Shown in pieces: positions 1 to 34,702 of a DNA stretch of 34,702 nucleotides. Both the position numbers and the translations under genes were made by a program. The stretch's first letter is position 1; each line of letters starts with the position of its first letter. The notes beneath the pieces were generated by a model. The model saw only the letters and a list, made by a program, of their open reading frames with translations. It was not told the origin of the DNA and searched no databases. The DNA comes from Lachnospiraceae bacterium (GTDB lineage: Bacteria; Bacillota; Clostridia; Lachnospirales; Lachnospiraceae): positions 1 to 34,702 of the forward strand of contig JAFSCH010000013.1 in the NCBI GenBank assembly GCA_017436865.1, written 5' to 3'.

Positions 1-2
1 GG

Positions 3-356
3 TACACCGCGGACGGATTTTTGGACGAAGATTCGTTGAAACGCGCGGTTTGCACTTGCGTTTCTTCGGTGTTGCAAAATTACGACGGGGAAATCAAGGA
101 GATTTACGTGGGCGTTCCCGCCTTTTTCACCGAGGTTTTAACCAAGGGACAAACGATCTCCTTCCCGACGAAGAGAAAACTTGCCGTGGAGTCTTTCGAC
201 GCGCTTTACGAGGCGGGGCTTACCGAACTTGGTTCACGTTCTCGTTTTATCAAGCGTTCGGAGATGTATTTCTCCGTATACATCTTCGCTCGAATATGTC
301 TGCCCGTGAGCAAGCTCCCGACAGCCAATTCGGCTCATCTGTGCATGGCTCACTAA
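3..356 (+). pseudogene. FtsA-like (SHS2/actin-fold) protein fragment, truncated
   Basis: An open frame enters from the left edge and ends at TAA 354-356. The segment around LQNYDGEIKEIYVGVPAFF followed by ISFPTKRKL resembles the early part of FtsA-like actin-fold proteins of Clostridia, where a strand reading IYVGVP precedes a basic turn. Similarity seems to fade after about position 272; the remaining residues (YIFARICLPVSKLPTANSAH) look like read-through into unrelated DNA. Codons here (gcg, gac, acc, ggc, ttc) are visibly GC-richer than in every following gene. The last 80 bases hold inverted repeats: AGATGTAT/ATACATCT at about 263-286 and GTGAGC/GCTCAC at about 306-353. It is either a transferred or broken fragment or a chimeric contig join. 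The family call is from memory of motifs and is tentative. Confidence 0.4.
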
Positions 357-392
357 ACTCAAATTTACCCAATAATATATAAGGAGGGAAAC

Positions 393-1253
393 ATGAATCG
401 GAAGATCTTCTATGTGGATTGTTATTGCGAAGGAGAAAAGGAACGAAATATAGGATTTGTAAAGGTAGAGGAAGAAGGATTGTTTGTGATGCTAAGGGGA
501 ATAGCATTGCAGGGTGAAAAAATATGCAAGATATATGTAGGAACAGAGAAAAGCAATAAAAAGTTCGTAGCGAATATTACGTTGCAAAACGGTTACGGAC
601 AGGCAAAGCGAAACTGGTCAAAAGATTTTAGACAAGAGGATTGCAGAGAGATTTATATACCAATTGATCAGAAGCGCTATGGAAGATGTATGATAGAGCA
701 GCATGTGACTCATAACGCAGGACTAGAACAGAAAAAGATTCAACCATTTCCAAAAGATAAAGTTAACATATCCAAGAATATTCAAGAAAAGATGGTGGAA
801 CAGAATAGGATAATAACATTAGAAACAGAGAAAAAGCCTAAAGTGGAGTTAGGACAGATTCAAGATGCCATGCCAATCATGGAACCGGATAAATGGAAAC
901 AGCTTTGTAAGAATTATCCTCAAGTACATATTTATCCGGAAGCGGATACGGTAGTAATAAAGCCCAAAGATATCATTGTACTAACGCAGGAGTATCACGA
1001 ACTTGCTACAAATTCTTTTGTGTTGCATGCATATTATAACTATCGTCAGCTTTTGCTACTTCGATATCACCATGAGAATGGAGTTTGTTATTACTTAGGT
1101 GTTCCAGGAGTTTATTATGAAAGAGAGAAAAAAATTGCAAATATGTTTGGGTTTGAGGGGTTTGAAAATGGAGAATCCAGATTAGTAAATGAGAGTCGAA
1201 GACAAGCGTATGTAGGTTGTTTTGGTTACTATATGAAACAGGTAAATATATAG
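393..1253 (+). CDS. DUF6128 domain-containing protein
   Basis: A 286-residue protein of unknown function. The start ATG is preceded by an ideal AAGGAGGG at about 380-388. The N-terminal ~110 residues look like a small beta-rich domain (FYVDCYCEGEKERNIGFVKV). A lysine- and glutamine-rich linker follows, and then a C-terminal domain of about 110 residues starting near MEPDKWKQLCKNYPQVHIYP. Its ending, with YLGVPGVYYEREK, MFGFEGFE and FGYYMKQVNI, is the signature I associate with DUF6128, a family common in Lachnospiraceae. There is no signal peptide or membrane segment, so it is probably cytoplasmic. It stands alone between the foreign-looking left edge and a convergent gene. No function can be inferred from context. 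Confidence 0.8.
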   Translation: MNRKIFYVDCYCEGEKERNIGFVKVEEEGLFVMLRGIALQGEKICKIYVGTEKSNKKFVANITLQNGYGQAKRNWSKDFRQEDCREIYIPIDQKRYGRCMIEQHVTHNAGLEQKKIQPFPKDKVNISKNIQEKMVEQNRIITLETEKKPKVELGQIQDAMPIMEPDKWKQLCKNYPQVHIYPEADTVVIKPKDIIVLTQEYHELATNSFVLHAYYNYRQLLLLRYHHENGVCYYLGVPGVYYEREKKIANMFGFEGFENGESRLVNESRRQAYVGCFGYYMKQVNI

Positions 1254-1279
1254 TAACCAGAATTATGAAAAATATATAA

Positions 1280-1304
1280 TTATGAAGGTATTGAAAAATC
1301 ATAA
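1280..1304. repeat. small hairpin, degenerate member of the GAAGGTA-loop family
   Basis: TTATGA (1280-1285) pairs with TCATAA (1299-1304) around a 13-nt loop containing AGGTATTGA. It resembles the better preserved copies at 2232-2258, 8765-8791 and 27868-27894, but lies 3' of the DUF6128 gene rather than before a start codon. Confidence 0.4.
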
Positions 1305-1310
1305 AAATAT

Positions 1311-1412
1311 TGTAACTGTTCAGAGCCAAATAGATATCCATCAAAATGTACTCTTTAATGCAAGCATTCATCGTATATTTTGAGTCTATCTGCTTAGTTC
1401 TGAACAGTTACA
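1311..1412. repeat. long inverted repeat, possible MITE-like element
   Basis: A perfect 14-bp inverted repeat, TGTAACTGTTCAGA (1311-1324) and TCTGAACAGTTACA (1399-1412), encloses 74 bases with no convincing gene. Pairing can be extended outward into AATAT/ATATT with a small bulge. The right arm ends five bases before the stop codon of the convergent radical-SAM gene. The long loop and lack of a T-run make it a poor terminator; a mobile intergenic repeat is more likely. Confidence 0.6.
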
Positions 1413-1417
1413 AAATA

Positions 1418-2119
1418 TTATAAATCAATACCACGTAGTCGGGTATTGGGAATGGCTTGAACACAGATATCACGATATTCCAACAAACTTTGTGCTGAGA
1501 GGGCATGGTAGCCTGGAGAGATAACATTCTCTGAGTCGGTGTAGGATTGCAGATAATAGGATGGAGCACCTTTTAGCCATTCAGAGATGGCGTGCATGTC
1601 TTCTTTGTCATGAAGCTCTCGAACAAGAGTGGTACGAAATTCAAAAGGAAAATAATCAGCAATAGATAAAAGGCAGGATACAGATTCCTCAATCAGATGG
1701 AAGTCACAGGAAGCTAATCCTGCTGTAATCGCATATTTTATAGGGGAATTTTTAATATCCATGGCACAGTAATCAATAAGTTTTTTATTTAATAAATTAT
1801 GAAGAACATCAGGCTGATAGCCATTGGTGTCGAGTTTTATTAAATATCCGAGCTCTTTTATTCGGGCAAGGAAATCAGATAAATCTTTTTGCAGAGTCGG
1901 TTCACCACCAGTAATACAGACGCCGGTCAAAACACCGGCCCTTTTTTTCAAAAAAGAAAGAATTTCATTCTCAGAGTAGGCAGTAGTCTTCTGTGGAAAT
2001 ACTAGGTTTTTATTATGACAAAAAGGACACCGAAAATTGCATCCACCAGTAAAAATGGTAGCGGCTACATGTTCGGGGTAATCTAATAAAGTTGTTTTAT
2101 TTAGTCCAAGTATTAGCAT
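1418..2119 (-). CDS. radical SAM activating protein, NrdG2 type (anaerobic ribonucleotide reductase activase-like)
   Basis: A 233-residue radical-SAM enzyme. The cluster-binding motif is CNFRCPFC (C27, C31, C34), coordinating the 4Fe-4S that cleaves S-adenosylmethionine. It lies right after LLDYPEHVAATIFTGG, the usual opening of the NrdG2/TIGR02495 branch. TGGEPTLQ near residue 70 is the SAM-contacting GGE motif. Members of this branch are annotated as activators of the anaerobic class III ribonucleotide reductase, installing its glycyl radical. No nrdD is visible in this window, so the partner is not shown. The start has an AGAGGG-like RBS about 8 nt upstream. Family is certain; the exact target protein is inferred. 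Confidence 0.85.
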   Translation of the reverse strand: MLILGLNKTTLLDYPEHVAATIFTGGCNFRCPFCHNKNLVFPQKTTAYSENEILSFLKKRAGVLTGVCITGGEPTLQKDLSDFLARIKELGYLIKLDTNGYQPDVLHNLLNKKLIDYCAMDIKNSPIKYAITAGLASCDFHLIEESVSCLLSIADYFPFEFRTTLVRELHDKEDMHAISEWLKGAPSYYLQSYTDSENVISPGYHALSAQSLLEYRDICVQAIPNTRLRGIDL

Positions 2120-2172
2120 GAAAATGCCCTCTTTTCTAACATATTAAAATCAATTATACTAAAGATAATGTG

Positions 2173-2213
2173 AAAAATCCATTTGATAAGCATATTTAAG
2201 GCGGATTATTGCA
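2173..2213. repeat. 41-bp dispersed repeat, copy A
   Basis: This segment matches 2811-2851 at 33 of 41 positions by eye (AAAAATCCATTTG, AAGCA, ATTTA, GGATT, TTG shared). The two copies flank tadA. Both can form a partial hairpin between AATCC and GGATT; pairing is poorer in this copy. Confidence 0.6.
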
Positions 2214-2231
2214 TAGCATCTTTGATGCAAC

Positions 2232-2258
2232 GTAATTAAGAAGGTACTGAATAATTAT
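2232..2258. repeat. GAAGGTA-loop hairpin upstream of tadA
   Basis: GTAATTA (2232-2238) and TAATTAT (2252-2258) form a 7-bp stem (one G-U at the base) with the 13-nt loop AGAAGGTACTGAA. The same architecture recurs before acpP and before the carboxypeptidase gene at 27917. Confidence 0.6.
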
Positions 2259-2286
2259 TAAATGAATTAAGAAAGAGAGATATACG

Positions 2287-2802
2287 ATGCCACGTTTATG
2301 TATGACAGAAGACGAGAAATATATGAAGGAAGCCATGAAACAAGCAAGAAAGGCTTATGCATTGGGAGAAGTGCCAATAGGCTGTGTTATTGTTCATGAT
2401 GGAAGAATAATTGGAAGAGGATATAATAGAAGAAATACAGATAAAAATACACTTGCGCATGCAGAGATTACTGCTATTAATAAGGCAAGTAAAGTAATTG
2501 GAGATTGGCGTTTAGAGGAATGTACGTTGTATGTAACGTTAGAACCTTGTCAGATGTGTGCAGGAGCCATTGTTCAAGCAAGAATACCAAAGGTGGTTAT
2601 GGCATGTATGAATCCCAAGGCTGGTTGTGCTGGTTCCATCTTAAATATATTGGATATGCCACAGTTTAACCATCAGGTAGAAATGACGAAGGGAGTATTG
2701 GAAGAAGAATGCAGTCGCATGCTGAAGGAGTTTTTTGTAGAGCTTCGTGCACGTAATAAAATGGAAAAAGAAGCAGCCAAATTGGAACAACAGGAGACGT
2801 AA
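2287..2802 (+). CDS. tadA: tRNA adenosine(34) deaminase TadA
   Basis: Deaminates adenosine 34 to inosine in the anticodon of tRNA-Arg(ACG), allowing wobble decoding; an essential cytoplasmic enzyme. The zinc and catalytic residues are HAE (H58, E60) and PCQMC (C88, C91). The sequence runs EVPIGCVIV, AHAEITAIN, LYVTLEPCQMCAGAIVQARI in the order typical of the family. Length (171 aa) is normal with a short charged C-terminal tail. The start could instead be the ATG at 2302 (MTEDEKYMKEAM), which fits the family N-terminus equally well; the AAGAGAGA at about 2271-2280 favours the upstream ATG. As in many Firmicutes, the SRP RNA gene follows directly downstream. Confidence 0.95.
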   Translation: MPRLCMTEDEKYMKEAMKQARKAYALGEVPIGCVIVHDGRIIGRGYNRRNTDKNTLAHAEITAINKASKVIGDWRLEECTLYVTLEPCQMCAGAIVQARIPKVVMACMNPKAGCAGSILNILDMPQFNHQVEMTKGVLEEECSRMLKEFFVELRARNKMEKEAAKLEQQET

Positions 2803-2809
2803 GGTTATG

Positions 2810-2851
2810 CAAAAATCCATTTGCGAAGCAAATTTAGGATGGATTTTTGTA
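2810..2851 (+). terminator. hairpin downstream of tadA (dispersed repeat copy B)
   Basis: CAAAAATCCAT (2810-2820) is perfectly complementary to ATGGATTTTTG (2839-2849), with an inner mini-hairpin TTGC-GAA-GCAA. The T-run lies inside the 3' arm. It can serve as a tadA terminator, and it is also the second copy of the repeat at 2173-2213. Another small stem, TTACTG/CAGTAA (2854-2877), follows. Confidence 0.6.
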
Positions 2852-2916
2852 CATTACTGGAACGGAGTGAACAGTAACAGGGTTATTGGTAGTAACAACC
2901 AAATGGCAGGCAATGC

Positions 2917-2945
2917 TTGACTTTGTATTACAAAAAGAGTAGAAT
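2917..2945 (+). promoter_or_regulatory. promoter of the SRP RNA gene
   Basis: TTGACT (2917-2922), a 17-nt spacer, and TAGAAT (2940-2945) form a near-consensus sigma-A promoter. The expected transcription start, 6-7 nt downstream, coincides with the 5' end of the SRP RNA (about 2951). Confidence 0.8.
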
Positions 2946-2950
2946 GAAGT

Positions 2951-3220
2951 AGCCGTGCAACCGGGGCGTTAGCGGTGCCTTATACCTACAATCCGCTATA
3001 GTAGGGGTGATGGATGGTGGAGGGTCACTGGTTTATGCAGCTGCCCTTTATAAGTGGCGATGAAGTTTGGGTCTTACGCAATATGTGCCGTCGAACCGTG
3101 TCAGGGCAGGAATGCAGCAGCACTAAGGTGGATTTCATATGTGCCGTAAGGGTGCCTGGCGGAGTTAACTGTAAAGGTAACGTGCATAGATACAGGATTC
3201 GAAGCCGTTCGCACGGTTTT
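2951..3220 (+). ncRNA. ffs: signal recognition particle RNA, large type
   Basis: The 4.5S/6S-like RNA scaffold that binds Ffh for co-translational targeting of membrane proteins. The 5' Alu domain is recognisable (CCGGGGCGTTAGCGGTGCC and ATCCGCTATAGTAGGGGTGA). The Ffh-binding S-domain hairpin reads GTCAGGGCAGGAATGCAGCA near 3100-3125, with the conserved AGCAGC side. The 5' end AGCCGTGC (2951-2958) pairs with GCACGGTT (3211-3218) near the 3' end, giving about 270 nt, the normal size for clostridial large SRP RNA. A short T-run ends it. Location after tadA is usual; the gene usually next in line, dnaX, is absent here. Confidence 0.93.
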
Positions 3221-3238
3221 AATAATATAAGCAGCGTG

Positions 3239-3262
3239 ATAACTATGAAGGAAAAAAGTTAT
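3239..3262. repeat. small hairpin, possible GAAGGTA-loop relative
   Basis: ATAACT (3239-3244) pairs with AGTTAT (3257-3262); the 12-nt loop contains ATGAAGG. It lies between the SRP RNA and the DUF3048 gene, and resembles the family at 2232, 8765 and 27868 only partly. Confidence 0.35.
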
Positions 3263-3328
3263 CCAAAGTATAGCCCGACATTGCAAAAGATAGAGCAATG
3301 CACCAGATAAAGAGATAGGGGGAAGCGT

Positions 3329-4462
3329 ATGAAAAAAAGAAGTTTATTAGCACTTATTATGGCATCCGTTGTTACATTATCCGTAGCAGGGTGTGGCGGC
3401 AAGGAAGATGTTCAAGCACCTGTAGAAACCGTTGAGTTTGATAATATTGTGGAAAATGTAGCAAACGGTAATCACGAAGATACAGCAGAGGTAGCTTCCA
3501 CAGAAGAACAGATAGAAGAGGAAGAAAATCACGAAGGAATGTATCGTAGTGAGCTTACCAATGAGTGGATTGATGAGAGTTTGAAAAATCAGCGTCCAAT
3601 CGCTGTTATGGTAGATAATGAGAAGACAGCACTTCCACATTATGGATTGACAGAAGCAGATGTTGTATATGAGATTATGAATAGTACGGCAAACGGAAGA
3701 ATTACACGTTTGATGGCAATTGTGAAGGACTGGGGTAAGATTCAGCAGTTTGGAAGTATCCGTAGTGCTAGACCTACAAACTTTATGTTAGCAGCTGAAT
3801 GGAATGCAGTTTTGTGTCATGATGGTGGTCCTTTCTATATTGATCAGTATGTTAAGAAGAACTATACAAACAACTTTAGCGGAACTTTCGGTCGTGTAAA
3901 TAATGGAAAGTCTAGAGAATATACAGAGTATATCTTAGAAGGCGACTTAGATAAGAATTTTAGCAATTCGAAATATAGCGTAGAGTATAATGAGCATTAT
4001 CAAGGTGAGCATTTTGTGTTCTCTGATGAGGAAATTGATTTATCAGGAAAGAGTGATGTGATCGATGCGACACAGATTAAGCTTCCATTTCCACACAACA
4101 GTTCTATGTTGAAATATAATGAAGAAACAGGAACATATGATTATTATGAGTATGGTAATGCACATGTAGATCCACAGCATAATAATGCAGTTCTTACTTT
4201 CGAAAATGTTATCTTGCAGGGTTGTAGTTTTTCACAGTTAGATGATAATGGTTATATGATTTATAACGTTATTGGTAGCGGTGATGATGGTTACTATCTG
4301 ACAAAGGGTAAGGCAGTTCCAATTAAATGGATTAAGTCCGGTGAGGCAGATATTACACTGTTCCTTGATCAAGAAACCGGAGAACAGATTGAAATGAATA
4401 CTGGTAAGACTTATATTGCATTAGTACCTTCTGATACATGGGATGAGGTATCGATTCAGTAA
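3329..4462 (+). CDS. DUF3048 domain-containing lipoprotein (YerB-like)
   Basis: A 377-residue exported lipoprotein. The signal peptide MKKRSLLALIMASVVTLSVAGCGG carries a lipobox VAGC, so the mature protein should be anchored to the outer face of the membrane through Cys22. An acidic, probably disordered stretch (VASTEEQIEEEENHEG) links the anchor to the DUF3048 domain. That domain is marked by RPIAVMVDNEKTALPHYGL, the ADVVYEIM and GRITRLMAI segments, FGSIRSARPTNF, and later ITLFLDQETGEQIEMNTGKT. The family includes Bacillus YerB; its biochemical role is not established. The start has AGGGGGAAG 6 nt upstream. The gene is monocistronic, ending in a strong terminator. It sits where dnaX often follows the SRP RNA gene. 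Confidence 0.88.
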   Translation: MKKRSLLALIMASVVTLSVAGCGGKEDVQAPVETVEFDNIVENVANGNHEDTAEVASTEEQIEEEENHEGMYRSELTNEWIDESLKNQRPIAVMVDNEKTALPHYGLTEADVVYEIMNSTANGRITRLMAIVKDWGKIQQFGSIRSARPTNFMLAAEWNAVLCHDGGPFYIDQYVKKNYTNNFSGTFGRVNNGKSREYTEYILEGDLDKNFSNSKYSVEYNEHYQGEHFVFSDEEIDLSGKSDVIDATQIKLPFPHNSSMLKYNEETGTYDYYEYGNAHVDPQHNNAVLTFENVILQGCSFSQLDDNGYMIYNVIGSGDDGYYLTKGKAVPIKWIKSGEADITLFLDQETGEQIEMNTGKTYIALVPSDTWDEVSIQ

Positions 4463-4485
4463 AAGTTATTTTAGCGTAATCTTTG

Positions 4486-4516
4486 AGAGCAAGCTGCAGA
4501 GCTTGCTCTTTTTTTT
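4486..4516 (+). terminator. intrinsic terminator of the DUF3048 gene
   Basis: AGAGCAAGCT (4486-4495) and AGCTTGCTCT (4500-4509) form a perfect 10-bp stem with loop GCAG and eight T residues (4509-4516). It is also the first hairpin of the structured element that follows. Confidence 0.92.
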
Positions 4517-4518
4517 GG

Positions 4519-4609
4519 TATTAGGAAATTGCTGTAACGTAGTGGTAGTTAAACAAGAATTTCGACAGAAATTCTTGCTAGTGTTTGCTGCAGAACAAGC
4601 ACTTTTTTT
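4519..4609 (+). repeat. structured intergenic element, copy 1 (linker + hairpin + second hairpin with T-run)
   Basis: Directly after the terminator comes the conserved linker beginning TATTAGGAAATTGCTGTAAC and continuing GTAGTGGTAGTTAA (4519-4552). It contains a small TAAC/GTTA stem with a 9-nt loop GTAGTGGTA. Hairpin 1 is CAAGAATTTC (4554-4563) with GAAATTCTTG (4568-4577), loop GACA. Hairpin 2 is AGTGTTTG (4580-4587) with CAAGCACT (4596-4603), followed by seven T residues, so the element ends in a second intrinsic terminator. Three other copies occur in the window (8480, 18141, and 22435 on the minus strand). Confidence 0.85.
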
Positions 4610-4641
4610 CTGATATTACGAAAAAAAACGAAAAAATAATA

Positions 4642-4669
4642 TAGACAAAACGAAATTATATGCTATACT
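4642..4669 (+). promoter_or_regulatory. promoter of the pullulanase gene
   Basis: TAGACA (4642-4647), 16-nt spacer, TATACT (4664-4669). It lies between the upstream double terminator and the pullulanase RBS (GAAGGAGG, about 4702-4709). No obvious catabolite-repression operator was seen by eye. Confidence 0.65.
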
Positions 4670-4716
4670 CATAGCTATAGGAGGATAAAAATCTATATAA
4701 TGAAGGAGGATTACAA

Positions 4717-7700
4717 ATGAAAAAGAAAATGACAGCAGGCTTTTTGGGCTTTCTTATGTTGGTGATGACAGTATTAACTTGGTTTGTACCAATGTTAGAG
4801 ACTCAAGCAGCGGGTAAGACATTAATAGTACATTATGGGGGAAGAAGCGATAATGATTATGAAGGCTGGAATCTTTGGCTATGGGAAGAAGGACGTGAAG
4901 GACAGCAAGTGTCTTTTACAGAAACGGATTCGTTTGGTCAGGTTGCAGTGTATCAGACAAATCGCAAACCTGCCAATATTGGTTTTATCGTACGTCTAAA
5001 TGAGTGGGAAGATAAGGACGTGGCAGAGGACAGATTTGTAGCAATGGATGAAGATATTGTTGAAATCTGGATAACCAGTGGCGAAGCAGAATTTGCAATC
5101 GAAGCACCGGAAGGGGCGGAAAGCTTTGATTTTGCAGCTTTAGAGCAGGCAAGACTTGATGTGTACAAGGAAGAAGGTGCTATGAAGCTGGATGTTCATT
5201 ATTACAATTTTGAACAAAGCTATAGCGCGGATACGGTAGAAGCGTATGCGTGGCCAGGGGATATGGCTGGCGGAAACTATCCCTATGTAGAAACAGACGA
5301 TTTTGGAGCACTGTTTCAGATTGGTATGAAGCCAGAAGATGGTGTTACTACAGCAGGTGTAAAAGTGATTCAGAATGGAAATGTAGACGCAGCGATAGAA
5401 TATCATATAGATTTAACAAAGGCAGTAGATAACGAACTTGATGTGTATCTGGTAGAGGGGAACCCAAATGTATGGTATGAAGTAAATGAGGTTGTTTACA
5501 ATCCAGTAATTGCAAGTGCCGTTTTTAGTGAGACTTCTAGTCAGGAAATTCAGATTACTGTATCAAAGCCGGTTGATGTAACGGCAGTAGAAAAATTTGC
5601 TGTTACCGATGAAGCAGGAACTAAGTATCCTGTGACAGCAGTAGAAAATGTAACAAACAATGAAGTAGTTTTAAAAATGGAGCAACCGTTAGAGCTTTCG
5701 AGAGCTTATCGTGTTGACTGTGAAGATTATGAAGGATGTCAGATAGCGATGGATAAGATTATTGGTTCTACTTATTTTGATGAACAATTAGCATACGATG
5801 GTGATGATTTAGGAGCAGTATATACAAAGGAAAAGACAGCGTTTCGTGTTTGGGCACCGACAGCGTTAGAAGTATCACTGAATTTGTATGAGGAAGGTGA
5901 CGGAGATAATTTAATAGAAACGTTACCAATGCAGGCAGATGTAAATGGTACATGGATCTGTGAAAAAGAGGGGGACTTAAATGGAGTATATTATACCTAC
6001 TCTATTAAGATTGGTAATAAGGTAAATGAAACAGTAGACGTATATGCAAGAACAACAGGGGTAAACGGTGATAGAGGAATGGTTATTGACTTAGCCTCTA
6101 CAGATCCGGAAGGTTTTGAGAATGATGTCAGACCAGGATTTAAGAATGATACAGATGCAGTTATTTATGAATTGCATATGAGAGATCTTTCTTCGGATGC
6201 TTCTTCAGGAATTCAGAATGTAGGTAAGTTCCTTGGACTAACAGAAAAAGGAACAAAAAATAGTGATGGGCTTGCGACCGGGTTAGATCATATTCTTGAC
6301 CTGGGTATCACACATATTCAGATTCTACCAAGCTACGATTATGCTACAGTAGATGAGAGTAAGACAGATTCCAATCAGTTTAATTGGGGATATGATCCTA
6401 AAAACTATAATGTACCAGAAGGTTCTTACAGTACAGATCCTTTCCATGGTGAGGTTCGTGTAAAAGAAATGAAACAAATGGTTCAGGCACTTCATGAAAA
6501 TGGCATTCGTGTCAATATGGACGTGGTTTATAATCATGTCTATAATGAAGAAAGCTCATGGTTTCATAAGACGGTTCCTGGCTATTATTTTAGAAAAGGT
6601 GGAAATGGCTCTGGATGTGGTAATGAAACAGCATCCGATAGAGCAATGGTAAGAAAATATATGGTAGATTCTGTTGTATATTGGGCAACAGAATATCATA
6701 TTGATGGTTTCCGTTTCGATTTGATGGCTAATCATGATAAAGAGACTATGATGGCAATTAGAGAAGCGTTAGATAAGATTGATCCATCTATTATGATGTA
6801 TGGTGAAGGATGGACAGGTGGTGAATGCATGCTACCAACTTCTGAACAGAGCTTAAAGAGCAGTACTTATCAGTTTGAGCGTATTGGTGCGTTTAGTGAT
6901 GATATTCGTGATGGTATTAAGGGACATGTATTTGATACCATGGAAAAAGGCTTTGTTAATGGTAAAGAGGGGATGGAAGAGACCATTAAGCTAGGAGTAG
7001 TTGGAGCAATCCATCATCCACAGATTTTGGCATCAGAGAATGTGAAATCGAATGGAAGTTGGTCAGGACAGCCTGGACAGAGTATTAACTATGTCTCTTG
7101 TCATGATAATCATACTCTTTGGGATAAGCTTGCAATTGCGAATGCAGATGACAGTGAAGAAGATAGAAGAAAGATGAATAAGCTTTCAAGTGCAATTATT
7201 CTTACTTCACAGGGTGTGCCATTCTTCCAGGCAGGTGAAGAAATGCTTCGTAGTAAGCCATCTGCAACCGTAGAGGGCGAATTTGAAGAAAACAGCTATT
7301 GCTCACCGGATTCTACGAATAGTATAAAGTGGGATAACAAGGCAAATGTCATGGATGTATATGATTACTATAAAGGTCTTATTGCGTTCCGTAAAGCTCA
7401 TGGAGCACTTAGAATGGCAGAAGCATCTGATGTTCAGACAAAGCTTGTATTTATGAGTGGTCTCGATGCGAATGTTGTAGCGTATACAATTGAAGGAAGA
7501 CCAAATGGAGAAACAGCAGATAAGATTGCAGTTATATTCAATGCAAATAAAGAAACTGTAAATATTCCACTTCCATCAGGTGAATGGGATATCTGTGTAA
7601 ATGGTGAAAAGGCAGGTTGTGAATCTCTTGGTACAGCTGTAGATAGTGTCTCAGTAGAAGGCATTTCGGCAATGGTTCTGGTACAGGGAGATGAAACAGT

Positions 7701-7875
7701 AAAGAATGCAGAGAGTCAGGAGACAGGAGATAACAAGACAATGTCTGCATCTGATGAACAGAAAACAGGAAATGGAGGTTTGGTAGGGGCAATTATTGCA
7801 TCAATTGTTACTGCTATAGCAGCGGTTGTAGGTGTAAAAATTTACCGCAAAAAAAAGCGTTCTTCAAAAAAATAG
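4717..7875 (+). CDS. pulA: cell-surface type I pullulanase (GH13) with CBM41 modules
   Basis: Hydrolyses alpha-1,6 branch points of pullulan, starch and glycogen outside the cell. A 1052-residue protein with this order: signal peptide (~1-32, ending TQAAG), two CBM41-like starch-binding modules (~34-125 and ~154-250), an Ig-like module (~262-345), CBM48 (~360-450, FRVWAPTALEVSL), the GH13 catalytic barrel (~490-870), and a C-terminal beta domain. A membrane anchor follows (GLVGAIIASIVTAIAAVVG) with a basic tail KKKRSSKK. NWGYDPKNYNVPEGSYSTDP is the type I pullulanase signature. Catalytic residues: nucleophile D668 (GFRFDLM), acid/base E697 (GEGW), transition-state Asp D797 (CHDNH). The C-terminal hydrophobic anchor, rather than an LPXTG sorting motif, should tether it to the membrane. 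It has its own promoter and terminator, and no sugar transporter is adjacent. Confidence 0.95.
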   Translation: MKKKMTAGFLGFLMLVMTVLTWFVPMLETQAAGKTLIVHYGGRSDNDYEGWNLWLWEEGREGQQVSFTETDSFGQVAVYQTNRKPANIGFIVRLNEWEDKDVAEDRFVAMDEDIVEIWITSGEAEFAIEAPEGAESFDFAALEQARLDVYKEEGAMKLDVHYYNFEQSYSADTVEAYAWPGDMAGGNYPYVETDDFGALFQIGMKPEDGVTTAGVKVIQNGNVDAAIEYHIDLTKAVDNELDVYLVEGNPNVWYEVNEVVYNPVIASAVFSETSSQEIQITVSKPVDVTAVEKFAVTDEAGTKYPVTAVENVTNNEVVLKMEQPLELSRAYRVDCEDYEGCQIAMDKIIGSTYFDEQLAYDGDDLGAVYTKEKTAFRVWAPTALEVSLNLYEEGDGDNLIETLPMQADVNGTWICEKEGDLNGVYYTYSIKIGNKVNETVDVYARTTGVNGDRGMVIDLASTDPEGFENDVRPGFKNDTDAVIYELHMRDLSSDASSGIQNVGKFLGLTEKGTKNSDGLATGLDHILDLGITHIQILPSYDYATVDESKTDSNQFNWGYDPKNYNVPEGSYSTDPFHGEVRVKEMKQMVQALHENGIRVNMDVVYNHVYNEESSWFHKTVPGYYFRKGGNGSGCGNETASDRAMVRKYMVDSVVYWATEYHIDGFRFDLMANHDKETMMAIREALDKIDPSIMMYGEGWTGGECMLPTSEQSLKSSTYQFERIGAFSDDIRDGIKGHVFDTMEKGFVNGKEGMEETIKLGVVGAIHHPQILASENVKSNGSWSGQPGQSINYVSCHDNHTLWDKLAIANADDSEEDRRKMNKLSSAIILTSQGVPFFQAGEEMLRSKPSATVEGEFEENSYCSPDSTNSIKWDNKANVMDVYDYYKGLIAFRKAHGALRMAEASDVQTKLVFMSGLDANVVAYTIEGRPNGETADKIAVIFNANKETVNIPLPSGEWDICVNGEKAGCESLGTAVDSVSVEGISAMVLVQGDETVKNAESQETGDNKTMSASDEQKTGNGGLVGAIIASIVTAIAAVVGVKIYRKKKRSSKK

Positions 7876-7891
7876 ATTGTGTATAACGAAA

Positions 7892-7923
7892 AAATGGGTG
7901 GTATAAAACCGCCCATTTTTTTC
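7892..7923 (+). terminator. intrinsic terminator of the pullulanase gene
   Basis: AAAATGGGTGGT (7892-7903) pairs with ACCGCCCATTTT (7909-7920), with one G-U and a 5-nt loop, and runs into seven T residues (7917-7923). About 150 bases of very AT-rich sequence follow with no visible gene. Confidence 0.9.
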
Positions 7924-8093
7924 TATCATTTTATTAAAAAACACAAAAAATATCTGAAAATTACTTGAAATTATACAAAATGTGTGATATAAATATATTT
8001 ATCAGACAATTATATAAATAATTTGATTATTATGTAAAAACAAAAAGTTTTATAAATAATATTTTTTATATATTGGCTAAAGGGGGAAATGTT

Positions 8094-8291
8094 ATGGATT
8101 TTATGGAAGGTAAGGGTGCAGAACAGGTAATCAGTGAGTATATCGAACGAGAGATGGCAGAATATAAGAAAGTAACAGAACGTGAGCTTGCTACAGCAGG
8201 CGTTGCACCAGAAGCAAAGCAGGCGTTTAGTAGAAAGCCATATTATAATGTGACAGGTTCTTTTGTAAAGAAACCGATTGTAAAATTGTAG
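8094..8291 (+). CDS. small hypothetical protein
   Basis: A 65-residue protein starting at ATG 8094 with a strong AAGGGGGA RBS at about 8080-8087. An upstream TTG at 8073 is in frame but lacks its own RBS. The sequence is charged and probably helical in the first half (EQVISEYIEREMAEYKKVTERELATAGV), then basic (AFSRKPYYNVTGSFVKKPIVKL). No Cys, signal peptide or membrane segment. I do not recognise a family. The gene is followed directly by a structured noncoding stretch and a terminator. The 11-mer ATATTGGCTAA just upstream (8070-8080) recurs before the zinc-ribbon gene at 17865. Confidence 0.65.
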   Translation: MDFMEGKGAEQVISEYIEREMAEYKKVTERELATAGVAPEAKQAFSRKPYYNVTGSFVKKPIVKL

Positions 8292-8446
8292 TCTATCTGT
8301 GTGGCTTCCAAAAGGGAGTTGCATGGAATGACATAGAGTAAGGTCTTTTGTGTAAAAGGGCGTGGATTAGGGGAATCCAATGGATATGTGTATCCATAAA
8401 AAGGGGAATGAATTGCATAAAGCATGTTGGGGGACATGCGCAATTC
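8292..8446 (+). ncRNA. candidate structured RNA / 3' UTR with serial hairpins
   Basis: A gene-free 155-nt stretch dense in stems: TCTAT..GT (8292-8300) with ACATAGA (8331-8337); TGGATT (8363-8368) with AATCCA (8374-8379); ATGGATA (8380-8386) with TATCCAT (8391-8397); and GAATTGC (8410-8416) with GCAATTC (8440-8446). The last encloses GCATG/CATGC (8422-8426/8435-8439) and a loop TTGGGGGA. A strong terminator follows at 8451. I do not recognise 6S RNA, tmRNA, RNase P or a known riboswitch. It may be the 3' UTR of the small gene, a stand-alone RNA, or a dispersed repeat. Stems are seen directly; function is unknown. Confidence 0.5.
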
Positions 8447-8450
8447 GAAA

Positions 8451-8476
8451 AGAGCGATAAAATCGCTCTTTTTTTT
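8451..8476 (+). terminator. intrinsic terminator
   Basis: AGAGCGAT (8451-8458) and ATCGCTCT (8462-8469) with loop AAA and eight T residues ending at 8476. It ends the small gene and structured stretch and forms the first hairpin of element copy 2. Confidence 0.92.
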
Positions 8477-8479
8477 ATG

Positions 8480-8570
8480 TAATAGGAAAGTGCTGTAGCG
8501 TAGTGGCAGTTAGACAAGAATTTCGTAAGAAATTCTTGCCAAAGTGCGTGCGCTGGCACGCACTATTTTT
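8480..8570 (+). repeat. structured intergenic element, copy 2
   Basis: Conserved linker TAATAGGAAAGTGCTGTAGC continuing GTAGTGGCAGTTA (8480-8512). The small stem is TAGC/GTTA, still paired through a G-U. Hairpin 1 is CAAGAATTTC (8515-8524) with GAAATTCTTG (8529-8538), loop GTAA. Hairpin 2 is AGTGCGTGC (8543-8551) with GCACGCACT (8556-8564), loop GCTG, then ATTTTT. Hairpin 2 differs in sequence from copy 1 but keeps full pairing. A partial repetition of the linker start (TATAGGAAACGCT, 8575-8587) follows immediately. Confidence 0.85.
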
Positions 8571-8638
8571 ACTTTATAGGAAACGCTCCGCGAGGATGTG
8601 CACGCTACCCACAAATCTGAGGGTAGAAAAATAGGGGG

Positions 8639-8667
8639 TTGACATTCTGATTCTCATGGTATATTCT
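8639..8667 (+). promoter_or_regulatory. promoter of the fatty acid synthesis operon
   Basis: TTGACA (8639-8644), exact 17-nt spacer, TATTCT (8662-8667). The expected start near 8674 gives a leader of about 145 nt before acpP, holding the FabT-like palindromes and two mutually exclusive hairpins. Confidence 0.85.
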
Positions 8668-8676
8668 GTAGCAGAT

Positions 8677-8711
8677 AAATATTTTGATAGTCAAAATATT
8701 TGATAATCAAA
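8677..8711. promoter_or_regulatory. tandem FabT-type operators
   Basis: Site 1 is a perfect palindrome with 11-bp arms, AAATATTTTGA (8677-8687) and TCAAAATATTT (8691-8701), centre TAG. Site 2 has the core TTTGATAATCAAA (8699-8711). FabT of streptococci is known to bind palindromes of the form TTTGATTATCAAA. The sites lie just downstream of the -10 box, across the expected transcription start, so binding should block initiation or early elongation. The fabT gene itself is the last gene of this operon. Confidence 0.85.
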
Positions 8712-8764
8712 ATATTTACATAAACAGACAAAATAATAGAAAAGCAAACGTTATTGGAAAAATG

Positions 8765-8801
8765 GTAACTAGGAAGGTATTGATTAGTTACATGCAGTAA
8801 C
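8765..8801 (+). promoter_or_regulatory. alternative hairpins in the acpP leader (GAAGGTA-loop hairpin overlapping a second stem)
   Basis: GTAACTA (8765-8771) pairs with TAGTTAC (8785-8791) around the 13-nt loop GGAAGGTATTGAT. The same GTTAC (8787-8791) can instead pair with GTAAC (8797-8801) over loop ATGCA. The second stem ends right before the acpP ribosome binding site (AGGAAAGGAAG). The two folds exclude each other. Whether this is regulatory or just a mobile repeat is not shown. Confidence 0.5.
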
Positions 8802-8818
8802 AGGAAAGGAAGAAAACT

Positions 8819-9043
8819 ATGTTAGAAAGAGTAAAAGAAATTATCGAAGAACAGTTAAATCTTGATGGAGTAGAAATTACAATGGAAACTCGTTTCAAGG
8901 AAGATTTAGAGGCAGATTCTCTTGATTTATTTGAGCTTGTTATGGCTTTTGAAGAAGAATATGGTGTAGAAATTCCATCTGAAGACTTAGAGAAGATTAC
9001 AACAGTAGGTGCTGTTATCGAGTATATCGAAAGTCATCAGTAA
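8819..9043 (+). CDS. acpP: acyl carrier protein
   Basis: Carries growing acyl chains on a 4'-phosphopantetheine arm during type II fatty acid synthesis. 74 residues, strongly acidic and helical. The prosthetic-group serine is S34 in [19 protein letters not shown], the standard ACP motif DSL. The start has AGGAAAGGAAG upstream. First gene of the operon; the next gene begins 14 nt after its stop. It should be repressed by FabT through the operators in its leader. Confidence 0.96.
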
Positions 9044-9057
9044 TTAATGGAGTGCTT

Positions 9058-9984
9058 ATGAAAACTAGAATTACAGAACTTCTGGGAATTGAGTATCCGG
9101 TTATTCAAGGCGGTATGGCATGGGTTGCAGAGTATAATCTTGCAGCAGCAGTGTCAGAAGCCGGAGGATTAGGAATTATTGGTGCAGGTGGTGCACCGGC
9201 TGAATTTGTCAGAGAACAGATCAGAAAAGCGAAGGAAGTTACAGATAAACCATTTGGCGTAAATATTATGCTGATGAATCCGGAGGCAGATGCCATCGCA
9301 CAGGTCATCGTAGATGAGGGTGTAAAGGTAGTTACAACCGGAGCAGGTAATCCTTCTAAGTATATGGATATGTGGAAGGCAGCAGGCGTTAAAGTAATCC
9401 CTGTTGTAGCAAGTGTGGCAATGGCGAAGCTTATGGAGAGAGGCGGTGCTGATGCGGTAGTTGCAGAGGGTATGGAAAGTGGTGGACATATTGGTTCCAC
9501 AACAACAATGGCTCTCGTTCCACAGATTGTAGATGCAGTAAACATTCCTGTTATTGCAGCAGGTGGTATTGCCGATGGAAGAGGTATGGCTGCTGCTTTC
9601 ATGTTAGGAGCAGAGGCGGTACAGATTGGAACACGTTTTGTTGTAGCAAGTGAATGTATTGTTCATGAGAATTATAAGCAGCAACTTGTAAAGGCAAAGG
9701 ATATTGATTCGGCAGTTACCGGTATGTCAACAGGTCATCCGGTACGTTCCATTAGAAATAAAATGACAAAAGAATATCTGCGTATGGAAAAAGAAGGAGC
9801 AGATTTCATGGAGCTTGAGAAGTTGACATTAGGTTCACTTCGTAAGGCAGTTGTTGAGGGTGATGTGGTAAATGGTACTGTTATGGCAGGACAGATTGCA
9901 GGTCTTGTGAAGAAAGAACAGCCATGTAAAGAGATTATCACAGAGATTGTGACCCAAGCTAACAAGCTTATGGGAGTACAATAA
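9058..9984 (+). CDS. fabK: enoyl-ACP reductase II (FMN-dependent)
   Basis: Reduces trans-2-enoyl-ACP in the last step of each elongation cycle with NAD(P)H and FMN; the triclosan-tolerant alternative to FabI. 308 residues from ATG 9058, preceded by TGGAG; an in-frame GTG at 9052 lacks an RBS. The TIM barrel shows QGGMAWVAEYNLAAAVSEAGG, GVNIMLMNP, the conserved H144 in GMESGGHIG (same position as the histidine of pneumococcal FabK), and the FMN-phosphate segment AAGGIADGRG with QIGTRFV. No fabI is present in the cluster. The operon carries a second, more divergent member of this superfamily at 15275. Confidence 0.94.
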   Translation: MKTRITELLGIEYPVIQGGMAWVAEYNLAAAVSEAGGLGIIGAGGAPAEFVREQIRKAKEVTDKPFGVNIMLMNPEADAIAQVIVDEGVKVVTTGAGNPSKYMDMWKAAGVKVIPVVASVAMAKLMERGGADAVVAEGMESGGHIGSTTTMALVPQIVDAVNIPVIAAGGIADGRGMAAAFMLGAEAVQIGTRFVVASECIVHENYKQQLVKAKDIDSAVTGMSTGHPVRSIRNKMTKEYLRMEKEGADFMELEKLTLGSLRKAVVEGDVVNGTVMAGQIAGLVKKEQPCKEIITEIVTQANKLMGVQ

Positions 9985-10017
9985 ACCGTTAAAACAGAAA
10001 GGCATGGTTAATACAAA

Positions 10018-10935
10018 ATGAGTAAAGTAGCATTTATGTTCCCAGGTCAGGGCGCACAATACGTAGGAATGGGAAAAGATTTTTATGATACCTATGATGA
10101 GGCAAAAGCAGTTTATCAGCTTGCAGGCGAAGCAACAGGACTGGATATGGAGTCTTTATGCTTTACCGAAAATGACAAGCTGAATGTAACAGAGTATACA
10201 CAGATTGCTATGCTTGCAACAGAGGTTGCCATTTTAAAGGTTGTAGAAGCAAAAGGAATTAAGGCTGATGTTTGTGCAGGATTAAGTCTTGGAGAGTATG
10301 GAGCTTTGGCAGCTGCTAAGGTTATGGAGCTTAAGGACTTATTCCGTTTAATCAGAATGAGAGGACTCCTGATGCAGGAGGCATATCCTGTAGGCGGTGC
10401 TATGACTGCAGTATTGGGCATGGATGCAGACAAAATCAAGGAAATCTGTGATAACACAGAGGGTATTGTAACCATTGCAAATTATAATTGTCCGGGACAA
10501 ATTGTAATTACCGGAGAAGAAGAGGCTGTTGGTAAGGCTGCACAGGCACTTTCAGAGGCGGGTGCAAAGAGATGCATTCCTTTGAAGGTGAGCGGGCCTT
10601 TCCATTCAGCATTATTAGAGGGAGCAGGTAGTAAGCTTGGTGAGGAACTGGAGAAGGTTACGATTCAGAAACCACAGATTCCTTATGTTTGTAATGTAGA
10701 TGCTACTTATGTTACGGAAGCAGATAGAATTAAGGAGCTTTTGGAGAAGCAGGTATCTAGTTCTGTATGTTGGCAGCAGAGTGTTGAGAATATGATAGCA
10801 GATGGCGTTGACACCTTTATTGAGATTGGACCTGGTAAGACATTAACCGGATTCATGCGCAAGATTAATAAGGATGTTAAGGTTATGAATATAGAGAATA
10901 TAAACGATATTGAAAAAGTTATGGAAGCGATATAA
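10018..10935 (+). CDS. fabD: malonyl-CoA:ACP transacylase
   Basis: Transfers malonyl from CoA to ACP to supply extender units. 305 residues. The N-terminus FMFPGQGAQYVGMG forms the oxyanion-hole region. The catalytic serine is S90 in GLSLGEYGAL, and the catalytic histidine is H196 in GPFHSALL. The C-terminal EIGPGKTLTGF is also typical. It lies between fabK and fabG, 33 nt after fabK and 24 nt before fabG, clearly co-transcribed. Confidence 0.96.
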   Translation: MSKVAFMFPGQGAQYVGMGKDFYDTYDEAKAVYQLAGEATGLDMESLCFTENDKLNVTEYTQIAMLATEVAILKVVEAKGIKADVCAGLSLGEYGALAAAKVMELKDLFRLIRMRGLLMQEAYPVGGAMTAVLGMDADKIKEICDNTEGIVTIANYNCPGQIVITGEEEAVGKAAQALSEAGAKRCIPLKVSGPFHSALLEGAGSKLGEELEKVTIQKPQIPYVCNVDATYVTEADRIKELLEKQVSSSVCWQQSVENMIADGVDTFIEIGPGKTLTGFMRKINKDVKVMNIENINDIEKVMEAI

Positions 10936-10959
10936 ATATCGCAGAAGCGAGGAGAAAAT

Positions 10960-11700
10960 ATGTTAACAGGTAAGGTTGCTCTGGTAACAGGAGCAAGCAG
11001 AGGAATTGGAAAAGAAATCGCGCTAACCCTGGCAGCAAATGGGGCAACCGTGATTGTAAACTATAATGGTTCCAAAGAGCGTGCGGATGAGGTAGTCAAA
11101 GAAATCGAGGCGGCAGGAGGAACTGCAGAAGCCATTCAGTGTAACGTAGCTGAGTTTCAGGCGAGTGAAGAGATGGTGAAGAACGTTCTTACAAAGTATA
11201 AGAAGGTGGATATCCTAGTAAACAATGCAGGAATCACAAGAGATGGACTTCTGATGCGTATGTCAGAGGAAGATTATGATGCTGTTTTAGACACGAATCT
11301 CAAAGGTACGTTCAATATGATTCGTCATTTATCACGCAGCTTTTTAAAGCAGAGAAGTGGAAAGATTATCAATTTATCTTCCGTAAGTGGAGTAATGGGT
11401 AATGCAGGACAGGCAAACTATTCTGCATCCAAGGCAGGTGTGATTGGTCTGACTAAGAGTGTGGCAAGAGAACTTGCTTCTAGAGGAGTTTGTGTAAATG
11501 CGATTGCACCGGGATTCATTGATACTGAAATGACACAGGCAATGCCGGAAGAAGCACAGAATGGATTAAAACAGATGATTCCACTTGGAAGGATGGGAGA
11601 AGCCGCAGAGGTAGCGAAGCTTGTTCTGTTCTTAGCAGGAAATGATTCAAATTATATTACAGGGCAGGTTATTAGTATTGATGGCGGAATGACCATGTAA
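10960..11700 (+). CDS. fabG: 3-oxoacyl-ACP reductase
   Basis: NADPH-dependent reduction of 3-ketoacyl-ACP. A 246-residue short-chain dehydrogenase: nucleotide-binding motif TGASRGIGKEIA at residues 10-21, structural NNAG at 88-91, and the catalytic set N113 (DTNLKG), S141, Y154 and K158 (YSASK). The C-terminus ITGQVISIDGGMTM is the FabG ending. RBS is GCGAGGAG. Position in the operon leaves no doubt that it is the fatty-acid enzyme rather than another SDR. Confidence 0.96.
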   Translation: MLTGKVALVTGASRGIGKEIALTLAANGATVIVNYNGSKERADEVVKEIEAAGGTAEAIQCNVAEFQASEEMVKNVLTKYKKVDILVNNAGITRDGLLMRMSEEDYDAVLDTNLKGTFNMIRHLSRSFLKQRSGKIINLSSVSGVMGNAGQANYSASKAGVIGLTKSVARELASRGVCVNAIAPGFIDTEMTQAMPEEAQNGLKQMIPLGRMGEAAEVAKLVLFLAGNDSNYITGQVISIDGGMTM

Positions 11701-11762
11701 CATGGAAGGATGCAATCTTGAGTTTGATAACTTTAGGTTTGTAGAGAAAGGATTGGCTATAT

Positions 11763-12998
11763 ATGAAGAGAAGAGTCGTAGTAACAGGTATGGGTGCAAT
11801 TACTCCAATCGGCAACAGTGTAGAAGCTTTTTGGGATAGCGTATGCGCAGAAAAGATTGGTTTTGCTCCAATTAGCTATTTTGATACAACGGATTATAAG
11901 TGTAAGCTTGCAGCTGAAGTAAAAGATTTTGATGCGGCACAGTTTATGGATAAGAAGGCAGCACGTAGAATGGAACAGTTCTGTCAGTTCGCAGTAGCTG
12001 CAGCAAAGGAAGCGATCGAGGATGCAGCACTTGATATGGAGAAGGAAGATCCGTACATGGTAGGCTGTGCAATTGGTAATGGTATCGGCAGTTTACAGTC
12101 TATGGAAAAAGAGCACACCAAACTCGTGGAAAAAGGACCAGGAAAGGTAGCTCCGTTATTAGTACCTCTTATGATTTCCAATATGGCAGCAGGAAATGTA
12201 AGTATTGCTTTTGGATTAAAGGGTAAGAGTATTAACGTAGTAACTGCCTGTGCAACAGGAACGAATTCCATTGGTGAAGCATTCCGTACCATTCAGTATG
12301 GCGATGCAGACGTTATGGTAGCAGGTGGTACAGAAAGCTCTATTACACCAATCGGTGTGGCAGGCTTTACTGCATTAACAGCATTGTCTTCTTGTGAAGA
12401 TCCGGCAAGATGTTCTGTTCCATTTGACAAGGATAGAAGTGGTTTTGTTATGGGAGAAGGTGCAGGTGTAGTTGTATTAGAAGAGCTTGAACATGCAAAG
12501 GCTCGTGGAGCAAAGATTTACGCAGAGGTAGTAGGTTATGGTTGTTCTTCTGATGCATTCCATATTACTTCTCCAGCAGAGGATGGAGCAGGTGCAGCTA
12601 GAGCTATGACAAATGCAGTTAAGGATGCAGGTGCCGAGCTTACAGATATTACATATATTAATGCGCATGGAACCAGTACACATCACAACGATTTATTTGA
12701 AACAAGAGCGATTAAACTTGCGTTTGGTGAGCATGCAAAGAATATTAAGATTAACTCTACAAAGTCTATGATTGGACATTTACTTGGTGCAGCAGGTGCT
12801 ATTGAGTTTGTTACCTGTGTAAAGGAAATCAAAAATGGATTTATCCATAGAACAGTAGGTTTGCAGGAGTCAGAAGAAGAGATGGATTTGAACTACTGTA
12901 AGAGCAGCTACAAAGAGGACGTAACTTATGCATTGAGCAATTCCTTAGGTTTTGGTGGACACAACACAAGTATTCTTGTTAAGAAGTACGAGGCGTAA
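11763..12998 (+). CDS. fabF: 3-oxoacyl-ACP synthase II
   Basis: Condenses malonyl-ACP with acyl-ACP in chain elongation. 411 residues. The Cys-His-His triad is C163 (TACATGTNSIGEA), H302 (NAHGTSTHHND) and H339 (KSMIGHLLGAAG). RRVVVTGMGAITPIG at the start and SLGFGGHNTS at the end are standard. It begins 62 nt after fabG, the largest gap in the first half of the operon. In many related operons accB follows fabF; here fabZ follows directly. Confidence 0.96.
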   Translation: MKRRVVVTGMGAITPIGNSVEAFWDSVCAEKIGFAPISYFDTTDYKCKLAAEVKDFDAAQFMDKKAARRMEQFCQFAVAAAKEAIEDAALDMEKEDPYMVGCAIGNGIGSLQSMEKEHTKLVEKGPGKVAPLLVPLMISNMAAGNVSIAFGLKGKSINVVTACATGTNSIGEAFRTIQYGDADVMVAGGTESSITPIGVAGFTALTALSSCEDPARCSVPFDKDRSGFVMGEGAGVVVLEELEHAKARGAKIYAEVVGYGCSSDAFHITSPAEDGAGAARAMTNAVKDAGAELTDITYINAHGTSTHHNDLFETRAIKLAFGEHAKNIKINSTKSMIGHLLGAAGAIEFVTCVKEIKNGFIHRTVGLQESEEEMDLNYCKSSYKEDVTYALSNSLGFGGHNTSILVKKYEA

Positions 12999-13019
12999 GG
13001 AAAGGTTTGGGTAACAGAC

Positions 13020-13451
13020 ATGGCAGTTTATACAGCAAAAGAAATATTAGAGATTATTCCGCATAGACATCCATTTATGTTGATTGATACGATAGAAGAG
13101 CTAGAAGAAGGTGTACGTGCAGTTGGTAAGAAGTGCGTAAGCTTTAACGAGCCATATTTTGCAGGCCATTTTCCGGGTAATCCGGTTATGCCTGGTGTAC
13201 TTATCATTGAGGCGTTGGCTCAGACAGGAGCGGTTGCGATGCTTGGGCTTCCTGAGTGGAAAGGGAAAACGGCATATTTTGTAGGGATTGATAAGGCAAA
13301 ATTTAAGCAGAAGGTTGTTCCAGGTGATGTTCTCATGTTGGAAACTAAGATTGTAAGAGTAAAGGGGCCTATCGGAGTAGGAGAAGCAGTTGCTACTGTA
13401 AACGGTAAGGTTGTAGCAAAGGCAGAATTAACCTTTGCGATTGGAGACTAG
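13020..13451 (+). CDS. fabZ: 3-hydroxyacyl-ACP dehydratase FabZ
   Basis: Removes water from 3-hydroxyacyl-ACP to give trans-2-enoyl-ACP, the substrate of FabK. A 143-residue hot-dog-fold protein. The catalytic residues are H50 in [12 protein letters not shown] and E64 in [18 protein letters not shown] at 15-23 is the family N-terminal signature. The fabZ stop overlaps the RBS of the next gene. Confidence 0.96.
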
Positions 13452-13465
13452 AGGTGATGAGCGTT

Positions 13466-15241
13466 ATGGGAAAGATGCAGTTAGTAAAGACAGGAAGACA
13501 ATTTCCGCTGAATCTCTATAACAAATTAGAAGATAAGTTAAAAAGCAAAGATACAAAGCAGAATATTACACCAGAGAAACAGGTAGTGGCAGAGGAAGAT
13601 AAGAGTGTCATTAAATGTCCAAAATGTGGAAAAATGGTGAATAAGGGAACGGTTATTAAAAAGAAGTATGTATGTTATGAATGCGGCGGATATTTCCGTG
13701 TAAGAACCAAAAATCGTATTCGTATGGTAGCTGATTATAATACTTTTGAGCCTTGGTTTGAGGATATGCCTGTAAGCAATCCGCTAAATTTTGAAGGGTA
13801 TGAAGAGAAGCTTGCAGCAGCCAGAGAAAAGACAGGATTGCAGGAAGCAGTTACGGTTGGACGTTGTAAGGTATTTGGTGAGGACATCGTACTTGGTGTG
13901 TGTGATTCCCGTTTCATGATGTCCAGCATGGGGCATGTTGTTGGTGAGAAGATTACACGCGCCATTGAAAAGGCAACGGAATTAAAGCTTCCAGTATTTA
14001 TTTTCTGCTGTTCAGGTGGTGCTAGAATGCAGGAAGGTATTGTATCCCTTATGCAGATGGCAAAGACCTCAGCGGCAATTAAGAAACATGGAGAAGCAGG
14101 TTTATTATACTGTTCTATTTTGACAGATCCGACAACAGGTGGTGTTACTGCTAGTTTTGCTATGCTTGGTGATGTCATTATGGCTGAACCGGGTGCGTTG
14201 GTTGGGTTTGCAGGTCCTCGTGTTATTAAGCAGACCATTGGTCAGGAGCTTCCGGAAGGCTTCCAAACAGCTGAATTCCTTGTAGAGCACGGAATTATTG
14301 ATGGTATTGTAAAGCGTGAAAATCTGAAGAAGACTATTTTCTTCTTGATCAAAACACATCAGTGTAATGGAAAACAGGAATTTGCAGATTTTAAGCAAAA
14401 TGATAATTTCCATTTTGAGTTAAGTGAGACCTTAAAGGAGCAGACATGGTTCTCTAGCCCTCGTTCTGCATGGGAAAAGGTAAAAGGTGTAAGACAGGTA
14501 GAACGTCCATCCGCAAGTGATTATATTTCTTATATTTTTGATAATTTTGTAGAAGCACATGGAGATAGAGCATTTCATGATGATGCAGCTATGATTGGAG
14601 GTCTTGCCTTTATTGATGGTCAGGCAGTTACTGTTATTGCTGATGAAAAAGGTAAAGACTTTAAGGAATGTCAGGAACGTAACTTTGGTATGCCAAAGCC
14701 AGAAGGTTATCGTAAGGCACTTCGTTTGATGAAGCAGGCAGAGAAGTTCAATCGTCCGATTATCAGCTTTGTTAACACACCGGGTGCATTCTGTGGTATT
14801 GAAGCAGAGGAGCGAGGCATGGGTGAAGCGATTGCAAGAAACCTTATGGAAATGTCAGCACTCAAGGTTCCTGTATTATGTATCTTGATTGGCGAAGGTG
14901 GCAGTGGTGGTGCACTTGCGACAGCAGTTGGAAACGAAGTGTGGATGATGGAAAATGCAACTTATGCAATTTTATCACCGGAAGGCTTTGCTTCTATTTT
15001 GTGGAAGGATTCTAATCGTGCACAGGAAGCCAGCGAAATTATGAATATCACAGCACAGGATTTAAAGAGACTTGGTGTGGTAGAGCAGATTATTCCTGAG
15101 TTTGGTGGAGCAGACCGCAAGACAACACAAGCAATTGCAGGATTTATGAAGGAAAATATCAAGCTGTTTTTGAAGAAATACAGTGGTAAATCCGGTGAGG
15201 AGATTGCCCAGGAGCGTTATAATCGTTTCCGCAATTTCTAG
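13466..15241 (+). CDS. accDA: acetyl-CoA carboxylase carboxyltransferase, beta-alpha fusion (AccD-AccA)
   Basis: Transfers the carboxyl group from biotin to acetyl-CoA to make malonyl-CoA. One 591-residue chain joins AccD (about 1-300) and AccA (about 330-591), normally separate subunits. The AccD half has the four-cysteine zinc ribbon CPKCG and CYECG (C51, C54, C70, C73) and [11 protein letters not shown]. The AccA half has [37 protein letters not shown] and [12 protein letters not shown] chose ATG 13466 because GAGGTGA sits 8 nt upstream; GTG 13454 and ATG 13457 are in frame but poorly spaced. No accB (biotin carrier) or accC (biotin carboxylase) occurs in the window, so those partners must be encoded elsewhere. 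Confidence 0.95.
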
Positions 15242-15274
15242 TGGAACAATCGTTATATTTAAAAAGGAAAAACT

Positions 15275-16309
15275 ATGAAAGTGGAAGAATTAAAGATAGG
15301 AGACCTCTGTGCAAAGATACCAGTCGTACAGGGAGGTATGGGTGTAGGTGTCAGCCTTTCTAAGCTTGCGGGAGCAGTTGCGGCAGCAGGTGGAGTGGGT
15401 GTGATTTCTACTGCGCAGATTGGTTTTCGATACCCTGAATTCAAGACGAATCCAATTGAGACAAATCTTAAGGCCATCGGTGAAGAGATTGCCAAGGCTA
15501 AAAAGCTTGCTAAAGGTGGTGTTCTTGGAGTGAATATTATGGTAGCTACAAGAAGATATGAAGATTATGTTAAAGCCGCAGTAGAAGCAGGTATTGATTT
15601 GATTATCTCGGGAGCGGGATTGCCGATGACCTTACCTGCATTGGTAGAAGGTGCAAAGACAAAAATTGCACCAATTGTATCCAGTGCAAAGTCGTTAAAT
15701 GTTATTTCAAAATATTGGATAAAAAAATACAATAGAAAACCGGATATGGTTGTCATAGAAGGACCTGAGGCGGGTGGCCATTTAGGTTTTAGTCGTGAGG
15801 AAATAGACAATTATACTAGAGAAACCTATGATGAAGAGATAAAGGCGATTTTATCCATAACAAAAGAGATGGAAGTTCCTGTTGTTGTAGCAGGTGGAAT
15901 CTATACCAGAGAGGATATGGAGCATTATCTTTCCATGGGTGCCTCAGGAGTACAGCTTGCAACTCGTTTTGTAACAACAGAGGAATGTGATGCAAGTGAT
16001 GCTTATAAGCAGGCATATATCAATGCAAAAAAGGAAGATATTGTGATTGTTAGCAGTCCTGTTGGAATGCCAGGCAGAGCGATTCATAATGCTTTTTTGG
16101 ATAAGGTAAATGCAGGGGAACGTTTTATGCGTGGCTGCAGACAGTGTATTAGTACCTGTAAGCCGGCAACGGCACCTTATTGTATTACAGAAGCGTTGAT
16201 TAATGCAGTAGAAGGACGTCTGGACGAAGGACTTATTTTCTGCGGAAGCAATGCATACCGAGCAGATAAAATTGAGAGAGTCGCAGACATTATGGAGGAA
16301 TTTGCATAA
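15275..16309 (+). CDS. FabK/nitronate monooxygenase-like flavin oxidoreductase with C-terminal Cys cluster
   Basis: A 344-residue FMN-dependent TIM-barrel enzyme of the nitronate monooxygenase/FabK superfamily. Visible motifs: VVQGGMGVGVSLSKLAGAVA, GVNIMVATRRYEDY, EGPEAGGHLGF (with the conserved His), and VVAGGIYTREDM with GVQLATRFV. Unlike the real FabK at 9058 it ends with a cysteine motif, C288-x2-C291-x3-C295-x7-C303 (CRQCISTCKPATAPYC), which could bind a metal or Fe-S cluster. It overlaps fabH by one base and lies inside the FabT-controlled operon, so a role in lipid metabolism is likely. Its substrate cannot be told from sequence. A second enoyl reductase or a redox partner are both possible. 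Confidence 0.85.
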   Translation: MKVEELKIGDLCAKIPVVQGGMGVGVSLSKLAGAVAAAGGVGVISTAQIGFRYPEFKTNPIETNLKAIGEEIAKAKKLAKGGVLGVNIMVATRRYEDYVKAAVEAGIDLIISGAGLPMTLPALVEGAKTKIAPIVSSAKSLNVISKYWIKKYNRKPDMVVIEGPEAGGHLGFSREEIDNYTRETYDEEIKAILSITKEMEVPVVVAGGIYTREDMEHYLSMGASGVQLATRFVTTEECDASDAYKQAYINAKKEDIVIVSSPVGMPGRAIHNAFLDKVNAGERFMRGCRQCISTCKPATAPYCITEALINAVEGRLDEGLIFCGSNAYRADKIERVADIMEEFA

Positions 16310-17295
16310 TGATGATTAATATAACCGGTACTGGAAGAGCTTTGCCGGAAAATATAGTTACAAATTTTGATATGGCAAAGATTGTTGAAACCTCTGATGA
16401 ATGGATTAGAGAGAGAACAGGAATTGCGGAAAGAAGAATTTCTACAGGAGATACGGTTGCATCTCTTTCAGCAAAGGCTTGTGAGCAGGCGTTAGAGATG
16501 GCAGGAAAGCAGGCAGAGGATGTTGATTTGATTATCGTTGCAACCTGTTCACCAGAAATGCTTCTTCCATGTGCAGCCTGTCAGGTACAAGGAATGATTG
16601 GAGCAAAGAATGCAGTAGCCTTTGATTTAAATGCTGCATGTTCAGGCTTTTTGTTTGGATTAAGTACGGTGTATGGATATTTACAGACAGGTCTTTACCG
16701 CAATGCATTAGTGGTTGGGGCAGAGGTGTTATCCAAGATTATTGACTGGACAGATCGCAGTACTTGTGTATTATTTGGTGATGGAGCAGGAGCGGCGTTT
16801 GTAGAAGCTGTTGAAGAGAATGGTGAAAATGCTGGAATTATCAGCATTTCGCAGGGTTCTGATGGTGCAAGAGGCATGGTGCTTAGCTGTCAGGAGAGAA
16901 AACTTTCTAATCCATATATAAAGGATGCAATTGGAGAAGAGAATAATTTTGTTCACATGAATGGTCAGGAAGTATATAAGTTTGCTGTAAAACAAGTACC
17001 TGCATGTATTCAGGATGCTTTAGACAGAGCAGGACTTACTGTGGATGACATAGATCATTTTGTATTGCATCAGGCGAACGTGCGTATATTAGAAGCTGTA
17101 GCAAAAAGACTGAAGGTAGATATTACAAAATTCCCTATGAATTTAAACAGGGTAGGTAATATGTCATCTGCAACCATTCCTGTTTTGCTTGACGAATTAA
17201 ACAGGGAAGGAAAGTTGAAAAAAGGAGATAAAATCGTTCTTTCAGGCTTTGGAGCAGGACTTACTTATGGTGCCTGTGTGTTGATTTGGAATTAG
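16309..17295 (+). CDS. fabH: 3-oxoacyl-ACP synthase III
   Basis: Starts fatty acid synthesis by condensing an acyl-CoA with malonyl-ACP. 328 residues with the FabH triad C111 (NAACSGFLFG), H254 (HQANVRILEAVAKRL) and N284 (NRVGNMSSATIP). TSDEWIRERTGIAERRI at about 28-44 is the family N-terminal signature. The start ATG overlaps the stop of the flavin oxidoreductase (TAATG), indicating translational coupling; GGAGGA at 16294-16299 is the RBS. The next ATG (16312) is a possible alternative. In streptococci fabH is near the start of the operon; here it is second to last. Confidence 0.96.
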   Translation: MMINITGTGRALPENIVTNFDMAKIVETSDEWIRERTGIAERRISTGDTVASLSAKACEQALEMAGKQAEDVDLIIVATCSPEMLLPCAACQVQGMIGAKNAVAFDLNAACSGFLFGLSTVYGYLQTGLYRNALVVGAEVLSKIIDWTDRSTCVLFGDGAGAAFVEAVEENGENAGIISISQGSDGARGMVLSCQERKLSNPYIKDAIGEENNFVHMNGQEVYKFAVKQVPACIQDALDRAGLTVDDIDHFVLHQANVRILEAVAKRLKVDITKFPMNLNRVGNMSSATIPVLLDELNREGKLKKGDKIVLSGFGAGLTYGACVLIWN

Positions 17296-17311
17296 AATAG
17301 TTGGAGAAGAG

Positions 17312-17764
17312 ATGGAAAAGAGTACAAACCGCACTTTGAATGAACTGCTGGTTAATTTATTTCATAATGTAATGGATATAGAGGCTGAGGCAGTTATTAC
17401 AGAAGAATTCAAGGATATTACCAATAATGATATGCATATCATTGAGGCAATCGGCAATGATGAGCCAAGAAGTATGTCTATGATTGCTAAAAGCTTAAAT
17501 ATTACTGTAGGTACGCTGACCACCAATATGAACAGTCTTGAAGAGAAAAAGTATATTTTGAGAGAGCGAAGTAAGGCGGATAAGAGAGTAGTACTTGTGA
17601 GTCTTACGGAAAAAGGAAGAAAAGCATTTTTTCATCATCGGGATTTTCATAGACGTATGATTCACTCCATTGTAAAGGACTTAGAAGAGGATGAAATGAA
17701 GGTATTAATTCGTTGTCTACAGAATCTGACAAAGTTCTTTGATGAGCAAAATGATAAAAAGTAA
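17312..17764 (+). CDS. fabT: MarR-family regulator of fatty acid synthesis, FabT-like
   Basis: A 150-residue winged-helix repressor. The layout FHNVMDIEAEAV, FKDITNNDMHIIEAIG, ITVGTLTTNMNSLEEKKYI, RERSKADKRVVLVSLTEKG closely follows streptococcal FabT, which represses fab genes when bound to long-chain acyl-ACP. It begins 16 nt after fabH and closes the operon. Two FabT-type palindromes lie at the operon promoter (8677-8711), so autoregulation of the whole operon including itself is expected. No T-rich terminator was seen right after it; the region to 17846 is AT-rich and may hold a promoter for the next gene. Confidence 0.88.
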   Translation: MEKSTNRTLNELLVNLFHNVMDIEAEAVITEEFKDITNNDMHIIEAIGNDEPRSMSMIAKSLNITVGTLTTNMNSLEEKKYILRERSKADKRVVLVSLTEKGRKAFFHHRDFHRRMIHSIVKDLEEDEMKVLIRCLQNLTKFFDEQNDKK

Positions 17765-17864
17765 TGGAATAATTTATCTGCATGTGATAAAATATAATTA
17801 TCTCATTATACATATTGGCTAATGAGAATAAGAAAAGGGGATATAAGTGAATAGGGGGGCTTTT

Positions 17865-18086
17865 ATGAGTATGAGAAAGATTAGCAAGCGCTATATGTTT
17901 TATTGTTCAGCTTGTAATAATCTTACATTTCAATCAGCAAGATGTGAGGAATGTGGCAAAGAAGAGATGGTACAGACTCCGAAGCGTTATGGCTTAACCA
18001 ATTTGGCATGTATTAGCATGTCAGTGATGGATTTTGAAGTAATGAAGCAGGAATTTGTAACAAAGCTGAATGCAGGAAAATCATAA
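17865..18086 (+). CDS. small zinc-ribbon protein, unknown function
   Basis: A 73-residue basic protein from ATG 17865, which has AGGGGGG 6 nt upstream. An in-frame GTG at 17847 with its own AAAAGGGG would add six residues and cannot be excluded. Two CxxC pairs (YCSAC and CEEC, about 14 residues apart) form a compact zinc ribbon near the N-terminus. After this come KRYGLTNLACISMSVMDFEVMKQEF and a short tail. No enzymatic motif. Possible nucleic-acid binding is only an inference from the zinc ribbon. It has its own terminator, followed by element copy 3. Confidence 0.7.
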   Translation: MSMRKISKRYMFYCSACNNLTFQSARCEECGKEEMVQTPKRYGLTNLACISMSVMDFEVMKQEFVTKLNAGKS

Positions 18087-18109
18087 TAAAGGCATAATAT
18101 TGAGGATAG

Positions 18110-18135
18110 AAGGATGGTGAGATACCATCCTTTTT
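18110..18135 (+). terminator. intrinsic terminator of the zinc-ribbon gene
   Basis: AAGGATGGT (18110-18118) pairs with ACCATCCTT (18124-18132), 5-nt loop, T-run to 18135. It is the first hairpin of element copy 3. Confidence 0.9.
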
Positions 18136-18140
18136 GTGTG

Positions 18141-18194
18141 GTAAGAAAGAGTTGTAATGTAGTGGTAGTTAATAAATAATTTGCCGCTGGGCAA
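18141..18194 (+). repeat. structured intergenic element, copy 3 (degenerate, hairpin 1 lost)
   Basis: The linker is recognisable as GTAAGAAAGAGTTGTAATGT then AGTGGTAGTTAATAA (18141-18175), with the small stem TAAT/GTTA kept through a U-G pair. Hairpin 1 is missing. Hairpin 2 is shortened to TTGCC-GCTG-GGCAA (18181-18194), nearly identical to the core of hairpin 2 in copy 4. It looks like a decayed copy of the same subtype. Confidence 0.75.
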
Positions 18195-18233
18195 TCATCT
18201 TTTCTATGGATTTTTGTATAATGGAGATAGAGT

Positions 18234-18725
18234 ATGCAGGATATGATCATGGTAAATATGGCAGACTATAAGCTCTCAAGAGGAAAACAAAAACTCATAA
18301 CGAGAGATTTGGGGTCTTGTGTAGCGGTGGCAATGCGTGACGCAGAAAAAGGAATAGGTGGATTGCTACATATTATGCTTCCAGCTTGTCCAAATCCGGA
18401 AGAAATAAAAGAGCAAGAATACCCAAAGTTTGCAGACACAGGAATTGATTTAATGATTCGCCAGTTAGTATATGCGGGGGCTGTGAGAAAAAGGCTTACT
18501 GTGAAGCTTGCAGGGGCGGCACATGTTGTGAAAACAGAATTTGTTCCTATTGAAAGAGATATTTCTTCCAGAAATTTGGAAGCGGTTAAGAAAAAACTGG
18601 CTCAGTGCCAGATACCAGTGCTTGCGATGGAGGTTGAAGAAGATTTTCCGCGGACCGTTATTTTTGAACCGGAAAGTGGAATATTGCAGATAAAAACAGC
18701 AGGGAAAAAAGATAGATTTATCTGA
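18234..18725 (+). CDS. cheD: chemoreceptor glutamine deamidase CheD
   Basis: Deamidates glutamines in chemoreceptors and, in Bacillus, binds CheC. 163 residues. The family triad is present: T23 (LIT), C29 (DLGSCVAVAM) and H46 (GGLLHIML). KFADTGIDLMIRQLVYAGA and DISSRNLEAVKKKLAQCQIPV then follow, as in other CheD proteins. A TATAAT box (18217-18222) lies 11 nt before the ATG, so the mRNA would have a very short leader or the true promoter is elsewhere; no good -35 or RBS is visible. No other chemotaxis or flagellar gene is in the window, so this is an orphan copy. All catalytic residues are intact, which argues against decay. Confidence 0.88.
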   Translation: MQDMIMVNMADYKLSRGKQKLITRDLGSCVAVAMRDAEKGIGGLLHIMLPACPNPEEIKEQEYPKFADTGIDLMIRQLVYAGAVRKRLTVKLAGAAHVVKTEFVPIERDISSRNLEAVKKKLAQCQIPVLAMEVEEDFPRTVIFEPESGILQIKTAGKKDRFI

Positions 18726-18794
18726 ATTGTGGAAATAAAAGGAAATGTATGTTAATATGAGATAATTAAGTGTTTAAACAAAGGAGGTAATCGT

Positions 18795-18986
18795 ATGCAT
18801 GGAAAAGATAATGAGATGGAAATATTAGAGAAAAATATTATCAGAAACTATAATGAGCTACTAAAGACTTTGTTAGAGGAAGGTGATATGGATACCCTGG
18901 AGCAGGTTATTATGGATGATGAATATCGGGAAAGACTCATGAGTATGCATACGAGTAAGCTTCGCGTAGAACACGAGCTGTTGTAG
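18795..18986 (+). CDS. small hypothetical protein
   Basis: A 63-residue acidic, probably all-helical protein (MEILEKNIIRNYNELLKTLLEEGDMD, then LEQVIMDDEYRERLMSMHTSK). It has an ideal RBS (AAAGGAGGT, 18780-18788), which makes it a credible gene despite its size. No Cys, signal or membrane segment. I do not recognise the family. It lies 29 nt before the secreted BspA-like gene and may be co-transcribed with it. Confidence 0.65.
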   Translation: MHGKDNEMEILEKNIIRNYNELLKTLLEEGDMDTLEQVIMDDEYRERLMSMHTSKLRVEHELL

Positions 18987-19015
18987 TTAGTATAAAAAGA
19001 TAGGGGTGGTATATT

Positions 19016-20083
19016 ATGAAGAGAGTAAGAAAAGTAGCATTGGCAGGTGCATTGTGTTTGGTCATGTTGTTTAGCATAATACCAGTTATCCATGTAAAAG
19101 CTGATTTGGGAGGATGGACAACAGGTGCAGGTGGTGTTATGACGATTACCGGAACCAATATAACGGTTAGAGAGTTTTATGGTAATCTCTATATTGAAGG
19201 AACAGGAGCTATTCCTGACTATACACCATCAACATTTACCATGCGTCCATGGCATTATTTAGATGTCCACACGATTACAATAGGACCTGGAATTACAGAG
19301 ATTGGTAGTTTTGCTTTTGCAAATAAAACAAGCATTAAAAAAGTAAACATTCCAGCGACTACTTTTGTAAAGGATAATACTTCTTTTATGAACGTGAACA
19401 GTAATGTAATCTTTCGTGTGAGCGGAAACATTCCGGCGACAGAGCAGTTTGGAACTATTACCTATACAAGTCTTGACAGTATTGCAGCAAATGCGCCAAA
19501 TGCGGCACAATGTATGTTTATTATGGATTCTTATGAGGCAGCACAGAAGTTTCGAGAAAAATCCTATCCATATTTGAAATATGTGTATTCTGCAACAGAT
19601 GAGTCTGGTCCTTGGAATAGTAAAAAGGATATGACAAAAGATATTAAGTTTGATGCAGTATGTAAAATAGCACCAGATAGTGGACTTCATTATCTGACTA
19701 ATATGACAGCACAACGTCGTATGCAGGGAAGTGCGTTTATGGAGTATATTTCTTATTTCCTTGAGGATTATACCTATCTTTGTTCTTATAATATGGCATT
19801 ATCGGATCAGAATGGATTGATTTATGGAACAAACGGGGCAAAAAGATATGTTCTTCATTTACAGCCAAAGGATCAGATTGTAGCAAGACAATATCGGTTA
19901 ATTGAAATGGGACCGGATGGACAGCTTTTTATCCTTGATGATTTGGATTATAATCATGCTACGGTAACGTTTGAGACTTTTTATCCAACTTCAACATACG
20001 CACTTGTTTATAAATATGATTTAGCAATGTTGCAGGCGATGACAATGCCTAATATTGCGACACCAGCTTTGCCAACACCATAG
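19016..20083 (+). CDS. secreted BspA/LRR_5-like protein
   Basis: A 355-residue exported protein. The signal peptide (MKRVRKVALAGALCLVMLFSIIPVIHVKA) ends near residue 29. Residues ~30-130 resemble the opening of BspA-type leucine-rich proteins: GNLYIEGTGAIPDYTPSTF, ITIGPGITEIGSFAFANKTSIKKVNIP, one or two repeat turns at most. The rest (YTSLDSIAANAPNAAQCMFIMDS onward) is a beta-rich region I do not recognise. It has no LPXTG motif or C-terminal membrane anchor. RBS is AGGGGTGG. It converges with the PHP gene and the two share a bidirectional terminator. Substrate or ligand unknown; LRR_5 proteins often bind surfaces. Confidence 0.7.
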   Translation: MKRVRKVALAGALCLVMLFSIIPVIHVKADLGGWTTGAGGVMTITGTNITVREFYGNLYIEGTGAIPDYTPSTFTMRPWHYLDVHTITIGPGITEIGSFAFANKTSIKKVNIPATTFVKDNTSFMNVNSNVIFRVSGNIPATEQFGTITYTSLDSIAANAPNAAQCMFIMDSYEAAQKFREKSYPYLKYVYSATDESGPWNSKKDMTKDIKFDAVCKIAPDSGLHYLTNMTAQRRMQGSAFMEYISYFLEDYTYLCSYNMALSDQNGLIYGTNGAKRYVLHLQPKDQIVARQYRLIEMGPDGQLFILDDLDYNHATVTFETFYPTSTYALVYKYDLAMLQAMTMPNIATPALPTP

Positions 20084-20094
20084 TTCATAATATA

Positions 20095-20132
20095 AAAATG
20101 GATGCCATCTGTAAAAGGATGACATCCATTTT
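20095..20132. terminator. bidirectional terminator
   Basis: AAAATGGATG plus CATC (20095-20109, one mismatched base) pairs with GATG plus CATCCATTTT (20118-20132). A-rich and T-rich flanks make it usable from both strands, serving the convergent genes 19016-20083 and 20142-20912. Confidence 0.9.
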
Positions 20133-20141
20133 ATATTCGAG

Positions 20142-20912
20142 TTAAGGTAGTAACTGCATTGCAATCTTTCTTCTATGTGATCTTGCAATACTTGCAAAAT
20201 GATTATAGAACCAAAAGGATTCTACCAATACATGATTAAGAATGCCAATTCTTTGTTTTACAGTACCCGTATAATAAGAACCACCGGTTGTAAATGGTAC
20301 GCGACGTTTCACACACGAAATTAAATCGGATTCCTTGGTAATTGTTTCCGGTATTTGTGTATAAGCTGTTCCTACACAATTCAAATTATGGGAATCACTA
20401 CCGCCAAAGGTTGCAAGGTTGTATGTTTGAGCTAGTAAAGAAGCTTTTTGGTTCGATTCTTCGGATTCACAGGAATTATATCCTTCCAAAAAATCAAAAC
20501 GCTTCATAATATCGGGATTTCTTTTATAAGCTTTGGTCTGTGTTATGCTTAAATGGCGTTCGCCACAAGGGTGGGCAGGACCTAAGATTCCACCATGAAG
20601 ATGAACAATATCTTGTAGAATACGGACAGGAAGTCCACGACACTCCAATAATAAAAGTTTTACATTTTCAGGCATGATCACTAAAATGTGACCTGCATCA
20701 ATCGTATCATATTCAATGCCCTTTAAGACTACAAAGTTTTTTAGGGTATTTTTGTGGTGGTCACGATATTTTCGAAATCCATTATAGGAATTATGATCAG
20801 TAACAAGCATTCCGTCAAAGCCTTTTTGTTGAAGAACTTTCATGTATTCCAGAACTGGGATTTTTCCGTCCAAAGAACCTTCCTGTGTGTGACAATGTAA
20901 ATCAAATTTCAT
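20142..20912 (-). CDS. PHP-domain metal-dependent phosphoesterase
   Basis: A 256-residue protein of the PHP superfamily. Metal-binding motifs are in order: DLHCHTQEGS at the N-terminus, TDHNSY near residue 38, and GGSDSHN near residue 180; PAHPCGE adds another histidine. These bind a di- or trinuclear metal centre that hydrolyses phosphoesters. I start at the internal ATG (20912), which has AGGTGAGG 8 nt upstream; the ORF extends seven codons further without a better RBS. Substrate unknown: stand-alone PHP proteins include nucleotide phosphatases and histidinol phosphatase, and there is no his gene nearby. The C-terminal 40 residues (YNHFASIARSHRRKIAMQLLP) are basic. Confidence 0.85.
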   Translation of the reverse strand: MKFDLHCHTQEGSLDGKIPVLEYMKVLQQKGFDGMLVTDHNSYNGFRKYRDHHKNTLKNFVVLKGIEYDTIDAGHILVIMPENVKLLLLECRGLPVRILQDIVHLHGGILGPAHPCGERHLSITQTKAYKRNPDIMKRFDFLEGYNSCESEESNQKASLLAQTYNLATFGGSDSHNLNCVGTAYTQIPETITKESDLISCVKRRVPFTTGGSYYTGTVKQRIGILNHVLVESFWFYNHFASIARSHRRKIAMQLLP

Positions 20913-21176
20913 TTCTATGTCCTCACCTTTCATTAACCATTATGGATTGCTTACTATGTGGCATTTCAAGTAAATGCGCATATCTATTCACCAGTTATTA
21001 TTTTACTACAAATAATGAAGTGCTTCAAATAACAGTATATGGAAAGCTGAGAGAAATATGAGGGTAATATTACGTGAATTTTTGGTACATATAACGGAGA
21101 AATGCAGAGAATAAAGCATTAGATATGCATAATGGGTATGAAATTCTTATAAAATAATTAAGATTTGAGACTTTTG
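20913..21176. other. intergenic, no gene seen
   Basis: Divergent spacer between the PHP gene and the PAP2 gene. It is AT-rich and carries no convincing ORF, RNA or repeat. The promoter of the PAP2 gene starts at 21177. Confidence 0.6.
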
Positions 21177-21205
21177 TTGACAATGTAGTACGCATATCAT
21201 ATAAT
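21177..21205 (+). promoter_or_regulatory. full-consensus promoter of the PAP2 gene
   Basis: TTGACA (21177-21182), exactly 17 nt, TATAAT (21200-21205). Both hexamers match consensus perfectly, suggesting strong constitutive expression of a gene that is otherwise unremarkable. Confidence 0.9.
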
Positions 21206-21235
21206 ATTTTTTCGAAAGAAAAGAAGGGATTAAAA

Positions 21236-21922
21236 ATGAAAAAAGTATTGAAAAAATCATTAAGAGAGTGTTGGTTTAAATATAAAGCATTAGTCATTAT
21301 GGCAGTGTATTGTGTAGTGTATTTGACAGTATTTTTCTATTTAGAACAGCGAAATACTTCTTATTATGTGATACAATTTGGGATTGATGCCTATATACCG
21401 TTTTGTGAATATTTTATTGTGCCATATTTGTTATGGTTTGCTTATGTGGCATTAGCGGTAGTTTATTTCGGAATAAAAGATCAAGAGGAAGGCAATAAAA
21501 TGATTGCATTTTTGATAGTAGGAATGACGGTTTTTCTAGTTATTTCTGCAGTATTTCCAAATGGTCATCATCTCAGACCTAAAACCTTTGCAAGAGATAA
21601 TGTTTTTATAGATATGGTGAAGAAGCTTTATGTTGCAGATACATCAACCAATGTACTTCCAAGTATTCATGTATATAATTCATTGGCAGTTATGATAACA
21701 GTATGGAGAACCAATTTACTAAAGAAACATAGAGTGATAAAAGCAAGTTTAATGTTTTTGGGTGTAAGTATTATTTGTTCTACCGTTTTATTGAAACAGC
21801 ATTCCATGTTGGATGTGCTGGTAGCGTTTATTCTTGGAGCACTGGTTTATACGATATGTTATCGAGATGAAGTGGCTACTCATCCCAATATGGCAAGAAT
21901 GAAAGCAAAATTAAAATTTTAA
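21236..21922 (+). CDS. PAP2-family membrane phosphatase
   Basis: A 228-residue integral membrane protein with about six hydrophobic segments. The PAP2 active-site motifs are visible in degenerate form: HHLRPKTF (C1, Lys/Arg), NVLPSIHVYNS (C2, catalytic His in PSIHV), and STVLLKQHSMLDVLVAF (C3, with the His-Asp pair). Members dephosphorylate lipid phosphates such as phosphatidic acid or undecaprenyl diphosphate; some act as inositol-lipid synthases, which this membrane topology could also fit. It is monocistronic, with a perfect promoter and strong terminator. A basic tail (NMARMKAKLKF) follows the last segment. Confidence 0.85.
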   Translation: MKKVLKKSLRECWFKYKALVIMAVYCVVYLTVFFYLEQRNTSYYVIQFGIDAYIPFCEYFIVPYLLWFAYVALAVVYFGIKDQEEGNKMIAFLIVGMTVFLVISAVFPNGHHLRPKTFARDNVFIDMVKKLYVADTSTNVLPSIHVYNSLAVMITVWRTNLLKKHRVIKASLMFLGVSIICSTVLLKQHSMLDVLVAFILGALVYTICYRDEVATHPNMARMKAKLKF

Positions 21923-21930
21923 ATACAACA

Positions 21931-21969
21931 AAACCGGCAGGAGACTCCCATTGACTCCTGCCGGTTTTT
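21931..21969. terminator. intrinsic terminator of the PAP2 gene
   Basis: AAACCGGCAGGAG (21931-21943) pairs perfectly with CTCCTGCCGGTTT (21955-21967) over an 11-nt loop, then a T-run. The A-run on its 5' side lets it work for the minus-strand antitoxin gene as well. Confidence 0.93.
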
Positions 21970-22041
21970 CTTTTTGTTCTTTTTCTTTTTCGATTCATGC
22001 TTATTAGGTAATTATTTTGAGTTACATTTCAGTTACTTGTA

Positions 22042-22239
22042 TTATATGCTGGAAGAAAGAGTCTTTGGGGAAAGCGTTGTAATAACAAAGCGTTCTACTT
22101 TGTCATAACTTTCTTCTGGCATTATATAAACTTTACGATTGCTTTTTAATGTTAAAGTAACTGCTTCCTTATCCTGATTAACCTGATCGCAGATTGCGTC
22201 AAAATCATTTTTAAGGGAATTAAAATTTATTTCTTTCAT
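22042..22239 (-). CDS. Phd/YefM-family antitoxin-like protein, orphan
   Basis: A 65-residue protein resembling the N-terminal DNA-binding domain of Phd/YefM antitoxins. MKEINFNSLKNDFDAICDQV, then EAVTLTLKSNRKVYIMPEESYDKVE, matches the usual pattern of a short strand, a helix with a D-x-V-N turn, two strands and a final SLEEY-like helix. The toxin-neutralising C-terminal tail is short and unlike typical ones (RFVITTLSPKTLSSSI). RBS AGGAGG lies 7 nt upstream. No toxin gene (RelE/YoeB, Doc, PIN) is next to it on either side. It may be an orphan regulator or the remnant of a toxin-antitoxin pair. Confidence 0.7.
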   Translation of the reverse strand: MKEINFNSLKNDFDAICDQVNQDKEAVTLTLKSNRKVYIMPEESYDKVERFVITTLSPKTLSSSI

Positions 22240-22259
22240 TGGGGAACCTCCTAATTCTT

Positions 22260-22321
22260 GTCACTATGGGGAATGTGTTAGTGACTTTCTAAATAATACA
22301 TAATTTTTCGAACAATTTCAA
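22260..22321 (-). promoter_or_regulatory. promoter and palindromic operator of the antitoxin-like gene
   Basis: On the minus strand, TTGAAA (22321-22316), 17-nt spacer and TATTAT (22298-22293) form a good promoter. Just downstream lies the inverted repeat GTCACTA/TAGTGAC (22260-22266 and 22279-22285), covering the expected start site. Phd/YefM proteins are known to repress their own promoters at palindromes, so this is a likely autoregulatory site. Confidence 0.65.
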
Positions 22322-22434
22322 GTGAAATTTTCAGAATTATGTAAATAATTTAAAAATTGTATAGAATGACAAAAAAACGACTAAAATTTTGTTAAAAAAG
22401 AAAAAAGTAATAAAAATTGAAAAGATATAAAAAA

Positions 22435-22547
22435 GTGATTGCCCAGCGGCAATCACTCAAAGAATTTACTTCGTAAATTCTTTATTAACTACCACTACGT
22501 TACAGCAATTTCCTATTATTTAAAAAAGCTCCTGCATAACAGGAGCT
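22435..22547 (-). repeat. structured intergenic element, copy 4 (minus strand, complete)
   Basis: Read on the minus strand: terminator AGCTCCTG/CAGGAGCT (22547-22527) with six U's; linker TAATAGGAAATTGCTGTAAC then GTAGTGGTAGTTAA (22518-22485); hairpin 1 AAAGAATTTAC/GTAAATTCTTT (22483-22459, loop of 3); hairpin 2 GTGATTGCC/GGCAATCAC (22456-22435, loop GCTG), then TTTTTT. Same order as copies 1 and 2 but opposite orientation, with no gene on the minus strand just upstream; the nearest one, the glycerophosphodiesterase, ends at 22963. Confidence 0.85.
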
Positions 22548-22586
22548 TTAATTGTTATAATATGGCGATAAGGTCGCATTTTCAAT

Positions 22587-22694
22587 GATGTCAATCCTGA
22601 TGTCATTCCAAGTAGTCAATTCCTGATGTCTAACCTAAGATGTCTGTACTGTTGCCTATCCCTAGATGTCAATCCTGTTGTCATTCCCTGATGT
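22587..22694 (-). repeat. degenerate ~12-14-bp tandem repeat
   Basis: On the minus strand about eight irregular units of the form GAWTGACATCAG follow one another (for example GAATGACATCAG, GATTGACATCATTG, GATTGACATCTAG, GAATGACAACAG). Spacing varies between 12 and 14 bases and two units are poor. It is not a CRISPR, since there are no spacers of uniform length. No ORF reads through it convincingly. The remaining part of this gene-free region (22695-22962) is AT-rich, and I see nothing definite in it. Confidence 0.65.
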
Positions 22695-22962
22695 TATAAC
22701 TATGCAAGCTAAAGCCGTATAATCTAGTAATAATTCAAGTATAAATGTAAAGTAGTATGTTAGTTGTGTCGGTCGGCTTCCCGAAAGGGTTCTTGGAAAA
22801 TGCTTACCGTTAATTTCCATATCCGATATAACAATCATAGTATAACATAGGTTTACGTAAGATGATATAGGTAATATCACACAAAATGTTTAGTAAATTT
22901 ACATAAATATTCAACATTTAATATTGTTTATGCAATATGTCCAACTGCAAAGAATATAGGAA

Positions 22963-23814
22963 TTAGTCTTGTGGTAAAAAGTCCTCAAAGATAAACAAAT
23001 CAAAATGTGTTTTCATATTATCTAGAGCTTCCTGAGAACGAATTGTCCATGCAACGGATAAACAGCGATATAGCTTACGGCATAGAGTTCTGGATACGGA
23101 TTTATAATGCGCATGGTTAAAGGCAATAAAATCCGGTGTTGTCAGGAAGTTAAATAGTAAATGAGTCAAAAGAAAATACAGTGGATTAGGACTAGTTTTC
23201 ATGAAGTTTTCTGATAATTGTCCTCTTACTATATCAGGGCGATTTTTACGATACCAGCGTACAGCCAAGGGATGAAAGGACTCGATACAGTATAAGCCGT
23301 TGTATTCTTTTAATATTTCATTACAGGTTTTGCAAAGGGTATTTGCATTATTTTCAACTTTGTATTCAATAATAAGAGGAGTTCTGCCGTTTACAGCTTT
23401 TAAGACATCTATAAAAGCAGGAATTTTTTCCTCTGTTCCCATGAGACGAAACTGTTGAAGCTCTTCAAAGGTATAGTCCTTTAATTTGCCGTTTACACCA
23501 CAGACACGATTCAGTGTGTCGTCATGAAATACAACAGGAATTCCATCTTTTGTTAGATGTACATCAAATTCAATACCATATCCATGGTCTGCAGCACATT
23601 TTATGGCAGAGTAGGAATTTTCAGGAAAGCAGTTACCATTACAATAATAAGGATTTTCTTCTTTTTGTAAGTAAGGATTCATATTATGCAGGCCGCGGTG
23701 GGCATATTTATATGAAAAAAAAGGTTGGTAATCGGGCCTTTTCATGATGCGTGGTTTAATAGCATACAGATAAAGGAGAAAAAGCACAATAAGGATGATT
23801 AGAATTGTTTTCAT
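22963..23814 (-). CDS. membrane-anchored glycerophosphodiester phosphodiesterase
   Basis: Hydrolyses glycerophosphodiesters (from phospholipid or teichoic-acid turnover) to glycerol-3-phosphate and an alcohol. 283 residues. An N-terminal membrane segment (MKTILIILIVLFLLYLYAI, 1-19) anchors the GDPD domain, probably outside the cell. The catalytic His-Arg-Gly is at 39-41 (YAHRGLHN). FPENSYSAI, IEFDVHLTKDGIPVVFHDDTL and IIEYKVE give the metal and substrate ligands. Family is certain; whether it acts on lipoteichoic acid or on deacylated lipids is not shown. About 220 bases of AT-rich sequence without a gene separate it from the divergent M13 peptidase gene. Confidence 0.92.
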   Translation of the reverse strand: MKTILIILIVLFLLYLYAIKPRIMKRPDYQPFFSYKYAHRGLHNMNPYLQKEENPYYCNGNCFPENSYSAIKCAADHGYGIEFDVHLTKDGIPVVFHDDTLNRVCGVNGKLKDYTFEELQQFRLMGTEEKIPAFIDVLKAVNGRTPLIIEYKVENNANTLCKTCNEILKEYNGLYCIESFHPLAVRWYRKNRPDIVRGQLSENFMKTSPNPLYFLLTHLLFNFLTTPDFIAFNHAHYKSVSRTLCRKLYRCLSVAWTIRSQEALDNMKTHFDLFIFEDFLPQD

Positions 23815-24035
23815 ATCGTAGTACCTCGATTCTTAAGTGATTTGTAATGATGTATGATCTTTAAGGTTACCATAATTTCTATTTATTATATCATGTTATT
23901 AGCAAGGTGTGGCAGATATTATAAATAAAATAAGTAGACAGAAAATAAAGAAGTAGGACATAGTATTGAGTTGTACTTTCACCGTTTTTAGTATAAAATA
24001 GGGAAGAGAGTTGTATGAGAAATGGAGTTATGTAA

Positions 24036-26108
24036 ATGAAAAAAAGAATTGCAGCGCTGTTGCTGGCAGGAGTTATGACTGTGCAGTTGACAGGGTGTGG
24101 TGTATTATCACCACTGGTTACTTTTATAACCAATATGAAGTCATCTGTTGGGGAACTTCAACTGGAAATGGAAGAGGAAGAAAGCGATGCAAAGGTAAAT
24201 GCAGAAAAAAAGCGATATCAGGATGATTTTTATGAATATATAAATGAAGATATCCTGGATATGGTGGAGCTTGGAGATACAGATGCGCAGTGGACTTGGT
24301 TTGGTGAGTTGATGGCGGTTGCGGATCAGGATATGGATGAGATTATTCAGGAATTGTCACAAAGTGAGAAGGTTTATCCCAAAGGCTCATCAGAGCAAAA
24401 GATTAAGGATATGTATGAATGTATCAGTAATATGGAGAACCGTAATGCTACAGGGCTTGGCCCTTTACAGCCACACATGGATACGATTCGCAATACAACA
24501 ACCATTGATGAATATGTAAACGCATTGGCTTCATTAAGTGGTGAATTTGGTTTTAGCAGTATTGTTGGAGGTTACTATATTGACCAGGACATGGCAGATT
24601 CCAGTATGAATTCGGTATATTTAATGCATGCGGATACTTTAATTGGCAAGGAATATCTGGAAAATCCACAGATGCAGGAATATGTGGATGTGTATTATAC
24701 CTATATGAGAGATATGCTGGAGGAGTTCGGTATGTCACAGGAAGAAGCAGCTGATACGGTAAGTGAGATTGATATTTTATTGCGTGATATTTGTTCAAGT
24801 TCTTTGTCTATGGAGGAATATTATGATCCTTCCGTTACCTATAATGTTTTTACGAAGGAAGAACTTCAGGAGCTTTATACCAATGTGGATGTAGAAAAGA
24901 TGTTAAAAACACTTCGAATTGATTCGGCAGACAGTTATATTGTTTTGGATGTTGGTCAGGCGAAAAAAATTAACGAATTATTGGTAGATGAGAATTTGGA
25001 GGTTTTAAAGGATTTTTCTTCCTTTGTTATGCTGAATGATGTGGCAGAATATTCGACAGAAGAGTATGCAAGACTGGCGGATGATTTAGACAGACAGATG
25101 CATGGTGTAACCAGCAGACTAAGTGATGAGGATATTTGGATGAATCTCACACAGGATATGCTTTCTTGGGATTTTGGAAAAATATATGTAGAGAAATATT
25201 TTTCTGAGGAAAGTAAAGCGGATGTTGAGGCAATGATTGAAAAGATAAAGGAAGCTTATAAGGATATTATTCGCAATCAGGAGTGGATGAGTGAGGCGAC
25301 CAAAGAAAAGGCTATCCGCAAACTTGATACGATGCAGGTTAAAATCGGTTATCCTGATGAATGGCCGGATAGTATGGAGATGATGCAGGTAACACCAATT
25401 TCCGAAGGAGGAAGCTTATTATCTAATATGCTTGTTAATATGCAGGTGTCTATAGAGGATAATTTACAGGATTTGAATCGGGAAGTTGACCGCACTGCAT
25501 GGAGTATGACACCGCAGACCGTAAATGCATATTACAATCCGGGTAATAATGAAATAGTATTTCCGGCAGCTATTCTACAACAACCATTTTATGATCCAAA
25601 AGGAGATGAGGCAAGTAATCTTGGCGGTATTGGCTATGTTATAGCACATGAGATAAGCCATGCATTTGATTCTAATGGTGCTTTATATGATGAGTATGGA
25701 AACTATAATGTGTGGTGGACACAGGAGGAACTTCAAAAATATAAGGAGCTTTCACAGTCTATTGTAGACTATTATGGAAATTATGAGGTTGCAGGGATGA
25801 AGGTAGATGGCTCTCTGACCTTGTCAGAGAATATTGCCGATTTGGGAGCAATGACTTGTATAACTTCTATCTTATCAGAGGATGGTGAAGGATTGGCAAA
25901 GGCATTTTCACAATTAGCATATATTTGGGCCAGTGAAGAAACGGTTGCTTATCAGATGTATTTGCTTAGCAATGATACGCATGCACCGAATAAAGTAAGA
26001 GTTAATGCGGTATTGAGTTCCTGTGATGCTTTTTATGATGTGTATGATATAGAAGAAAGCGATGGTATGTATGTAGCACCTGAAGACAGAGTTGGGGTGT
26101 GGAAATAA
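24036..26108 (+). CDS. M13-family zinc metallopeptidase, lipoprotein
   Basis: A neprilysin/PepO-type endopeptidase, 690 residues. Signal peptide MKKRIAALLLAGVMTVQLTGC has lipobox LTGC with Cys21, so the enzyme should sit on the outer membrane face. The catalytic site is H538-E-I-S-H542 (VIAHEISHAFDSNGA), and the third zinc ligand is E598 in SENIADLGAM. NAYYNPGNNEIVFPAAIL is the M13 substrate-binding segment. The N-terminal ~450 residues are the helical lid (M13_N). Length is normal. First gene of a four-gene run to 29029 with short gaps; the neighbours suggest work in the cell envelope, on peptides rather than on peptidoglycan itself. Confidence 0.93.
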   Translation: MKKRIAALLLAGVMTVQLTGCGVLSPLVTFITNMKSSVGELQLEMEEEESDAKVNAEKKRYQDDFYEYINEDILDMVELGDTDAQWTWFGELMAVADQDMDEIIQELSQSEKVYPKGSSEQKIKDMYECISNMENRNATGLGPLQPHMDTIRNTTTIDEYVNALASLSGEFGFSSIVGGYYIDQDMADSSMNSVYLMHADTLIGKEYLENPQMQEYVDVYYTYMRDMLEEFGMSQEEAADTVSEIDILLRDICSSSLSMEEYYDPSVTYNVFTKEELQELYTNVDVEKMLKTLRIDSADSYIVLDVGQAKKINELLVDENLEVLKDFSSFVMLNDVAEYSTEEYARLADDLDRQMHGVTSRLSDEDIWMNLTQDMLSWDFGKIYVEKYFSEESKADVEAMIEKIKEAYKDIIRNQEWMSEATKEKAIRKLDTMQVKIGYPDEWPDSMEMMQVTPISEGGSLLSNMLVNMQVSIEDNLQDLNREVDRTAWSMTPQTVNAYYNPGNNEIVFPAAILQQPFYDPKGDEASNLGGIGYVIAHEISHAFDSNGALYDEYGNYNVWWTQEELQKYKELSQSIVDYYGNYEVAGMKVDGSLTLSENIADLGAMTCITSILSEDGEGLAKAFSQLAYIWASEETVAYQMYLLSNDTHAPNKVRVNAVLSSCDAFYDVYDIEESDGMYVAPEDRVGVWK

Positions 26109-26151
26109 GAACTAGGTGTAAATGCGATTAACTCAGAAGGGGGAAGACAGC

Positions 26152-27045
26152 ATGAGAAAAATGGGGAGCAAAGGATTTGCAAAAGTGACAGCATGTATAT
26201 TGGCAGGTGTACTGCTTGCAGGAACAGGAGAGGGCCGTATTACAGCGGCAGAAACTTATACGGTAAAAGAATGTAGGGCAATCATGTATACCAATGATAA
26301 AGCAACCGTATATACATCACCGGATTTTGAGTCTGTGCTTGTAACAACGATAACACCCGAATTACCAGTAGATGTAACAGGGGTTACTTCAAATGGATGG
26401 TTTCGAATTGATTTAAAGGGTACCTATTATATTCCTGGTTATGGATTAGATGAGAAGTTAAATAAGAGTAAGGAAAAGTCCTATGGGGCGGATGAGATTA
26501 CCAAGTTGACAAATGGAACTTTTTCCTTCTTTACCAACTCGCAGCTTCGTGCCTTTTCGGTAGAGGATGTACAGAAGATGGATGCGAATCATTATATTAA
26601 GTATCTAGATTCCTATTTAATGGGAAACGCAACGATTGATAATTGTATATTGGCTGATGAAGAGCTTACTTTGCTAGAGGCATATGAAGAGGCTGTAAAG
26701 AAAAAGGATAAAGTTCCAGCTACGAAAAAGGATTATTTAGTACAGTACCGTAATGAATATTTGGAAAATAGCCTCTGGGGGCCTGTGAGAACCGAAGATG
26801 ATTTAAAAGTTATTATCAATCGGGCGATTCGTTATGAATATGAGGAATTTAGCACGGTATATAAAAATGCGATTGTTGGTTCAGAAAGTACGAAGATGGA
26901 AAGTGTACTGAATGAGGTGCTGGCAGATATAAAAGCAGAACAAGGAATTATCTTTAAGTGTGAAATGGATTATGGTTCCTTTGAGAATGAGGACGTTAAG
27001 ACAACGTATGGTTGGATTCTTGAGTTTAAGCGCGAGAAAAAATAA
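26152..27045 (+). CDS. secreted protein with SH3-like domain, unknown C-terminal region
   Basis: A 297-residue protein from ATG 26152, chosen for AGGGGGAAG upstream; ten extra in-frame codons precede it. Signal peptide to about residue 34 (GRITAAETY). Residues ~45-105 form an SH3-like domain (ATVYTSPDFESVLVTTITPE, VTGVTSNGWFRIDL, YYIPGYGL) similar to the N-terminal domain of the carboxypeptidase at 27917. The remaining ~180 residues are helical and charged. They contain a segment SQLRAFSVEDVQKMDANHYI and end in TYGWILEFKREKK; I do not recognise them. Co-directional with the M13 peptidase (43-nt gap). Possibly a wall-binding accessory protein. Confidence 0.75.
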   Translation: MRKMGSKGFAKVTACILAGVLLAGTGEGRITAAETYTVKECRAIMYTNDKATVYTSPDFESVLVTTITPELPVDVTGVTSNGWFRIDLKGTYYIPGYGLDEKLNKSKEKSYGADEITKLTNGTFSFFTNSQLRAFSVEDVQKMDANHYIKYLDSYLMGNATIDNCILADEELTLLEAYEEAVKKKDKVPATKKDYLVQYRNEYLENSLWGPVRTEDDLKVIINRAIRYEYEEFSTVYKNAIVGSESTKMESVLNEVLADIKAEQGIIFKCEMDYGSFENEDVKTTYGWILEFKREKK

Positions 27046-27064
27046 AAGTAAAGGAAAAAGCAGA

Positions 27065-27865
27065 ATGAGCAAGGGAAACTTTTATTGTAGGGCAATACAC
27101 GGTGTACTGAATAACTGTTTGGATGAGCAGGTATGTGGCAGGGGGTGTCCATGTTACGGTGGCATGAAGGAGAATGAAATCCCCATTTGTGTATATGGGG
27201 GAGAAGATTCTGTGGAAAATGTTGCAGAGAATCCTAAGGAGCTGTGGATAAAAAACGAGACAGCAATAAAGGCAGGTGAATTGCCGCGTTTCCCCTTGGT
27301 AAATGGACTTGATAAGAGACTCGCAAAGGCCTATGCTTTTTCTGCAAATGCTCATAAAAAGCAATATCGAAAAGGAACCGAAATACCATATTTGGCTCAT
27401 ATTATTATGGCTATGAATTATGCAGTGGAACTAACGGATGATATAGAGCTTTTGACAGCAGTTATCCTACATGATACGGTGGAAGATACCGAAACGATGC
27501 TTGAAGATATAGAAAGAGAGTTTGGCAAGACAGTAGCCTCCTATATTGCTGCAGAGTCGGAGGATAAAAGACCGGGGATTCCGGCAAGTGATACATGGGA
27601 AATTCGCAAGCAGGAGACAATACAACATTTGCAGACAGCAGAATATCCGATAAAGGTAATTGCATTGGCAGATAAGGCGGCAAATGCGGAGTCATTATTA
27701 AAGGAATGGCGTCATGCAGGAGATGATATGTGGCTGAAGTTCAATCAGCACGACAAGGATAAGCATGCATGGTATTATTATTCCTGTGCAGAGGCATTAA
27801 AGGAATTCTCAGATAGTAAGGTTATGAAGGATTATTTAGAAAATTTGAAGGAATTGTTTGGATAA
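27065..27865 (+). CDS. HD-domain hydrolase of the RelA/SpoT hydrolase type with Cys-rich N-terminus
   Basis: 266 residues from ATG 27065 (weak AAGGAAAAAG upstream); a longer in-frame reading would overlap the previous gene. The HD fold matches the hydrolase half of RelA/SpoT and the small Mesh1 enzymes: AYAFSANAHKKQYRKGTEIP, YLAHIIMAM, ILHDTVEDTE (His-Asp and ED box), and KVIALADKAANAES. Such enzymes cleave (p)ppGpp or NADPH. No synthetase domain is present. Before the HD domain lies a cysteine cluster, C8, C18, C24, C28, C30 (VCGRGCPCYGG), likely a metal or Fe-S site. It is the only cytoplasmic product of this run of exported proteins. Family good, substrate unknown. Confidence 0.8.
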   Translation: MSKGNFYCRAIHGVLNNCLDEQVCGRGCPCYGGMKENEIPICVYGGEDSVENVAENPKELWIKNETAIKAGELPRFPLVNGLDKRLAKAYAFSANAHKKQYRKGTEIPYLAHIIMAMNYAVELTDDIELLTAVILHDTVEDTETMLEDIEREFGKTVASYIAAESEDKRPGIPASDTWEIRKQETIQHLQTAEYPIKVIALADKAANAESLLKEWRHAGDDMWLKFNQHDKDKHAWYYYSCAEALKEFSDSKVMKDYLENLKELFG

Positions 27866-27867
27866 AG

Positions 27868-27894
27868 GTAACTACGAAGGTACGGAATAGTTAT
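27868..27894 (+). repeat. GAAGGTA-loop hairpin upstream of the carboxypeptidase gene
   Basis: GTAACTA (27868-27874) pairs with TAGTTAT (27888-27894, one G-U) around the 13-nt loop CGAAGGTACGGAA. Same architecture as at 2232-2258 and 8765-8791. It fills most of the gap between the HD gene and the carboxypeptidase start. Confidence 0.6.
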
Positions 27895-27916
27895 TGGGAA
27901 AGGCAAAGGTATAAAA

Positions 27917-29029
27917 ATGAAGTACATAAGGGGTATTAAAAGTTTACTTATGGTATTTGTCATGGTTGTGTTCTTGGGAGGAATGACAACGCAGGCAGCA
28001 GAGTTTACAGTAACGCCAACAGCGGGAGTATTGTATACAGGAAGAGGAGCGGAGGTATTTACTCAGCCCGATCCGTCTACATTAGCGGCAGTATTTCCGG
28101 GTGATTTTCCCGTGCAGATAACTGGAATTACAGATAATGGATACTTTCAGGTAAATATCAACGGGGTAACGTATTATATTCATGGAAAGGCATTGTCAGT
28201 CAGTACAGGTACACAGGCATATAAGCTGAACAGTGTAGATGCGAAGGCAGCGCTTGTGGGAGATGCAAATAGTGGAGCATTGATTTATGCACAGAATGCA
28301 ACAGACAGACTGGCGCCGGCAAGTACAACTAAGATTATGACAGCGCTATTGGTGATGGATGCGATTGCATCAGGACAAATTGCGCTTGACACGCCGGTTG
28401 CGGTATCACCTACAGCACTTGCAGGAGTTCCAAATGATGCCAGTCATGTGAAGCCGCGTTTAAAAGCAGGCGAGGTTATGAATGTGCTTACGTTGTTGCA
28501 GTCTGTGATGATAGTTTCGGATTGTCATGCATGTAATGTATTGGCTGAATTGGTGGCAGGAAGTGTTGATAATTTTGTTGTGATGATGAACGCAAGGGCA
28601 GCAGCACTAGGATGTACGGAGACAAATTTTGTAAATACATCAGGTTATCCGGAGGCGAATCATTATTCGAATGCATATAGTCTTTTCCTAATTACAAAGG
28701 AAGCGATGAAATATCCGTTGTTTGAGAGTATCATAGCTCAGACAGAGGTTATAATGCCAGCAACGAATATGACAAGTGAAAGAAAGCTAGAGACCACCAA
28801 TGCGCTTCTGACAGCGGATTCCGGATATTATAATCCGTATGCGGTTGGTGGAAAGACGGGGTCTGCGAAATCTTCAGGTCTTTGCTTTGTATCAGCAGCA
28901 AGAAATCATAAAAAGACTGTTATATCTGTTATTCTTGGTGCTCAGACCAATACCATGTCAGATGGAACAAGGCAAAAGCAACAGTTTGCAGAAACAAATA
29001 AGTTAATTGAAATTGGGCTTGCAGGATAG
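27917..29029 (+). CDS. D-alanyl-D-alanine carboxypeptidase (S11) with N-terminal SH3-like domain
   Basis: Trims the terminal D-Ala of peptidoglycan stem peptides outside the cell. 370 residues. Signal peptide to about 28 (GGMTTQAAEF). An SH3-like domain follows at ~38-95, similar to the one in the protein at 26152, then the S11 catalytic domain. The acylated serine is S136 in ASTTK (with K139), and the KTG triad is K313-T314-G315 (VGGKTGSAKS). The second motif, usually S-x-N, reads S201-D-C203 (VSDCHACN), so Asn appears replaced by Cys; this may be a subfamily trait. No C-terminal amphipathic anchor is obvious. Ends the operon at a strong terminator. The symbol (dacA or dacF) is not decidable. 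Confidence 0.9.
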   Translation: MKYIRGIKSLLMVFVMVVFLGGMTTQAAEFTVTPTAGVLYTGRGAEVFTQPDPSTLAAVFPGDFPVQITGITDNGYFQVNINGVTYYIHGKALSVSTGTQAYKLNSVDAKAALVGDANSGALIYAQNATDRLAPASTTKIMTALLVMDAIASGQIALDTPVAVSPTALAGVPNDASHVKPRLKAGEVMNVLTLLQSVMIVSDCHACNVLAELVAGSVDNFVVMMNARAAALGCTETNFVNTSGYPEANHYSNAYSLFLITKEAMKYPLFESIIAQTEVIMPATNMTSERKLETTNALLTADSGYYNPYAVGGKTGSAKSSGLCFVSAARNHKKTVISVILGAQTNTMSDGTRQKQQFAETNKLIEIGLAG

Positions 29030-29068
29030 CAAGGTATTATTAGTAAAGAATAGGTTGCTAGATATTTG

Positions 29069-29110
29069 ACTGCTTATGTGTTATGATTAAGGGCACATAA
29101 GCAGTTTTTT
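29069..29110 (+). terminator. intrinsic terminator of the envelope operon
   Basis: ACTGCTTATGTG (29069-29080) is perfectly paired with CACATAAGCAGT (29094-29105), 13-nt loop, then a T-run to 29110. Confidence 0.93.
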
Positions 29111-29143
29111 GCTACACAATTTGCATTTGGTATGGAGGTAGTT

Positions 29144-30286
29144 ATGATAAAGGAAAAATGTCCGTATGTAGATAAATGTGGTGCTTGTCATATGGGAAAG
29201 ACAAGTTATGAAGAAGAGCTGATTGAGAAGAAAAAGCTGGTGGAGAAGCATATCGGTAAGTTTTGTAAGGTTAATGATGTAGCTGGTATGTATTATCCAT
29301 TTCATTATCGTAATAAAGTTCATGCGGTATTTGGAAGAAATAAAGACGAGATTATTGCAGGAACCTATGCAGAGGGAACGCATACGATTGTACCAATACA
29401 GGATTGTTTCATAGAGGATGCGCAGGCTTCTGCGATTATTAAGACTGTAACGGAATTGATTAAGAGTTTTAAGCTTTGGGTTTATAATGAAGATACCGGA
29501 CGTGGGCTTATGCGTCACATTCTTATTCGTAAGGGAATGTCAACGAAGCAGATTATGGTCGTACTAGTGACAGCAGCACCGGAATTTCCACATAAGAATA
29601 ACTTTGTCGCTGAACTTAGAAAAAGACACCCTGAGATTACAACGATTGTACAGAATATCAATTCTCAGAACACCACCTTTGTATTAGGTGATAAGAATAA
29701 GCCTTTGTATGGCGAAGGCTTTATCGAGGATGTATTGTGCGGTCTGAGATTCCGCATCTCACCAAATTCTTTCTATCAGGTGAATGCGGCACAGACGCAG
29801 GTATTGTACAAGAAAGCGATTCAGGCAGCAGGATTAACTGGAAAAGAAATGGTTATTGATGCATATTGTGGTATTGGAACCATTGGTATGGCGATGGCTT
29901 CTAAGGCGGGAAAAGTACTTGGTATAGAATTGAATAAGGATGCAGTAAGAGATGCAAAAGCAAATGCAAAGCGTAATCGTATCGAGAATATCCGTTTTGT
30001 AGGTGCAGATGCGACAGAATACATGACACGAATGTCACAAGAAAAAGAAAAGGTTGACGTCGTTGTGATGGACCCACCAAGAAGCGGAAGCACAGAAGCT
30101 TTTGTGAAAGCGGTTGGTAGCTTAAAGCCGGACAGAGTGGTGTATGTTTCTTGCAATCCAGAGACATTGGGAAGAGATTTAGAGTGGTTCAAGAAGCAAG
30201 GATATGTGGCGAAGGAAGCATGGCCAGTAGATATGTTTGGATGGACAGAACATGTGGAGTGTGTCGTGGCTTTGGAGAGACGATAA
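29144..30286 (+). CDS. 23S rRNA (uracil-5-)-methyltransferase, RlmD/RumA-like
   Basis: Transfers methyl from S-adenosylmethionine to C5 of a uracil in 23S rRNA (U1939 or U747 in the well-studied homologues). 380 residues from ATG 29144, with GGAGG 5 nt upstream; ATG 29132 is in frame but contains the RBS. The N-terminal Fe-S ligands are C6, C12, C15 (CPYVDKCGAC) and C88 (IQDC). The SAM-binding part reads VIDAYCGIGTIGMAM. Then DPPRSG and the nucleophile C337 in VSCNPETLGRDL. A TRAM domain at the very N-terminus, present in RumA proper, is absent. Which uracil is modified is not decidable. Confidence 0.92.
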   Translation: MIKEKCPYVDKCGACHMGKTSYEEELIEKKKLVEKHIGKFCKVNDVAGMYYPFHYRNKVHAVFGRNKDEIIAGTYAEGTHTIVPIQDCFIEDAQASAIIKTVTELIKSFKLWVYNEDTGRGLMRHILIRKGMSTKQIMVVLVTAAPEFPHKNNFVAELRKRHPEITTIVQNINSQNTTFVLGDKNKPLYGEGFIEDVLCGLRFRISPNSFYQVNAAQTQVLYKKAIQAAGLTGKEMVIDAYCGIGTIGMAMASKAGKVLGIELNKDAVRDAKANAKRNRIENIRFVGADATEYMTRMSQEKEKVDVVVMDPPRSGSTEAFVKAVGSLKPDRVVYVSCNPETLGRDLEWFKKQGYVAKEAWPVDMFGWTEHVECVVALERR

Positions 30287-30592
30287 TATAAATGTTTGAG
30301 TACAATAAAGATTACATTTTGCCGACACTGGTAAATGCCGGCGAAACATATGGAAAAACGCTTGATACAGGGTTTGATATGTATTATTAAGATGGGGAGT
30401 CATAGAGTACTCCAAAAGCTATAGTCTGTAGATGAGAACAAGCAGATAATTAAATTTTTTGCTACTTACTTGTGGTAATTGAGAAATGTGAGAGACAATC
30501 TGAGAAGTATTGCAGTAGAAAGTAATGTAATATAAATATTATCCATTACATAGAAATTGTAGTGTTATAAATGCAAAATGGGGGGTATACAT
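30287..30592. other. intergenic region with a possible gene remnant
   Basis: A 32-codon frame (ATG 30292 to TAA 30390, including YILPTLVNAGETYGKTLDTG) has no RBS and no recognisable family; it may be a remnant. Hairpins GGAGT/ACTCC (about 30396-30413) and ATGTAAT/ATTACAT (about 30524-30550) are visible. An AATGGGGGG stretch before 30593 is the RBS of the decayed hydrolase. Confidence 0.4.
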
Positions 30593-31255
30593 ATGGGTAT
30601 AGAAAAACAATTATTTACATGCAAATGAGATGACCTTACGATAAAAGGTATGCAGTACTTTCCTGTTGATTATGAGGAGAATAAAAAATATCCTGCTATG
30701 ATAATGAGTCATGGATTTACTGGAAATTATACAGATTCAATGGTGTTTTGTGAAGAATTTGCAAAGATGGGATATGCAGCATTTTGTTTCAGCTTTTGTG
30801 GTGGTACAGCAACAGATACGGATGAAAGTGTAAAAAGTGAAGGAAAAACCACAGAAATGTCGGTGTTGACAGAGGTAGAGGATTTACTCGCAGTTAAAAA
30901 TTATGTGCAAAGTCAGTCGTTTGTTGACGAAAAAAGAATAAGTTTGATGGGATTTAGTCAGGGTGGCTTTGTTTCAGGACTGACAGCAGCAAGATGTGGA
31001 GATGAAATTGAGAAATTAATTATGATTTATCCAGCATTGTGTATACCGGATGATGCAAGAGGAGGGCGTTTGGCAGGAGCAAGCTATGATGCAAAAGCCG
31101 TGCCGGATATCATAGATTGTGGCAATATTCTCATTAGTAAGAAGTATCATGATGATATAGTAGAAATGGATCCTTATCTTGAGTTATCAGCATATCAGGG
31201 GCCTGTACTTCTTATACAGGGCATGGATTTGATGCAAATCAGCAGAGCAGTTTGA
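30593..31255 (+). pseudogene. alpha/beta hydrolase, disrupted (nonsense codon and truncated C-terminus)
   Basis: Starts at ATG 30593 with a GGGGG RBS. Codon 12 is TGA (30626-30628), just before DDLTIKG, where related hydrolases read straight through. After the stop the frame stays open: YPAMIMSHGFTGNYTD (oxyanion region), LMGFSQGGFVSG (nucleophile elbow G-F-S-Q-G), and VLLIQG. It then ends early at 31255, where about 60 more residues with the catalytic Asp/His would be expected. Downstream bases still resemble coding sequence in other frames. Two independent lesions make a pseudogene likely; a re-start at ATG 30650 would lack the first strand and the C-terminus. Confidence 0.8.
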
Positions 31256-31328
31256 TTGCATCTATCAAACAGTATTTGCTTGGGTGTGATAAGCAGGAAT
31301 ATCAAGGCGGTGTGCAGACAAAATCAGA

Positions 31329-31529
31329 GCGGAATATACCTTAACAGGTGTGGATATGGATGGAAAAGTATGCTCGATACACATTGTGAATCAAAAAGAT
31401 GGAGATAAATGGAAGCCTGTGATAGAAACAGGCAGTGAAGCACTGGCATGGTTAAATGGTGCAGATCTTACAGCAGTCCTGGAGGGAGAAAAGGGAGGTC
31501 TGACCGTCAGAATCTATGCAGAAAAATAA
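31329..31529 (+). pseudogene. DUF3237 (UPF0311-like) gene remnant, C-terminal half
   Basis: The frame reads AEYTLTGVDMDGKVCSIHIV, then PVIETGSEALAWLNGADLTA, then GGLTVRIYAEK and a stop. This matches the second half of DUF3237 proteins, which are small calycin-like beta barrels. The N-terminal half is missing; the frame has a stop at 31290. The gap between it and the broken hydrolase is about 75 bases, so one deletion may have removed the end of the hydrolase and the start of this gene. Confidence 0.65.
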
Positions 31530-31634
31530 GTCAAGGCGTGAGGCAGGAGAACAAAATAGAATGCCACTAGTTAGTATTGACGCAAGGAAGGCATAGGATC
31601 GATTAATAAGAAGAAGTAGAGAGGTAACGAACAA

Positions 31635-31826
31635 ATGAAGAGTGCATTAATTAAAGATACAACCAAGGAAGAGAGAATTGCATTAATCAAAGAGTGGCTT
31701 CCACAGGACGATGGCCTTGAGGACTGTGGCATTGATCTCTGGGATATGTACCGTGATTATATCAATGGTGAGAAGGAAATTGCAGAGATTAATGCGGAAT
31801 TTCAGGCGACATATTATAGGGAATAA
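31635..31826 (+). CDS. small hypothetical protein
   Basis: A 63-residue acidic protein (IKDTTKEERIALIKEWLPQD, then CGIDLWDMYRDYINGEKEIA). It is preceded by AGAGAGGTAA, a good RBS. Predicted helical, with a single Cys, no signal peptide and no membrane segment. I do not recognise a family, though the well-formed sequence and RBS make it more credible than the shadows around it. It sits between decayed genes and the cobalamin riboswitch. Confidence 0.65.
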   Translation: MKSALIKDTTKEERIALIKEWLPQDDGLEDCGIDLWDMYRDYINGEKEIAEINAEFQATYYRE

Positions 31827-31882
31827 AATTTATCTATTGTGATGCAGAGATACTGGATTGCTACCGCTCATTTTATATGATA

Positions 31883-31981
31883 GAATATCTTTGCTTTGTG
31901 GGGAAACAGGTGAAAATCCTGTACGAGCACGTCGCCGTGAAGTACATTATTATTATGAGTCCTACCGAATGCCGCAGATTC
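31883..31981 (+). promoter_or_regulatory. cobalamin riboswitch
   Basis: The core GGGGAAACAGGTGAAAATCC then TGTACGAGCAC-GTCGCCGTGAAG (31900-31942) follows the cobalamin aptamer pattern, with the P5 stem ACAGG/CCTGT. A B12-box-like stretch, AGTCCTACCGAATGCC, is at 31958-31973. The outer ends GAAT..CT..GC (31883-31893) and GCAGATTC (31974-31981) can form P1. The CCGCC-ACTG part is divergent, so the match is good but not perfect. The region from 31982 to 32133 holds hairpin AAATCC/GGATTT (about 31998-32018) and probably the expression platform. No T-run terminator is clear, so control may be at translation. It precedes a DUF4430 lipoprotein and an ECF S component. Confidence 0.75.
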
Positions 31982-32133
31982 GGGAAATGCCATTGGAAAA
32001 TCCGAGAAGGTGGATTTATATTGTACTAAGTCGAAATATCCATAAAGTAAAAGCCTTGGTTCTTGAAAAAAGAGAGCCGCGAGTGCCGGTTTCAAGGTAA
32101 TAAGAAAGATTAGATATAAAGGAGAAAAGGCAA

Positions 32134-32589
32134 ATGAAAATGACAAGAATGTCACAAATTAGACAAAAGCTGTCATTCGTCCTTTGTATGGTGCTGATTG
32201 CGGCTATGGCATTACTTACAACCGGATGTAATGATAAGACATCACAGGAGGCAATACAAACTACTTCCATTTCGGTGGAACCACAGGTTCTTGGCGAGGG
32301 TGAAACGGTATTTTCCGTTACTATAGAGGATAAAGAAGGCACAGTGACCTCTTTTGAAATTCATACGGATAAGGAAATGGTTGGAGAGGCCTTGCAGGAG
32401 TGTGGATTGTTGGAAGGCGAAGAGGGACCGTATGGCCTTTATGTAAAGACTGTAAATGGTATTACAGCAGATTATGATGTTGATCAGACTTACTGGGCAT
32501 TTTACATCAATGGCGAGTATGCCATGACAGGCGTTGATGTGACAGAGATTACAGAGGGAGATACTTATTCTCTCAAGGTTGAAAAATAA
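32134..32589 (+). CDS. DUF4430 lipoprotein, probable cobalamin-capture protein
   Basis: 151 residues. Signal peptide with a lipobox-like LLTTGC (Cys32; Thr at -3 is slightly unusual), then a Ser/Thr/Gln-rich linker. The domain at about 55-151 reads VFSVTIEDKEGTVTSFEIHT, KEMVGEALQECGLLEGEEGP, YGLYVKTVNGI, QTYWAFYINGEYAMTGVD, ITEGDTYSLKVEK. This is DUF4430, related in fold to the C-terminal beta domain of transcobalamin and intrinsic factor. Its stop overlaps the start of the S-component gene (TAATG), and a cobalamin riboswitch lies in the leader. RBS is AAAGGAGAAAAGG. Binding of B12 is inferred from these three facts; none is direct proof. Confidence 0.85.
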   Translation: MKMTRMSQIRQKLSFVLCMVLIAAMALLTTGCNDKTSQEAIQTTSISVEPQVLGEGETVFSVTIEDKEGTVTSFEIHTDKEMVGEALQECGLLEGEEGPYGLYVKTVNGITADYDVDQTYWAFYINGEYAMTGVDVTEITEGDTYSLKVEK

Positions 32590-33092
32590 TGAAATTAAGT
32601 GTTAGAGAAATAACATTATTTGGTATGCTTGGAGCAGTGATGTACTGCTCTAAGATATTAATGGAATTTTTACCGAATATTCATTTGCTCGGAACACTTA
32701 CGATAGCGTATACACTTACTTTTCGTAAAAAGGCATTGTATCCGATTTACATTTATGTCTTATTGAATGGACTTTTTGCAGGATTTTCGATGTGGTGGAT
32801 TCCCTATTTGTATGTATGGACGGTTTTATGGGCAGTTACCATGTTGCTTCCAAAAAAGTGTAATAGACTTGTGTATATGTTGGTATGCTCAACACATGGT
32901 TTTTTGTTCGGAACCTTATATGCTCCCGCACAGGCATTGATGTTCGGATTGAATTTTAAGGGAATGATTGCGTGGATTGTTGCAGGATTTCCGTTTGATT
33001 GTATCCAAGGAGTGGGTAACCTCTTCGCAGGGATATTGATTGTACCGATTGCAACGATGCTAAAACGAGCAAATCAGATGATACAAAATTAA
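32589..33092 (+). CDS. ECF transporter S component, probably for vitamin B12
   Basis: A 167-residue membrane protein with about six hydrophobic segments (REITLFGMLGAVMYCSKIL, LGTLTIAYTLTF, IYIYVLLNGLFAGFSMWW, YVWTVLWAVTMLLP, FKGMIAWIVAGFPFDCIQG, NLFAGILIVPIATMLKR). Size and topology are those of substrate-binding S components, which use a shared EcfT/EcfA energising module encoded elsewhere. S components under cobalamin riboswitches (CbrT) are known to take up B12; whether this one belongs to the CbrT family is not clear by eye. Its start overlaps the stop of the lipoprotein gene, which implies translational coupling and similar amounts of both proteins. Confidence 0.82.
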   Translation: MKLSVREITLFGMLGAVMYCSKILMEFLPNIHLLGTLTIAYTLTFRKKALYPIYIYVLLNGLFAGFSMWWIPYLYVWTVLWAVTMLLPKKCNRLVYMLVCSTHGFLFGTLYAPAQALMFGLNFKGMIAWIVAGFPFDCIQGVGNLFAGILIVPIATMLKRANQMIQN

Positions 33093-33101
33093 AAAAGATA
33101 T

Positions 33102-33138
33102 AAAAACCCTCGGGAAATATGATTTCTCGAGGGTTTTT
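33102..33138. terminator. intrinsic terminator of the B12 uptake unit
   Basis: A 17-bp stem: left arm 33102-33118 beginning AAAAACCCTCG, right arm 33122-33138 ending CGAGGGTTTTT, one G-U pair, 3-nt loop. Confidence 0.93.
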
Positions 33139-33145
33139 AAGTGGA

Positions 33146-33298
33146 ATGATTAAAATATCGCAACGTAGTGTAAATTGGTGTGGTTTTAAGAAGAATTGGT
33201 GTCAAAAATGGTGTAGAAAATATGAGTGTACACATGGAAAGCGTTGTTCTCTTTGTAAGGATTATCTGATGAAAAGAAGTTCTGAGAGTTCTTATTGA
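33146..33298 (+). CDS. possible small Cys-rich protein or gene remnant
   Basis: A 50-codon frame (ATG 33146 to TGA 33296-33298) with six cysteines and a high basic content: NWCGFKKNWCQKWCRKYECT, then KRCSLCKDYLMKRSS. Spacing is C-x6-C-x3-C-x4-C-x5-C-x2-C. No good RBS precedes it and it starts eight bases after a strong terminator, so expression is doubtful. It may be a remnant of a larger gene of the mobile region to its right. Confidence 0.3.
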   Translation: MIKISQRSVNWCGFKKNWCQKWCRKYECTHGKRCSLCKDYLMKRSSESSY

Positions 33299-33332
33299 TG
33301 TATGAATTGTAATGTGAAACAATAACCACACA

Positions 33333-33629
33333 ATGAGTGGGAAGCAGGAAGAAGCGGATTTGTTGAACGTTGCTTTGTTTGGATTTACTGCGAAGGCATG
33401 GAGAGAAAGCAACCCGGAACTTGCCAAAAGTAGTAACGTTAGAGATTATGCTATGATTAATGAACTTACGGTACTTTCGAATCTTGAAACGCATAATGCA
33501 CAGATGATTCGTGAGGGAAAGTCAAAGGAAGAAAGGTTTCAGATTCTGAAAGAAATTGCAGATTATCAGATGCAAATTTTATCAGTGGCGGATAAGATAG
33601 TATGTATTGAAGAGAAGAATGAAGTGTAG
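33333..33629 (+). pseudogene. KilA-N-type phage/mobile protein, C-terminal fragment
   Basis: The frame reads LLNVALFGFTAKAWRESNPE, then NVRDYAMINELTVLSNLETH, then IREGKSKEERFQILKEIADYQM. This is the C-terminal part that follows the DNA-binding domain in KilA-N-domain proteins of phages and mobile elements. The frame has a stop at 33315-33317 and no RBS, and the N-terminal domain is absent, so this is a truncated relic. Its neighbours on the right are also broken mobile genes. Confidence 0.65.
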
Positions 33630-33833
33630 TATATTTTATTTGAAATCTAAACGTATGGGATTACATACGGATAAAACTGGATGTGAAAATTGAATAGGTT
33701 TCAATCATCACCTTATTTTGAAAAAAAGTCTGTAAATAGTGTTAAGATGAGATAAGTGCAATCAATTATAAGTATCCGAATACGACAAATAGACCTCATT
33801 GATGAGGTTTGAAAAAAGTATGAATTCTAAATC

Positions 33834-34315
33834 TTAAATCCGTAAGGGTGTTCTCTGTTGTGGTTTACCAAGATGTCCACCACAGCATTTGCAAACAGTT
33901 ACCTTGATTCCATAAAGAGTTTCAAGTATTTGGGGCGTTTCCATATCTTTCAGCTTAGAAAGATACTGTTTGCAACCGAGGAGATTCCTGCATAATGCCA
34001 GATGTCTGGTTTTGGTTCTGGTACACAGTAAACCGTAGTGTCTGATTCTGACAAAGCGTTTTGGTAGCACATGCATAAGGAATCTGCGAATAAATTCGAT
34101 GCCTGACACATGGGACAGCATCTGTTACGACAGGAATTGTAATGAATCTGCGGATGCCCACAGTCTTCACAGATGCTGATATTAGCACCATAGGCACCGG
34201 TCTTGCAGTTAATGATACAGCGAGCAACTTTCGCCTGTATCGGTGACGGTGTATACCTGTCCAAATACATTGGATAAAAGCGGTGAAATATATCTTGTAC
34301 AGTCGGTTTATCCAT
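33834..34315 (-). pseudogene. IS91-type transposase, internally deleted and out of frame
   Basis: The N-terminal part (from ATG 34315, KPTVQDIFHRFYPMYLDRYT) carries the zinc-binding domain CEDCGHPQIHYNSCRNRCCP with MCQ. Just after MCQ the other reading frame continues with the family C-terminus: GIEFIRRFLMHVLPKRFVRI, then RHYGLLCTR, and a final CKCCGG. The roughly 150-200 residues in between, which hold the catalytic Y2 rolling-circle motifs, are missing, and the halves are in different frames. CRNRHCP of the family reads CRNRCCP here. It cannot be active. Its start overlaps the end of the integrase gene. Confidence 0.85.
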
Positions 34316-34702
34316 GAATATCACCTGCTTCCCTGTCAAAAGGACTGGTAATACCCAGAACGGTCTTATTACTTAAGTGAAGATATACTTCGGTGGACTT
34401 TGGATCACGATTTGATTTTCGCACATGCACTGTCATATTTCTTCTGGAAATATCGCAATAATCTAAAGATACCGCTTCAGAGACACGAAGTCCAGAGCCA
34501 TACAATAGTGATAGAATAGCCTTGTATTTAATATCATCCACAAAGCTTAATAAATGATTTATTTCTTCGAGAGACAGAATGGTTGGAAGGTGATAATTCT
34601 CTTTCATACGGGGAATAACATCATCATCCCAGGGTTTGTGTAAAACCCTGCGGAAAAAGAAATGAATTGCTGAGTTGTAGTGATTCAGCGTGGTTGCAGC
34701 AA
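34308..34702 (-). pseudogene. tyrosine recombinase (IS91-associated integrase), internally deleted, cut by the window edge
   Basis: The frame is open from the right edge: TLNHYNSAIHFFFRRVLHKP, then WDDDVIPRMKENYHLPTILS, then ILSLLYGSGLRVSEAVSLD, a typical XerC/D-like core-binding domain with the first catalytic Arg. At VRKSNRDPKSTEVYLHLSNK it jumps directly to the C-terminal nucleophile segment (Tyr in STEVYLH). About 100 residues with the conserved H-x-x-R are absent, while the frame is kept. It ends GITSPFDREAGDIHG and overlaps the transposase start by a few bases. Similar integrase-IS91 pairs occur in gut Firmicutes. The 5' end lies outside the window. Confidence 0.8.

Follow-up and report, generated by a model that had tools for sequence, protein, structure and literature searches.

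SPRITE and BOX of Streptococcus pneumoniae are short non-coding interspersed repeats that insert into one another; SPRITE, which looks like a Rho-independent terminator, is found preferentially near the 3′ ends of genes, and a duplication could not be established for it (PMC3049150). Group IIC introns, as outlined in PMC4424553, target intrinsic terminators and, in a smaller fraction, attC sites.

Four copies of a short element lie in the window, the whole stretch of 34,702 nucleotides analysed here (Lachnospiraceae bacterium, contig JAFSCH010000013.1). They are local members of a large, high-copy dispersed family in gut Lachnospiraceae. In our best reading, the family is very probably a non-autonomous, terminator-targeting, terminator-regenerating mobile DNA repeat of about 88 bp. 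Its optional first hairpin recalls the optional middle module of BOX; compared by anatomy alone, it differs from SPRITE and BOX in its single orientation behind a pre-existing terminator, in the T-tract on both sides and in its head-to-tail arrays (PMC3049150). As those sources outline them, it shares insertion behind intrinsic terminators with group IIC introns (PMC4424553), high copy number and extragenic palindromes with REP elements, which go with tyrosine transposases (PMC3733652), and a short, non-coding, high-copy nature with direct repeats at insertion with prokaryotic MITEs (PMC10969869). It is, like a MITE, a short non-coding dispersed repeat with presence/absence differences, but we see no terminal inverted repeats in common with an autonomous partner (on inspection, neither of its ends, nnTnATAGGAAA and GCACGCACTA, is an inverted version of the other), and its placement behind terminators is strand-specific. 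Unlike REP elements, it has two hairpins, a long conserved left end and flank repeats. REP elements are defined by a palindrome with the tetranucleotide GTAG or GGAG at its foot; here GTAG is present in the linker, several bases ahead of the first hairpin. In titles and abstract openings of the mostly open-access literature, we found no description of this family.

Anatomy of the copies in the window

A preliminary description had proposed four copies built as terminator, linker, hairpin and second terminator. All four are found at about the places it gave, and one covariance model matches all of them. The linker and both hairpins belong to the element, whereas the first terminator is the host gene's own. 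The element consists of a conserved left end (nnTnATAGGAAATTGC...GTTA), which is long and lies outside both hairpins, followed by two hairpins, an A/T one that is optional (HP1) and a G/C one with a T-tract (HP2). The right end is thus a hairpin that, together with the repeated T-tract, again forms a terminator-like sequence, at which termination is predicted. The features are as follows.

4485-4516, + strand: host gene terminator (hairpin and T-run), target of copy 1 and outside the element; 4485-4510 in the terminator scan, behind the ORF at 3329-4462
4517-4603, + strand: copy 1, with left end 4517-4551, HP1 4554-4577 and HP2 4580-4603
4604-4609, + strand: T-tract to the right of copy 1 HP2, a flank repeat of 6 bp, exact
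8447-8477, + strand: host terminator and T-run, target of copy 2; the same terminator is in the related genome G409 without the element
8478-8565, + strand: copy 2, with left end, HP1 8515-8538 and HP2 8543-8564
8566-8620, + strand: flank TTTTTA, followed by the beginning of a further terminator-associated repeat (ACTTTATAGGAAACGCTCCGCGAGGATG...), absent from the G409 sequence here
18109-18136, + strand: host terminator, target of copy 3; the same terminator is in G409 without the element
18140-18201, + strand: copy 3, decayed, with HP1 lost and HP2 kept in part
22521-22548, - strand: host terminator and T-run, target of copy 4; the same terminator is in G409 without the element
22434-22520, - strand: copy 4, with left end, HP1 (AAAGAATTTAC/GTAAATTCTTT) and HP2 (AGTGATTGCC/GGCAATCACT); it carries type B of the two hairpin types
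22428-22433, - strand: flank repeat TTTTTA of copy 4, 6 bp, exact

Covariance model R2 recovers all four copies: copy 1 at 4520-4609 (+) with 81.9 bits, copy 2, which is itself in the model's alignment, at 8481-8570 (+) with 115.3 bits, copy 4 at 22428-22517 (-) with 68.9 bits, and the decayed copy 3 at 18140-18201 (+) with 25.9 bits (E 0.0022). In addition, the core TGTARYGTAGTGGYAGTTA has four matches in the window at no more than three mismatches, against 0.07 expected, and none of 100 shuffles reaches four. The flank repeat of copy 1 is weak evidence because it consists of T only.

Dispersal, target site and orthologous places

Four is far too low a copy number. The 18-nt core occurs exactly 69 times in the genome and its reversed pattern not at all. 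The copies differ in their flanks and fall into several subfamilies; copy 2 belongs to a recent one, whose identical 83-nt body is common to 19 of the 77 recorded sites. Relatives that match the model are present in eight of 397 genomes of the family Lachnospiraceae, across eight genera, and those in other assemblies show the same anatomy; genome G286, from another genus, has a similar architecture in a 92-bp array. Copy 2 has no match in plasmid and phage collections at E 1e-5 and the left-end pattern has no exact match in viral contigs, and a plasmid or phage origin was rejected on these grounds.

A hairpin with a T-run lies upstream of 69 of 76 copies, compared with 173 of 1500 control T-runs. 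The nearest upstream gene has the element's own strand in 52 of 58 cases, and two of 58 copies fall inside a predicted ORF. At 21 of 38 isolated sites the flanks carry an exact repeat of at least 6 bp (permuted mean 9.0, maximum 16, none of 2000 permutations reaching the observed value), although two of the sites (L017 and L051) have the same upstream repeat in common and are not fully independent; such a repeat is missing at the other 17, and at three sites (L011, L027 and L045) the right tail is TTTGTTC but the left tail has no GTTC. The repeats are 6-7 bp long and include the T-tract. From this flank correlation, they may be true target-site duplications or recombination overlaps, both of which give the same pattern. 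Where this genome is rich in the element, the bare motif of a T-run followed by TAGGAAA is enriched over its reversed control (40 against six); in the G409 stretches it is not (24 against 35).

The element moves. It is absent from G409 at 14 of the 16 comparable orthologous sites, including those of all four window copies. On inspection, the native terminator is still visible at 11 of the 14 empty sites, and three (L003, L014 and L053) have no clear native terminator. At the place of copy 1, the terminator is present in G409 with a diverged sequence. Since the G409 flanks are only about 72-93% identical, the exact insertion junctions are inferred. At the remaining two sites (L018 and L031), G409 carries an orthologous element with other hairpins, which requires recombination between copies or a second event. 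Between species the placement is not conserved, and this speaks against a role in regulation that is conserved.

Paired stems and competing explanations

The observation that the stems vary in sequence yet stay paired holds beyond the window: among 109 distinct rows, 18 of 19 pairs are changed on both sides, a count that leans towards the stated structure because the alignment was fitted to a model of one hairpin type. Paired cells amount to 97.7%, compared with 36-45% in slid controls and a shuffled mean of 81.8%. In the first, mixed alignment (A3), RNAalifold gives no consensus pair, and by eye one hairpin type is shifted by one base against the other; the subsequent covariance model was built with a stated structure from one hairpin type. 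The output of one script, which selected hairpins for pairing, was not used as pairing evidence. Single-sequence folding gives z-scores of -1.39, -4.25, -3.98 and -5.16 for copies 1 to 4, so that copy 1 alone is not significant.

Strong stem covariation does not show an RNA function. The step from covariation to selection on RNA structure is not supported, as an enzyme that reads DNA hairpins would equally keep the stems paired. Nor is the proposed TAAC/GTTA stem in the linker established: the purine-pyrimidine association (Fisher P 0.0017) cannot be separated from subfamily membership, and copies 1 and 4 have another helix in their minimum-energy folds. In these folds, TAGGAAA of the left end pairs with the T-tail. 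As for the likeness to a tRNA D-arm, the window contains no tRNA gene. At the element, Rfam matches are sub-threshold only, none of them attaining the family's gathering score, and the sole listed Rfam match within the window is to the large SRP RNA, at 2953-3216.

It is improbable that the element is a conserved cis-acting RNA, selected as a read-through-dependent attenuator or 3′-UTR small RNA and occasionally duplicated. The paired-stem covariation, the conserved left end outside the hairpins, the position downstream of same-strand genes and the pairing of TAGGAAA with the T-tail are what such an RNA would show, but it should not be missing at 14 of 16 orthologous places, stand in tandem arrays or have an identical body at 19 sites, and no Rfam family is reached. 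Of the three options in the preliminary description, the one supported is a mobile element targeting terminators, because of copy number, orthologous absence, flank repeats, tandem nesting and terminator placement. Even so, the copies may give rise to a small RNA or affect termination locally. A relic or satellite of group IIC introns, inserting behind intrinsic terminators and at attC, would explain the target class; this is very improbable for an element of about 88 nt that has no group II ribozyme structure and no Rfam group II match and carries flank repeats, which are not known to be expected from intron insertion. Least probable is an artefact of assembly or strain mixing in this metagenome-assembled genome: the record gives 7.68% contamination, and a number of contigs break off within or close to these repeats, but the copies differ in flanks and subfamily, and the anatomy recurs in relatives from other assemblies.

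The transposase of an IS91-type element (HUH, Y2) could mobilise a miniature rolling-circle element with a hairpin end followed by GTTC, the target of IS91-family elements, although we consider this unlikely. TTTGTTC is the right tail at 11 of 38 isolated sites, seven of which also have TTTGTTC on the left. One copy (L028) sits at a hairpin-ATTTTGTTC segment adjoining Zn_Tnp_IS91/Y2_Tnp and tyrosine-recombinase genes, and this window too has such fragments, at its end; in two other genomes the segment has no element and GTTC once, compared with TTTGTTC on both element sides here, in a comparison (L028/L305) that is paralogous rather than orthologous, with the same segment and another flank. 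Against this, most other flanks are a T-tract plus A, not GTTC, and the transposase copies seen are truncated. An IS91 miniature element has GTTC beside one end and no direct repeat; our element departs from this, and IS91-type elements are not known to leave direct repeats. An integron reading of the L028 hairpin was dropped because the neighbouring genes are IS91-type and tyrosine-recombinase fragments. Similarly tentative is a cassette-like recombination system in Lachnospiraceae, with terminator hairpin and T-tract as attachment site. The element would be a minimal cassette that recombines at its own terminator, exchange would occur in the T-tract or TTTGTTC overlap, and longer-bodied units with the same left end (ACTTTATAGGAAAG...) would share the machinery. 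In that case, terminators would offer integration sites across the chromosome.

Proposed insertion cycle and candidate partners

For the terminator-targeting mobile repeat, position statistics show that it inserts immediately after an intrinsic terminator and in the same orientation, either within the T-tract or at its end; a comparable hairpin with TTTGTTC is the alternative target. As the flank correlation shows, insertion goes together with a direct repeat of 6-7 bp whose first bases lie in the T-tract. In sequence, the element hairpin and the repeated T-tract rebuild a terminator-like structure, so that transcription probably still stops and insertion is probably harmless. The new T-tract would also be a fresh target, with the next copy behind the last, giving the head-to-tail arrays of period 93-94 bp. 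The stems would change with compensation because pairing would be required, whether in the terminator RNA, in a DNA hairpin that the enzyme reads or in both. The mobilising enzyme is taken to act in trans.

Terminators are usually viewed as passive gene ends; here they are apparently safe landing sites, rebuilt at each insertion, and the family apparently multiplies without breaking transcription units. This makes it a testable case of small-repeat spread in bacteria and would explain stacked terminators in these genomes. It is also a warning for RNA surveys, as covarying hairpins beside terminators may be mobile DNA. The enzyme, if found, would be an integration system guided by hairpins and specific for orientation.

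The analysis identified no mobilising enzyme, and no autonomous partner was resolved, as the candidate contig ends all run off their contigs. The candidate larger partner has no plasmid or phage match, and its longer pattern has no match in viral contigs. Three viral contigs match the partner's 18-nt start through one and the same sequence overlapping phage-like ORF starts, which we take as chance. In this genome, ACTTTATAGGAAAGTTCTCCTTCGGAG... is the sequence from which five contig ends continue, and in G409 two do so from ACTTTATAGGAAAGTTCTCAAAAAG...; the candidate larger units start with ACTTTATAGGAAAGTTCTC.

Copy number, anatomy and stem pairing of the element

The evidence as a whole identifies the element as a non-coding, mobile repeat that targets terminators and restores them at insertion. 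The preliminary description had listed a terminator-targeting mobile element among its options, and copy number, placement, absence at 14 of 16 orthologous places in a related genome, and flank repeats support this option. The four copies claimed there are all present in the window, at the positions it gives.

Elements and neighbouring features in the window
2953-3216 (+): large bacterial signal recognition particle RNA, 159 bits
4517-4603 (+): element copy 1
8478-8565 (+): element copy 2
9052-17764: probable-looking fatty-acid synthesis cluster, judged from translations (FabK-like, FabD, FabG, FabF, FabZ, acetyl-CoA carboxylase, FabH); a MarR-type regulator, by translation, ends the gene run
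18140-18201 (+): element copy 3, decayed
22434-22520 (-): element copy 4
33834-34607 (-): degenerate IS91-type module (tyrosine-recombinase fragment, PF00589; Zn_Tnp_IS91; C-terminal part of Y2_Tnp), near the contig end at 34702

The linker core, with up to three mismatches, occurs four times in the window versus 0.07 expected. A covariance model of the kind proposed in that description, built from twelve elements of a single hairpin type including window copy 2, recovers all four copies; the decayed copy scores 25.9 bits (E 0.0022). The window is a complete contig of the host genome (4.2 Mb), which contains 69 exact occurrences of the 18-nt core and none of the reversed pattern. The fetched host-genome stretches include 77 sites with both a recognisable left end and a right hairpin, and 19 of these sites have one identical 83-nt body, which points to a recent spread. 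In several cases the copies form head-to-tail arrays with a period of 93-94 bp, the longest of which has three copies in the stretches read; one tandem pair is spaced 67 bp because its first copy lacks the A/T-rich hairpin (HP1).

The left end starts with five variable bases (consensus nnTnA) and continues with TAGGAAA(T/G)TGCTGTARCGTAGTGGYAGTTA, followed by HP1, a second hairpin (HP2), and a T-tract. The HP1 arm CAAGAATT... can also be recognised outside this genus, in other genera; HP1 is cleanly absent from three listed copies (L008, L010, and L052). HP2 is variable with compensation, and its loop is often GCTG. In accordance with the claim that the stems change sequence yet keep pairing, 97.7% of the cells are paired in a structure-fitted alignment of 135 matches, and 18 of 19 pairs have changes on both sides among the 109 distinct rows; because this alignment leans towards the fitted structure and many rows are related copies, the cell counts exceed the number of independent events. 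Pairing drops to 36-45% when the partner is slid by one to three columns. Shuffling the 3' letters gives 81.8% paired, and none of 500 shuffles reaches the observed value on any of five measures. Such covariation is expected of a mobile repeat that restores terminators, because HP2 must pair to terminate and an enzyme-read hairpin must pair too.

Left-end fold-back palindromes, e.g. CTTTATAGGAAAC..GTTTCCTATAAAG, lie beside or between T-runs in fetched stretches L323 (~560-600, -), L102 (1524), and L107 (1582, -), and likewise in L048 (~150-200), L097 (~1600-1640), and L124 (~2920-2960).

Placement behind terminators and insertion junctions

A hairpin with a fold energy of -6 or lower that ends at a T-run lies upstream of 69 of 76 copies, versus 173 of 1500 control T-runs sampled from the host genome's stretches; one of 77 copies lacks a run of three T within 22 bases. 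Of the 58 copies flanked by 1 kb or more on each side, two lie inside a predicted ORF, and 52 share the strand of their nearest upstream gene. Therefore, most of the elements are located behind host terminators and have the same orientation as the terminator. The bare motif, a T-run plus TAGGAAA, occurs 40 times versus 6 for the reversed motif in the host-genome stretches, which were chosen for having elements; it is not enriched in the stretches of G409, a genome of the same genus (24 versus 35 reversed).

About 46% of G409 (1.30 of 2.8 Mb) was compared with the element flanks, and the covariance model finds 13 matches (E 0.1 or better) in the compared stretches. Sixteen host-genome sites have an orthologous place in the G409 stretches read, where the remaining recorded sites have no usable counterpart.

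Host-genome sites at which G409 lacks the element
L002, L003, L014, L021, L032, L045
L047 (at 2119), L050 (~16.1 kb), L051, L053
Window copies 1, 2, 3, and 4

On inspection, the native terminator is visible at 11 of the 14 empty places and is not shown at the counterparts of L003, L014, and L053. At the place of window copy 3, the same terminator is followed directly by the next gene's leader. The places of L003 and window copy 1 are diverged around the junction and that of L050 is filled by another repeat, so that absence is shown there, not exact junctions. G409 has an orthologous element at the other two sites, L018 and L031. At L031 (6368), the hairpins are of type B in the host genome and of type A in G409, suggesting that hairpin modules can be exchanged. 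In particular, the orthologous L031:6360-6459 and L094:1510-1599 differ in both hairpins and have the less common left-end variant GTTACG in common, which may reflect a module swap or gene conversion.

At 38 sites without a recognised abutting family member, we compared the bases left of the element (five variable bases removed) with those right of HP2. Of these sites, 21 have an exact repeat of 6 bp or more (shuffled partners: mean 9.0, maximum 16, 0 of 2000 reaching 21). Where the right tail is other than TTTTTA (20 sites), ten have a repeat of at least 5 bp (permuted mean 4.5, maximum 9). The right tail is TTTGTTC at eleven of the 38 sites, and seven of these have it on the left too, including L017 and L051, which have the same upstream repeat. 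The end of that upstream repeat is itself hairpin-TTTGTTC. One of the seven is located next to IS91-type genes, at a hairpin-ATTTTGTTC segment; this segment recurs in G412 and G417, where it lacks the element and has a single GTTC, and we infer that it is the end of the IS91-type unit. Simple duplication is at odds with the three sites that have TTTGTTC on the right side only and with the 17 of 38 sites without an exact 6-bp repeat. These sites could have arisen by recombination between array members or by site-specific recombination via an overlap of 6-7 bp.

By its sequence, an insertion restores a hairpin plus T-tract behind the host terminator. Termination would then continue, which may be the reason that insertions are tolerated. 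Group IIC introns likewise have intrinsic terminators as their target class, but their anatomy is unlike that of the element (PMC4424553). Nearest in kind are the pneumococcal repeats SPRITE and BOX, which are terminator-like, modular, and clustered; in contrast to the element, terminator-directed insertion is not reported for them in the consulted sections (PMC3049150).

Longer units, neighbouring repeats and distribution

Five contig ends of the host genome and two of G409 have longer units that share the element's first 18 bases (CTTTATAGGAAAGTTCTC) but differ from it in body, and every one runs off its contig.

Contig ends with these longer repeats (start ACTTTATAGGAAAGTTCTC; bodies of two types)
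Host genome: L019, L035, L057, L176, L177
G409: L184, L186

These units may represent a relative that is autonomous or carries cargo. Fragments of IS91-type and tyrosine-recombinase genes adjoin one element copy and are also found at the window end. A second terminator-associated repeat family (GCTCCGCGAGGATG...), stacked near T-tracts, occurs at 8572-8620 in the window and in L017, L097, L124, and L134; in L017 it comes with GTCGCAAGCGACCGCGCTCGGCGCGAG....

BLAST with copy 2 gives matches, some short or to the neighbouring repeat only, in 11 of 38 same-genus genomes including the host. With up to three mismatches, the left-end pattern is found 20 times in G409, 22 in G412, 19 in G408, 9 in G417, 2 in G406, and 0 in G413, versus one control match in all six (in G406). 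The element hairpins differ by species among the same-genus genomes.

The exact core is present in one of 397 family genomes. Records with the core comprise at least seven stretches from four Lachnospiraceae MAGs (SUG387, with four, RGIG3133, RGIG1692, and RGIG2054), in a search that may omit records close to the host genome. The covariance model finds the element family in at least eight of the 397 genomes, in eight genera, counting the host; this search used stricter filters, at the cost of weak matches, and scored no more than 11 candidates in any genome. All 11 scored candidates of G286 match the model. In the G286 stretches read, copies with a different HP2 lie directly behind hairpin-plus-T-run sites, and four copies form an array with a 92 bp period.
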